From positions 868,001 through 932,000 of the forward strand of contig NADL03000466.1 in NCBI GenBank assembly GCA_002205965.3: a DNA stretch of 64,000 nucleotides, in the 5' to 3' direction. Source of the stretch: Kappaphycus alvarezii. Taxonomy: Eukaryota > Rhodophyta > Florideophyceae > Gigartinales > Solieriaceae. The notes under the pieces were generated by a model. It made no database searches and had not been told where the DNA came from. It saw only the letters and a list, made by a program, of their open reading frames with translations. A program made the position numbers and the translations under genes. The stretch's first letter is position 1; every line of letters begins with the position of its first letter. Shown one piece after another: positions 1-64,000 of the stretch.

Positions 1-536
1 AAAGTTACCAAGCGTTTCGATGTACCTTGCCTCTTTCCGACTCAACTTAGGCTTAGTGAATAAATGCTTGAGGACCTGATTGTCAGTAATGATCTCAAAT
101 GATGAACCTTCCAAATAACATCTGAACCTTTGAAGAAAAGATATCAAACTGAGAAGCTCCCTATCATTTGCGGAATAATCTCTTTCAGTGGGGACAACTT
201 TTTGGAATAGAATGCAATTACACGATCCTTTCCGTTTCCATCTAGTTGTGTTAAAGTACCTCCAACCGCAAATTGTGAGGCATCTACGTGTCCTCTGAAA
301 CTCTTGTTCCAATCCGGGGCAACAAGAATAGGAGCTCGGGTGATGGCTTCTTTCAGCTCTTGGAATGCAACATCACACTTGTCATTCCATTTACCAACAC
401 CAATATCTTTCTTCGTCAGATCTGTCAAAGGAGCCGCAATTTCCGAGAACTTTGGAATAAACCTGCGAAAGAATTGAAGTAAGCCAATAAAACTTCTTAT
501 CTCAGTCACCGTTTTAGGCTTCGGCCATGTCTTCAA
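1..536 (-). pseudogene. pol: RT connection and RNase H of the Gypsy element, cut by the window edge
   Basis: From 536 downward the frame gives the RT connection (RSFIGLLQFFRRFIPKFS, TDLTKK) and the start of Ty3 RNase H (HVDASQFAVGGTLTQ, RVIAFYSKKLSP). After a frame change near 145 the RNase H continues to base 1 with a TDNQVLKHLF-like stretch and KLSRKEARYIETL. RNase H removes the RNA strand during reverse transcription. The rest of Pol is outside the window. Confidence 0.88.
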
Positions 537-1369
537 ACCTCAACTTTCTCTGGGTTAACACGAAGACCATCTTTTCCGACTATGAAGCCCAAGAACTCAA
601 TCTCTGTCTTCAGAAAGTCACATTTCTTTGGAGAAACATAAAGCTCATGTTCTTGCAGGCGACTTAGCACTATATCAAGGTGCTTGAGATGGCTTTCTTC
701 ATCCTTGCTGAATATCAGAAGATCATCAATATACACGACCATGAATACATCAATGCAATCGTAGAAGATACGGTTCATTAGCGACTGAAAAGTAGCAGGA
801 GCATTGCATAAACCCATCGGCATTACAAATATTCAAACTGTCCGTACTTCATATTGAATGCGGTCTTTTCAACATCCTCTGGCTTCACCCGTATTTGGTG
901 GAAACCAGTTTTCAAGTCCAACTTTGAGAAGACTCTTGCATCGCCTAGCCTATCAAACATCTCATCTGATCTAGGCAAGGGAGCATTGTTCCTTTTCGTG
1001 ATTCGATTAAGTGCTCTATAATCGACCACTCTCTCAAATTGTCTTTCTCTTGGACGAAAAATAACGGTGATCCATACGGTGATTTACTTGGCCTGATCTT
1101 CTTCTTTCTCAACAAGTCTTCAACATATTCCTTTGCAGCTTTCAACTCCGCGGGGATAACTGAAACAACGGACGATGAGGTGGTTTTGAACCTTTCTCAA
1201 CCTCAATCTCATGATCCACACTTCTCTTTGGTGGTAGTCCAGCAGGTAGTTCCCCTTTGAAGACATCCTTAAATCGAAACAGCAGCTTTTCCAATTTGGC
1301 ATTCTTTTGGCCTTTGATTGCAGAGGGCTTAGTCAACTTCAACTCATTCACATCAACAAGTTGATACAC
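533..1369 (-). pseudogene. pol: Reverse transcriptase of the Gypsy element
   Basis: Three overlapping frames together give a nearly complete Ty3-type RT. Frame 1 (1369 down) has FKDVFKGELPAGLPP and the DHEIE approach. Frame 2 (1145 down) has the fingers (KAAKEYVEDLL, SPYGSPLFFV). Frame 3 (1029 to 533) has the palm: YRALN, LDLKTGFHQIRV with the first catalytic Asp, FQSLMN, and VVYIDDLLIFS with the YIDD pair, followed by LGFIVGKDG. Its role is to copy element RNA into cDNA in the cytoplasmic particle. The catalytic residues are intact and only frameshifts (near 1140 and 1030) break it. Confidence 0.92.
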
Positions 1370-1400
1370 ATTGAAATCTCTCCATGATTCTTTCTTCTAA

Positions 1401-1787
1401 TCATGTTCCGGAATTTTTAACTCCAATGCTTGTGACTCTAACTTGTTCCCTCGAATTATCTTCAGTAATTGGAATCGCGTGTTTGCCAACCTTAACAATC
1501 CGTTCTTGATAATCGATATCAGGATTGTTGGTAACATGCCATGGCATTCCAAGAAGCACATCATATCTACAATTCGCAACAACCCAATTGGATGTATACA
1601 GATGGGAACCAATCTTCAATGTTGCTTCTAGGATGACTTCAGACGCTGTTTCCTTTGACTTCTTGCTCGAATGATTGACAGTGACATTGACATTCTTAAA
1701 TCGAAACCTTTCTCTGTTCCGAGCTGCGAAATCCCTTGATACTACGTTTGTATTACAACCATCGTCCTTGAGGACGGACACTTTCAC
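1401..1787 (-). pseudogene. Aspartic protease of the Gypsy element
   Basis: This 128-aa frame has the retropepsin-type layout. Near residue 8 there is KDDGCNTNVVS in the place of the catalytic D-S/T-G loop, and near residue 77 LLGMPWH in the place of the ILGxxW flap-proximal motif. The protease matures Gag-Pol. The active-site triplet reads D-G-C rather than D-S/T-G, a form also found in other Gypsy elements. The frame stops before the RT, which begins in another frame at 1369. Confidence 0.78.
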
Positions 1788-1792
1788 GTCTT

Positions 1793-2041
1793 TCAGTGTC
1801 CATCAAGTACAATTAATTCCTCCACTGGAATATCTTCCTCACTGATCTGGTTGTTGTCTTCAAGACAATTAACGATAGTATTGGACTCCAAACTAGTCTT
1901 CGGGACTCTCAACGCATGACTTACTTGACTTTTCTCAACTACAGAGGTATCACCAGTGCAAATCTCTTCTTTCAACACTGGACTCTGGATACTTCGTCTT
2001 AGTTGCCTAACCTCTGCAACAAGACATTCAAAGTCACTCAT
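1793..2041 (-). pseudogene. Gag-Pol linker of the Gypsy element
   Basis: An 82-residue acidic stretch lies between the Gag knuckle and the protease, in a third frame. It has no catalytic motif. It ends six bases before the protease ORF and is most simply the spacer of an originally continuous Gag-Pol protein now cut by frameshifts. Confidence 0.55.
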
Positions 2042-2082
2042 ACTCGGCCCAACCGGAGCGTTATTTCCTTTCGGCGGACCTC

Positions 2083-2883
2083 TTAGTTTTCCGAGTCATT
2101 GTCAATAACTTGAGCATTATTCGATGCAATCTTTTTCTCACGGTCATTATGCTTCCATGGCCTGCAACCTACTTTGTGACATACAAAGCAGCGGTTCTCC
2201 TTGTACAACCTTTCTATCTCTGGATCAAATCGACGATTCCTGTTTCGAATTTGACCACGGTTGTACCTCTTCTCCACGTTACCGATCTCCATTGGTACGG
2301 GAGCCTGGTTTGGAACATAACTCGACTGTTCACCAAACCTTGAGAACATCCCAGATCCACGTAAAGCACTGTCAACATTCAGAGCTATTCGGGCAGCTTC
2401 ATCGACGTTCGCAACATTGCTTTTGAGGACTTCTAGCCTAACCTGTGGCTTAAGTCCAGAGACAAACTTATCTAGCATTTCATCCAATTGAGATACCAGG
2501 GATGCTCAGAGCCACATTTCTAAACTCTGATAGATAAGCGGCAACAGAGTACTTCTGATGCAATGCCCTTAGATTATCTCTTGCACGTCAAACACTGTCG
2601 GCGGTATAAACTCAGCTCGTACCAAATTCTTAAACTCGTCAAAAGAATCTGGAACTGCATTGGAGGCAACTTTCATGAACCACCAACTTGCAGCTGTGCC
2701 CGTAAGCAAGGTTGTAGCGTACATAATCCTAGATCCATCGTTCAGTGCAAGATCCGTATTTTGCATATGAACAAGCGTGAGATACTGTTCGAGCTGATAC
2801 AACCATGTTTCAACGACGAGCCGATCTCTAGTGACCTTGAACTGCTCTGGCTTATTCGGCTTTAACAACGACATCTTGAACAA
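2083..2883 (-). pseudogene. gag: Gag of the Gypsy element, frameshifted
   Basis: Gag forms the particle and packages the element RNA. The N-terminal 103 residues (2883 to 2572) contain the retrotransposon-Gag core with WLYQLEQYL and an ASWWF motif. A stop at 2569-2571 ends this frame, but sense continues in a neighbouring frame through 2570-2490 (YSVAAYLSEFRNVAL), then returns at 2487 with LDKFVSGLKPQVRLEV. A nucleic-acid-binding knuckle follows (CFVCHKVGCRPWKH). Its spacing is C-x2-C-x4-C-x4-H, so the last two ligands are swapped compared with the usual CCHC. Two compensating frameshifts in an otherwise well-kept protein suggest a fairly young copy. Confidence 0.85.
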
Positions 2884-3058
2884 CCTTTTTTTTCTCTTGA
2901 CTTCTTCTCTCTTGACTTATTATCCACTCAATACTTGTAGGGAGCCGTCCCACGGCGACGGGTCCTCTTCCCGCAAGAGAGTGATAAAGTACTCTTCGTA
3001 ACCCACACTCGAGAGCTACGGTGATCTAGATCCGTTCGGGATATCCCCACCAGTCTTT

Positions 3059-3596
3059 TGATAAAGACCCTTCGGTGTCCTTACCCTATAAGAAAAGATC
3101 TCGACCCGACCAAAAGGTACTTCTCAATCACAGAACCTAAGTTCTTTCCACACTACTCGATGAGGATGCTCCTACCTGATCAAACCTAAATCGCGTTACT
3201 CGAACCCTTGTCCCAGTCGGTCGACCTAGCTAACAGCCAATAGCCGAGAGGATTATTTGAGAATACGTAGGCGACTCGGCGCAGAACAAACACAATCAAG
3301 GGAAGATATTGAAGATACCTTCCAGCCTATCTACTTCTCTTTGCAGAACTAGACTACTAGCATTCACCTGGCACTCCAGCCCACAGGTGATGCTTACCAA
3401 CGACTGGCACTCCAGCCCACAGTCGTGGTATAAACCGACTCCCTTCGGCCAACTAGGCGATGCTACCAGTGAAACGAGAGAGTAGTTGGGGCAAAGGAAG
3501 ACAGTTAAAATAAACTCAAATGTTGACTTTGATCGATGTTGGAAAAAATGTTTGATGGTTGTTAATGCCGCTACTCGGCATCTGCGACCTCTTACA
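3059..3596 (-). repeat. Candidate 5' LTR and leader of the Gypsy element
   Basis: This non-coding stretch upstream of Gag begins TGTAAGAGG and could end TATCA on the element strand. A TGGTGGGGATATCCCG stretch follows at 3052 downward, complementary to a tRNA 3' end finishing in ACCA, as a primer-binding site would be. The ends are inferred only from the TG...CA rule because the matching LTR is off the window. A hairpin (ATGCCG, 5-nt loop, CGGCAT) sits at 3565-3581. Confidence 0.35.
3364..3426 (-). repeat. Twin hairpins with the same loop and different stems
   Basis: Two stem-loops follow one another, at 3364-3390 and 3400-3426. On the plus strand each has the 13-nt loop GCACTCCAGCCCA. The first stem is TCACCTG/CAGGTGA and the second ACGACTG/CAGTCGT. 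The loops are identical while the stems differ with both arms changed together, which is the mark of selection on RNA pairing. They lie in the Gypsy leader or LTR, where packaging or dimerisation signals usually sit. Confidence 0.7.
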
Positions 3597-4021
3597 TAGT
3601 GGTTTGTACCCCCTTAAATGGATGTAAAATCACACATATCAAAGAGACGCGTTACAGCAATGCAATATAAAAACTACACACAATAAAAATTCTAAAAATC
3701 GTATTTGCCACGCTAAGTTCATTGCTGGCAAATGTCCAGAATGATCCAGGACCTTGTAGAACAATCCATAAACTATTTGATTGTTACAAAAAATCTTCAT
3801 ATGCAACAGTCATTTTTTTCACCTTTTCGGATAATCGGTTTCCTTCAATCTTAAACATACATGTAATTCTTAAAAACCAAGAGGTATACATGTAATTTTC
3901 GCTATACATTGTCCTTAAAAGGCAATTTTCACTAATTCCTACTTCAAGACCAAATTTGGCCTCATTTTTGATTCAACAGGCCTGCCAGTCTGAGCCTTTT
4001 GAGGCTATTTAAACCTGTTGC
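3597..4021. other. AT-rich spacer, no gene seen
   Basis: Apart from the imperfect direct repeat of a short TACATGTAATT phrase near 3860 and 3888, nothing recognisable was found here. Confidence 0.5.
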
Positions 4022-4624
4022 GTGTGGCCTAAGATTTATCCACGGCCCCCTTGCGCGAAAATCTCGACAACCGTAATCCCTTTGGCAACCAACATGTCCG
4101 GACTACCGCCTCTCGCCCAATTTCCAAATCCAGCCATCCTTTTCCCATCAGCGTCTCCCTTCTACTCCCTTAGGGCCCAACTGCCGTGGAGTAATTCTGC
4201 CGAAAAACAAGGAAGTGCCTGATTGAGCTTTTAGTCTGTCATCTGGTAGAGATCGATGCACAGTACGGGTCGCGGGGACTCAGAATATGAGGATTGTAAA
4301 GCACAGGAGTGCTTAAAGAAGTTTGTGGCCCCGGAACTGGTCTACGTAATATAAGAAGAGGAGGCAGAGGGTGAGCCAAGGGAGGAGGAAGAAGAGGCTG
4401 AGGGCTCTGAGGATGAAAAGTGGGATTTATATCCGTTATATGGAAAGGAAAGTAGTGGATTGGATGGATCAGGTGCTCCTGGCTATGGACCGGGTTGGAG
4501 GGGCTTCATATGAGTTGGATTTGTTGCAAGCAGGAGTAGGAAATAGTAGGACATTCACAGGTATCTGTGAGTATTACATGGGTACTTATGATGTCTTGAG
4601 AGAATTGCTAGATTCTGATCTATA
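4022..4624 (+). pseudogene. Decayed coding-like segment of unknown origin
   Basis: Base composition is richer in G and C than the flanks and several plus-strand frames read like protein. The first runs to 4222 and has an internal ATG at 4094 (MSGLPPLAQFPNPAIL). A second, around 4350-4510, is acidic (EEEAEGEPREEEEEAEG followed by a Gly/Trp-rich stretch). A third ends at 4625 with SRTFTGICEYYMGTYDVL. No single frame spans the segment and no family is recognised. It is probably a broken gene or a retroelement Gag-like part. Confidence 0.35.
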
Positions 4625-4629
4625 GGACG

Positions 4630-7600
4630 AAGAGTGTCAGGAATATAAAATTTAAAGTCTCTCAAGTATCTATTTTCAAAATTGCTGGGTTTGCACAAAT
4701 TTTTTCTTGCGATTTCTGGCGCTGTTAGTATTTATCGCAATTTTTAGTTTTGTAAAGACATCTACGTAACGTAAAGAAATTGATTTCTTCAGGAGAGAGA
4801 AAATATGTTGAAAGTCAGCCTAGACACACAAAATTTTCGATCAGCTCCAAAACCTCTCAGATAGGTGGTACTTTCTGTCCATTTCGTGTTAGATACTAGA
4901 GCAATAACTATTGTTTCACTGTCTTTCTTCGTCTTTGTCCGTTAACTTCTACAGTAGCACTTATGCACCTGCAAAAAATCTCATCTCCAGTAGTTGGTGG
5001 TTCTTTTTTACGGTTTGATTCCATTTTCATCCTGACAGGATATACGCAATATTCTGTGAATAGATAGTAAGATGAATTAGAAAAAACATGCGAGAGCTGA
5101 AAAAATCTGGTTTGTCGTTCATAATAGATTACCTTCTTCTAATTAAAACATACCTCCAATGATCTAGGTGGCACTACGCGCTGAACTCAGCTCTATCGAC
5201 AGCGTTGTGTCTACAGAACAATTTTCCTCATATCAGGACAATTTCGAGGGGCATTGTTTTTCGGTAAAATATTCCTTTTCTGTTTTTTGCCTGCCTTTAG
5301 TTTCAAAAATTGCTTATTTCGACCAGAACAAATATTTCGGCAATTATTGCTTCATTTAGGGTGCTAAATACTTTATTATAACCGATGAATTTTAAATTTT
5401 GCGTCAACTTTCCATGTTTTATCGTTAATGCGAATGGTTTCTATGTAATAGTGTAGCAATGGAACCACTGAGCACCTCACTTCTGTATTATTATGTTTTG
5501 GAGTAAATTTTAGTTAATATTTACAGGCTCTCAACCACTGTTTTTACTAACTGTGTACTTTTCTATGAATAGAAGGTTTTCCTTATATTATGAAAAAGAG
5601 TAACCCATTTGAGTACAGTACTATCGCGAAAGGACACTGCGTGTTTCGGTCGTCTGGTCACAGGATGAGAAACGCAGTCTAAGGAATGCTGGGGAAAAAG
5701 ATGAGAAGCATGATAAAATAAAGACGAGCTATGAGTTTTGAGCGAAATGCATCACAATTTCACGACTTCATTGTATACGAAGTGCGCATCGAATGAGAAC
5801 TTTAGGAATTTTGGGTCACACTTTGTTGCTCAGGATTCTAAGTGCAGCTTTAATTAAAGAAATCAGAAACTACTTGAAGAATGACCGTATTTTTAATGCT
5901 ATCTAATTTGGCTGTCTACAATGGTAAAAGATATAAATGCTAGCTATTGCTTCAAATATAATCTTAATGGATGCTTTCGAAAAGATAGATTGGTGTCTAG
6001 TAACAGTTTCGTATGTGAAAGCTTCTTTTCTCTGAAATCAATGAAGCCGTATTGGGGCGAACACGTCTCCATGTATCAACCATAGCTAAAAAAAATTTTA
6101 GAATAGAAAAACTAAGAAGAAATTAATGTAAATAGGAAGAAAAAACTGACGTCTCTATAGGAGACCACGTATAAATGCAAAAATTGTTACATTTACTCAA
6201 TATATTGTCATTAATGTTCTAGATCCGAAGCTGAGAGAAATTTATAACTTAGGATACGGTCTAGAGACAGTATTTCCATCGATTACAAAAATATTTCTAA
6301 ACTGAGAAAAGCGTGAAATTTAACATAGTAAAATTGTTTGACAAATTGTTAGTCCAGATAATCTTGGATGAAAAGACCATTTGGCCCCTTCGAGATAATG
6401 TAGTTCCGCGAACCGGAATGGGCTTAGCGTGTGTTAATGTTTTACAGGCATTACTGCTGAACTGGAATGAAAACCTACAAAAATTACTTAAAGAGCTTCT
6501 GTCTCGGTCATTTCAGCATTATAGGAACTGAGAGAACTCCAATCAGTCGGAATATTTTTAAGATTCATTCTACTCAGTGCTAATAGATGTAATGAAAATC
6601 ATTTTAATACACTTTATATCATTTTCGAAGGCTCTTCTCAGTAAAATGTAGGTATAAATGTAGTACATTTGTGTCACATAGAAAGAATATTTGTTAAAAG
6701 GCTTTTCTTTATGAGTAAGCTAAATAAATAAATTTGATTAACGAAGGTCTACACTTTCATACCCCTTACGGATATTTCGTACTTGATTCGCTAATTGCTC
6801 GCAAAGAGGAATGAAAACTAAGTTTTCGGAGCAAGTTTGCTCAAAAAGTGGGCCCCAGAAAATCGGTTGCCTTGATCGGAGAAAAAAGGTAGTCGTTTTA
6901 AGGTTCATAAATATGATCACGTAAATTAGTATAAACCCAAATTCAGTAAAAAGTCTCAAATGGAACAACTTGTGGGGTGCCAAAGTGCAGAAATAACTGA
7001 CCCTTATCTTCGATGATCTCCCCAAATTTACAGGGCCAACATAGCCGAATTGTAATGATGAAGTTCTTCGTAGTTTCGTGAGCAGTCATTTTAATACTGC
7101 AATATGTGTTGATCATATCTACTTTTACAGAAACCGTATTTTTCATTTGATTTATTAAACTTCGAGTCATTCTCTTGGGGCCTAGTTGAGGCCTTATTGA
7201 TGTGGATATCGATACATACTTTTAGTCTCACTGGATAAATCCCTTTTGGATACCAGGAACAATTGTAGTAAATAGTAGCTTCAACAACTCCGACTTAAGC
7301 AATTTAAATGAGCAAAATGGAAACAAACTCCTGTTTAATACCACTTCAAAGGCAAAAAAGAACTTGGTATACTTTAAATGTATGAAATCCGGGCCAAATA
7401 CCCCATTTTGAAGGCATAAATTCAATGTGAGTATGCTCGGGATGGAAGATTATTTGTATGATGAGCAAAAAGAACTTATAACGCAATAGAGATATGTGAT
7501 CAGAAAATTAATTAGCCAAAGGCACATCAAGAATAGTTAAATAAGTAACTGTTCTAATAAACGTACTGAAGAAGTTTTTTGAATCATATGGAAAAACTAT

Positions 7601-8631
7601 TGCTGGTTTTAAATTTGAACAGACTTTTATGCTTTAAGTCTAACTCGAAGGAAATAGTTTCTAATAGTTAAAGAGTGCATAAGAATACGATAGTTGGTAC
7701 TTGATTTCGTACGTTTGCCTCTTTCAAGAATACTTCTGAGTAATTGTATTAGTGATGCTGCGGCGCCCATTTAGTGTGTAAGACTACGAAGACACCTCGT
7801 TTACATGTAATTCATTTTATCACTTTTGAAAAGTTTCCGACTGTTAAATGCCCAAAAATTTTGTAACACGATCTACACACCACTAGGAATTTGAATGAAC
7901 AGTTTGGTATTGATTTTTAGAAATGGCGCTCAATTTAAAAGTAGTTTTATATCAAGAGGAAATTACAGGAACGGGGATGGAAATAAGAGGAAATTACAGG
8001 AAAGGGGGAAATTAGATGCAAAATATGTGATGTTTTCCTGCAAAAAGAGCTCATAGACAGCCAATTTCCAGCAGAGAAATGAAACTAAAACGTAGCGTCC
8101 TTATAGGAGGTCGAATTTCTTTACCGTAAAACTTTCTTGCTGGTGATATCCGAGAAATAATAGATAGCGATTTAAATAGTACCAATGAACCACTAGAAGA
8201 GTTAGGTAGGGAACGAGAACCCACTGGGGCTGCTATTGATGACAGCCAGTGGATCATACATATAAATGAAGACTACAGTCCTAACAATGAAAAAGGAAAA
8301 GCTAACCCCTCTGACTTCTGTCGGCGATGATAATAGCTTTCATAGACCATTACTGCGTCACCATACTTTTTCAAGTTCTATTTTGAATGCTTAAAAAGTT
8401 TAGGGTAGATCTAATATATATTGTAAGAATAAAAACTCCTAAAAGTGTTACTTAATGACCATTAGATAGTACCTACTATCTGGAAACTGTCGCTCAATTT
8501 TTAAAGCTGATAATGAGTGAAGCAGTCACTTGGTAATTGCGCCAAGGTGCTGGACTAGGTTTTGATGCAATAGTAAAAGTGTGCAATTGGAAAGTGCTGT
8601 AGGCCTACACGTATGTAAAAGTGATAACAGT
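4630..8631. other. Four kilobases of AT-rich DNA, no supported gene
   Basis: Only short chance-like ORFs occur and none shows a motif or a coherent composition. The one local structure is a pair of direct repeats of AAGAGGAAATTACAGGAA at 7954-7971 and 7985-8002, 31 bp apart. Confidence 0.6.
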
Positions 8632-9216
8632 TTAATTCAACATTTGGTCCATTGTCAACTGCTTTTTTGAATAAAATTTCTCTTCCCGAATGCGTCGTTG
8701 TAGAGTGCACAGTCTAGTGTGGAGCGAGCTGGACGGTAGTTCATGACTGAGACCGTATTGCTTCAAAAAGGAGATTGCACGGAGCATTTCTGCTCGCTGT
8801 AGCGCTTGATAATCTTCATCTTCTTCATCTTCTCTGAGTTCTTTGCCGTTGTTGCCAATTATTCCATAAAATAACACGTCATCGGTCACAAATTGTGTAT
8901 GATCGTTCTCTCCCAGCATGATGAGCATACTAATGCACATTTGAGCGTTGGTATTAATGAGTCCACCGATAGCAGACAAAACAGGCTTTTCATCACCATG
9001 CGTAAGACTGACTTCCGCGAGGTGACCATCTGATTCTAATATTGCGTGTTGACCACAATTGTCGATCAGCTTCTCGTCCGTACCATTCCAGATTCTTTTC
9101 ATCACGAGCATCGTCGGCAAAATATCTACTTCGTAGATGGCCTTCAAATTTTGACCAACGGACGCTCCAGTTGGAAAGCACGATGCCGAAGAAGTGCTGG
9201 AAGGTATAGTAGACAT
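8632..9216 (-). CDS. Intact hypothetical protein, 194 aa
   Basis: This is the longest uninterrupted ORF in the first 12 kb that is not part of a retroelement. The family is not recognised. The N-terminal 20 residues are Ser/Thr-rich (MSTIPSSTSSAS). A mixed alpha/beta-looking centre follows (residues about 25-110), then an acidic patch (REDEEDEDYQALQRAEML, about 128-145) and a Lys/Arg/Gln-rich C-terminus that looks helical. No transmembrane segment or signal peptide is visible. Composition is balanced, unlike the AT-driven chance ORFs around it. A weak TTTATATTG lies about 80 bp upstream of the ATG. It could be a whole small gene or the last exon of a longer one. Confidence 0.5.
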   Translation of the reverse strand: MSTIPSSTSSASCFPTGASVGQNLKAIYEVDILPTMLVMKRIWNGTDEKLIDNCGQHAILESDGHLAEVSLTHGDEKPVLSAIGGLINTNAQMCISMLIMLGENDHTQFVTDDVLFYGIIGNNGKELREDEEDEDYQALQRAEMLRAISFLKQYGLSHELPSSSLHTRLCTLQRRIREEKFYSKKQLTMDQMLN

Positions 9217-11018
9217 TTTACAGCAAAATGTGACAAATGAGGTACGTTTGGGTAACTACTATGGGTACTGGGGGCTGCAGTTGTCAATTAACAATATAAA
9301 CTCCCGATCCGACTCCCTCGTAATCCGAAGTTCACGTCCACTGTTTTTCTTGAAAACACGTGGACGTGCCTTTTTTCTGATGAAAATCAGTCCGACATCC
9401 TCTAAAAACATCTGGATGAGAGCAGAACAAGACGATTATTCTCTCCAAGACATTCAGGTAGATTTATAAAATCACTGGTATCTACTCCCCCATATCTTGA
9501 TATAGAATAATGATATATTATTTTCACCTAAATTGAACCTGGTTCCATAAATCTCCCGCTTCGGAATGAGGAAATAATTATTAATAATAGAGTTTGATCT
9601 TCTTTAGGAAAAAATGGTCCTTTCAACGTACAGAAACATAAGAATACGTTAATGTGTAAGTTTATGATGAAGTTCTGCTCGGATTAGTCCTTCTTGAAAG
9701 ATCAAATCTATCCCGGAGTTCTTTCTTCTCCCGACTAAATCCTTCTGTAACTATGAACCAATGTATTTTGTGATTGCACGTATTTCACGGTGAGCAAAAA
9801 CTGTTCAGGTCTAAGATGATAAGGATCAAGACAATGTGCGTGGATTTAACTTTTCGATCCCTCCTCTGAGGTTGAGCAGAGAATGCAATGTCGGTGTTTC
9901 TACTCCTTGATAGAGAAAGGGTTGGAGAACATTGTTTGGAATTTAGGCCACCTAACAGCTTTTTAAATGGCTTCAACATAAACGGCAAGGACTTTGGAGC
10001 CGACCGGGATGATTTGAGCTTGCTGATTCGGACTTTTGTTTCTTTTCTTTGACACTGCTTGGTGTGATCTCCAATATTTTGTGCATATAACGCGACCTTC
10101 TTGTTTGCTTCATCGATATTATTTTTTTCCAACCTTCTAGAGTTCTTGCAGCATTTACGTACCTGCGCTCGAATGGTGAGCAAAAATTTGCACAGTTTCT
10201 TAAGCGAAACACATGCAGTATATTTACTATATCATTTTACATATTGAAGTTTTTTCTTTCAATATTTTTCACTGCCTCTTGCTCAATTGTTCCCATCATT
10301 CTTTAATATTTCCCGTTGGATATAAAGCATGGGCGAAAAACGTTTTCAGCTAAATATCTTCTTCTCTTAAACAGTCTAGAAAAGTGGTTATAAACAAACA
10401 GTAATAATTACCCAAGTTGATTCTTTTCTGGATATATAATGGCTCAATTATTTATTTTTACACGAAGACAAGGACAAAATCCTCAGAAGCCTCTTCAGTT
10501 GTGATCGCTGTTGGCTATATAGTAAGATTCTCAACTTCTATGAGAAGAAATTTAAATCTAGAGGATGTTTCTCTGTATGGCCATACAAAGTTGGTTGAAA
10601 AAGTTTCAATAAGGCCTGAAATCCAGAAACATACTGTATCTCTGTACTTTTGGATTGTAATGCATTTGTGTCAGTTATCACATTATTTGACGGACTTGTA
10701 CACATGTTTTTGCATTTTTGACCACCAACATCTGTCCGTAATGAATTTTTTTTGTTTTCCCGAGAATATAATTACCTAGCTTACTATTAATTGTCATCAA
10801 GATGTTAATTATTCCTTGTAATAGAGATACTACTCTAGTACTGCCTTTACTGAGTCGGAAAAGCTTCCCTTCACTCAGAGCAAACGTGTTCTGATTCTTC
10901 GAAATGATACACTGCTAAAGTTCGAGTCATTTAAGCAGCCTTTGATGTAAAATTTTCTTCTGTAATTATGTACCTTAACTCCTTAGTGATCAGCAGTTAG
11001 AGAGAAATTTTCGAGATG
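9217..11018. other. AT-rich stretch with weak ORFs only
   Basis: Minus-strand frames at 9785-10212 are Lys/Arg-rich, and one contains GDHTKQCQRKE, which resembles the end of a Gag zinc knuckle, but the first cysteines are missing. A plus-strand 120-codon ORF at 10417-10779 has the Phe/Tyr/Ile-rich composition expected by chance in AT-rich DNA. Neither is called a gene. Confidence 0.5.
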
Positions 11019-11321
11019 TTAAGTTTGAACAAGAAACTTTTTCAATGCAAAAAATAATCTCATTGCTTCCTTTTTCAAAGACATATATTTATTCTCTGCA
11101 TCACTAAGAGTGAGACTCCGAAATGTTTCAACCTTTTTAAAAAAAAATATTACCAAATATCGATCAGATGCATCCGTTACTAATTCAGATGGCTTTTCTG
11201 AATACAAGCACATGAGTACTGAAGGGCTCCTATTTTTGACAGTTCGTTGAGTGGGATTTTTATTTCCTTTTTCTAGAAAAATTTCTGATTTTCGAAGTTT
11301 CTGCGTGAGGTGGAGCTGCAC
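11019..11321 (-). pseudogene. Gypsy-type RNase H fragment
   Basis: The frame contains PSELVTDASDRYL followed by SLTLSDAENKYMSLKKEAM and FALKKFLV. This is the order seen at the RT/RNase H junction of Ty3/Gypsy Pol, where the family has a TDASD core, an SRTLSxAExNYS stretch and an EALAIVxAxxKF helix. Spacing is preserved, but the segment between TDASD and LSDAE is corrupted by a run of A/T-rich residues. No flanking RT or integrase can be read, so it is an isolated, old fragment unrelated in position to the element at the left edge. Confidence 0.65.
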
Positions 11322-11402
11322 TCATGGAAAAATCTCTGACAAAACTTTGTTGATACCATGCTCGACAAAATTACGCTCTGAATTTCGGTTTTAAGTGATT
11401 AT

Positions 11403-11902
11403 TTGTGCCAGATCGATTTTCCTAGTATCTTTCTAGACGCTTTTGAGTCACCCTCACTCTACGAGGTGGCCGAGTATTTTTATAGAGTCCTACGCAAGGA
11501 AGCCTTTGCTCAGTTTGATTTTCACCTTTTCCCTGATATTGTCCCTACTATTGTCTTCAAAGCGGAATGTGTTCGTCCAAAGTATTTTTTGAGAAAGATA
11601 CCAATCAATAATTTTCACTCTCGCAAGTGGAAGTCCCCTGATCTCATAATGAGCGTATTTGAACGATATGTCTCCGAGTTCCTGCCAAACTCCACAATAG
11701 TATACTTCGGGTCGTTAAAGGCATGAGGGCATTTTATTAGGATGAATTCTGAAAGCCGCCCATCCTCCTTTACTGCCTTTCGCAGTATTTCGTACTTGGA
11801 ATTGGGATTGAACGCAACCTTCTTGTAAAGATCGCACACGTAAAGCAATGAGTTCAGCAAGTCACTGAAGGTGAGGCGGGCCATCTTGGCGGTGCAGATC
11901 AT
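11403..11902. other. Overlapping ORFs on both strands, unassigned
   Basis: The plus frame 11403-11726 (107 codons) and the minus frame 11615-11902 (95 codons) overlap. Both have plausible protein composition but no motif, and only one can be real. The minus frame lies just upstream, in sense, of the Gypsy RNase H scrap and could belong to that element. Confidence 0.25.
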
Positions 11903-12740
11903 TTCATCTAATTTAACTTCCCTAGCGTATGCTTTCTCAATCTAATCACATGCCTCGCCGAAATTGCGCCCATTTCTATTGAGGCACCACCGATCAATGA
12001 AATTTGAATTATATTCGTTCAAAACATCACTAAAAAGATAAGCAAGTGACTCTCGGCCTTCTCTTCATTGTTGTTTTTCCTGATTAAAACATTAACACAT
12101 CTTTAAAGAAACTTTGCAAGGTTTACAATTTTGCTTTCTGTGAACAATACACGAGCAACATTAAGATCCATAGCTGGACAATAATTTTAAGAAATCAAGT
12201 TGAAACTGAGCATTAAAAATTCAGGACTAGAATTTGGACATCTTTTAGAGACTTTGCATACTGCACGTCTCTGCGAAACGACCTCACAACGTTTAAGTAT
12301 ATGCTACATGTTAGGCGTGTAGGTTTCAATAATCTCTTCTATAGATGGTAGAGATTAATTCCAAGAATCGGGGGTCTTTTATGCGCAGTTGAGCATCTAG
12401 CAGTACAAGTCATGTCATATTTGGTATAAAATTTGTCATGGTGTGTTTTTTCAAATACAGAAAAGATCCCCCAAAAATATTCTATTGCTCTCCATGCAAC
12501 TGTCCCTGCAATTTCCGAGAATAAAAAAACTCTTACCTAAAAATTTTTCTAATTTCTCATCCCTCTTAGCCATCACAGAAATCAAGCATCAAATTGCATC
12601 CTTTTTATACCTCAAAGTTATTTTGCTTAAAAATTGCCAAGGAAGTGAACAGCGAAGTGAGAACATTGTCAATGGTAAAAGTTGAGAAACTTCGTTTAGG
12701 ACGAGGTATTGTTGGTATCTCAAGCATTGTATTGCTTTTC
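11903..12740. other. AT-rich flank of the Copia element
   Basis: No supported gene. A short plus-strand ORF at 12443-12685 is low-complexity and is not called. Confidence 0.5.
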
Positions 12741-12770
12741 TCACATTCATGAATGTGACCTCGCTAGCGA
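12741..12770. repeat. Two adjacent perfect palindromes
   Basis: TCACATTCATGAATGTGA (12741-12758) is an 18-bp perfect palindrome, followed after two bases by the 10-bp palindrome TCGCTAGCGA (12761-12770). They end 16 bp before the left end of the Copia element. Cruciform potential or binding of a dimeric protein are both possible. Confidence 0.7.
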
Positions 12771-12786
12771 AAAACTCCTCCTACAG

Positions 12787-13201
12787 TTTCGGAATGAATG
12801 AAATTACGTTGACGTCATCAACCCTAGAATGGACAAGGTGAAAATTGATTTTATACATATGCGTTATGATTACGTTCTTACATCGTCACCTAAATTGAGT
12901 CTTGTTTCGATTATTCTGTTTACCCGTCACGTCTAATGTCGCAATCAAGCAAACAAGCCCTTCTGGCGCACCTACGAGAACATTGTTGAGGTTTTTATGA
13001 TGCTGGACTAAATCTGAACGGAATTACTGATGATGCAGGGTGCGCATCAAGGAAATTTAGCATATTCTAATTCGGAAACCTTGTGTTTTTAGTCTATACG
13101 AACGTAATTGTACTTAGGCTGGGCAGTAGGCCAGAACTCTATCGATCGGGGCAAAGAAAAGTCGAGTAAAACCCAGCATCTTCATCGTATCTTTTCTGAC
13201 A
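12787..13201 (+). repeat. 5' LTR of the Copia element
   Basis: This 415-bp repeat matches 17356-17771 throughout. It ends CTTTTCTGACA. Its first bases (TTTCGGAATG) have drifted from the TGTAGGAATG of the 3' copy. The stretch just inside, AGTTATGGGCCCAGC, is where a primer-binding site would lie; its match to a particular tRNA was not established. Confidence 0.93.
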
Positions 13202-13290
13202 AGTTATGGGCCCAGCTATTATTTAGCTCCGCCATCCATCATCCAACCGCTGATTCAATAATATATATTGCCCGAACAGTCCCGTGAAAC

Positions 13291-14097
13291 ATGTGGGACC
13301 AAGACAAGCTCCGCATCCAACCTCTTGATGACAAGGCCACTTACGGTTTGTGGAAAATTCTGGTTATAGCCGCATGTTCCGCGAAGTATTTATCTGATTT
13401 ATTCACTGAAGAAACAGCTAAGGAAACCTCTATGCATAAGGCCAAGTTCATTGAAGTCCAGCGTCAGGCTAGCAACATTATTGTGCTAGCCCTCAGTGGC
13501 TAAGCTCTGCGTGTCATCCGAATGGCTATCGCAAATCCCAAGGAGATGTTGGAAAAGCTCGATGCCCGTTATCGGCCAACCTCAATGGTGCCGAAGATTA
13601 CGAAGATCTCCGAGTTAGTATCCGTTCGGTACATGAAAAAGAAGGTACATATTGCCAAACACATCGATGAGATGGCTGGCATCGTCGAGGAGCTCGGCAA
13701 CAAGAATTGCAACCTCGACGACAACGTCACCATCCGGATACTCGCCGCATGCATCGAATTTCTCCAACTTGCCCCCTTCACGGCAGCAATCAATACGCTA
13801 GCCGGGAATTACATCAAGAGGGTAACCCTAACCAGCGGGCTTATTGAAGACTGGAAAGCGCTAAAGACCGATACGGAAATCACTCAAGTAATGGTGGAAA
13901 AAGTTAAATGCACTTGTTGCAACCGTACGGGACACAAGCGTGCGGATTGCTGGATCAATCCGCAAAACCCCAATAACCGACTCGGAAGCCTAAAATTCGG
14001 CGAGAAAGGGAACAAAGAAGACGAGAATAATGCCTCGGACAGTAAATCTGCCCAGATTGAATACCCGAAACGGAGGAAAGGGGGAAGAAAAAAGTAG
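13291..14097 (+). pseudogene. gag: Copia Gag with one internal stop
   Basis: Gag is read in one frame from ATG 13291 to TAG 14095-14097, interrupted only by TAA at 13501-13503. It has the Copia start (LRIQPLDDKATYGLWK), the UBN2-like middle (LEKLDARYRPTS, LAGNYIKRVTL) and a C-x2-C-x4-H-x4-C zinc knuckle, CTCCNRTGHKRADC, at 13909-13950. The tail is Lys/Arg-rich. The internal stop (TAAGCT) could come from CAA by one transition. Protease follows in the same frame after TAG. Confidence 0.9.
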
Positions 14098-14823
14098 CGT
14101 GCCACTATGGCTAAGAAGACAATGAAAGGTGACCTTATGCTACTAGACTCGGGTACAACACTACACGTGACGACGTACAGGGATCTTGTTTACCATTGAC
14201 AGGCATGCGAGTACTCGATAGCATTGTCCGATGACTTTACTGGGGTGGGCAAGGAGAAAGGAACCCGATTGGTAAATTGGTATAGTGATGGAGGACCAGT
14301 GAAGGTCTCACCGTCAAACGCGCTCGTGATTCCGAACACAGCAGTGAGTGTATAATTCGTTCTGGATCTGTTAAAGATGGGAGCCAGGGTCCTCTTTATG
14401 ACTGGAAACGCTCTACTGATTGATACGGAGGACAACCACTCTGTGCACGGGTATGCCGAACAAGGCAGTTATGGCTTGTACTGTACTTCAGCCAAGCAAG
14501 AAACCGTTCCGATTAGTAATTCAGAACATGAAGAAAAATCCTTGCGGGCAATGATGGCACTTGCTGCAAAGAACCAAGCAACACAAGAAACCGTTAAGAA
14601 TACTGATAATGATTCTAACGAAAAATTTGAGGCAAACTACTTTGCCGACTCCATGCCGAACAATAGTAATGGAGACACTGATTCGGAACAAGAAGCAGTC
14701 GGGCTCGAAAGCTCTGAAAATTACCAACGGGAAAGTAAGGTCAAACTCGAGCATAAAGATTTGACAAAGAGGAGTCCAAGGAAGACACTCAGCCAGATGA
14801 AAAAGGCACACCCTCTGATATGA
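14098..14823 (+). pseudogene. Copia protease and linker, same frame as Gag
   Basis: The frame continues directly from Gag with LLDSGTTLHVT (Asp at 14146-14148), the Copia protease active site D-S-G. Stops follow at about 14198 (TGA) and 14350 (TAA). The last open part, 14377-14823, has GARVLFMTGNALLID then an Asn/Glu/Ser-rich linker before integrase. Gag and protease sharing one frame, broken only by single-codon stops, indicates an ancestral single Gag-Pol ORF. Confidence 0.82.
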
Positions 14824-14906
14824 CAACAGAAGGGCACCTCCGCTAGGGCCGTACCCCCACCTTACCACAAACCAAGAAACACATACGAAACGAAATTTTA
14901 CCGAAA

Positions 14907-15593
14907 TTGAAGTCTGCTCCAACGGGAAATACACTGTGCACCAAGTTGAAAAGCCAAAAACTGTATCAGAGTAGCCTAAATAATGAAAAATCAATTGGAA
15001 ACCTCCATGTATATGTCAAGGGTAAAATCCGAACGATTTCAAAAGCAAGGCTCAAGTATTTCGTCACTATCGTGGACGAATACTGTAGATTTGTGTACAC
15101 TGCTCCAATGCGGGAAAAGGGTGAAGCTTCAGACGAAGTACTGTCTTTCATCAAGAAGTTCGAGAACAGATCCGGAACGTTTGTTAGATCTCTTTATAGC
15201 GATGGCTGAGAAGAGTTCAAAAAGGAACAAAGAGTGTTACGCGCTGACGGGGTTGAAATTACCGAGAAAACAACGTACCAACCGGCCTCAAATGGACTGT
15301 CCGAACAGAATCATGGAATAGTACTCTCATTATCACGTGCCGCATTGTTGCAGGCGAATATAACGGTCAGATATTGGGATTATACCTTGGCGCATGTTCT
15401 CAAATCCAAGAGTATGGTTGTACATTCATCAACTAGAAAATTGCCTTTCGACACCAACTACGAGCACCAGTCCTCCTATTTGGAATATATCAGGCCCTTC
15501 AGATGTCGTATGTTGTCCCGATTGGTGATGGAAAAACTTCCTACTTTTAGCAAAAGGATAGAAGAAGTCCTATGCTTAAGTCATTGCGGTTGA
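14907..15593 (+). pseudogene. Copia integrase with internal stop
   Basis: The catalytic core D,D,E is visible: FVTIVDEYCRFVY (first Asp), SLYSDG (second Asp) and ASNGLSEQNHG (Glu). Between the second Asp and the Glu there is a TGA at 15207-15209, in frame with 15234-15593. Downstream YWDYTLAHVLKSKS and STRKLPFDTNY match the C-terminal part of Copia integrases. Integrase joins the cDNA to chromosomal DNA. The core residues survive, but the stop and the frameshift from protease disable it. Confidence 0.85.
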
Positions 15594-16130
15594 GTAATTT
15601 ATTCAACCCTCACCGATACCGGAATTGTAAAGACGAAGCACGTCCGTGCCGACGAGGATGATCTCCAGGACTCAGTTAGTTCCGATGCAGAAGTGGAGAA
15701 GTGGAACCTGAAACAACAGAAGAAGGGTATGTAATTGTACTGCTATCCAATAAGGAAAATTTATCCACAGAAGAATCCGACTCGGAAGCAGAAAAAACGC
15801 GGGATCCCGAACATGGAGACGATGATGATAAAGATGAAGACCATGTTAACGGAAATACCGAAAAAGTAGACCTTAAGACTTATATTCAGCCCCCTGTTGA
15901 TACTAAAGATGCGGATAAACAGCATGAAGGAGGAGATACACAACCGTAAATAACCATATCGAAACGTTCAGACGTCCAGTCTGATCGGGCAATTTTAACC
16001 ATAGAGCTACACCAAGAGCGATTTAAATCCGTTCGGGATTGATTTCAAGCATTACCAAGAAATATGTCTCAATCCATGACGACCCGAAGGTATCTAAGGG
16101 ACTCAAGTCGACCAAACGCAAATTTTAGCT
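15594..16130 (+). pseudogene. Copia integrase-RT spacer
   Basis: An acidic low-complexity frame (15701-15949, rich in Glu, Asp, Thr, Ser) lies between integrase and RT, as in other Copia polyproteins where this linker is poorly conserved. Confidence 0.6.
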
Positions 16131-17030
16131 CCCAGCTATTGACGAAGAATTTGAAACCCTCCATGAAGCCGGTACCTGGGATAAGAATTCAGTTCTGCTA
16201 CCAGGTACCAAGTTTTTACCGTACGGGACAGCTCTCAAGCTAAAGCAAGATAAGAAAAGGTTCCTGAAACGGTTCAAGGCAAGGCTGATAGCAAAGGGAA
16301 ATTTACAAACGGAGAGCGAGTTGGGTTACGACCTGTTTGCCCCTTTCGCTTGTATGGGGTACATTTTCATACTATTGGCAATAGTCCTAGCTATTGGTTT
16401 GAAGGTGCACCACTTAGACATATAGGGGCGTTCGTTTACGCGCCACTCTCCGAATCGGAAGATATTTGGATAAGACTACCAGTCATTCTCGGGTCATCCG
16501 TTTCATTGAGAAAAAGTGGTATGACTCCTGAAGTCCCTTGACGGACTGAAGCAGGCCCCTAAAATTAGGCACCGATGCTTATCGGAGGCATTAAGGAAGT
16601 TTGGACTCAAGAAATCAAGGTCCAATTACTGCCTATTCGTTGGAAAGTTGGGTCCCGATTCGGTTTACTTGCTGTTTTATGTGAATATTGTCCTAATAAT
16701 CAGTCCAGAATCTGCTTTGCAAGGAGTCAAGAAGAAGTTCTCGCAGCAGTTTACAATGTCTTACTTCGTAATCTGGACCCACTATTTGGATGTCCCATCT
16801 ATTATTTCCTGAACTGTGCATTTCTTTCGAAGAGGCCTTATATCGAGAAGATCATCGAAGCAAGCGGAATGACTGACGAAAAGTCAAAGTCAAGTCAACT
16901 GCCACTCTCCCATCCTCTTTATGAAGAGAAGAAGAAACGCACCGATACGGAAAGGGATAACGTGGAAAGGGCCCCTCATAGAAGTTTTTTTTCCGGCTGT
17001 CGCTATATGTTGCAACAAGAAACCGAATGA
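16131..17030 (+). pseudogene. pol: Copia reverse transcriptase, catalytic site lost
   Basis: Scattered frames show the Copia RT landmarks: FETLHEAGTW, KARLIAKGN, VHHLDI then a stop then GAFVYAPL (first catalytic Asp region), SLDGLKQAP, and LFYVNIVLI at about 16672-16698 where Copia RTs have YVDDM/L. The Asp-Asp pair is replaced by Asn-Ile. Several frameshifts separate the blocks. The enzyme copies element RNA into DNA in the particle; this copy cannot. Confidence 0.85.
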
Positions 17031-17346
17031 TATAGCCACAGCAGTTTCTATGCTCGGAAAGTTTCAATCAGACTCATTGATGAAACATTGGAAAACTCTC
17101 AAGCATGTGGTACGCTATCTAATTGGTACCCTTGACTATGAGATCTTTCGACCGATCGGAACTGGAATGAAGTTGAAGGCTTTTATTGACGCTGATTAGG
17201 CAAAAGAGCACCCAAATCGACGCTCCTATTCATGTTATTTGGTTACTCTCAACGGAGGACATGTTGTATGGAGCTCAAAATTGCAAATAGCTACTATGTT
17301 GTCCACGTCCAAAGCGGATTTTTACGCACTATAGCACCATGTTCGT
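17031..17346 (+). pseudogene. Copia RNase H
   Basis: The frame 16921-17199 gives NDIATAVSMLGKF, HWKTLKHVVRYLIGTLDY and LKAFIDAD followed by a TAG. Sense continues with RRSYSCYLVTLNGGHVVW and a degraded STSKADFYAL end. These are the standard Copia RNase H blocks (DIAxAVxxLxRF, HWxAxKRVLRYLKGT, DADWAG, RRSTSGYxFxLGG, LSSxEAEYxA). Confidence 0.88.
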
Positions 17347-17355
17347 GAGGTGGCG
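17347..17355 (+). promoter_or_regulatory. Polypurine tract of the Copia element
   Basis: GAGGTGGCG directly precedes the 3' LTR (TGTAGG at 17356), the position of the plus-strand DNA primer. Confidence 0.7.
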
Positions 17356-17771
17356 TGTAGGAATGATTGACATTACATTGACGTCATCAACCAGAGAATA
17401 GACAACGTCAAAAATGATTTTATGCATATGCGTTATGATTACGTTATTACATCGTCACCAAAATTGAGTCTCGTTTCGATTATGCTGTTTACCCGTCACG
17501 TATACTGTCGCAATCAAGCAAACAAGCCCTTCTGGAGCACCTACGAGAACATTATTGAGGCTTTTATGATGCTGGACTAAACCCGGACGGAATTACTTAT
17601 GATGCAGGGTGCGCATCACGGAAGTTTTGCATAGTCTAATTAAAGAACTTTCTGTTTTTAGTCTACCCAACTGGAATGGTATTTAATCTAGGGCAGTAAG
17701 CCGAGACTCTAAGGATCAAGGCAACGAGGGACCGAGTAAAACCTAACATATTCATCATATCTTTTCTGACA
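17356..17771 (+). repeat. 3' LTR of the Copia element
   Basis: This 416-bp repeat starts TGTAGGAATG and ends TTTTCTGACA, pairs with 12787-13201, and is followed immediately by TACAG, the second copy of the target duplication. Confidence 0.94.
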
Positions 17772-17989
17772 TACAGAGTATTAGAGTCGCTCTTCTGTTA
17801 TATGGAACCAGAGGGCTCAAAAGGGTGAGTTCAATGGCGTCCTATATTCCATTGAGACCTTGGGCTTAGATATAAGGATCTTTTTCTGAGGTAGTTCAAA
17901 TAGACGTGTTGTGTAAACTGAAAAGATTAGTTTTTACCTGTTCTCCAAATCGAAAATATCGTACTGGAGGAACACTGTAATAACTCTCG

Positions 17990-18752
17990 AATTTCTTGCA
18001 CAAAAAAGAGATAATTGGCCGCTACGACTACCAAGTGACAATTCTCACGTCTGACTTAGCAAAGGACGCTCTGCTTACAGTCATTGAGCCCCGCCGCAAC
18101 GGCCAACATCCCACGGAGCCGAATATCAGATTGGGAGGAATGGGCTTCTTTGAAGTCACATCCAGGAACCCTACTGCTCCCTAAAACACACGGTTCTGGT
18201 GCTTCAACCCCTCCAAATCTTTGAAAACCGCGAAAGCGTCCAAGTTCATATGTTATCAATAGTTCATCAACGCAAATGCTAGGTCCAAACTCATCCCAGT
18301 GCCGATATGTATCTTGGAGGGTGGTACTCCGTCGTATTTGAGATTCTTACACATGTGGGCAGAGATGTGCTTGCTGTGAGAGCTTCGGAATCTTCGGGCG
18401 GGTACATTCGTCCTCATGGAAAGGAGGAAAAAAAAGAAAGGGTTGCGTGGTTCACTCTTGGAAGATATATCTGAAACGGGAGGTTGAGGGGAAGTTTATT
18501 TCTTCTTCTGACAGGTCTAGTAGAGACGTGCAGAAAGATTCGGGAGATTGGATGCAAAGGCACGCTGCAGCAGCCGTTATATCCAATACGGCCTGCTTGA
18601 TGGCTGGCCTGAGAGTAGCTTTGTAGGGCGCGTAGTTCCTTTCCCCTTAATGTGTTGATATACACTGTTTGAGTGGATTGTGGTTGTCTGGAAATCTATG
18701 TGATAGATAGTATGTATTTTAAAAGAGTAAAACCCCCAAAACTTTTCCCTTA
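17990..18752 (+). pseudogene. R2-like non-LTR element, 3' end (copy 1)
   Basis: The frame 17996-18184 has LTSDLAKDALLTVIEPR then PNIRLGGMGFFEVTSRNP, and after a stop FNPSKSLKTAKASKF and LIPVPICILEGG. The same order occurs in the better copy at 62258-62782 (LERAARRRFIEPR, RPDIRAMG, FDITFVNP, FNPLTSL, VLVPISTLGGW). The catalytic P-D reads P-N here. The C-terminal end MQRHAAAAVISNTACLMAGL lies at 18552-18611 in another frame. The 3' untranslated tail (18671-18752) is a module shared with five other sites. 5'-truncated and frameshifted. Confidence 0.75.
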
Positions 18753-19026
18753 CTAGCGGGACAACCAGAGACATGCTGCGGTGACTTTTTTATCCAAAGC
18801 AGCATGCAATACGGCTGACATCACTCCAGTTCTGTATTGGCATTCTTCTCCTTTCGTATTTTATGCTTGGACACGCCCACAACTGCCCGGGAAAGTAGCC
18901 AAATCTCAAATCAGTAAAATACCTACACTCTACCTCTTGTAATACCTACGTTTTAGTAGCTGGTCCTTGGTATCCCCACTCCTCGATTAACAGTGGATAT
19001 CTCGACATCGCTTTACACATATCCTC

Positions 19027-19689
19027 TGATATAGATAAATTGTCCGAAAAAGAGATATTCGAAACCAATTATCCCAATGAGGAGGTGTTTCAAGCAACAA
19101 TAGTGCTACCGTAGTATAGTTGAACGAACAAAAAGGATTATACAAGGAAAAGAGTTAAGAGGGCTACAAGAAAGTATAAAAGGGGCAGGGTTTAACATTG
19201 ATGCTCTGTGACCAGCGTAGTATAAACTTTCTTAGGTCTGAAGTTGACTCTCAATTTTCTACTACTCCAGTCTTGGCTTGAAGCTGTTTGCCAAATTGCT
19301 TGACCTCTCCAAGAGGGAGCAATTTACTTATCGCATATAGACTTTTTGTGTTAATCCTAAAGTCTCAATGAAACATACTAGGAAACATAAAATACATTCA
19401 AAAGAATCGTTTGAAACAGGGAGACTGTTAGAAGATATTTCTTCGGGTGAATATCTAGGTGCCCTACCCCTGCCCGCCAACCACCGGCCATGGGTGGGAA
19501 TTTGGCCATTATATAGGCCTCTCAGAGTCACTCTTAGTTCTACCTAGAACCTGGAACTATACAGATATCTATTATGACAGCGTGTCCTAAAATAAAAAAT
19601 CAACCCATGAATTTGCCACACGCATCCAAATTAAAATATCTTCCAAATTCAGATACTGCAAAAATATCTTGCAAATTTAACGCACATCA
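19027..19689 (-). repeat. Solo LTR, family A (old copy)
   Basis: In reverse orientation it matches the family A LTRs at 50205 and 62837 over its length, including the TGATAT end, the Phe-box-like CCAATTA stretch, the CTAGGTGCC stretch, the TATATAG promoter-like site and the closing CACATCA. It is 663 bp, shortened near the 5' end. Flanks TCCTC and GCTTC may be a decayed target duplication (3 of 5). No internal region adjoins it, so it is a solo LTR. Confidence 0.82.
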
Positions 19690-19937
19690 GCTTCCTTGGG
19701 CTGTATACTGCTTTGCCATAGCAGTAAACCAATCCAAAAACCCAAAGGTTTCATTGAATGTTTGTAAATGGGGTGGCGCCGTATACTTCATTTTTCCTGA
19801 TTAAGGCAATAGAGGCCTAATTTGGCTAGCCACTGACATACCCCAAGAACGGAGATTCTCTGGAATATAATACTTTCAAGTTGTGCCTTTAAAAGTCGTT
19901 CAAATGCCCTTCCATCAAAAACTGGCGTCATTCTGAA

Positions 19938-20090
19938 AGAGTGTCGCGGCGTGACGAGCGAACAATGTTCGCTGCGCATCAGCAAGGCACCCTACCGCGC
20001 GGGACTTTGCCAACCGGGTTGCGACTGGCATTGCCGCACGGGCAGCCATTCCGATTGCTGATGCACAGCGAATTACAGAAGTGAGATACT
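19938..20090 (+). other. Short GC-rich coding-like fragment
   Basis: One plus frame reads ARHPTARDFANRVATGI then AARAAIPIADAQRITEV, a natural composition in an otherwise AT-rich stretch. No family is recognised and there is no start codon or stop context that would make a gene. Confidence 0.25.
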
Positions 20091-21240
20091 GTAGGCTAGG
20101 TTCTCATTTACAGTACATTTCAGTACAAGGAGCGTTGGCAAATTTGCCCAAGGTGATGGGACAGGCCAAAACGAGCGATATACAGTTCATCTGTAGCCAT
20201 GGGACACTTTGTACAGTTTGTTTCAAGGTCGTTGGCTGGCTGTTGCGACAGTAGAACAATTGAAGGGATCACGATTTTCTCTCTAAATATACAGATACTT
20301 TATGCTGTACTGTACAGTACTCCTGTGTACTCTACGGTACTGTATTCGTAGTCTCGCAGCAATTTCAAGCTGTATGATCCAGGACTGGTTATTCTCTCGA
20401 ATTCAGATGTAGCAGTGTGCAAGTCTACGCTACCATTATCTCATGTAAAATACGCTCAGCCCAGGCCATTGGGCACACCTGAATCTATGGATGAACCTAC
20501 GAATGTACGTCTACGTTTTCCTGTAGATCTAGCGTTGTCACTGAGCTCGAACGTTCTTGTTAGGACATTACAGTCCACTGGTACTTCATAAACAATAAAA
20601 TAACTTTCTTTCACTGGGGATCCTGAAGGTGCAGAATGTGTCCATCTGAATTCCACCGTTAACGTTTATCTTTCATCCATATAGTCTACGTTAGATGAAT
20701 TAAGCATTGAATCCTTCCAGCGTGCCATAGCTCTTATTCAATTCGGAGCATTACGTCAAAAGAGAGACTGCAAGGCTTGTCAGTTCCCACGTCACGCCTA
20801 ACTACGTCGTTACGATGAAAATTGTTGCGACTATCTATTTGAATAGCAATAGTAATAGTAAGCCAACGTTGCCTTACCTATTCAAGAAATATTTCACTAC
20901 TTAAAACCCCTAGGGCCCCTACAGAATTATTTTCTTCTCGGGTCTTTGAATTCACTCAATGCTATTTCAATTGGTTTTCCTTCAAGCAGAGATTGGGTCA
21001 AGCCCCTCAAAGAAACGTCTGAAATTCAATACCTCTAGAAGATAAAACTACTCATGGAACTGTAAACTGCCACCCGTTTTATGGTCCAACTGTTCAAGTC
21101 TGACTACATATTACACACAATGGCCTGCGTTACATTAAGTTTTCAAGGGCCTTCATTCAAGCAAAGAACGAAAATGTTAGAAGATTGTAACAGAAGTTGC
21201 CTATCAGTCTGGAACAAGCCAGAGCGTTCAAGAAGCGATG
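20091..21240. other. Intergenic stretch before the secreted-protein gene
   Basis: It holds repeated TACAGTA/TACTGTA words between 20100 and 20345, including the 14-bp palindrome GTACTGTACAGTAC at 20307-20320. A 66-codon minus-strand ORF (20456-20656) has reasonable composition but no motif and is not called. Confidence 0.5.
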
Positions 21241-21242
21241 GG

Positions 21243-21249
21243 TATAAAT
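21243..21249 (+). promoter_or_regulatory. TATA box of the secreted-protein gene
   Basis: TATAAAT in GGGTATAAATTAG lies 98 bp upstream of the ATG at 21347. A start about 30 bp downstream would leave a 5' leader near 70 bp, rich in CAA and TCA. Confidence 0.6.
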
Positions 21250-21346
21250 TAGAACAAGACATTGGGAGCCCTCAACTTAGTTCTCACTCAACATATCGCC
21301 AACAGCATCCTGCACTATTACTCAATCTCATTCATTTCCAAACACA

Positions 21347-21598
21347 ATGATTGCCAAGATCGCCACCGTCCTCGCCCTTGTCGGTGCAGCCGTCGCTGCT
21401 CCGGTCTCTCGCGCCTCTATCCAAGGTATCCTTAACTCCGGTGCCGGTTTCCAAAGTGATGGTACCACCACTGCCGGTGCCTCTGCTGACTCCGAGTCTG
21501 GGATCGCTGCCGGTTCCCTTGAGGGCATTGGCTCTGTTCTTGGTCTTGCCGGTCCAGGTCTTGCCTCCGCTGCCGCTATCGCCTCTCCGTCTCTCTAA
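21347..21598 (+). CDS. Small secreted protein, 83 aa
   Basis: The protein starts MIAKIATVLALVGAAVAAP: a Lys at position 4, a hydrophobic core at 5-14 and an A-V-A or V-A-A cleavage site near residues 15-18. The mature part of about 65 residues is rich in Ala, Gly and Ser, has no Cys, and shows no recognised domain. A TATA box lies upstream and a TAA ends the frame. Codons end almost always in C or T (GCC, GGT, GTC, CTT, TCC), a bias typical of strongly expressed genes and quite unlike the retroelement ORFs nearby. It is the best case for an intact host gene in the window. It may be a cell-wall or secreted effector-like peptide, but its function is unknown. Confidence 0.85.
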   Translation: MIAKIATVLALVGAAVAAPVSRASIQGILNSGAGFQSDGTTTAGASADSESGIAAGSLEGIGSVLGLAGPGLASAAAIASPSL

Positions 21599-21599
21599 A

Positions 21600-22482
21600 G
21601 GAGTTAAGCTGTTAGGAGAGTACCTGTCTCTTGATGTATTGTAGTCAGAATTCCTGATACAAATTAGAATCAAGATAAAATGCCATGAGACTTCTGCACA
21701 ACTGTGGAGCAGTAACAGTGTTGTGACTGCTCTCTCTACTTAATTTTTGACCGTTACTTATGCATTGCAGTGTGTGCATTCCTGCCTAAGATACAACTGA
21801 TACATATTTCGTAAAAGACCAACCCTAATTGTCCTTTTATCTCTTCTGTCTATGCAATTATCTGTGCCTGGTAAGTTGACATCTTTAAAATGTGGGAGTT
21901 AAGCGTTCGATGCGTGGAAATGTTGACATAAGATTAACTAAAGAGCTGAGGCTTTGTTTGAAAGAGAGATGCCACTGTAATGAAATGAGTGAGTCGCGCA
22001 GATTCAACCTTGACATTTGTTCATTATATATTCCGAGAGCAAAGCACTCCAACTTTATCTCTCTACGCTACTGACAGACCCGAGACTTCACGAGTCCTTT
22101 TAAGAAATACAGATCAGGGTAAGACACTGCAACGGGGAAATTCATTCCTCCTCGCTTCTTACTACAAAAGTTTAAGTATATCCACAGAGCCATACAAGTT
22201 GACTAGGAATTAGTCAGCACATCCGTTACAGTGGACGAACCGCCCGTGTTTCTATTTCAGCTCACCCTTTCCTTCCAAGACGTTTTCAATCTTTTCCAAT
22301 CCCCATTCCTTATTATATCTACATTTGCTCAAATGAAAGTGATACGGCTCATAAGTATTAAAAATATCACAACCTGCAGCCTAAAGACTCTACTCGGTTG
22401 ATTTTGGCTTCCCCACTCTGACCCTAGTTGATCAAAGTTAGGGAGGCCGAGAAGACATGAGCACAGTCGCCTCAGCAGGTAT
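21600..22482. other. 3' flank of the secreted-protein gene, no further gene
   Basis: A short tail region (TTGATGTATTGTAG) may carry the 3' end signal of the upstream gene. Two overlapping ORFs of 60-74 codons (21892-22213) have no motif and are not called. Confidence 0.45.
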
Positions 22483-22512
22483 CTCGTGCAACTAGGCTAT
22501 TAGTTGCACGAG
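22483..22512. repeat. Perfect 12-bp inverted repeat, 6-nt loop
   Basis: CTCGTGCAACTA (22483-22494), loop GGCTAT, TAGTTGCACGAG (22501-22512). The right arm ends exactly where homology to the non-LTR element begins (22513). Confidence 0.85.
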
Positions 22513-22663
22513 CACCTTCTGGTAGATTGGAGTGCATCCACAGCTTTCGACGCATCGAACGGTTTCGCAATTGGCTTGACAATTATACGATATCTACGCC
22601 CCGGTACAAATTTACGAGATACCAACCACATATCTACCACAGTAAATTAACCCCCATTTACAC
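22513..22663 (+). mobile_element. Severely 5'-truncated non-LTR element, 3' tail only (copy 2)
   Basis: About 150 bp matches, with few changes, the end of the ORF and the 3' untranslated tail of the copy at 62100-62270 in reverse complement (CACCTTCTGGTAGATTGG, GCTTTCGACGCATCG, ATCTACCACAGTAAATTAAC). Homology stops after CATTTACAC. Loss of everything upstream is the usual outcome of incomplete target-primed reverse transcription. Confidence 0.85.
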
Positions 22664-23040
22664 TAGGCCACTAGTATTGCAATTGCAACGACTAATTCAT
22701 GCGTTCAAGGTAGCATTCAAGCGAGAAACCGGGGACATTGTCCGTAAAGGTTGAAATTCTTTCTCTCTCTGTTTCTCTGCGCACTTCGCTTTTCCCATAT
22801 GCGACAGCATTTACGTTTCTCGATACAGTTTTCTTTTTCTCTCTAATGCCAAATTATCTCCTTCTTTACCACTAATTAGTCAGCCTCCTCAACTCATTTG
22901 ATATTCTTGGATCCTACATAACTTTATTCATAGTTAAGATTCCAACTGGTGATTTTTGTCAGATGATATCCCTTTTAAACACTGCTCTACCGTATTACAA
23001 TGTTGCGGTGAAGGCCCATAAAACGTGGAAGAGCAAGTAC
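22664..23040. other. Spacer, no gene seen
   Basis: It contains a CT-rich run near 22757-22780 and otherwise unremarkable AT-rich sequence. Confidence 0.5.
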
Positions 23041-23880
23041 CCGAGGAGTGCGTAATCCCGCCGACTGCATTTTGACTCGCCTCGTGCGTTCCGCCAGGAG
23101 CAACTTGTCATCCAGCGGAGGTCGCGGCGTTTTGAAAGCTTGAACAAGGTCAACGACAGAACAAAAGGATTTGAGCCTATTTCGGGGGTTGTTGGCTCGA
23201 AAGAGTGGCTGTCTGTCAGCCCGCCCTAGGACTTGGGAGTTTTATCGTTGACAGCAATTATAAGGCTTGGTTCCAATACTATTGCCGGGTTACCGCTCCT
23301 GGCAGCAGATTCTCCCTGGCCTAAGAAGGGATGGAAGATCTGCATGGACGTGTACGGGGATCACGCCTTGTCTGCAACTTTGGTTCGACTTGGGGAAGGC
23401 GGAATAACTCGCAGGTGTGGTTGTTTGCCAGCGATTTGCCCAAGGCCGCCCGTCGTCTGATTCTGGTACCGCTGGGCCACAAGGATCGGCCGAACATCAA
23501 TGCATTGGGTGCTCAATGGGCAGCGGACTTCTCCGACCTCACGGTCATCCACCCCGAAACGCCTGCCCGCGTTCCGACCCTGTCTCAGTACACAGATAAG
23601 CCGCTTAAGCAAGCCAAAATCGCAAAGGAGGCCCGGTTTTAGGGATTTATTTGTGACCGAAGCCCAGAGAACCGTTTCGTTGCCCTCCAGATCTCGATAT
23701 TTGGCTGATGGCATCCGAATGCTCGCAATTTTGCAAGTCTGTTGGTCTCTTTGATTGCATCGCGAGCTGGGGTGCCCGACGAAGAGGCAAAGAGGCAATC
23801 TTCCATAGGTATGCGGCACGATTGGTGAAGAACAATACTAGTTGCCTTCTTGAGGGCACTAGCGTTTAGATGTAAGCACA
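23041..23880 (+). pseudogene. R2-like non-LTR element C-terminus, divergent subfamily (copy 3)
   Basis: Several plus frames combine into the end of an RT-endonuclease protein. GSKEWLSVSP lies near 23190-23220, followed by IIRLGSNTIAGLPL (the post-RT RLG block). DVYGDHALSATLV at about 23346-23385 matches a D-x-YGDHAL-C motif, with the Cys in the next frame. Then come RPNINALGAQ and FSDLTVIHPE near 23487-23560, fitting R-P-(D/N)-x13-D. The first catalytic Asp is Asn. Downstream frames continue to about 23755 (LADGIRMLAIL). The sequence is clearly distinct from the other copies in the window, so this is a second lineage of the same class. It is frameshifted and lacks the RT palm. Confidence 0.7.
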
Positions 23881-24359
23881 CCAAGAGTGCGGTGAATAGT
23901 TTGGGAATGATGGTGAGGATGGACCCTGGTATTTGTTAACATATGGTTTTGTAATTGATTGAAGAGATGATTTGAGTAATTCGCATTGAATGCGTTGTAC
24001 CGTCTTGAATAAGTTGATAGTTCTTGCAGTTGCGGTTACTTGGAGTACCATGAAGAAGCATTCGGAAAAAACCTACAAAATAAGGAACGCGCGATTCCTA
24101 TGCCTTTAAATACGGTTTCTATTAGTATCCACCTCAAAACAAATATATGTATATATATCGCGTCCCTCAGACCAAAAATGCAAAATCTTGCATCTCACTT
24201 AGAAACCACATGCATTATCGTCGGCCTTCCTGCCTTAATTCCGAATTCTGCCATTCTCGTCTTGTCATATTGTTTGTGTACGGAATGGTCGCCTGCTTTT
24301 TCGATCATGACTGCCTACAGCCGTTCAATGATTTGTGATTTTGATATATGAAAGTTTAT
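23881..24359. other. Unassigned stretch
   Basis: A 103-codon plus ORF at 24040-24351 has mixed composition and no motif. It is not called as a gene. Confidence 0.35.
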
Positions 24360-25013
24360 TTACCCTGCCTGAATTAAGTGCGACATTTTCTCTGGCAGAC
24401 CGCATCTTTTAATGATGTATTTTGTTCTGCGCTTATGATTGCTATATTGTTTTTCTTGTAAAACTACAAAGCGAGAAAGACTTCTCAAACTGATTGTGTA
24501 CCACGTTGTAAAGTCTAAAATTGCAAAAAAAACACCTCTTTGACACTTTTGACATCGCACAGTAGGGTCGCCCTGATCATTCTTAATTTCCCCGTCTTTC
24601 TCATCGGGCACAAACGGCGTCAATCAAGAAAAAATGGAATAATATTTTCCCAGCACTTGGTGCAGATTGAAGCAAAGTGGGCGGAAGAATGGAACTTAGA
24701 CAAAGAGAATAGGGAATCTGGAGAATGGTAGGAGAAGTAAATATCCAAGGAAATTGTCTATGAAATGAATGAAGGTGCAAAGGGCATCGAGAAAAGCTGG
24801 TATGAATAAGAAGAAGTTAATTTGAGTGAGAGTAATGAGAAAGAGGTCTAATTGGCTCGCACCGGAAGGGATGAAACGAAATTGGTGGATCACTTGGTCC
24901 CATCCATGAATCTGGTTGGAAGAAGATTTCTTGAGATATATTTTTTGCTGGAAAGGGTACAAAATCATGAGCGACTCTCGATAGTTTGTAGTAACTACAT
25001 ATACGATTGTCAT
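24360..25013 (-). repeat. Dispersed repeat with coding-like traces (minus copy)
   Basis: Two minus frames read like protein. One, 24696-25013, contains SSNQIHGWDQVIHQFRF. The other, 24360-24623, has a lone CQKC pair and a basic C-terminal part. The first is related in DNA and protein to the plus-strand frame at 30266-30520 (SNRVHDWDHLVQQVHCF). A dispersed two-copy element is indicated, but the family is unknown. Confidence 0.45.
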
Positions 25014-25711
25014 GTCTTGAAGAAAGCTCTACGTTTGAGAAGTTTTAGGAGTTGCATTATTTTATTTTCTTCTGAGAAGCTTCGGTTGAATCTATGTGTA
25101 CACATGAGGCCACCTTCTACGTTTCTGATGCATATGGTGCTGTTTTCAAATTTGTTGAAAGTGAAGTTCATGAAAGACCAGTAAAATGCTTCGGTTCTAG
25201 AAATTAAAGCAGGTTAGGAGTCAAGATCGGAGCAAACTCTTCAACTGACTCTCTAAACTCAATACTAAGTGGAAGAATCTGCTCCACTGGAATTTGTTGC
25301 TAGATCATAAGTTCCTCTTTCATTCCTATTCCTTCCTTTTCAGGCAATAATAATAAAGAACTATATTCGCTTGCAGTAATTCTCATCCTGTGCAGTATGT
25401 GGTTCCTATTCTCGTGTAAACCAGTTTTAAAATACCAATTCCCAACCAAAATATGTCTTTCAGTTTTGATTTCGCTCCATTCTCGCAGAGGAAGTCAGAG
25501 ATATGTTGCAATATATGGCTGCGACCTCAACTACCTGGCCCTGCTCAAGTGTAAATCGTTTCCCCTGTTTCATGGTTTCCCTGCTCTTTTGGTAGTTATT
25601 CAGTATTTTTTCGTGCTGTTTCCATTTATGGATGATTTTGGCGAAACTTGCATGTCATGTCAGCTGCCCTATAAGAGATTCCTTATGGATCAATTCAGAT
25701 GAACCTTTTCT
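25014..25711. other. AT-rich stretch, no gene seen
   Basis: A 101-codon plus ORF (25397-25702) is rich in Phe, Leu and Cys with no motif; it overlaps the probable 3' end of non-LTR copy 4 and is not called. Confidence 0.4.
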
Positions 25712-25790
25712 GAGTCGATTGCGGTTGTCTGGAAAACCATGGGATAGGTCGAGTATATATTCCAAGAGTAGAACACCCAAACCTTTCCCC
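25712..25790 (+). repeat. Non-LTR 3' tail module (copy 4)
   Basis: About 80 bp beginning GAGTCGATTGCGGTTGTCTG and ending AACACCCAAACCTTTCCCC, the same 3' module as at 18671, 27254 (minus), 43350 and 50145. The preceding 60-70 bp can be aligned loosely with the C-terminus and early tail of copy 1. Confidence 0.8.
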
Positions 25791-27253
25791 CGATGAATCA
25801 GGTGGTCAGGTTCTGTACTAAAGTGGATGAAAGCACAAAAAAGTAAAATAGATCTTAGATATTTCGTGTGACACTGTGTGCACTTTCAATAGGATCATCC
25901 TGATACAAGTGGCTTTCTTTTAATTCTGATATATTTTCGTCATGAGGTCTGTGTAATTGATTTTGTGCCCCTTGATTTCTTCTTCTGTAAGATTTCATCC
26001 TTCGTCCGTCTGGGTTTGACTCGGAGGATGAAGTCCTCGGTGGTACCACTGAACACCTCACATAGATTGTACGCCTGAATTCATGGGTAGTAGCAATGAG
26101 AAGATGAAACGGATTTCAGGTCCGGAGTACGATGATGGAGAAAGGTTCTATACATGAACCATAATTTTCTACTTAAGTGCGATCTGAAACACCGTTAAAA
26201 TTTTGAAAAACGGGCAGAACACAGTAAAAAGGGAAATAGGCATCAATAATCTTGAACAGCAACATCCCGGGGGAGCATCAACAATTTCTAGGCCAGCCAT
26301 TCATCGCATAGGCCTCGATCTCACGATTGTATCACGACATAATGCAACTGGGCTCTTGTATTTTCCTACTCGAAGTGCCGAAGTTTTCCGTACAACTACA
26401 TTCGAGTCAAAGAAATGTGCCGTCACAGTTGTGGGGAGTAACTATGCCCCATAAAAGGCCGCTATCACGCCAGCCCATCAAGCAGGACCTATCGGACATG
26501 ACGGCCGCTGCAGTGTACCGTTCCATCAAAGCCCTGAACATCAAAGCCCCTGAACATTTCTGCACGGCTTCATTGCCCTCATGGTCACTTTCCTTTCCAA
26601 TTCATTCAATAATGCATACATATCCGGGTTTCAACCTCGAAGAGAGAAGATTGGCACAAGATTGAGCTTAAATCTCGTGTAGTTCGCGATCAAAGATAGA
26701 TATCTTCTCTCTTTTCATTTTCGTACCACATTCAGAGAGGACCTCGAGCTGAAGGCCCTCACTCTCTTGTTGGATCGAGCAAGGAGATTCACGAAGGTAA
26801 AAACCAGAAAATGTGGTCTCTCCGCTGCTTCCCATTTTCTCATTTTTCCGATCTCTTGTGGTGGAGACCGTGACGTGTCTCTACGACAAGATGACGAGCA
26901 GCTCTTGCGAGGTCTTCTGCTATTAAGGTGACTTGTAAATCATGTCAGTTGATCCTGTGGCTTCAAGCAATCAGTTCATGAGATAATAGCCATGAACTTT
27001 GAGGGCCTTTCAGTAATTCCTTCTCAGGTATGTCGTTCCAGAGTGAAAATGTGGCACTAGATATAGTATTGAAGCCACACCGAGAATTGTCGAGGTTAAT
27101 TGCTTTTCTGGTTCCGGGGCATAACAGACAATACACCCATTTCTTAGCTCCGGAAAGGGCCATAGTTGCTCGAAATACTGCCTCCTGAAATCCTCCACAG
27201 GAATTAGATCTTGAATTGCCTCATAGACTCAGTCCCTCAAAATACTTTGCGAT
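25791..27253. other. Mixed stretch with coding-like scraps
   Basis: Plus frames at 26203-26454 and 26327-26665 and minus frames at 26963-27198 have balanced composition (for example GLDLTIVSRHNATGLLYF and DFRRQYFEQLWPFPELRNG), but no motif is recognised and all are short. They may be remains of retroelement ORFs. Confidence 0.3.
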
Positions 27254-27470
27254 GAGGAAAGTTTCGGGTGATTTACTCCTGGAAGATATATATCTGATCT
27301 ATCCAATTGTTTTCCAGACAACCACAATCGACTCAAAAAAAAATTCCGACACAATAATGGTATTTTTGGTGGGAAGAATTACACTGAATCGGATAAACTA
27401 GGCGGCAGACAATAGGTCTACCTCCTCAAATGAGCGGCTGCAGCAGCTTCATATGTTCCCAGCTCCTTAG
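27254..27470 (-). mobile_element. Non-LTR 3' end, minus strand (copy 5)
   Basis: In reverse complement, 27334-27254 is the tail module (GAGTCGATTGTGGTTGTCTG to the AAATCACCCGAAACTTTCC end). Further upstream in sense, GTAATTCTTCCC and a GCTGCTGCAGCCGCT stretch align with the C-terminal codons and early tail of copy 1. A run of nine A (T in sense) interrupts it just before the module. Confidence 0.65.
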
Positions 27471-28229
27471 TAGGAGCTAGGAGCAAGGCCTTTTAAAGAT
27501 TGTTAGATGATAAGCTAGAAGCCAGATATGCCGCAGCTGTGATGTTGTTCTCAAATATAGGCCCGATCCCAATTGATGATTTTCGTGTTCTTGAGGTTGA
27601 TTGGTTGCTGAAGTTCTCGGACTATTTCCGAGTCCAGCACTCCCCTACCAATTTTTGAACACAGTCCTCCATAATCCGGTCGAACTCATTCACGCCTTCT
27701 CCAGTACAATATAGAGGTATTACGCGCCGCAAATAGCCTAATTTGCAGAAGTCAAAACAGATACAGAAGTAGCTAGAACCCCAGTTGCCCAATTGCTAGC
27801 GTCAGAAGTGTATTCGAGGAGCTTTCTGAGATATAAGACATGTTACAGTCTATTAATCCGAAGTAAGCAAAGCTCAGTACTAGCAATGTCATTTGTCAGT
27901 TTTGCCCGTCATTTAATGATTTCACAGCACAGGTACATCTCTTGGTTATTACTTACTCAGGGACAATACTGTTTGCGAGAGTCTCGAGCTGATAATCAGA
28001 AGTATATCAGTGATATATTGCATGATTCGTAAGGACTATATCTGTGCGCTACATCAAACAAATAAACATATATATGTCTGACTATCCTCTACCTTGTTCA
28101 TCTTCAATCAGCTGCGTAACAGGACACGGTTTATAAAGGATCTTTTGTCGATCCGTAGGTCACACAGGGAATTTACCGCTTGCTAGGCAAAATTTGCGGT
28201 GGCATCAAAAGTGGAAATAATGAGGATTT
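27471..28229. other. AT-rich stretch, no gene seen
   Basis: Only a short, motif-free ORF at 27793-28032. Confidence 0.5.
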
Positions 28230-28690
28230 TGATAGGTATAAATCGGCAATGGTGAGACTATCAGAACCAATTATCTTCGAACGGAGACTTTTCCAGCGTA
28301 AAAATGCTACTGGTTCATATTTTTTTCGAAACGGAGGTGTTGATGAAGACTTAAGTCAATGTGCTTCAAGTTAGCATAGAATGGTCAGACTCTACCAAAT
28401 ATTTTCAAGAAAAAAGCGAAAGAAATTATGCTTTAGTCAAATGTTGACTCAATTTCTCAGCCATTTGTGTCCACTTGAAGTTTTGCCCCATATTGCTTTC
28501 CTTCTCTCAGGGGAAACAAGTAACTTGGCTCATACAGACTTGAAGACTAACCTCAAAAGCTCAAGAAAACATACTTCATACTATGCAATAGATGCAATGG
28601 AATCGTAATGTTTAGAGTGACTATAAGGAAGGTATTCTTCCCAACTAAATATCTAGGTGTCATACTCAAATATACTCAAATATAAATACG
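28230..28690 (-). repeat. Family A LTR fragment (very old)
   Basis: It begins TGATAGGTATAAATCGG and TATCAGAACCAATTATC, the reverse complement of the LTR 3' end, and can be followed through GTTGACTCAATTTC, CTTGAAGTT, GGCT..AGACTT and AAATATCTAGGTGTCATAC. The 5' part of the LTR is not recognisable, so it is either truncated or too diverged. Confidence 0.6.
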
Positions 28691-29966
28691 TAGATTTTTC
28701 GGTTGAGCGTTTATAACCTGAAAGTTTTATCTTTAATCTCCAAAGGGGCTGTGCAGATATTTGAAAGGCATTATATTTTTTGTTGTCATTTCGAGAATTT
28801 GACGGGTCTCTTTATCGACTGAAATCAAACTATCACGTCGTAATTAACTGAGAACTGATCAAAGCTATGATTTACGAATTGTTTATGTAACTTTATCAAC
28901 CAAATATTGTTGAACATGTAGCAGACCATTGTGACCCCAAGCAATACGACGTGTCCGAAATTCCTAGTGGTTCTGACCCCCCATCCAGAGAAAGGGTGAG
29001 TTAGCACGACATATAGGTTTCTATATTATAAAACAAAACGATTCATATCCAATAAGCCCACCAATGAGAGTATTCAACTATCAACAACCTGAGTACTGTA
29101 TTATAGTCTCGTAAAACTCACAACAGAGGTGTAAATTTCAAAAGCAATGCTTCCCCGTGATATCAATATAAGTGTTCTCTTCCAGTTTCAATCAGGATAA
29201 AGCGAATTTGAGTCTCAACCGGGTAAGATATTAGGATGCTCGACGATCCTCAAGAAAGTTTTTTTGACAGGAAGAAAATGAAGAACGGAGGATATTTTTG
29301 CGAAAAAGATGGTAGTAGAGACATTACGTCCACCCTGGACACGGCAGAAAATATGAAACTGCAATGGCAGAGGTAGAAAGTATGTGTGAGGACATTTGAC
29401 AGAACTCTATTCGCTAGTTTCTCAGCTTAATATTCCCAGATCAGTTACCCTGCCTTCGTCTGGAAGTTGGGAGTTTTAATGACTCAAAATATATGTTTAT
29501 AGCTTTCCTGTAGGAATATGTAAAACTAGCAATGGGTGAGGTAGAGACACCTTACACATTTTCAGCGTCATCAATGTGAGTCTTTTTTGTAAGCCTAAAT
29601 AATTCTGTTAATTAATAATCTAAACAAAATAGTGAAATATCGATTCAAAGTTTGAATTAAATACGAGTGGAGATCGAGGCATGGGGCACGACAGGATTTC
29701 CTTTTTTCCATAACAGCAAAACAGCGCGAAATGTGAAGAGGAAGTTTCAGACAAGATAGGATACGATATATAAATATATATATTCTGATAGGGTAAAATG
29801 GAACCAATGGAAATTGCAAACCCCAACTACCCGAGATGAGAGTCTTTTCGAGGAAATATATTGCTACAGTAGACGTTAACAGACGATGACGAGGAGTGGA
29901 AGTAGAATCTGATTGCTTGTTCTGGCAACCAACTCTGAAGAAGCAGGCTCTTAAACTTCGCTTAGA
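28691..29966. other. AT-rich stretch, no supported gene
   Basis: Short ORFs on both strands at 29595-29826 overlap each other and are chance-like. A TGATAGGGTAAAATGG at 29784 recalls the family A LTR end, but the match does not continue convincingly. Confidence 0.45.
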
Positions 29967-29996
29967 GGTTAGGGACCTTTGTGAAGGTCCCTAACC
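29967..29996. repeat. Perfect 13-bp hairpin, 4-nt loop
   Basis: GGTTAGGGACCTT (29967-29979), loop TGTG, AAGGTCCCTAACC (29984-29996). Imperfect pairing continues outward between ACTTCGCTT and AAGTAAAGT, giving a stem of about 20 bp. It could be a small inverted-repeat element, a hairpin RNA or a terminator-like structure. Confidence 0.85.
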
Positions 29997-30265
29997 GAAG
30001 TAAAGTCCCAATCTTCTTTTGTCTCATGGAAAAGCATTTAAATCATCTAAAAAATACATTTTCATAAACTAAAATCTCAGTAAGTTGACTAGAAGCCCCA
30101 GAAAACGCAAGAAAATACTTCATGTGGACGCAATGAGTTTGTCAAAATATACTTGAAACAAAAAGAAATAAATATACTTTCGAAATCTTTATCCCCTAGA
30201 TCAGAACCTAGCACTTCTTATAAGACATCATAAGTACCTATGTAGTTCCCAAACATACCCATGAA

Positions 30266-30720
30266 TTGTACACAATTGCTTATGCCTTCCCGAAACGAGT
30301 ACAGCTCTCCAGAGTCCCCTCCAACCGGGTCCATGACTGGGACCACCTGGTCCAACAAGTTCATTGCTTTTTCTTTCATATGACCCGGCTAGACATCCAC
30401 CTCTCCATCCACGGACTCTTCATTTTCCTCTCCTTTCTCACCCTACTCCTAAATGGACGCGCTCTTCTTCTTGATATTCTCCCGGACTCTCTTTCGGCCT
30501 CCTTTTCCTTCATTTCATAGACAACCTGTAGGTCAATCTACTCCTCGAAGCGCCCCCTTGCCTTACCAACCTCCTCCTCCGATTCCCTTGACACTAATTT
30601 CTGTGCTCCAATCTCCATTAGTTAAACATCAACAAGCCCTGGCAGAAAATTCTTGGTTTGACGACGTAGATAGTTCTCTACTTCGGCTGAGCCTGGAAGG
30701 AATAAAGGGAAAACAGTGGT
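30266..30720 (+). repeat. Dispersed repeat with coding-like traces (plus copy)
   Basis: The frame 30266-30520 is homologous to the minus frame 24696-25013 (PSNRVHDWDHLVQQ against SSNQIHGWDQVIHQ, then LDIHL against LDLFL). A second frame at 30453-30722 carries a proline-rich run and ENSWFDDVDSSLLRLSLEG. Open frames are broken and the family is unknown. Confidence 0.45.
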
Positions 30721-31260
30721 GACGCGAGGATGGTGAGTTTTGGAGTTGAGGCGAGAAGGAAGTAGTCCGTGTATAAATGCTGCCAAGGGGAATGTGTGAA
30801 TTGTAAAGTTTTTTATTGCCAGAAAATAGGAAAACTTCGGTTGGCGCCCAACGGGTTTAAATAGTGCCAAAGGGTTCAGATTAGAAGGCCCGCTGAATCA
30901 AAAAAAGTAAGCGGAAATTGTTATTGTAGTGGCAATAAGTGAAAGCTTCTTTTAAATGGTAATTTACGACCAAAAGTGTAGAAATAATGAATTATAGTAA
31001 AAGTGTAGTAAGGTACGAGGAAGTTCAAGCAAACGCAGAAAAATATAATAAATGCTGCCAATTGAGAAGGCAATCGCACCTAAACGGAAAAACAAGAAAA
31101 AAGGAGTACTAAAATGTAACTTTCGTTGCGTGAAGGAAAAAGGAAGTGGAGGGAGACACAAAAGAAAAATAAATGAAGAGAAAAACGTAGCCGTAGGTAG
31201 TTTATGGGCATAAAGGGAAAAGATTCAGTTTTTTGCTTAAAATATTGTAAGGGTAAAGCA
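30721..31260. other. Purine-rich stretch
   Basis: The plus strand is strongly A/G-rich from about 30930 to 31240 (for example GAAAAACAAGAAAAAAGGAG). The minus-strand ORFs here are the Phe/Leu/Ser-rich products expected from such a tract and are not called. Confidence 0.5.
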
Positions 31261-34200
31261 TTCAAACCGTTTCATGATTCCAAAATTAGGTTCTAAAAGG
31301 ATGCAGTCAATGAACATATGGTAACTATATCTCACTCATATCAATGTAGTGGTTCCGCGGGTTTTTAAATTTTATAGTGTGACTGAAGTTAGCTTTGAAT
31401 GAATTCCCGACCAGTTTGCTGTATGGTTTATTTTGTTCTATTCTCCTTTTTGTTCCCTTCGGACAAACCTGCATCAATCATACGACCAAAGATTTTTTCC
31501 TCTCCATATGACTTTATATGATTACTTTATGCTGTTATAATGTGAATAACTGTCGATTCTCTGACATTAAAATTAAATTCACATCGAAAACTAGATGTGT
31601 CATATTGTAATATTAACTAATGAGCGAGAGTGTTACCAATTGTCCTTATAACTTAGCTCTGTAGCTTTAAAATCAATGATATTGCAGAAGATGGAGTACA
31701 GTGTCAGTAATCCCGAGGAGTCTTTACCGCTTTCGAGTTCTGCGTTATAATTTGTTATTGATTGTAAGTGTTTCAAATTCTGCTGCATGTAATTAATTGC
31801 AATAGCTCTTTCCGACAATATTTATTAAACAAAAATCCTTCCTTTTCACAAAATTAGTGTGAATTTGGTTGATTTGTTTCCCGCTTTTGATTTTTTGTTA
31901 CCTATATCATGCTTATCAACATAATAATGTTACATGCTGCTTTCGAGAAAGTTCGTTAATTCTCCCGCTTTTGTTACGATTAGTTCTAAGCAGCCGATGA
32001 TACTATGCAGTGTCTATGCTGGTCGAAAGTAGGAACTAGTGCATTGTTCGGTATATTTCACTGCATTGAGGAGCTTATTCCTTGACACGGTTTAATTCTT
32101 TTGTTTAATTTGTAAAATAACTTTTATGTCATCTAATCGAGCATTGGGCTATTAGAAACAAAATTATATCAACTAAAAGACATGGCTGCTCTCATTGAAA
32201 ATTTTACTACTTACTTAAAAGTTTTGGAATCCTCAGGTGTTTGAAAGCAGCCTGACGCAGGAAGCGGAATTTCAACCCAATCTTAATTTTTCCCTTAAGT
32301 TTAACAAGGACATTTTCACGGTCTTGGTCATATAGAATTGTATATAAATATCTATGCCTTTCTTTCATCGACAGATCTTTGTAATCACAGTTTTCTACTA
32401 ATAAAGAATACTTCGAAAATTTCTGACATTAATTGAACGTATTTTTTGACCACATGCGTAGGTTCGAAAAGGATTAGAGTAGATGCTGTTTTTTATTGTT
32501 CTGGTTGTTTTAGCAGCGTCCCCCGCAGCACAAAATTTCACTTTTTACTAGATTTTAGAGCTTTTTCTCCATTCTCAAAATAAGTTGATTTGTTATCTGA
32601 CCTCAAATTTCCTTTGATCCAAGTTATATATTATTTTACCAGTTTTTATGAGGCATTTTAATTAAAAATGAACTTGATTTTGGTACAAAAGCCCTATTGG
32701 ATCGCAAAATATCGTAGTTTTCGAATAGGTACCTGCCCTAGGTTATTAAAATATTGTATTTTGTAAGAATGTAATTCCTTAACAAAATACTTTAACTTTA
32801 CTACTTCTCTCCATTTATTCTTTTCATGGATATTCCTTAGGATGGGTAAAGTAAAACTTCCGAGGGAAAATACTCAAACATTTACCCTCAAGTTTCAATG
32901 AATATCTGGATTTTTCATTCCAGACACCATTATATGCACCATTGCGAGTAAAATTCTGAGTTTGTGGTGTTTTGAAGCTGTGAGAATTAGCCATCCTCGT
33001 GGTTGCGCGTAGCTATCATATGGGCCTTTCGACTTCGATTGTCAGAGTGACTCAAGAATTTCATAGATAAAAATGGGGCTATGCCTTCGACTTCGGCAGC
33101 TTTCCTTCGGATTCTGAAGATCCAGAACAAGTGTTCAATCGATGAACATCGTTCATTTTTTAATGTTTCAACGCTGATTTATTTTATGTATGATGCAATA
33201 TGGTATCGGTTTGACAAATATTATCTTTCGTCGTAAAAATGCAGCGCCAATATCCTATCCTGTTGTATTTCAATTTTCAATTGATAAAGCAGACGCGCTA
33301 AGTTCCTTCCACTTCGGGCGCACTGAGAGTAAAAGGTACAGTGACCATCTTTTTAAGTGCTACAAGGACTAGTAATGTAGCAGTACAAATTAACGCGTGC
33401 CCTATGCCTGTACGAGTTGAATTATAATTCAATAAACGTATCTCTCTCTGCTTCTTTCTATTATTTTCTGAGGCTTACTTTCCTTTATGTACATTGCAGA
33501 TCCGAAAGGAGTAGCGAGGTGTTTTTCCCCCATATTTCTTCCTTTGTCGCTCTTTTACGATTTAAATTTGTACTATAGCGCCCTATGCATACTTTTTTCA
33601 CCACTATAACTCTTTAGAGATGAGAATGCTTCATCTCATATCTCTTTGAAGTTGAGTATTTTCAATAATTTGGTGGTTCATTTTCATCCTAAGTTCCTCA
33701 CTAGCTTTCGCAGGTTCCCGGGCTTCCATCCTGAAAAGACAAGGAATGTAAGTGTTTATTTTACATTCTAAGGTATTAAGGGCTATCAAAATCTATCTTC
33801 TGCCAGAAAATCAAAAAAACTAAACAAATGAGTTATTTAAAGACATAATATGCCCGCTTTTACACCAGTAAGCCTCAATTAAACTGGGCGCACCAAGCAA
33901 TTAGGGGTGAAATTTAGTTTGATGAACCAAATAACGGTGAAAGAATATTAAATAAAGAGACTGAAAAATGAAATTTATTGGGCAGTTAAACCACTTGTGC
34001 GAGTACACAGTATGGAGATAAAGGCCAAAAAATGACTTAATAGCAAGTCACATGTGTGTGAAGTAGTTGGTACACGAGAATGATAGGAGAAATACTCTCT
34101 TAGTATTATTACTGTCAATATATAGATTTTCTCCCCATTCAAAATAAACTTATGGTGAATAAGATAGAAATATTCCGCATTCTATCGACCTTCTTAGGGA

Positions 34201-37200
34201 CTGTGGTGTAGTAGGATTTACGACTGCCCGAATACTAAGAATGTAGTTGGAACCTGAAGATATTTTATCTCGAACTATAGTGGTTTCGTGTAGGATTTAG
34301 ATGTAGAATATTAAGTAAGTGAGAACATCTCTAACACGGGGGTTTGTTTTATCATTGTAATTCTTCTTTTGTTTGAATTCGCGATTTCATTAGGCTAATC
34401 AAACATTTACAGAAACTTTTTGTAGATTGAAAACGAACTATTGCCATGTGTACCGTAGTAAAAAAAAATTAAAATCGTCTGAAAAATACTCCAAGACCGC
34501 TCAACCATTGGACATTACAATTTCCCTTTAACTTTCTCGAATACTCTGTCGTACCATATGCACGCTTTGAATAATACAAGCTGAATAAAATAAAGCCACA
34601 AATCCTAATACTGCTTGGAAAATCAACATATGAGTAGATTTAGGATGATGATTGAGAACGTTTGCCTTGCATATGTTTCAGAATATTCAATATACGCCAA
34701 TCATAACTTCCGATAAATCTCTTTAAGATACAATAAAGGTATTTTGGGGAGAATTGTTGTAGATTCTATCAAACAATTCGTTATAAATTGTCAAAAGCCA
34801 TAAAATATCTATTAAACCCTCGGGCTACAGTGCTTGGTTCAATTTAACCATCTTGGACAAGAATTTCAACCTAAGTCTGGTCTATTGCGCCAAGAATCGT
34901 TAAAAGCGCCTCAATATACAGAACTTTTCGCAATTCCAAACCACTTACTCGTTGTTGTTGTGTGTCATGTCCTTTACTTGTATCTTATCTTTCTCCCTCA
35001 AACGCTCTACGAAGACACCCGACTACTAGCTACTTATAATATTCCCCTTGTATATATTTATGAAACTTTTTAGTGTTCGATTTTTCTATCGGTTTACTAA
35101 ATTATGGTCCTGGTGAAACTTTATCATCCTAACTTAGTCAGCGCTATATTCATATTAAAAATATGCTATTTAAGTTCATTTTTTACGAAAAAGAGAAAAA
35201 TAGAAATCTTTCCTTGTCAGGACAAAAGGTATCAGCATCAACATCTCTTCAAATCTATAAAGCAGTAGTACCAAAAAAGTCATCCCCTCATTCCATTACT
35301 AAAAATTTCAATCAAGCGCTGTGGTTACGCCCAGGAGTCTACTCAAATATAAGATTCAACTCGTACCGACTGTAGTAAGGAGTCATTTTACAGTATGCAA
35401 TCAAGCATTACTAAATTAAGAACGAATGTATTTGACATAAAACAATAGGGTGTTAAAAAAATCGACAATTAGATATAGAAGATACGTGAAACTGCATGAA
35501 TCCGATTAATGATAGTGGTATAAAAACTTGAAAACTACAAATATATCCTATCGACTTAAATTGGACTCTAGAAAGAAAAGAAATTAGATTAATTTGGGGT
35601 CTATAAAAAAGGTTTCCCTGACATTTTGATGTTTCCTTGGGACTATTTTGCTTATAACACGGCTCTGGAAATCAAATAAGCGGCCTATCTCATTCTATTT
35701 CAAAAATGTTTTTTTGTTGAAAGAAATTGATAAAACATAGGATTACCTTGAAGGCAAACTTCTGCTATATCTCATACGGCTACGGAGAAAAACTAATGTA
35801 AAGACCACTTCGGGATTATTCATGGAATTTCAATCGTGTCGGAAATTATCACTGATCATGAGCAAATTTTGGGACCTTCAGCTCTCCATCTCATGACTTT
35901 GTAACCGAAGACCTGGATTTTGTACTCAAATAGAGCGTTCATGATGATAATACAATAGACTACCATCGTAACCTACTTAAAAAACATCTACCATTTCAGA
36001 ATGTTAGGACTGGAGTATACATTGCTTTTGAGATATAGGAATTTTCCCTTTAAAAAAAGACTAAAAATGCCAAAGTATGTATAGAAAAATGAGAAAAAAT
36101 ATAAATGAAGATAAAAAAGAATACAGATAAATAATAAATTGGAAAATAGGAAATGTAGGTCCAAAAAATAACCGGAAAGTGCATATTCCGGAATGATTCA
36201 GCAATTATAGAGCTAGATTTGGAAGCAAAAGCTAACAACAAAGGAGAAAATACCGAAAAGGGAAAATTGTAGAGAGTGATGTCAGACAAAACGCTAGAAA
36301 TTTGAGAAAATCGTACAAATTAAGCTCAAGATTAGGAACAAAATAAGCAGAAAAGAAGGAGATAGGATTTTTCTTGCGGCAGCTAAGTATAAATGCTAGT
36401 TTTTGTTTTCATAAACACTTACATTTTTATGCATCCACCATTTGCTGTATGTTGCTTTTTATTTAGCACTTAACAACGGGAAACAAATCACAGACAGATA
36501 CCTATTTTTCTTTTCAGAGCTTTTCCGTAATTTTACCGTATTTTCAGCCTTCTATGCCATAATTAGTTGTTTTTTCATACATATTTCCACAGATATTCTT
36601 CAAGAATCTTAAAAAATATCATGCTTCGATTATTTAACGCTCTTAGCACTGAATATTGATATTTGCTTGCATATGAAACAATCGAAATGGCGTAGTAATA
36701 CGATTTTTCAAAATGAAAGGTAATAGCATAAAATTCCCCTGCTCCCACAAACGAACTATGGAAAATTTGCTAAAATGGACTCTCTTGATGGCCCTGGCTT
36801 GAATATCTTCCATCGCGGTTTAGGTTAATATTTTTCCGGCAAAGGGGCGAGATTTTTTTATAATTGAGAATCAGTTGAAATTCATTTTCACACACTGAAA
36901 ATGACCAAAAATAATTTAATGAGCGTCGTAGATTAAAGCACATTTGTATAAAAGTGTTTCGGGATTAAATATATATCAAGAAGTCTCCAAAATATCGGAG
37001 GAGTTCTCAGTACAATGAACCCTACGAAAAATATTAGAATTCTTCCTATGTCTATCGCTGCTCGTTAAATGGCGGATAGGATGATAATGAAAGAGTCTTT
37101 CCAAGTTTCGGTCAACTATTTGAAGGATAAGCTACGAAATTTGACCTAAAAATATGCAAGTAGATGAAAGGACTAGTGATATACAGAGACATCCTTTAAT

Positions 37201-40200
37201 AAGCATTGAAATAACACAACTTTAGGCTCCAGTACAAGGCTCCAGTCCATAATACGTTCCCTTCTCCATACAATGGACGCATTTTTCCGACCTCCATTAC
37301 TCAAGCCCCCAATTATGAGCTAGGAGTTTATGCTTGCCTACTCCATAGATGGTCCGGTCCCATCAGTAAGGACTAGAATGGAAGGAGTGAAGTTATTCCA
37401 AAAACAACTTGAATATCATGAAATATAAAGGCAGAGAAATGCAGCCTATTAATTTCTGAACACATAATCCCCCCCTAAAGTTATTATTTACCCTTACGGA
37501 GTACTTCTAAATCAATAAATCATATCTGACATTCATACTTTATACTTTATTCGATCTAAGTATGTTTAATCTGTAGCACGAAAAGAACTGGACGCCACAG
37601 ATCTTTGTGGTTCCTACATACCAGTTTCATGGATCTGCTATAAAGTAATAATTCAGTAGATTTTGCTCGAGAAGACATTTTTATTTCAATTCTACAGATA
37701 ATAAACGTTTAATTAGATCTATAACACCATTAAACCCCAAAAAAGTCGTAAAACATTACAAAACCCTATCTTCTGCAAAAATAGTCTACTCCGAGATGCT
37801 TCCACTTAATATTACAGCTGCCTTGCAAATTCATATTAAAAAATGGCTTGGAAACTTCTCGGGAAAAAGTTTATGGAAAACCAGACAAAATTGCAAGTAT
37901 ATATATATTACTATTTTCTCAGCAAACGTAATCTAAACAATTGTTTATTAGATTTGTTACCTAAAATTTTGCAATAATTTTGCACTGTTATTTTAGAATT
38001 TATATTCAATCAGAAAGGTGAATTTGTTGATATTCTACAATTCCTGGGGCCTAAGTGTATATTATCATTTTTTCTCCCATTATGAAAGCTACAAAAAGTA
38101 TGAATTCTAGTTAAAAACCGTTTTCTCAGTTACTCGGTGAACATTACTCACTGAAAATTAAGCCCAAAAATAAGATATAAAGAGTGGTCTCAATAGGACA
38201 GTTGAGAGTTGTCTATGATTTTTTCGTCACTCATTATAGTATTTTAGCACGTACCAGTTTTTTTGTAATTCTAGACCTGAATTTTAAAGTAAAATTTAGT
38301 GTCTAATCTCTCGAAATACAATCGACTGATGGATAAAGTTTCTCATTTTTTCCTGAAAAGTATTATTAGAAGTAATGAGGTTTAAGCAACCCCTGAGGCT
38401 ATATGCAAAGACAAAAGTGGAGTATTTGGGTGTATCACATAAGAATTTGTTACTATATTTTTTTTGTCTTCTTTAAAAAAATTGAAAACATGTACGATCA
38501 TCCCAAGGTAAAGTTTCTGAGGATGAAATTTGTTCGAATTTCCTGAATTCGTCGGTACTGGATTATTCGAAAATATTCTCACTTTCTTTCAATTAATATT
38601 GCCAGAAAACCATGTTCCTTTCCCAGAAAAAACATCAAAATATGTAATATCATATTCTCAACTTATTGAGTAAACCAAATTTATGGTAGTGTTTTGAACA
38701 GTACACTGCATATCTTAGCTTCCCATTATCATTTTAAAGAAATAAAATGTCTCCATCTTTAAAGTTCTCAACAGTTAAGAACATAAAATATCGGACTGTT
38801 GTGCTCCGAGCTGACTCGCCAGCCTACGAAATATTTGAAAATTTACATATTCTCTAAATCTTGTATGGCAGTAATTATTGCGGTAAGTTTTCAGGAAATA
38901 AACTGAGTCACGAAAAATTTCTTTTTTCTGGGATCCGAACTGTATATCTTTCCAGAACTATTGCAGAAAGCGTCACAGATTCAACCACTGAAACTTTTTC
39001 GTAAGAAAAGTCTTCGCCTACTCAGGAAAGGATCAGATTATTGTTAAGAACCACAAAGAAAAAGAATTTGTGACGGGATTAATAGTACATTGGGTATATT
39101 GTTAGTCTATTTCAAGGGCTCTGTGAGAATATAGGTATTGGTTTTACAACCTTTTCTTCTTTAAATAATTATTATCAAGAAACTGTCTGCGGTAAAAAGA
39201 GTTCCACCTTATTTCGTTCTTATTAAGAATACAATACCCATTCTCCGTCATTAGTGTACTTTATATTAGTTTGCAATAGATTTATTGGAACTTTTTGGTC
39301 AGAATAGTCCTAGTAGAGCAAATTTCTTAAAGTAGCTACAGAATCTTACCACTGTTTAGTGAGTTTACCAGTATTCATAAATCTCTTGGAAAGCTAAGCT
39401 CCCAAACAAAGAAATATTTATTAGCCACAAAGAAAATATATGACACCACGGGTAAGGGTTCTATGTATATATATATCGCTCCTAAATAGCTAAATAAATT
39501 TAAATTAAAAAAGGTAATACTATAACAAAAAATGTCTACTAAGATCTACGAGATATATTTGCCTCTGAAAACTTAATTATGATATCATTATGAACTAATT
39601 CATTTTTAACAACAAAGTATGATTTAGGAACTCGCATGAGTGGCTTGAGATAATTAAAAATTCAACTATTTTCGTAGCTATCTATTCCATATGCGCGATT
39701 CCCCTGAAATCAATGAATCCACGCATTACAGCGATGAAATATTTCATATAAAATTCAACAAGTTAATTTTATTTGAAACAATAGTATGGAACCTTTTTAA
39801 AATCTGTTAAAATCATAAACTTGAATTTTCCCGATAAATCATTCAATGTATGCCAAATACATGCAAGGGCTGATTCTGTGTGAGATTTCTCCACCATACG
39901 TTTAGTACTGATTTGAGTATATAAATAACTATGTTAACAAAGTTCTGATTCCTTCACATGTTTCGTAGGCGCTTTACGTTTTCTAATTGAACTGCAGTTC
40001 ATTGAAATTGAAAAAACAAAAAAATACTATTTTATATCGATTTCCTCTTTTCTGTTGAATTAGAGTTAAATTTTTAGAAAGCTATTTTCGGTGAAGTTAA
40101 AAAGGAAATAATAGCACTTAAAACTTATAAAATGATATACTGATATTGAATAACAAATTTGCTGCACTATAGAAAATTCCTGACGTTCCTGGCCTCAAAT

Positions 40201-41814
40201 TAATTGGAGCTGTAGTTGATAGAGTCACTGATGTAACTAGATTTAAATCATACCCAATGACCTCTAAAAATTCACAATTTAACAACTTAATAGCGGACTG
40301 CGAGCTAGTTTTTTTGCCACCAATACGTAAATATGAAATATACACCTGATATTAGGCTTTCGGAAACCTAAACCTTTCTTTTTAGCAACTTTCAATGATT
40401 GAATTGGTGCAATTACTGCAGTTTCTTATAACATATGTTATATCACCTTATGCTATAACCAAGGGAAGGAAAACATTCGTTCAGACAAAAAATATGCCGG
40501 AAATGATGTTTTTGGATTTCAAATATATATATTCATCATTCACTTACCTTCCTCATATTTTACAGACAAATAGGTCAATATAAAAAGGCACTAAAAGAAC
40601 TTGAGAGGAAGCTTTCATTTTACTTGATATATTCTTAGAATAATGTGTCACATAAAACTATGTGCCAGAGCTTGTACTTTTATAGAAAAATTTAAAACAT
40701 AGTCATAGAAAACAGTTTGTTACGACTTTTTGAAATATCATATGTCCTTAATTACTAAATCAAACTAAAGATAATTAATGCGACGAACCATAAAGTAAAT
40801 AAGATGGTATTCCTTTTAAGAAGAGACTAGTAACTCGAAATGCAGCTTTGAAAGGATAGATCATGCTTTCAATAAATGCTTACTGGTTCCATCCATAATA
40901 AAATTATCCGGCATTTTGTACGCGGAAATTCATCCAGGTTCTTTCCCCCGGAACTATTATTAGATTGTGGATGAGCATATTCCTGTGGGGTGAAGCAGAA
41001 ATAAACCTCTACTGCGATTTGTTCCCTTCTCGAAAGGAGGCGAAAATTCTATGATGAACACATGAATTATTTTGCCGTTTTCAATCAAACCGCTAACAGT
41101 AGCATCATTCATTTTTAAAGGTAGGAAAATAGATGATCTATTTCCTTATAAAAAGATTAGATATATTTTTTCTACCCAAGTTGTGGTCGATAATAATACT
41201 GTAGTTCATTTCTATAGATCTCTTAGAAACGGTTCTCAGCCCCCAAACCTTCAATAAAGAAAAAATTATTTTGTTCAAATAGTGGTTCGCAGACGAAAAG
41301 AGACAAGTGGGGAGCTTAGATGCACTCTCCAATGCTCTATCCGTCTTCTCTTCACTGACAGTATGTTCGTTGACTTCTATGTAAATACCGTGGAAACTAG
41401 AATATTCTGATCAAATGCAATTCCTTCAGACCCAGCCATTATCCTAATTGTAAGTTTTTCTCTCCTAGAGAATAGAAGAAGATTTTAATTGCTTGGTGCT
41501 CTCACTGACAGAACACAGATCAAAAAACATTTCTAAGGACCAAGGTGAAGGGTTTTCCCCGCTCTATGGCTCTCCTCCACAACAACCGCGACCCAGTTCT
41601 TTGCTTTCATATGCATATTTGTTTTCTACCGGGGAATGACTTAAAACACTCCTATTCTTTCGATGCTTTATGTAATTATTCGTACCTGGAAAAGCGTGGA
41701 TGGCTCTCAGCCTCCTCTATTCAGGCATAAGTTTTTTCAACCTGGTCAGCCACCGATTCTGATACGATGTTTCGTAATTATATGACACCGCAACTGCATG
41801 TGCTATTGGCGTTT
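31261..41814. other. Ten-kilobase AT-rich region without recognisable genes
   Basis: Both strands are packed with stops and the longest ORFs (60-79 codons) have no motifs. I saw no LTR pairs, tRNA-like cloverleaf or conserved domain. Local structures are an imperfect hairpin at about 33616-33648 (AGAGATGAGA paired with TCTCATATCTCT) and an A/G-rich plus strand at about 36050-36370. A GC-richer patch near 41545-41730 may be coding remains. The region is probably very old, decayed repeat DNA. Confidence 0.6.
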
Positions 41815-42377
41815 TGTAAAACTTAAGTGACATGCGTAGATCCAAAATAGATAATTCCAAACAAATAAATAATAAATTACCTGAATAGAACTGATAAACA
41901 TAATAAAAGAAAACAAATATTTGTTGATCGACGGGGATAGTTCGATACCCCGAGGCTTGCTAAACTTTTCTAACGGCTTAAGATTATTTATACCGCAGAT
42001 CAAATAGAAAGCTACAAAGATGATTCCAGCAGTGTAATAGCTATTGTAGACCAAATTCATGCGCAATGATAATTATAGAATAAATATCCAGTTTAGTATT
42101 AATCCAACTAGAAATTTCCTGGCAATACAATTCCAGTAATTAAAACTGCAGAATATAAAAACCAACTGAAAGACATAAGAATTGCTTCACGTGTAATAAA
42201 GTGTACAAATGGGCCAGTGGAAATAGATAAAATTATTTTCGGTGATTCAGAATAAAAAAATATTTAGACCTCTGCTAAAATATTGTTCCACAATGAGTAA
42301 AGATTTTCTGTATTCGTTATGGAAAATCAATTAAATAGTTTTCCAATACTTGTAAAATTATTTTGCCAATTTTCACA
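41815..42377 (+). repeat. Solo LTR, family B (older copy)
   Basis: It begins TGTAAAAC and ends TTTTCACA, like the copy at 43990-44529, and shares internal blocks: GTAGATCCAAAA, GTTGATCGACGGGGATA, TATAAAAACCAACTG and GGGCCAGTG. Flanking pentamers are CGTTT (41810-41814) and CGATT (42378-42382), a target duplication with one change. The TATAAAAACC near the middle fits the LTR promoter in plus orientation. No internal region adjoins it. Confidence 0.82.
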
Positions 42378-42439
42378 CGATTCCCCTGACCGCCAGTGGT
42401 CAGCGTCGTATATAGTCTTCCGCTGCTTCAGAATACTCC

Positions 42440-42628
42440 ATGTTCGCTTCTGCGAGGACTGGTTGTCCAGGTCTGAAAGAACCGGCCAATAATTGTAACA
42501 GTTCCTTAACAAATGAACCAGTCTACTCTCTAAAGCTCGAATTCGGCCTCGTTGATTTTGAACGTTTTACTGCTGACCGCATGAAGCGAAAGTTAAGGGC
42601 TAATATGGAGTTGAAAGAAAATACTTAG
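42440..42628 (+). pseudogene. Coding-like fragment, unknown
   Basis: The frame reads TNEPVYSLKLEFGLVDFERF then TADRMKRKLRANMELKE before a TAG, and sense-like residues continue beyond it (THYVAPASGVSYIFLF). Composition suggests a real protein remnant, but no family is recognised. It starts 63 bp downstream of the family B LTR. Confidence 0.35.
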
Positions 42629-43229
42629 GCGGCAGACCCCAAGCCGACTCATTATGTTGCCCCGGCATCTGGCGTCTCGTATATCTTCTTGTTTTCCGGT
42701 ATACTTAGGCAAGCCCCATCCTCTCTGCCCACCAGTTAACTTAAATCTTAGTTTAACGACCACTAAGCCGTGAGGCTCAGTCCAAACTGGAACTATCAGT
42801 TTTGTACAACTCGTTACCGCCCAAGCGCGATTATTTTACCCATTAGATACACAAATTCTGCGACAAAGCTGCAGATCCTGTCCATCTGTCTTCGGTCGCA
42901 ACTTTCCGGCATTCCACGTCATCCGCGCTATATGTGGTAGTAGAATGTCAGCTCGAGATCCCACTCCTCTTCTCTAGTACGGATCTTAGGTCTGTGGACA
43001 TATTGTAATACCCTCTAATTCTCCGCATTGCTGCCCTGTCTTGCCCTGCAGCCTTGCACATTGCGGTAAAGAGATTTTCCCCGGGTAAGAACAAAACGTT
43101 TCTCATATGAGGATAATGCTAAGGCGGATAGACACTAGAGATTAACAACAGTCTGTAGATCTACTGTATGCAACCGTTATTCCAAACTAATACTGAAGTG
43201 CTGTATTGTAAGACCCTACGCACACCATG
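42629..43229. other. Spacer of mixed composition
   Basis: No open frame of note; GC content is higher than in the AT-rich region to the left. Confidence 0.4.
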
Positions 43230-43432
43230 GACAATTTTTTCTATCCTTTCGGTGTAGCAATGTCCACTTGCGGCCCTATTGATGGCATTTAGGAAGCCTT
43301 TTAGAGTTCGTATTTCCTCCCCGACTACTTTGCCTGAATACATTTTTTTAGTCGAATGTGACTGTCTGAAAAACGTTGGTAGAGAACGAATATATCCTCC
43401 AAGAGTAAAACACTCAAGCCTTTCCACTTGCA
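43230..43432 (+). mobile_element. Non-LTR 3' end (copy 6)
   Basis: The tail module is at 43350-43426 (GTCGAATGTGACTGTCTG to AACACTCAAGCCTTTCC). The 120 bp before it align with the last codons and early tail of copy 1 (GCGGCCCTATTGATGGC against CGGCCTGCTTGATGGC, then TTCCTCCCC). Everything upstream is missing or unrecognisable. Confidence 0.65.
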
Positions 43433-43699
43433 GGGGTTTGAACTATTGAGCGGCCTTTTCTTAAGATCTCTCCATGAGTCAAGATCCAAGAAGAAGGCGT
43501 AGAGTCTAACCTACGGCTATCGGCCTTGGGGGAATTTTTGGGTTATTTTAATGCATGGGAGATGTAGTCGGTTATATCCTCACGGCTAATGCATTATGCG
43601 GGATAAGTAGTCGCTGATGGGTAACAATGGTGGTAGATCTTTATTTGTCATACAATGTCGCACAGAGGCGTGCGGAGGGTATTTATAAATTAACTACGG

Positions 43700-43989
43700 A
43701 TGCGGGCGGCGGGTAGAAACTTGTCGCGCCTGCATTATTTGGAGACTAAATGCAAAACGGGTAACGAAGTCGCGGAGCTCCTGTTGAGGGGAGGAACCGC
43801 GACGGGAAGCAGCGAAGGAAGCAAGGCGGCGGAAAAAAGCCTTACCGTCGTCGCCCAAGGCGCCATAGATATCAATCCCGACGGGGGAGAGGAGGATATC
43901 GTTTCGGTTGCAGTAAGTGCCTTACCGCCGGGCAACAATACAGTAAATAACCTTGCTTCCATGGCCGATCTTGGCGTAAGGTACTTTAT
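43700..43989 (+). pseudogene. GC-rich coding-like fragment split by a solo LTR
   Basis: The plus frame from 43700 has a natural composition (GNEVAELLLRGG, GEEDIVSVAVSALPPGNN, MADLGVRYF) with C/G-ending codons. The frame runs into the family B LTR at 43990. On the far side of the LTR, taking one copy of the TTTAT duplication, the same frame stays open for about 65 more codons (to about 44727). This supports a real gene interrupted by the insertion. The family is not recognised. A minus-strand frame over the same bases is also open, so strand assignment is not certain. Confidence 0.4.
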
Positions 43990-44529
43990 TGTAAAATAAT
44001 TGGGAGAGGTAGATCCAAAAAGTAATAGTTCCAACTTGATTAAATAAATAGATGCTACAATTGGACTTAATGAATAATGAACAGAGAACCAAATTTAATG
44101 ATAGCTGATCGAGGGGAATATTTCGATGGCCCGAGGATATGAAAAAGTATTTCTAACAGCCCAGGACTACTTTTACTTTACACCAAGGTGAACCTGCTAC
44201 ACAAATCAGCCAAACCATACAATAATTTTGGTAGACATGATTCAAGCTCAGCAATAACTATTGCAGTATTTACCAGGTAAGCACTCGTCCAGATAATAGT
44301 TTGTTGGCAGCATAAATGCAATACTTATAGCCTTTATACTATAAAAACCCAACTGTAGGAAATAAAAAACATTTCACACTGAATTCAGACTGAATTCAGC
44401 ATAAAATAGGGCCAGTGTAAAATAGATAAAATTATTCCTTGATGATTCACAATAAAAAATATTGCTCCACAATTCAGCATCACTGTAAGACACCGGGATA
44501 GAGATTAAAATATTTGGTCAATTTTCACA
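43990..44529 (+). repeat. Solo LTR, family B, with perfect target duplication
   Basis: 540 bp from TGTAAAATA to TTTTCACA, flanked on both sides by TTTAT (43985-43989 and 44530-44534). It shares blocks with 41815-42377. TATAAAAACCC at about 44340 is the likely promoter TATA box. LTR-LTR recombination would have removed the internal region. Confidence 0.92.
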
Positions 44530-44756
44530 TTTATTGGCAGCGGTTACGGTGGAGTCCCGGCAACCCAAAGTGGGTGTAGGGCCATCCCGGAAGTCAGAAT
44601 GATGACCAGACTCGTGAGAGCTTCAAGGAATCCCGAATGGACTAAAGCCGAAGGTGGGCAATGTGGGGTGCTTAAATGTATGAAAGATAGGGTCGGTTTT
44701 TGTGGCACGGAATATCATAGAGGATGACCAGTAGTACCTCTTGTTTTTCCCTAAAT

Positions 44757-45830
44757 CCGAGTCAAGACCTGCCAGCAGGCATGTTGCGTTGGAGACTACG
44801 GCCGCGGCACCGTGCCTTTGGGAAAGCACCTCTCAGAACTTGCTATCTGCCTCCATCGCGCGAACGGCCACGTCCTCCGCATCATCGGTTAGCACCCTGT
44901 AGGCGACTGGGTAGAAATCGCCGAGAGTGGATATAGGCATGGGTACGAGGCTAGCGCTCACGGAGTTTGCAATAAAAGATTCATATCTTGTATGCTTTGC
45001 GGGAACGGAACGGCCGCATGAAGGGAGGTGAGCGGATGAAAAGTGTGCACCCTCCTGCGGGAGAGCGGCAGAGGGTCGCCGAATATGACGTCAAAGGAGT
45101 GTGTACCGCCATTGCCTCCCATCACGCGGATGTCTGGCCTCTTGGGTTGTACTCTGTGCCATGGTTTAACGAGGTGGCGGGCCGCTCTCTGCAGGTCTTG
45201 CGCGCCGGAGGACGACTTGACGGTGGTGTCGTCGGGTTCCGTGCCAACGATGGGTACAGTGCAGGAGATGGTGGGCGAAAGAGTATCGGGCACGGCACAT
45301 GGGAGGGGAACGGCGGAACTTGGACCAAGTATTGAAAGGCGAATGGCATGCGTCGAGGCTAAAAGCCTCGTGCAGGTGACCCTAGTTTAAAATGCTTCTT
45401 GTCGATTGCTGTCAGTATGGGGGTGATGGGGCCGTCGAGGTGGAGACCGGCAACGGGGATGCGGTGTGGGGGATGGTTGTCTGGTAGTGCGTGCACAATG
45501 TCGTTTATTGGTTACGAGTAGTATGCCCTGGATGGCAAGGGGTGTGGTGCTGGAACAAATTTGTGAGAGTGAAGGTTGGGAACAAGAGGTTGCCTTTGAC
45601 GGTACGTAACGGTGGTTGCAGCGGATGTGCGAGATAGCGGTTGAGGCGACCATGGTGATGGCTGTTTTGGCTGCGGCGCATTGGCCAGGAGGTGAGCGAC
45701 TGCCTTGAGGTTTAGTGTTTGTTGTGGGGAGAGTGGGCTATGTCGCGGGCCGGGGTAGCGGCATGTTTGCATGTTTGCAGAGGGCCCGAGTCATCTGTTA
45801 TTGTTGCAAAGGGGGGATCTGATTGCAGAT
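44757..45830 (-). pseudogene. R2-like non-LTR element C-terminus (copy 7)
   Basis: The minus frame 44958-45293 has DLQRAARHLVKPW, then RPDIRVMGGNGGTHSFDVIF, which satisfies R-P-D-x13-D with all residues present, then FHPLTSLHAA. A second frame (44829 down) has the C-terminal end QRHGAAAVVSNATCLLAGL. Upstream, to about 45830, frames are Pro/Ala-rich and contain scraps of the region between RT and endonuclease (HALP). The endonuclease nicks target DNA to start reverse transcription. GC-rich compared with its surroundings. The usual 3' tail is replaced after the CLLAGL codons by unrelated sequence. Confidence 0.75.
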
Positions 45831-45943
45831 GTACAGTATTGTAGGACGGCTATGTTACAAGACTAGGCAAAAAAATGGTACCAAGTTATTTACCAAAAAT
45901 TTCAATGCGCTCCGCGAAAGTCCCATTTCACTGGTACATGTCT

Positions 45944-46042
45944 GCGTCCTATGGGATTCGAACCCATGCTCACAACTGTGAAGCAGAATGCTACGATCTA
46001 GTGCCCTTGAGTCTGCCGCCTTAACCGCTCGGCCAAAGACGC
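45944..46042 (-). tRNA. tRNA-Leu(CAA) with intron
   Basis: On the minus strand the acceptor stem is GCGTCTT paired with AGGACGC (one G-T). The D arm is GCCGAGCGGTTAAGGC. The anticodon stem is GCAGA with TCTGC, and the loop has CTCAAG, giving anticodon CAA. An intron of about 17 nt (GGCACTAGATCGTAGCA) follows the base after the anticodon. The long variable arm (TTCACAGTTGTGAG) and T arm (ATGGGTTCGAATCCCAT) confirm the leucine class. Introns in tRNA-Leu(CAA) are common in eukaryotes. It looks functional. Confidence 0.95.
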
Positions 46043-46125
46043 GGATCCTTGCACACCTCCCTTGGTATCCCCTGCGATTTGCCAAGATACTTATACAAAA
46101 TGAATAATTTTTGTTCACGTTACGA

Positions 46126-46382
46126 GTCCACAGTAGATACTGAACGCATTAAACTTCCTTCCTTATAGTTAGGACGTGCGCAGTCCACAGTAGATACTGA
46201 ACGCATTAAACTTCCTCCACTTATAGTCAGTCCTGCAGTGTACACGATAGATACTCAATGAAGTAAAGTTTCTCGAGTGGCATACGTGGCAAGACGGATA
46301 TGAAAAAGGAGGATGACCGTGCGCAGTCGAGAGCAGATAAAAAAGCATTAAACTTGTTCTTCTGTGAGGCATTGATGGCATG
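46126..46382 (+). repeat. Tandem repeat block, four units
   Basis: Units 1 and 2 (46126-46182 and 46183-46239) are 57 bp and nearly identical, starting GTCCACAGTAGATACTGAAC. Unit 3 (46240-46325) is diverged and longer, and unit 4 (from 46326) is weak but keeps AGCATTAAACTT. The block lies between the tRNA gene and the TATA box of the proline-rich gene, so promoter or enhancer function is possible. Confidence 0.8.
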
Positions 46383-46480
46383 GATTTGACATTGCCATGA
46401 ATACCCTTGGAATGAGGTAATGGACCATCTCTGAATAAAAGTAGAAAACGTCCGCTCTAAACAAACAACTACCCGACAGG

Positions 46481-46487
46481 TATAAAA
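46481..46487 (+). promoter_or_regulatory. TATA box of the proline-rich zinc-finger gene
   Basis: TATAAAA in CAGGTATAAAACAG lies 44 bp upstream of the ATG at 46532. Such a short spacing implies a 5' leader of only about 15-20 bases. Confidence 0.6.
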
Positions 46488-46531
46488 CAGACGCCCGCTG
46501 ACCCCAGCAACTCCAACCGTTCACCTCCACC

Positions 46532-48837
46532 ATGCTTCTCCTTGCGTTCACCGCTCCCTTGCCGCCCGCTAAACTCCCAAATACCCCCAAACAATCCCCC
46601 CTCCCCTCCCCGCAACCCCGCCCTCCTCCCCTACAAAACAACCCCTGCCTCGCCCACCGTGAATCCTCCCACCGCTACGCACACAAAAATCACACCATGA
46701 ACTCGCCCCAAAATCCGTCCCGTCCCCGTCCTCGCCTTCCAAACTCTCCACCGTCCTGGACCCCGTCTCTGACATCTTCTCCCCGACACAGTTTTTTAAC
46801 CTCACCCCGCAGCACACTCCCAACACCGGAACAAAACCCCGTCCTCCTCCTCCCAACTCTGTCGACATCCAGCCCTTTCTCCTTCCCCCCGTCACCCCAT
46901 CCTCTGCCCCTGCACCAGCCCCTGCCCCATCACCATCCTCTCTCTCCCACCAACAACCCCTCTCCCATGCACTCATCTTCCACCAGCGCCCCACCAACAG
47001 CCCCAAACCCTCTCAAAACAACCTCCTCCCCATCCCAACCACTCCCATCCTCGGAACAAACCCCGCAGACCCCTTTGCCACTCCCCCTCCAACCCAACAC
47101 TCCTCAACCCCCCAACGCTCCCCAAATACCACTTCTCTCCCACCGCAGTCCGACCCCGCTGATCCATTCCTGCAATTCCTTCACACCAACAACTACCCCT
47201 CCACAATCCCCACCCATCCATCCTCTCCATCTCCCATCCACCCCTCCTCTCCCATGCGCTCATCATCCACCAGCGCCCACCAACAGCCCCAAACTCTCTC
47301 AAAACAACCTCCTCCCCAGCCCAACCGCTCCCATCCTCGAAACAAACCCCGCAGACCCCTTTGCCACTCCCCTCCAACCCAACACTCCTCAACACCCCCT
47401 AACGCTCCCCAAATACCACTTGTCTCCCACCGCAATCCGACCCCGCTGATCCTTCCTGCAATTCCTCACACCAACAACTATCCCCTCCACAATCCCACAA
47501 CCACCATCCTGTCATCCCCTCCACCCCTCCCTCCCTACCACCCTACCACACCTCAACACCAACAGCACACAAAACATCTTTCAAACAGACCCCGCCACCC
47601 CCCACACACACCGAACTCCACCCATGCACAGCCGTTCTTCTCATCACCACTTCACTCCACCCCGTCCCCGAACCGGCCCCCAACAACCCACTGAAAATCC
47701 ACCCCCTCACCAACACATCAACCCCACCTTTGGCGTTCCATCCACCATTCCCGATCCCTCCTTTTTCAAGACTGAAATCAGCAACTACTCCAAACCCACA
47801 CCACCCCTTTCCACTCCTCCACCAAAACCAAAATCTATACGACTCTGTCCAACCACCCTCTGACCCTGTCCTACCCCCTCCCATCCCGCACAACCCACTC
47901 CCCGTCCCCAATCCCGACTCAATCCTAGTCCTCGACATCTCAACGACCCCATGCCCCAACTACTCCTCCCCAACGCAATCAACCCTACCGACATTCCCGA
48001 CACCCTCATGTCCCCAGTCTACCACCAATCACACCCCGACCCGACCAACACCTCAACAATCCCAACACCCAATCCCCACCCCCTCCCCAACCACTCCACC
48101 CCCGTCCATCCTGCAAACACCACTCACTCAAGCCCCACAACCCCAGCAAGAAAAACAAAAACTCGTCTGCACCACTTGCTCTCCGCTCCTTTGCAAACAA
48201 GACAAACCTCGTGCGACACCAACGCAGCGTCCACGGCCCAACCGCCACCTTGAAATGCCTCGAATGCAACGCCCCGTTCACCTCGAAGAAAAGCCTCGCC
48301 ACCCACGCCACGAAGCCCACGGCATCGTCCCAATCACACACATCATTCGCGGTCTTCGCGAAAATGCAAACCACGCAGACGAAACACGACCTCCAGTCTG
48401 CACGTGTATCGTCGTCTGACCGCATGGAGGAGAGCCATTCTCCAGTCGAATCTCGTCGCTGTTTCGCGTGAAACGCGGACTCGTGCCCGCGAGTCGCGTA
48501 AGTAGACGGAGGCGCACTTTTCGTGACACGGAAAGTGACGAATTGCATCGACGATTCGGCTGTATCGGAGCCTTCGCAGCAGTCCAGAATATCCCGACTT
48601 TGAGGAGGTCCAGGAGACTCGCGGGGGAAACCCCGACCAGTGGCCGCGTTGATAAGCGCAGGGCAAATCTGTATCATTGTCACTTTTGTCCAAAGACTTC
48701 CCCGTATCTTGCAAATATAAATAGACATATGGATATTGTTCACAGGAAGATCAAGCCCTTTGTGTGAAAAGTGTGGCCGCTCGTTTGGTACTAACCATAA
48801 TCTTATCTTGCACAAGTGCTCTGCGACAGAAAACTAG
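46532..48837 (+). pseudogene. Proline-rich C2H2 zinc-finger protein, multiply frameshifted
   Basis: From ATG 46532 about 1.6 kb encodes Pro/Ser/Thr/His-rich low-complexity protein. The best sense moves between all three frames (for example DPVSDIFSPTQFFNL, NPADPFATP, DPMPQLLLPNAINPTDIP). Zinc fingers follow. Finger 1 (48168-48234) has CTTC and FANKTNLVRHQRSVH with a 1-nt excess. Finger 2 (48256-48320) has CLECNAPFTSKKSLATH with a 1-nt deficit between the histidines. Finger 3 (48678-48743) is intact, CHFCPKTSPYLANINRH. Finger 4 (48763-48819) has CEKCGRSFGTNHNL after a KPF linker, 2 nt out of frame, ending H-K-C. TAG is at 48835-48837. A nucleic-acid-binding role is likely. It could be a decayed transcription factor, or the N-terminal part of an R2-like element, a class that carries such fingers. 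Confidence 0.6.
46940..47530 (+). repeat. Tandem duplication of about 287 bp inside the proline-rich gene
   Basis: The segment containing CCCATGCACTCATC at 46964 is repeated with CCCATGCGCTCATC at 47251, and homology continues through ACAAACCCCGCAGACCCC to the CAACAACTA block. The 287-bp offset is not a multiple of three, so the second unit is read in another frame. This accounts for one of the frame changes. Confidence 0.8.
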
Positions 48838-48995
48838 TCCAAACCGGCCTTTGCAAATCAAACATGCACACGGATGCGAATTTTGGCTCAACGCTTCTCT
48901 GCAAGCAGCTGTCTAACAATTTACTTTTTGTTTATCTTGTTTATATTTTTCTCTGAATGTGAAAAAGCTACTGCATTTGCGCCCATGTCAACAGA

Positions 48996-49001
48996 AATAA
49001 A
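48996..49001 (+). terminator. AATAAA polyadenylation signal
   Basis: AATAAA lies about 160 bp downstream of the TAG of the zinc-finger gene, in ACAGAAATAAATGCACTG. Confidence 0.45.
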
Positions 49002-49347
49002 TGCACTGTACTATTGTTGATGTGGACTTTCATTCTTTGCAAAGTCAATAGACCCATTGGGTTGCTTTCCTACCGTCTACTCTATTGTATATTCTAATGT
49101 CTTGTAAACAAAGAATTTCCTCATATTTTGCATTGCCATCTGTACTCTAATCCCTCCAAAACTCCCTCGGTTCAAAGCCCTCTCAAGTCTCGCAGAACAT
49201 ACACCCACATTCAGCATATTTATTCTAAACTTTAATCTTATTCTAACCACTTGCTAGATAAATATGGTAAAAATCTCAATATTTCTTCCAAACATTCCCT
49301 CCGCTCTTACTAACCAATGACTCCGCAGAAAATCCATGCGAAATTGC
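49002..49347. other. Spacer downstream of the zinc-finger gene
   Basis: AT-rich; no ORF or structure recognised. Confidence 0.5.
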
Positions 49348-49530
49348 TCAGTGGCTCTGTAGAAACGAACTCTGGTTCTGTAGTAGATCGAGGCGAAATG
49401 ATATTGGATCACCGGTCAGATATCCTCTCCCAAAGGATAAATCCATCTTCGCAGAAAGAGCACTAGCAATGTTCTGAGAGCTGGCGTTGAAATCGGCCTC
49501 GATGCAGCCATAGAGCACCACTACCGGAGA
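49348..49530 (-). pseudogene. Coding-like fragment lacking a start
   Basis: The minus frame from 49530 to TGA at 49348-49350 reads VVVLYGCIEADFNASSQN, then SALSAKMDLSFGRGYLTGDP, then ISFRLDLLQNQ. Composition and codon choice look genuinely coding, but the upstream codon is a stop and no ATG exists except inside. It may be a last exon or a retroelement scrap. Family not recognised. Confidence 0.35.
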
Positions 49531-49639
49531 TTAAAACCAATATTACAATGAATGAGTGAATGAAACTTTGAACAAAAACAGATATTCATTTGATATCTAC
49601 CACTACATATTACATCTTCATACACTACATATTGTATCT

Positions 49640-50204
49640 TCATATGCCTTTTTGGGTAGAAAGAGCTGCACTGCTGTCGCTACTTCCCGAGATTGGAAAT
49701 GGCAGGTCTGCGTATTGGAGACAGAGACAGACAGACAACCTCACAAGACTGGGTTAAGGCCAGCCGCAAGAGGCGTGGGACGAATCCGTCGCTACGATAT
49801 ATCTTTGCATGTGGACGTACCCCGCCCTCGCGACGGTCGCCATAGCTCTCGTAGCGTCGGACCACATCCGTCAGTAACGAAAATGCGGCGGAGTGTTACT
49901 CTCTTAGAGTGGATATTGGGAGTAGAAGAGTTTCGCCTGGTATTCGTGGTGGTACACTTTTGAAGCCTGTTGAACTCGGTATTTTTCGCGGCGTTGAAAG
50001 ATGCGGTAAGGTTCGGGGGGTTTTGATGCAAAGGCACGCCACAGCAGGCGTCATGTCCAATGCGGCCTGCTTGATGGCTGACCTGAAAGTATCATTTTAG
50101 GGAGCGTAGTTCCTTCCCCATTACTGTGTCGATATACCCTTTTAGAGTCGACTGTGGTTGTCTGGAAAACCATGGGATAGATCGGATATATTTTCCAAGA
50201 GTAA
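49640..50204 (+). pseudogene. R2-like non-LTR element 3' end (copy 8, left part)
   Basis: The frame 49556-49963 contains RRYDISLHVDVPRP and RLVFVVVHF in the order of the FDITFVNP and RLVLVPIST blocks of the 62.3-kb copy. The next frame (49909-50100) ends with KVRGVLMQRHATAGVMSNAA then CLMADL and TAG, a good match to the C-terminus of the family. The tail follows (GTAGTTCCTTCCCC, then the module from 50145) and is cut at 50204 by a solo LTR, resuming at 50920. Confidence 0.7.
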
Positions 50205-50919
50205 TGATGTCGCATATTCGCACACAGAAAAAAATCTAGATGAGGACCATAATGTTACAGTATCGGAATTGAGAAGATATTTTTACAGTTTTTGAATTTG
50301 CAAGATATTTTTAATTTGGGTGAGTGTGGCAAATTCATCGGTTGATTTTTTTCATTTTAGGACACGCTGTCATAGTAGATGTCAGTACAGTTCCAGGTTG
50401 TGGGTGATACTACAAGTAGCTCTGAAAGGTCTATATAATGGCCACATCAATTCCCACCCCTGGCCGATAGGTGGCTGGCATGAGTATGGCACCTAGATAT
50501 TTACGTTGAGGAAATATCTTCTAATAGTCTCTCTGGTTCACACGATTACTGTAAATACATTTTATGGTTATTAGTATGCTTGTTTGAGACTTTTTGGGGT
50601 AGCCAAAAGTCTATAAAAGCCGAGTAAACTGCTTCCTTTAGTGGAAGTGAAGCAAGTTGGCAGACAACTTCAAGCCAAGTCCCGAGTAGTGGGAAGTTGA
50701 GAGTCAACTTCAGACCCAAGAAACTTTTCTTACGCTAATCGCAGAGCGTCGGTGGTAGACCCTGCCCTTTTATACTTGCTTGTAGCTTCCTCAACTCTTT
50801 TCTATATACACTCCCTTTTGTTCGTTCAACAATACCACGGTAGCACTTTTGTCGCTCGCAAATCCTTCTCAGAGTAATTGGTTCTGAGGATCTCTTCCCC
50901 CGCTTATTTACCCCTATCA
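50205..50919 (+). repeat. Solo LTR, family A (young copy)
   Basis: 715 bp from TGATGTCGCATATTCG to ACCCCTATCA, flanked by AGTAA on both sides (50200-50204 and 50920-50924). It is nearly identical to 62837-63559. Two possible promoters are visible: CTATATAATGG near 50432 and TATAAAAGCCG near 50615, the latter followed by AGTAAAC. It has no internal region. Confidence 0.94.
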
Positions 50920-50946
50920 AGTAAAACACCCAAACATTTTTCCCTG
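50920..50946 (+). repeat. Rest of the non-LTR 3' tail module (copy 8, right part)
   Basis: AGTAAAACACCCAAACATTT completes the module interrupted at 50204; deleting the LTR and one AGTAA gives the CCAAGAGTAAAACACCC order seen in the uninterrupted copies. Confidence 0.85.
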
Positions 50947-51254
50947 AAAGATGCCAAAAGGTTGAAGTAGCGATTGAAAATGGTTCAAGAAAAGGAAGCT
51001 AGATATGAACCGGCTGGTACGAAATTCTTTTGCATGCTTCATCTGAAAATACCTCGGTCCTTGTGTATAGGTCTTGATAACCCTTCAAATTTCAGAAAAA
51101 TAAGCGTTGGGCCCTATCCTATGCTAAACGTGGGATTCAATAAATAGAAAAATAGGGATTTCAGTATTAAGATGTATGGAATGACTGGAACCCGTCTGGA
51201 GTTGTAAATCTGAATTTCATATTAAATACATGTACTGATGGTCGAAGCAATGTA

Positions 51255-51840
51255 CAACATCGAGCCAGCCATTTAGGCACATGACTCACATTAACAATTA
51301 TCTTGAACATGTCTAGCATACACGGGGGAAAGCCGAACCGCACTTTCACAAATTAAAGAACCAAATCAATTCTCATGTACAAATCATTGCTTTCAAATGC
51401 TAACACAAGCAACAGTCTACCAGAAAGTCGGTGGGATGCCAGGCAGCAGACAAGCAGCGTTAGAAGTTACTGCCAATGCCGAGTGGTGTCGCCAAAGAAA
51501 AATGCCTCGAACCTTCGAAACCCGTTCCATTGCGCGGCTGAAGACGGTTCTTGCAAGGTCCATGACGACTGAAAACGCCGCTGGATGCCATCCGCGAAGA
51601 GTAGAGATTGGAGCAGTAACCAGCCTGCTTCTCGCCAGTAATTCCACAAGAAAGTATTGGTACTTCTGCCGCTTTTCCGCGCTCGCTACATTGAGACACT
51701 TGTCATCGGTTGAAAGTCCAGACTCTGGAATGGGAGGGAGCGAGAGGACTGACGAATGTTATGTCGAAATAGTCAGTTCCGCCGGCGGCACCTATGGCGC
51801 TGATGTCCGGTCTTGTCCGTTATTCAGTATTTTAGGCTGA
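51255..51840 (-). pseudogene. R2-like non-LTR element 3' end (copy 9)
   Basis: On the minus strand, 51840 down to 51419 matches the 62258-62690 copy closely. It includes the GGCGCTGATGTCC stretch that encodes the R-P-D region, the KQRKY-like region, CSNLYSSRMASSG in place of LVPISTLGGWHP, and the C-terminus TSNAACLLPGIPPTFW then stop. Frames change twice. The 3' tail can be followed to about 51255 (GTGAGTCATGTGCCTAAATG). The 5' part is missing. Confidence 0.78.
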
Positions 51841-52297
51841 TCTAATTTTTCTGAATTTCTTTCTTTTGAATTTAGTATTGAGTGTGGATGAATCTAAAAC
51901 TGCTGATCATATGTCGTCAACAACTGTCATTTCTTCAGAAGCCCTTATTGATAACAATTTTCTCATACCGAAAATCACAATCTGTTGAGGGGGAACCCGA
52001 GGGTGTCTTGCTAGAAGGATTCAGAGGACTGTGAACCAGTTCAAACGTCTTGAAAAGTTATGTTTAGGGGAAATTTAAGTATTTTAATATTTGGAGAGTA
52101 ACGCCTTTTCCTAAAGTGAGGACTCATATTCCATTAGGGATGGAAGAGAGTGGGTGTGAGCCTACAAAGCACGAGGATAGCAGAACATATTCAATTGGGC
52201 ACTGAGATGAGTGGGTGTGAGCTTACAAAGTACCGAGGTTAGCAACAGTATGCTGATTGATTATCAAAAATCTCTATTTATTCTTTTATTTTTTATT
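51841..52297. other. Spacer with a 61-bp-spaced direct repeat
   Basis: GAGTGGGTGTGAGC plus TACAAAG occurs at 52148 and again at 52209, the second copy with two changes. No gene seen. Confidence 0.6.
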
Positions 52298-52840
52298 TGA
52301 TGTGCACTAAGGATGTGCCTGCAGAAAATATCAACGAAGAGACTCAATGTGAATACTTTGAAAACAGTAACATAATTAAAATATGTTACCGTTGCAAATT
52401 CATGGCACAATTTTTTGTCAGAAGCGGGAATAATTAAAGGCAGTAGATGTTATGGTGTCCGAAGATACTAAGATCAGTTTTTTGATACTATTTTAGTAAC
52501 AATTCCGTTCAGGTGGGTTGGAGCTCCAAAAGAACACCTAGATATTTAACTTGATATTATCTTCCCTCCAGTCAATGTCGTCCACACTTCACAGTACGTC
52601 TGTTTGAGACTTTAAAGTATGGCAAAAAGCTCATGTAGGCTGACTGAATAGCTTCGTGTAGGAGAGGTTAAGCAATTTGGGAAACAACTTCAAATATGGG
52701 CCCAAGTAGTCCGCTAATTGAAATTCAATATCTATCCTAGTCCTTACGCATCACTGGCGTAGCAATTTTTTCGCTTGCAAAACCTAGGTTTGGGATAATT
52801 GATTTTGACAATATCATACTTTGGAAATTAATCCCTATTA
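52298..52840 (+). repeat. Family A LTR (old, internally deleted)
   Basis: It starts TGATGTGCACTAAGG and ends AATCCCTATTA. Shared blocks with the young copies include GCAAATTCATGGCACAATTTT, ACACCTAGATATTTAACTTG, GTTTGAGACTTTA, AAGCAATTTGGGAAACAACTTC and GGGATAATTGATTTTGA. At 543 bp it is shorter because of deletions. Flanks TTATT and TTTCT are only a weak target-duplication match. Confidence 0.78.
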
Positions 52841-54785
52841 TTTCTGTCAAATTATATCTAATATGACTGATATAGTCTAATGTAATGACATGAGATTTAT
52901 TTCAGGTCATAAGAAAGTCAGTGATGAAATTGACGTTCTATCCATGCATTGTGAGGTGCTGCTTACATTCGCAAATATTGGCTTGTTCATAGAAGATTGT
53001 CGCTTCAGCGTATTGGATACGTTCAAGTCTCTCTGCTAATTTTAGCTGTAAGGACACATTCAGCCATGAATCTCAGTTCCCCGGTAACATATTGGATAGA
53101 AACTATGTTCTTAAATTTCTTACTGAGAGAGCACACTATTATTTGCTGTAATCCTGTAGTCGGTCATGTTCAAGTAAAGAGGAACTTTCACATGAATGAG
53201 AAAGCAAGTAATAAAAATATGAAAGTGAATTTTCCAATGAGATAAAGTTCTTTTGAAGAAAATCACTTGCGGTGGGTCCACAACTTTTAGCATTACATTG
53301 TGTTTTACTTTTAGTCGAGGCATTTAAGTACTCTACTATACTTCGTTTAGATTCATTTTAAGCTCTTAAATCAGATTAAACCCCTTCTCCCAAACCTGTT
53401 ACCGTTTCTAGTACAAAATCCCAAATGCATACTTTTCATAAATAAACCATTTCTGGTGAATGCAGTTTGCTGACTTTCGAAAAAAGTGCTACCTTCGGAC
53501 ATATTACTCTATTAATTCCCACTAAACCGCTTTAATGCCCATGCTAATCTGAAAATAGTTGGCGAACTATGCTTAGTACTTATGAAAGCTTGCATAGAAA
53601 AGAGAAAAGGTAGAGAAATATTCTTCGGGTGCTAAATTCTAAACCGTATGTCTTCAACATCAAAAAAACTCTATTAGCCAAATTTCTTCACATTAGCCTT
53701 TATATTACCACCTTTACATTGGAATCTTTAAAAAGCCTACGATTCGTAATCTCTAATGGCGCCTAGGGTAACCTGAGAATTTCAGCTCGGAACACGTACC
53801 AAAAATCAAGACCTAACCGCAGAAGCAGTTCTGACAAAACTGGCCGAAAAGTTGCGATTGCAAAGGGACTCACAATTATTAAGAAATTTCTTAAAGTCGT
53901 AGTCAACGGAAAAAAGTGCTGTTACAAAATATTTCTTGTTTGACTGTACTAGCTGAATATTTTCCATTCTTTTTCCAAAAATATCATGCTTCAATATGTA
54001 TAGCTCTTCGACCCTTTATTTTTCAAACAAATAATTTTAGATGCTTAAATTTTGTCTTTTGGACAAGGCGGGTTGCGGTAGTTGGTCCAGGTCTCATTTA
54101 TTATAATATATAAACGTTAAGAGCTGAAGCACGTTTAATATTGGTTTTAACATTGATACTTCGAGGAGGAAGCGAAGGAAAAAAGAGAAAGAAAGAAATG
54201 TGAAAATTAATCAGTGGACAATTGAAGCCATTGAATTGCAATTATATCCAAAAAGATGATAAAATTTTTCGCAAAATATAGTTATCTACAGTCTAATCTG
54301 TAGTGCAATCCGCTCCCGTGGAGTGGTGTAGCGCGTGGTGTTAGACCCATGGAATTACGTGTAATCTGGTGCAGAATACCACGACCTCGATAAAGGTGAA
54401 GTAAAACCCAAATTGGTGTGAGGGTTACACAATCACATGTGTAGATATGATGATACTAATTGTGTTTGAGCACAATTAACAGATTAATTATGTCATTTTA
54501 ATGAGTTTTAGAGTACTAACATTTTACAGTTTAGCTTTACAATGGTTTCCCAATGGGGTCCTGTATATTAGGGCTGACACCAGGGATCTTATTACAGGAC
54601 CGAGCCGGACCTCGGAACTTACCAATCTAGTTAGACCTCCGCATTATTTGGTTGCAATTCACTTGTCTTCTGTTGTTAGATTTTGGATTGGTTCTCTATC
54701 CCTTCATTCCGGTTTTCTACCATTTTTACACCAAAAAATTAGGTGTTGTTTTATTTTTCTGCTGTTATGGTCGATCCTGTAGTCT
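52841..54785. other. AT-rich stretch, no supported gene
   Basis: ORFs of 62-93 codons occur without motifs. A purine-rich tract lies at about 54162-54205. Confidence 0.5.
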
Positions 54786-55118
54786 ATGACGGGATGGAGA
54801 TCAATAAAATTGGTGCGGAACACAGGGACCCGGTATATCATGGAGCAAGACATCAAACACAAAAATGGGAAGGAATCATGCAAGAAAACTTCCGAGGCTG
54901 CAGGCCCGAAACTGTTGTGGTGGGAAAATCACGTGCTGTTTACAGCTTTCTTCTTAGAGTTTACACGCATCCAGACTCTTAACGAGGGATATCGACCACC
55001 TTGGTCTGACTTACAACCTGGCGTCGTGTTTTTCCACTGGCGCAACCGGACCGAGACCCGTCAAGACCCTAACAATTCGCAGTTTATCGGCTCTGAGCCA
55101 CCCACTCCGCAAGTCTAA
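54786..55118 (+). CDS. Possible ORF, 110 aa, unknown
   Basis: The frame has a balanced composition (KLLWWENHVLFTAFFLEFTR, RPPWSDLQPGVVFFHWRNRT) and is in a GC-richer patch. No signal peptide, transmembrane segment or motif is clear. A different plus frame (54743-54982) and a minus frame (55011-55253) overlap it, so coding status is uncertain. Confidence 0.25.
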   Translation: MTGWRSIKLVRNTGTRYIMEQDIKHKNGKESCKKTSEAAGPKLLWWENHVLFTAFFLEFTRIQTLNEGYRPPWSDLQPGVVFFHWRNRTETRQDPNNSQFIGSEPPTPQV

Positions 55119-55259
55119 GAAACGCGGAAAAGGCGAACCCGGACGCCCCGTTGAATTCTTCCCTTGGTTAATGTTGTTGCTTTTTTCTTTCTTTCTGGAG
55201 GTTAAGCGAGACCCTCCAGACAATATGAAGTCGTAGCTGCACCAAATAACCAAAGTCTA

Positions 55260-58200
55260 GGGTGAATGTGATTTGGTCCCTTTTCTGAAAAATTAGTTTT
55301 CAATAGGAGAACTTGGATCTTTTTGAGGAAAAATCAAAGATTTTGAGCCATTTATGGAAATATGTTGGAAAATATATGAATGAAATGAATTTTTGGAAAG
55401 GATGTACTAGATTCTGATCACTTAGATGGAAACTTCGTAGAGTAGAATCAGATATATATACTTAAATAGGTCGTAGTGATCATTTGTTTCAAAAATAATT
55501 TACTCTAATGCGCGCATCAGTTTCACCTACAATTCATCAATAATATCGGGCTGTCGGAGAGACTTATTAAACTTAAGGAAAATTTAGCGAAAAAGGTTCA
55601 AGTGAGTTGACTGAGACCTTGAAGTGGAGTACAGAGTAGTAAAACTTTCGTTAGTCCACATTATACTCGATTGAAATGATTCAACATTTCATATTAGAAG
55701 AGCCTTTTCCATTTACATTTAGGAGTAGACTTCAATTTTTCTTTCCTTAAAAATTATATACTTGTGTTCCTAATTTATCTATGGAACTGTTTCTTCAGTT
55801 TGCATTAAATTGAGTTCGGAACACTTGACACTTACTGTTTCTGTGTCGCCCTTTTGTTCATTCAAATGGCATAAATTGTGATAGCTGCAAACTTGGTTTC
55901 CTAACCGTATTAGATTTGCAACTACTATAACAAAGTCAAAATATGCTCAATCGCATTCAGTTTATATTTTTCAACCGAGATTTAACATAAAAGATGATCT
56001 AAAAATGACTTCCAAATGTTTATAAAAAATAAATAAATATTACTCGAAACGGAAACTAATTTTAAATGCGCATGAGATATTGTAAAGCAGAAAAGAAATG
56101 CTTAGAATTGATCTAACCACTTTCTTTTACATGTAGCATTAAAAATTGCTTTTAATTCAACAAGAGAACTACCGATTTGGCGGATGAACCTGCGAAAGAT
56201 CTAGAAGAATTTTTTTGCTTGTATACAGAAGCTAGTCGCAGTAAAATTACGCTCTTAAATATTCCTTACAATAGAGAATATGTGGTTAAAATATAAACCT
56301 TCTGCTCTATGCAAATAAATGTAACATATAGCCAACAAATTGAAGCGAAAAATTCTATTCAAAAGCTTGATCTTTTACACTTTACTACCTCGATATGAAT
56401 ACAAACAATTCTTTAGTAGATTTTTGTAGTTTTAAGATTTTATTGTCACTACCATCGAACGTCGAGAGACAGATTTATTTCAGACAAGCCCATAAATTCA
56501 ATTCATTTTTTATGTAACCCATTTCAAAGTAGCATTAGAATCATTCAGAAACCATGAAAAACTGAAGTATTTTACAGTAATTTTATAAAGGAAGTCGATC
56601 ATGTGATATATATTTTCGGCAAAAATAGTTGACCGGAAAAGGGAAAGAAATTTAGATTTCATTTTAATTGATTTCTAGATAATGCGAGCAATGAGAAAAT
56701 TTCATGAATTTATATTCAAAATAGACGTAACATTTTTTTAAATGTATTATTGTAGGTTTTTCTGTTTCTCTCTCTACGTGCAGGATGCTTCAGCGAAAAA
56801 TAAGTTTTTGATTTATTTATTTTATTTTTTTTTGTAAAAAACTGCTTCTGTAGTAAATTTTTGAGCAATGACTGAGTTTTAATACATTATGGCACCTCTG
56901 TTCCTCTAATAAGGACAAAATGTAATTTAGAACGATATTTGTGTATACGTTTATGCCAATAGTTTCCGATTTTATCTTTTTGGTTTTTTTTAAATGAACA
57001 GAACTTCGAACAAGGACAGAAACTATTTAAAATAGTTCTATATTTTGAGTTGTATTCAGATAGTGCTAATCAAATATTTTAAAGTATTCAGGCACTTTCC
57101 TTCAAATTTTCATGACTTTGAACTTTTTTATTCCAAATGCTCGGTTAATGTACAATTAATAATTTAAAAGTTGTAATATTTACTGTAAATACTAATACAC
57201 TTCGACAATGACGAAAATTGTGGTTATGTGTTAAAAAATATACAAAAGAGTCCAAGAGAATCTTTACGTTCTCTGTTGAGATCTACATTAATAAAAAGAT
57301 GAGTATAATATAGTTACATAATTTTATCTGTTTTAATTTTTCATTGCAGGACCACGAACTTTGAAAATAATGTGTGTAAAAGCATTGTACGATTGTTTCA
57401 TAGATTCTGTGACATATTTTTGACAAATCTTTAATATGTCTATTTTTTCTCCAGACAAATTTTCATTCTAGAACAACTGGGAATGAAATTATTCGGAATG
57501 AAAACATCACTTCTTGTTAATTTAGGAAACTACCAGTTTCAGAATAGTGCTGTCTTTTGTTAGAAGCATTAGAAAAATCTCAAATTCATATTGATATTTA
57601 TTATTTTAATAATCTAATACAGTAATAATATGTACTGAAGACGTCCAGAAGCGATGTAATCAGATGCAGTGAACCAAATAGCAATTAACATCCAGAAAAT
57701 GAGGAAAAGACAGTACAAAATTCTAGATGGATGGAACCAACTGAAAGCTCTGAGCACCTATCAAAAAAACTAATCTATAGAGCACTATGATCTTCTGTAA
57801 AACACACTCCTGCATTTTCAGTAGAACTAGAAGGAAAACCGGTATATCAGAAAATAGAGTTTTACTAATGCAGTCAATTTGTGAAATAAGAAATGCTTTC
57901 AAATGTTCTAATAACTAAAACTGAGTATCAAATTATCACATGCGAGGCTTAAAATGGCTTTATCATTTCAAATTTCGGAATATTACTTCTTTGCTTGTAC
58001 TTGCCTATTTAATTTTTTTTGGATAGGTGCAGTCCTCAGTACGAAATAATGGACAATGTTTGAGCAACTTGCTAGAATCATCGCAATTTATGATATATCT
58101 TTCCAAAAATATTTTACTCGGAGGAATTACGTTCTAATTGTGAATTTTCCTATAAATTACTTCGTATCTAGACGACATAAGGAAGGTATACTAACTCTTC

Positions 58201-61200
58201 CTGATTCAAAATTAAAGTTTCAATTATAAATGTCGTAAAGCCCAAGTTATCTTTCATTCCAGACGTCGATCTTAAAAGAAGTTCTCCGTCAAAGATATTC
58301 TAATGAAATACTTTAATTTGTTTTAAAACTTTCAATCGACCTCAGTTTTCAAAAAACTGGAACATTAATATATACAATTTTCCATGGAACACTTCTTATT
58401 TTGCCTAAATATATTCCCCGTCCATACTTTGTTCATTGTTGGCACTAATTGAGATCTTCAATATTTAATTTTTCACTGTAGGGTTTCCTAGTTTTGTTTA
58501 GAATAGAAATATTGGGGACATTTTCTGTTAGCAAGGAAGCACATAGTTCTAGTCATTTATGTTACTTGAATTGATTTATGATTTTCTTTATCGAAACCTC
58601 CAGATATACATTTCAAAATTCCATGCTTTAATGTGAGACTTTACTCAAATATAAGTCGATTCAGAAATATTTATTTTAACTAAATTAGTCGAAAGTGAAG
58701 CCTAAATTGAGCTAGTAAATGATAATAACTATCCTTTTTTGTTATTCTTGATAGATTTAATCGTAACGTAGTAAGAATGCTCAAAAGAATAACCTAAAAT
58801 ATTTATGATTGTCGAATAAGTGCAGGTGTAAATTTAATGTCTCCTGAACTCTTCTCGTACAAATAAGTTGCAATAAGTTTGCTCATCTAAATTAATAAAT
58901 AATCTTCGATTTAACATCAAAAACATTTAAATATTTCTGCAAAAAGTTTTAAAAGGATTATTTACTCAACTATTTGACTGGAGGTCTAAGATTCCTTTGA
59001 TCTAATGTATACAATACCATTATTTATGTTCCCAATCTGATGAATTACAATATCTAAGATGAATATCAAATACTTTTTCGTAATAGGAAATAGAATTGAA
59101 ACTAGATTTTACCAATACTACTTAATTTTTCTGATATTTTCGTTAGAAAAAGCACAAGGTGTTGGAGCGTTTTTTTAATGATTTCGTATAAAATATGTAC
59201 CTTTAGACGAACTTTTAATGAATAGAAAACATCTCTAAAACTTAACCCATAAGACTTTACCTGGAAAAAGTACTGCAACAAATTTGTCATATTGTGGATT
59301 ATTTGAAATATTTCGAGCCTTATTGTTGCTTTCAAATCTCAAAGGGTAAATAATAGTAGTGAATTGCGTAACTATCTAAATACTGACCAGTATCACAGAT
59401 TTCCTATTAAAATGCCATGAACAATGATATGCTTTCTATTTTCGCGTGTGCTTGAATTTTTTATACTGAAATTCTGAATATCATTAACGTTTGAGGGTCA
59501 TTATCTACTTCAGAACCCTGACGGAATAATGAACAATCCATCTTTCACATTTTAATACCGTTTCTTCAGAAAAACGTTTCACCTGAAGATCTGATAAGAG
59601 TACAACCATGTATCGAGACAGCGAAGGAGTAAAACAAATGTTTGTTTCACGATTAAAAGTTTCTTTGATTTTATAATTACTTACATGTGAACAGACAATG
59701 CGATGCGATATTTACTCATAAAGCATGAATCCCAGTATGGAACAGATTTATGAAATAAAACACGAAGTAAAAGCTATGTAATAATCATTAGAGAGGTATG
59801 TATGAGATATATGACAACGAAGATTAGTTTTCTGAACGAGTCCCTGACAAATGTTTTAAAAAAATGAATATAGACCTAAAAGTTTTTTTCCCCATAAATT
59901 CTAAATAATAATTTCCCCAATTGTTGGAAAACATTATTGAATTCAAGTTCATTGGGGATTAGAATCATCAAGTAGGTGAGAGGTATATTTTATAGGAATT
60001 GAATTGAAAAAATGGAACGGAAGTGAAGTTCCGATGTAGAAGACTTCCTCATTACGTTGTTCATAATCTGTGTTTACTTTGAAAACAATTATTTTTGAAT
60101 CGGAAAGGGCCACAATTTAAATGCATTCATTTCATAGCAAATAAATTGGTAAGTTATAAAGCGAAGTAGTTTTTAGAGAATCAGGAATAATGGAAATTTG
60201 GAAAAAGTACCGTAAAAATGTGACGTCCCTGTGAGTAAGTTGGTGCTCTGTAGACCATGAATGGAGCGAGTTCTGATAAAAATTTGAAGTCATAAAGACA
60301 ATTGTCATTATGATATTAAGTTATAGTAACTGCTGTATTTTAAATGAAACACTGCCTTTTTGCAAAGTACATCCTCCACTACAGATCACATTTATTTACA
60401 CTCTTAGTTCTGTCTTTTCATTAGCTTATTTACAATCTTATTTCTGTCTTTTCATTAGCTTATTATGGTTATGTTTTACTCTTTTATTCTTGAAAATTTA
60501 AACTTCAAGTTGATAAATCTGCAATTTCCCGGGTTGTATACTATTTTCTTCTCCGGTTTTTGGAAACTGTTCTTTCTTGAAGTTTTCGTTCACATTTGTA
60601 TTACTAAAATGAAAAGACATTTTAAAAATCATTACGGTAATTTCCACTTTCTAGTGAATTCTAAAGCAAAAAAAGCATCTCAACTTGGACATTTCCAGGT
60701 GGATAAAAATGTACTCATGTACTGTACTTTCAGAATAATCTCAAATTAATTTGATATGGGCATTTTGGGCATGTTTACATCAATAAGAGAAATATTATTT
60801 TGGAAATGAAACCTCCTTATTAGGAACTTTGTGTTTATGAAAACAACTTTTTAGACCAGGTCTGAATATGGGTGTTTGAGATAGTACTTAAATCGTACGA
60901 AGGATTGCGTGTGGGTGTTTTCAGTGTTAGAACTTTGTTGATCAAGTAAATGTAAAACATAATTACATCAGAGAATGAAATAACTGACCGCAGTATGTTA
61001 TTGTATGAAAGCCTTGGGGGAAAATTGGAGGACAGATCCTGCCTTTACGCACCTAACCAACACCTTCGAAAGTCTGCATTGTGTAAACAATTTAAACACA
61101 TATTGCGTGGTATTTTGAAAGTTTTCTGCTAAACAGTTTCGGTAGCCCGACGTACATGTGAGCTGAGTGAGCTACTTCCCGTGAAATACAGGCTATATGA

Positions 61201-62009
61201 AACTTCGTCAGTCCTGAAGGAGGAAGACGTGAAGTTCAATTACTGTATCAGATACACCAAGTCAACTTGTATAGTATTGTCAAATAGAATAGCAGCAGAA
61301 TGTACTTGAAAGTTCCGAGTCGCGTCATGTACATGAGATATTGTTGAATTTTCTTTACTGTTTCAAATACCTGCACTCAATCTCCATCCATACATAGCTG
61401 TTGTAATGATTCTGGTAACGTGAGTACTTCCAACTATCACGATTTTTTTCAATTGGGGACCGCAAACACCTTTCAGTACTCCTCGCGGGTTTATTCTGGC
61501 TCTTGTACCTATTTTAAGTCCCTTTCCATGGTGGTGTTTTCCTTAATACGGCAACGCTTATGAACAGGTTTCCTACTGAATGTTTTTCATTAAAAGGGCC
61601 ATGATCATGTAGTTTGCCTTTCTTTAAACTCATGAAAAATTTTCAACAGGATTTCGAAATCCACTTCTCCGAGCCGGCAAAATGAAATGAGTAAGCATAC
61701 GGTTAGTTAAGCATACGGTTAGTTTCTGCCCACCGCTTCACTTCAAAGACCTGAGAAACCTTTGCCTTCTGTCAGTGGGACTATTACTCCTTATTTGTAA
61801 ATTTTGCACTTTCTCCCTTAAACATTTGATCGAACGAGGGTTTAACCCCATCATTCACTCCATCCGCAGCAGTTCAACCGCATTTTAGCCCTCTATTCCC
61901 TTCTTACTAGCTAGAGAATATCCTCTTGTGTCCCCTATCAATTTTCTTTTACGATTCAAGCACAAAGCGATTTTATCAATTGCTTTCTACTCTAGAAGAG
62001 CAAACGTAT
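55260..62009. other. AT-rich region without recognisable genes
   Basis: Stops are dense on both strands. Short tandem duplications are the only structures noted: 34 bp twice at 60392-60459 (TTATTTACAxTCTTAxTTCT...) and 16 bp twice at 61693-61724 (AAGCATACGGTTAGTT). The largest ORF (60465-60749) is rich in Phe, Lys, Asn and Leu with no motif. Confidence 0.6.
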
Positions 62010-62095
62010 TACTACGACAATATTTTGCAGCAGCAGCGGTGATGTCCAATACATCATGCCTGCAGACAGGCTTCGAGCCAGCAATTTAGGCACAT
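62010..62095 (+). mobile_element. Plus-strand scrap of the non-LTR C-terminus (copy 10)
   Basis: The frame FAAAAVMSNTSCLQTGFEP matches the HAAAAVISNTACLMAGL end of copy 1. It lies head-on against the minus-strand copy that follows, so the two 3' ends meet tail to tail. Confidence 0.5.
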
Positions 62096-62099
62096 GACT

Positions 62100-62836
62100 C
62101 ACCTTACCCATTATCCGTGTAAATGGGGGGTTAATTTACTGTGGTAGATATGTGGGTTGGTATCCAGTAAATTTGTACCGGAGCGTAGATATCGTATCAT
62201 TGTCAAGCCAATTGCGAAACCGTACGATGCGTCGAAAGCTGTGGATGGCACTCCAATCTACCAGAAGGTGGAAGGGAGGCCAGCCAGCAAACAAGCGGCA
62301 TTGGAGGTTACTGTCAAAGCGGAGTGCCGCTGTAAAAGAATGGCTCTAACCTTCGAAAACCGTTCCATTGCGCGGGTGGCAACGGTTCTCGCGAGTTCCT
62401 TGACGACGGAGAACGCCAAAGGATGCCAACCTCCAAGCGTTGAGATGGGGACAAGAACCAGCCTGTTTCTCCCAGGCAGCTCAGCAAGGAACCCTTGGTA
62501 TTTCCGCTGCTTCTCTGCGTGAGCTGCGTTGAGGCTAGTGAGTGGGTTGAAAGCCCTGGCTCTTGCGTGGGAGGGAGCGAGCGGGTTGACAAAGGTTATG
62601 TCGAAGTAGTCCGTGCCATCGGCGGCTCCCATCGCCCTGATATCCGGCCTCGTCCTGTTATGGTAGTGTAGACGAGGTTCGATGAATCGACGTCGGGCGG
62701 CTCTTTCAAGGTCGTTCCCCAGTAAAGTCACCTGGTTGTTATGGCGAGTATTCCGCTCGCAGCCAAAGCGACAATGTAGCAAGTGGTCCCGTAGATATCC
62801 AGCATTTCATGGCATCCTGCTTTGGGGCAAGGGGTA
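62100..62836 (-). pseudogene. R2-like non-LTR element, endonuclease domain and 3' end (copy 11, downstream part)
   Basis: The minus frame 62782-62258 (174 aa) is the best copy of the endonuclease end. It has C-x3-C then H (CRFGCERNTRH, residues 4-14), LERAARRRFIEP (25-36), and RPDI with P46-D47 then thirteen residues to D61 in FDIT. This satisfies the (K/R)PD-x12-14-(D/E) signature of restriction-like endonucleases in R2-type elements. KQRKY (91-95), LVPISTLGGW and the C-terminus QRHSALTVTSNAACLLAGL follow. The enzyme nicks the target to prime reverse transcription. The 3' tail continues to about 62100. Its upstream part lies beyond the solo LTR. Confidence 0.85.
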
Positions 62837-63559
62837 TGATGTGCGCAAATTTGCACACGAAAAAAAATCTAGATGAGGACCATGATTGTATACAGTATCG
62901 GAATTGGGAAGATATTTTTACAGTTTTTGAATTTGCAAGATATTTTTAATTTGGGTGAGTGTGGCAAATTCATCGGTTGATTTTTTTCATTTTAGGACAC
63001 GCTGTCATAGTAGATGTCAGTACAGTTCCAGGTTGTGGGTGATACTACAAGTAGCTCTGAAAGGTCTATATAATGGCCACATCAATTCCCACCCCTGGCC
63101 GATGGGTGACTGGCATGGGTATGGCACCTAGATATTTACCTTGAAGAAATATCTTCTAATAGTCTCTCTGGTTCACACGATTACCGTAAATACATTTTAT
63201 GGTTATTAGTATGCTTGTTTGAGACTTTTGGGGTAGCCAAAAGTCTATAAAAGCCGAATAAACTGCTTCCTTTAGTGGAGGTGAAGCAAGTTGGCAGACA
63301 ACTTCAAGCCAAGTCCCGAGTAGTAGGAAGTTGAGAGTCAATTTCAGACCCAAGAAAACTTTTTCTTACGCTAATCGCAGAGCGTCGGTGGTAGACCCTG
63401 CCCCTTTTATACTTGCTTGTAGCTTCCTCAACTCTCTTCTATATACACTCCCTTTTGTTCGTTCAACAATACCACGGCAGCACTTTTGTCGCTCGCAACA
63501 CCTCCTTCTCAGGGTAATTGGTTCTGAGGATCTCCTCCCCCGCCGATTTACCCCTATCA
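62837..63559 (+). repeat. Solo LTR, family A, nested in the non-LTR element
   Basis: 723 bp from TGATGTGCGCAAATTTG to ACCCCTATCA, flanked by GGGTA on both sides (62832-62836 and 63560-63564). It is nearly identical to 50205-50919. The TATAAAAG at 63246-63253 is the likely promoter, with GAATAAAC just downstream. Confidence 0.95.
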
Positions 63560-63997
63560 GGGTACCTGGGGCGAATAAGGGGGTTTGGCAAAAGTACTGG
63601 AACCACACGGAAAAGTCTTTGCTCTTGATGTGCGTCCTCAATCCAGGGCAAGGTGCACAGTAGACCCAGCCTTTGGCACCGGGGGGGACATGCTAGCGCG
63701 GAAGGCGCGGGTGCGGATGTTTCCGAGCGGCAAGGCCTCTTGCACAGCCATATGAATTGCATCTGTTAGCTTCTTCTGCGATGGTGGGTTGGATGAGCAG
63801 AAATTGCTAAACGGAATTCGTTCTGAGGGTCGACAAGAGGCGCTCCATGCGGTAAAGGCGGCTGTAGCATCCTCGTACTGCGTCAGGTCTTGAACACAGG
63901 ACGGCAAAGACTTCTCGCATAACTGCTGCGTCGCGGCGCTGGACGCAAGAAACGAAGCGGCGGCGACATCTCGCGCGGAGGAGAGGCCGATTCCCAA
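63560..63997 (-). pseudogene. R2-like non-LTR element, region after the RT palm (copy 11, upstream part)
   Basis: The minus frame 63997-63638 begins GIGLSSARDVAAASFLASSA, matching the G-L-G-x-R-S-A-x-D-x-A-x-A-x-FLAS block found C-terminal to the RT palm in this class. A region of no clear motif and RAFRASMSPP follow. Sense continues toward 63565 in other frames and then on the far side of the LTR. Nothing further upstream is in the window, so the RT itself would lie beyond base 64000. Confidence 0.72.
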
Positions 63998-64000
63998 GGT

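Follow-up and report, generated by a model that had tools for sequence, protein, structure and literature searches.

What kind of mobile element do the scattered nuclease-coding fragments of this DNA represent, and is it bound to a specific target or dispersed? The window (contig NADL03000466.1, positions 868,001-932,000, 64,000 bases) was searched with a full-length protein, P0001, and with subfamily pieces as queries (cut-off E<=1e-4), while the genome-wide search covered the 336-Mb assembly. We have identified in the window seven coding fragments of a non-LTR retrotransposon with a restriction-like endonuclease (RLE), at 18.0-18.3, 23.1-23.9, 26.5-27.8, 44.8-45.4, 50.0-50.1, 51.4-51.8 and 62.3-64.0 kb, together with 3'-end scraps at 22.5, 25.7, 27.3 and 43.3 kb. 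Smaller matches lie at 43.4-43.5 kb, where a little of the reverse transcriptase (RT) is kept, and at 19.9 kb, over 72 bases; coding and 3'-end matches occupy 4,810 of the 64,000 bases. The first-pass annotation had listed at least eight fragments sharing one motif order; a set of related fragments is indeed present as the seven coding pieces and the scraps, but the full order is kept only in the 62-64 kb copy. Very probably, we are dealing with remains of several subfamilies that belong to a single lineage of RLE non-LTR retrotransposon (LINE), which would move by target-primed reverse transcription. The features are the following.

62117..64000, minus strand: window-edge copy (copy 11 of the first-pass annotation) with linker, part of the knuckle, RLE and 3' UTR; young subfamily
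62258..62806, minus strand: open frame of the RLE domain in the window-edge copy, with RH, E, RPD-x13-D, KQRKY and GGW
62828..63559, no strand assigned: R1 repeat, 730 bp, foreign to the element, splitting the window-edge copy
51420..51819, minus strand: RLE fragment with RPD-x13-D, sharing 74-78% of its amino acids with the intact protein (dN/dS 0.18)
49987..50204, plus strand: C-terminus (QRH..SNAACL) with 3' UTR, from a copy of another subfamily
44758..45337, minus strand: RLE fragment (copy 7 of the first-pass annotation), RPD-x13-D present, frameshifted
43260-43434, plus strand: 3'-end scrap
43425-43529, minus strand: RT-motif scrap
26544..27759, minus strand: fragment with RT thumb, linker and RLE, broken by a 3'-end scrap (27256-27360, minus strand)
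25703..25806, plus strand: 3'-end scrap of a second subfamily
23134..23857, plus strand: knuckle plus RLE piece from divergent subfamilies, with 24-65% amino acid identity to the queries used
22513..22663, plus strand: young-subfamily copy represented solely by its 3' end, terminus ..CCCCCATTTACAC
18020..18749, plus strand: copy from another subfamily, comprising an RLE fragment, the C-terminus and the 3' UTR

Followed beyond base 64000, as had been proposed earlier, the window-edge copy reaches the equivalent of window position 66042 and is 5'-truncated there. A second copy of the R1 repeat lies at 50196-50919, within the 3' UTR of the copy at 49987..50204. It was also asked whether a P-rich zinc-finger frame (46.5-48.8 kb) might form the 5' part of the element; this was rejected, since P0001 has no listed match there (E<=1e-4).

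The R-P-D-x13-D spacing, previously noted as exact in copies 7 and 11, was recovered by a pattern search of the window in both of them (45090-45140 and 62600-62650, minus strand) and in a third fragment (51763-51813, minus strand), the three being homologous to each other by tblastn; two other pattern matches, at 62633-62683 (plus strand) and 27632-27682 (minus strand), are chance frames. By itself, this pattern would turn up 0.35 times in a shuffled window; the full RLE signature (RH, E, RPD-x13-D, K-x2-K-Y and GxW) occurred in none of 100 shuffled windows and once in the real one, in the window-edge copy, whose RLE-frame motifs recur in P0001. An in-frame LGGW is found in that copy alone and AACLL in two copies, the other copies in the window carrying motif subsets and frameshifts. 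Queried with a single RLE copy from the window, Pfam gave nothing and the PDB nothing relevant (its sole row was a nanobody, E 1), a profile of window fragments (A1) had no match in the PDB, and four queries against IMG/VR found no relative, with candidate stretches in three scans and none in the fourth.

The architecture is best seen in P0001, an intact frame of 1149 codons in one genomic copy outside the window, where zinc finger, RT, knuckle and RLE, with its RPD-x13-D, are joined in one frame. The complete element measures 4.25 kb. Its single frame, about 1141 codons long, encodes a C2H2-type zinc finger, the RT, a zinc knuckle and an RLE of PD-(D/E)xK type; about 0.69 kb of 5' UTR precede it, and it is followed by a 3' UTR of about 140 nt, whose near-constant terminus is most often ..AGTAAATTAACCCCCCATTTACAC. 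The element's 3' end is also written ..AACCCCCCATTTACAC, and regular poly-A is absent. On P0001, Pfam at E<=10 reports only RVT_1 (468-678, E 1.9e-10), with no zinc finger, Myb or apurinic endonuclease (APE) family; the knuckle lies at 960, RHN at 988, RPD-x13-D at 1020, KQRKY at 1066 and GGW at 1092. The core residues published for RLE LINEs, i.e. a catalytic K displaced in K-x2-K-Y, GXW, RH and D/E (PMC5678591), are all found in P0001. RT motif C reads HDDG, and the knuckle is spaced C-x4-C-x9-H-x3-C (C, C, H and C in order), its x4, x9 and x3 falling outside the CX2-3CX7-8HX4C given for RLE LINEs in PMC5678591. The C-terminal domain is predicted from its sequence to be a PD-(D/E)xK-type nuclease; structure predictions from A4 and A7 had little confidence, with a mean pLDDT of 41.1 and 46.7 respectively.

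Among the copies fetched, the whole frame is open in only one. Fourteen of 37 frameshift sites, picked by us, fall in runs of at least four equal bases, which make up 5.7% of the frame's bases, and many of the frameshifts in homopolymers may be assembly errors; the commonest one would fall within a long C run of most copies. It was also considered that the most numerous copies, several of which share frameshifts, form a defective lineage moved in trans, and this was set aside as unproven; assembly error would account for the shared frameshifts too.

As for kinship, the best PDB matches of P0001 are R2 proteins (7.5e-10 and 1.2e-9), whereas L1 ORF2p scores 0.28; a second P0001-R2 stretch, with K-x2-K-Y and GxW in register, reaches 2.5 and 2.2 bits, not significant alone. 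The family profile A4 spans RT into RLE in its matches to R2 chains (9.6e-12 and 1.6e-11) and R2Bm (3.8e-5), and meets L1 in the RT only (0.013). RLE core residues align with R2, and with R2Bm as far as the R2Bm segment goes. Judged by these scores, and not by a tree, the RT appears nearer to R2 than to L1 and APE-type LINEs, and the element is very probably an RLE non-LTR retrotransposon of the R2 group in the broad sense; the R2-like RLE identity first proposed from the window is supported by the best PDB matches and by the complete signature of P0001. Of the two outcomes that would have spoken against it, an RT of APE type and full-length copies lacking the motif, neither was seen at the level of these scores and of the intact frame. 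Like R2 (R2Tg 9dou, R2 9nl3, R2Bm 8ibw/8gh6), the element joins RT, knuckle and RLE in one frame, with RHN, E-P, (R/K)PD-x12/13-D and K-x2-KY in register, and GxW as well in 9nl3/9dou; it differs in its knuckle spacing and in motif C, which is FADD in two R2 chains.

The insertion sites bear on target choice. Flanks of copies are unrelated between loci, and 5' ends lie at many element positions. Target-site duplications (TSDs) of at least 7 bp accompany 17 of 30 copies as against 2.5% of mismatched pairs, and of at least 9 bp 11 of 30 as against 0.11%, under a rule by which the match may extend up to 6 bases into the element; for 13 of the 30 the script gave no TSD of 7 bp. L018 has a 21-bp match out of register, and L041, scored 0 in the count, has an 11-bp match under a looser rule. 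Kept outside the count were L010 (two tail-to-tail copies), L024 (3'-truncated, same locus as L004, 11-bp match by script), L026 and L038 (5' end unresolved at that time) and L001-L008, short views mostly of loci counted elsewhere. An Rfam scan gave no match, rRNA and U2 included, in any of the 20 loci scanned out of 34 fetched, and no rRNA family lies within the 64-kb window, in agreement with the first-pass annotation, which had placed no copy in rDNA and had suggested a dispersed lineage. Because of the unrelated sites, the TSDs and the lack of an Rfam match at the 20 loci scanned, the element is a dispersed, recently active RLE LINE and, very probably, not R2 proper. At the 3' junction, a fixed-rule script found microhomology in 4 of 10 copies (binomial 0.0024 at 1/16), a figure preferred to our hand count of 7 of 15 copies with at least 2 nt; pairing of the RNA 3' end (AC) with 2-3 nt of target is only suggested, and is not firm, since 4 of 10 copies are too few.

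All 150 scored places, out of 18,497 candidates in the 336-Mb assembly, were matched, and an identical score of 377.8 was obtained at 38 different places among them. Copies diverge little from each other, and the family looks young in its genome. Between divergent subfamilies, pS is 0.66-0.88 and pN 0.23-0.46 in 11 of 12 pieces, the twelfth (51.4 kb) having the dN/dS of 0.18 given above; the protein is conserved between subfamilies while silent sites are near saturation. Within the young subfamily, four comparisons gave dN/dS of 0.40-1.12, so that no strong constraint is visible there.

Is the lineage a new one, as the first-pass annotation thought possible? We lean towards the view that it belongs to a dispersed RLE clade already catalogued (Repbase Hero, NeSL, CRE, R4, Utopia or an unnamed R2-like one). 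In its favour, members of the R2 group that lack target specificity have been published: BLAG of Blattella germanica (PMC7650587), R2 homologues of sponges (PMC13188248), and EhRLE3, HERO, YURECi and further Repbase entries (PMC3636483). BLAG is likewise an R2-like RLE LINE at unrelated sites, with no Myb (PMC7650587), and is similar in size (3.2-3.7 kb, 974-1073 aa); it bears a bipartite BLAG motif between zinc finger and RT, and has 3-6 copies per family as against our 38 identical-score places among 150 scored. The non-site-specific elements of Porifera resemble ours in their R2-homologous protein and variable flanks, but those counted in PMC13188248 have Myb, none being reported in P0001. 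Utopia/NeSL elements share the RLE, an N-terminal zinc finger and, in some families, weak target choice, yet the target of Utopia is U2 snRNA genes (PMC4640811), with no U2 match at our 20 loci scanned; the Dualen class has both APE and RLE, unlike P0001 with no APE family (Pfam, E<=10). P0005, encoded by an unrelated public contig (MAG contig PIVT01000140.1, L043), is a relative of colinear layout (772 aligned columns, E 5e-23) that shares the RT, GDH-x3-C, RPD and a C-terminal QR..AL..A..LA; it is 23% identical, has a long N-terminus with a ubiquitin-like domain, carries K-x2-KW instead of K-x2-KY and lacks GxW. This relative too counts in favour of a catalogued clade, as would many invertebrate database proteins that may show this pattern. 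Against a catalogued clade, no comparison made here names the lineage, and the knuckle differs in spacing and has no R between its first and second Cys, a residue that many RLE clades have (such as R2, Dong, NeSL and Utopia; PMC5678591).

Perhaps, though we think it rather unlikely, P0001 and the ubiquitin-tagged P0005 mark an unnamed RLE clade common to distant eukaryotes (RPIAVGE or a near form, motif C as HDDG or, in the subfamily of L020, YADD, and a GDH-x3-C knuckle), in which a short pairing between nicked DNA and the ACAC at the RNA 3' end would have taken the place of target specificity. If this is true, the PD-(D/E)xK nuclease would act as a generalist, able to fill a genome.

It is very improbable that these are true R2 elements, with functional copies in 28S rDNA and ectopic, dead ones in the window; the best solved relatives are R2 proteins, but young copies lie between unrelated flanks, with TSDs of their own, rRNA was found at 0 of the 20 loci scanned (34 fetched), and Pfam at E<=10 reports no Myb domain. 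Even less credible is an APE-type LINE with RPD motifs by chance: RVT_1 by itself is not decisive, but P0001 has no APE family (Pfam, E<=10), its RLE signature is complete and partly conserved across subfamilies, and the L1 ORF2p match is confined to the RT. A family of host or other selfish nucleases unrelated to retrotransposition would suit window pieces that are mostly nuclease and linker, but with an RT in the same frame of the intact copy, and TSDs and 5' truncations among the copies, it hardly deserves credence.

We return to a dispersed RLE LINE lineage, for which architecture, homology, dispersed sites, TSDs, 5' truncation and low divergence were observed, and for which we infer RNA binding, nicking and priming. 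The element protein would bind its own mRNA, and the RLE would nick one strand at a site whose sequence matters little or not at all; the 3' end so freed would then prime reverse transcription at the RNA 3' terminus, i.e. target-primed reverse transcription. A staggered second cut would give duplications of about 7-15 bp, and synthesis left incomplete would yield the many 5'-truncated copies.

Most RLE LINEs are described as site-specific (PMC4640811 and PMC5678591), and retrotransposons are being considered for gene therapy, hence the interest in target choice (PMC13188248). Being young, dispersed and rich in copies, one of them intact, this family makes a natural counterpart when one asks what part of an R2-type protein fixes target choice.

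A genome search of the assembly (336,021,096 bases, 884 contigs) scored the best 150 of 18,497 candidate places; all 150 matched, and 38 of these share the score 377.8 at different places. The copy sample consists of 34 fetched genomic regions, in which 35 alignable copies are held. One genomic copy, L009, carries an open frame that spans 1149 codons, or 1141 if counted from the first Met, and motif searches of its protein, P0001, gave the following features.

Motifs of P0001, by position in the protein
53: C-x2-C-x15-H-x4-H, with no Pfam zinc-finger call
539, 594 and 638: reverse transcriptase (RT) motifs SVDLKNAF, QQGDP and YHDDG
960: knuckle C-x4-C-x9-H-x3-C
988: RHN
1020: RPD-x13-D
1066: KQRKY
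1092: GGW

RPD-x13-D, which the first-pass annotation had expected in full-length copies, is therefore present in an intact frame. Pfam reported RVT_1 in P0001 (1.9e-10) and no other family at E<=10. Among all PDB sequences, the nearest to P0001 are R2 proteins (9nl3, 7.5e-10; 9dou, 1.2e-9; 9nl2, 5.9e-4), while L1 ORF2p scores 0.28; by score, the RT is thus nearer to R2 than to L1 ORF2p, which upholds the proposed R2-like non-LTR identity. A family profile built from 20 genomic pieces matched R2 chains (9.6e-12, 1.6e-11) and R2Bm (3.8e-5), with alignments spanning RT into the restriction-like endonuclease (RLE), whereas the L1 alignment is confined to RT. All core motifs listed for RLE-bearing LINEs in PMC5678591 (catalytic K in K-x2-K-Y, GXW, RH, D/E) are present in the element and aligned with R2; the R2Bm segment of this alignment stops before GXW and itself has a changed PD residue. 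The spacing of the knuckle, however, lies outside the range CX2-3CX7-8HX4C given in the same source. Two structure predictions were both of low confidence.

Within the window, a six-frame motif search located RPD-x13-D at three places, two of them in the copies for which it had been claimed (copies 7 and 11) and the third at 51.8 kb.

RPD-x13-D in the window
62600-62650, minus strand, copy at the 3' edge of the window (copy 11)
51763-51813, minus strand, third occurrence
45090-45140, minus strand, copy 7

In 100 Markov-shuffled windows, RPD-x13-D is expected 0.35 times and the PD-D-K..KY core 0.04 times per window; none of the 100 yielded the complete RLE signature. A tblastn search with the edge copy's RLE frame (62258-62806) as query found homologous pieces at 51.4-51.8, 44.8-45.2, 23.3-23.8, 18.0-18.3, 26.6-26.9 and 50.0-50.1 kb; matches to the full-length protein and subfamily pieces cover 4,810 of the 64,000 bases. 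A motif order common to at least eight fragments holds only in part: the edge copy has the whole order, but the remaining fragments are partial and frameshifted. Followed beyond base 64000, the edge copy extends from 62117 to what would be window position 66042; as claimed, it is 5'-truncated, its start corresponding to position 5472 of the reference locus, within the coding region. It also contains a 730-bp repeat, which is an insertion, because the intact frame continues uninterrupted across that point.

The 730-bp repeat in the window
62828-63559, within the edge copy
50196-50919, repeat match
19026-19677, minus strand, repeat match

The other two repeat copies are 95% and 79% identical. 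The repeat sits inside two copies of the element, with short junction duplications by eye, and no inverted repeat of 11 bp was found within it. Another region, L002 (G000:C678:568071), is 99-100% identical in RLE to the edge copy, with an equal-size gap at the 730-bp insertion point and an identical 3' flank; the pair looks like a segmental duplication.

Other features of the window are a tRNA gene at 45943-46042 (minus strand, 100 bases; Rfam, 50.5 bits), by eye tRNA-Leu with an intron, which ARAGORN with bacterial settings did not list. Direct repeats at 12791-13201 and 17360-17771 (85% identical) bracket a gag frame of copia type (13504-14094; E 4.6e-6, slightly below Pfam's cut-off), and 12791-17771 is probably an old copia LTR element. 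Proline-rich frames, a 286-bp tandem repeat (46931-47535) and then C2H2 zinc-finger motifs in shifted frames occupy 46502-48833, to which the RLE element has no match. The tRNA-Leu-like gene with its intron and the abundant retroelements fit eukaryotic DNA.

The first-pass annotation had also proposed a dispersed family not bound to rDNA, and the insertion flanks, tabulated for 30 copies in which the two ends are both resolved, bear this out, being unrelated, with duplications that vary. Taking the longest flank-to-flank match and allowing up to six element bases, 17 of 30 copies show a match of at least 7 bp and 11 of 30 one of at least 9 bp, against 2.5% and 0.11% when flanks of different copies from this set are paired; the other 13 showed none of at least 7 bp under this rule. 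Differing target-site duplications include AGTATCT, ACTTTCAAGG, AAAGAAGTCCA and AATACGGCATATT, and the longest flank match, 21 bp in L018, is not in register. Of the 34 fetched loci, 20 were scanned with Rfam at gathering thresholds, and none of these gave a match; those copies are therefore not seen in rRNA, U2 or tRNA genes.

One copy with both ends, L026, places 4,250 bases of element between exact 11-bp duplications ATAATTTTGAT, with a frame that is broken in the assembly; homopolymer errors seem to occur there, so counts of broken frames need care. The 3' end is near-constant: past ..AGTAAATTAACC, CCCCATTTACAC stands in 13 of 35 ends found and many others are close variants, while the sequence downstream is unrelated between copies and the 5' ends are scattered along the element. 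At L010:7321-8670, two copies meet tail to tail, and a repeat of the 3' end lies between them.

Target-primed reverse transcription with a staggered second cut is established for R2-type elements. The present element would insert in the same way: a single protein that combines RT with RLE, the 5'-truncated copies, the target-site duplications and the almost invariant 3' end, to which few bases are added, all fit this mechanism. The nuclease seems to require little in the way of target sequence, because the duplications vary between copies. Of 10 copies with the canonical end, 4 have two or more target bases upstream of their duplication that are identical to the element's last bases (chance 0.0024 at 1/16), which hints at pairing between the RNA end and the target. 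In L038, 21 bases 5' of the element are identical to the L026 flank and duplication, although the first five are possibly L038's own target (so 16-21); the simplest reading is that the template of L038 was a transcript started in the flank of the L026 locus, which looks like a 5' transduction.

Twelve divergent pieces were each compared with P0001. Eleven gave pS of 0.66-0.88 (at least 0.8 in eight) and pN of 0.23-0.46, and the remaining piece, which is the window's copy at 51.4 kb, gave dN/dS of 0.18; we read these values as a sign that the protein has been conserved between subfamilies. The divergent subfamily at L020:3632-3991 has YADD as RT motif C, not HDDG. Four comparisons inside the young subfamily gave dS values of 0.02-0.09 and dN/dS values of 0.40-1.12, the edge copy having the highest (1.12); this fits neutral decay following insertion, together with few changes.

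Four queries found no relative in IMG/VR, and a scan of genome_contigs found one, L043 (PIVT01000140.1), a 5.3-kb contig filed as a proteobacterial MAG and probably a misbinned eukaryotic contig. Its frame P0005 (1711 codons), which also bears a ubiquitin-like domain, aligns colinearly with P0001 across 772 columns at E 5e-23 and 23% identity; the architecture is therefore not unique to the K. alvarezii genome.

By titles and abstract openings, none of the open-access papers listed by the searches describes this lineage, and an article on Utopia elements of oomycetes (PMC5348765), as far as consulted, does not affect our conclusions. R2-group elements at unrelated sites are already in print: BLAG of the German cockroach (PMC7650587), R2-homologous elements of sponges (PMC13188248), and EhRLE3, HERO, YURECi and further Repbase entries, apparently without target specificity (PMC3636483). 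For this reason we do not count the element as a new kind; we regard it as a further member, in the broad sense, of the already published R2-group type that inserts at unrelated sites.
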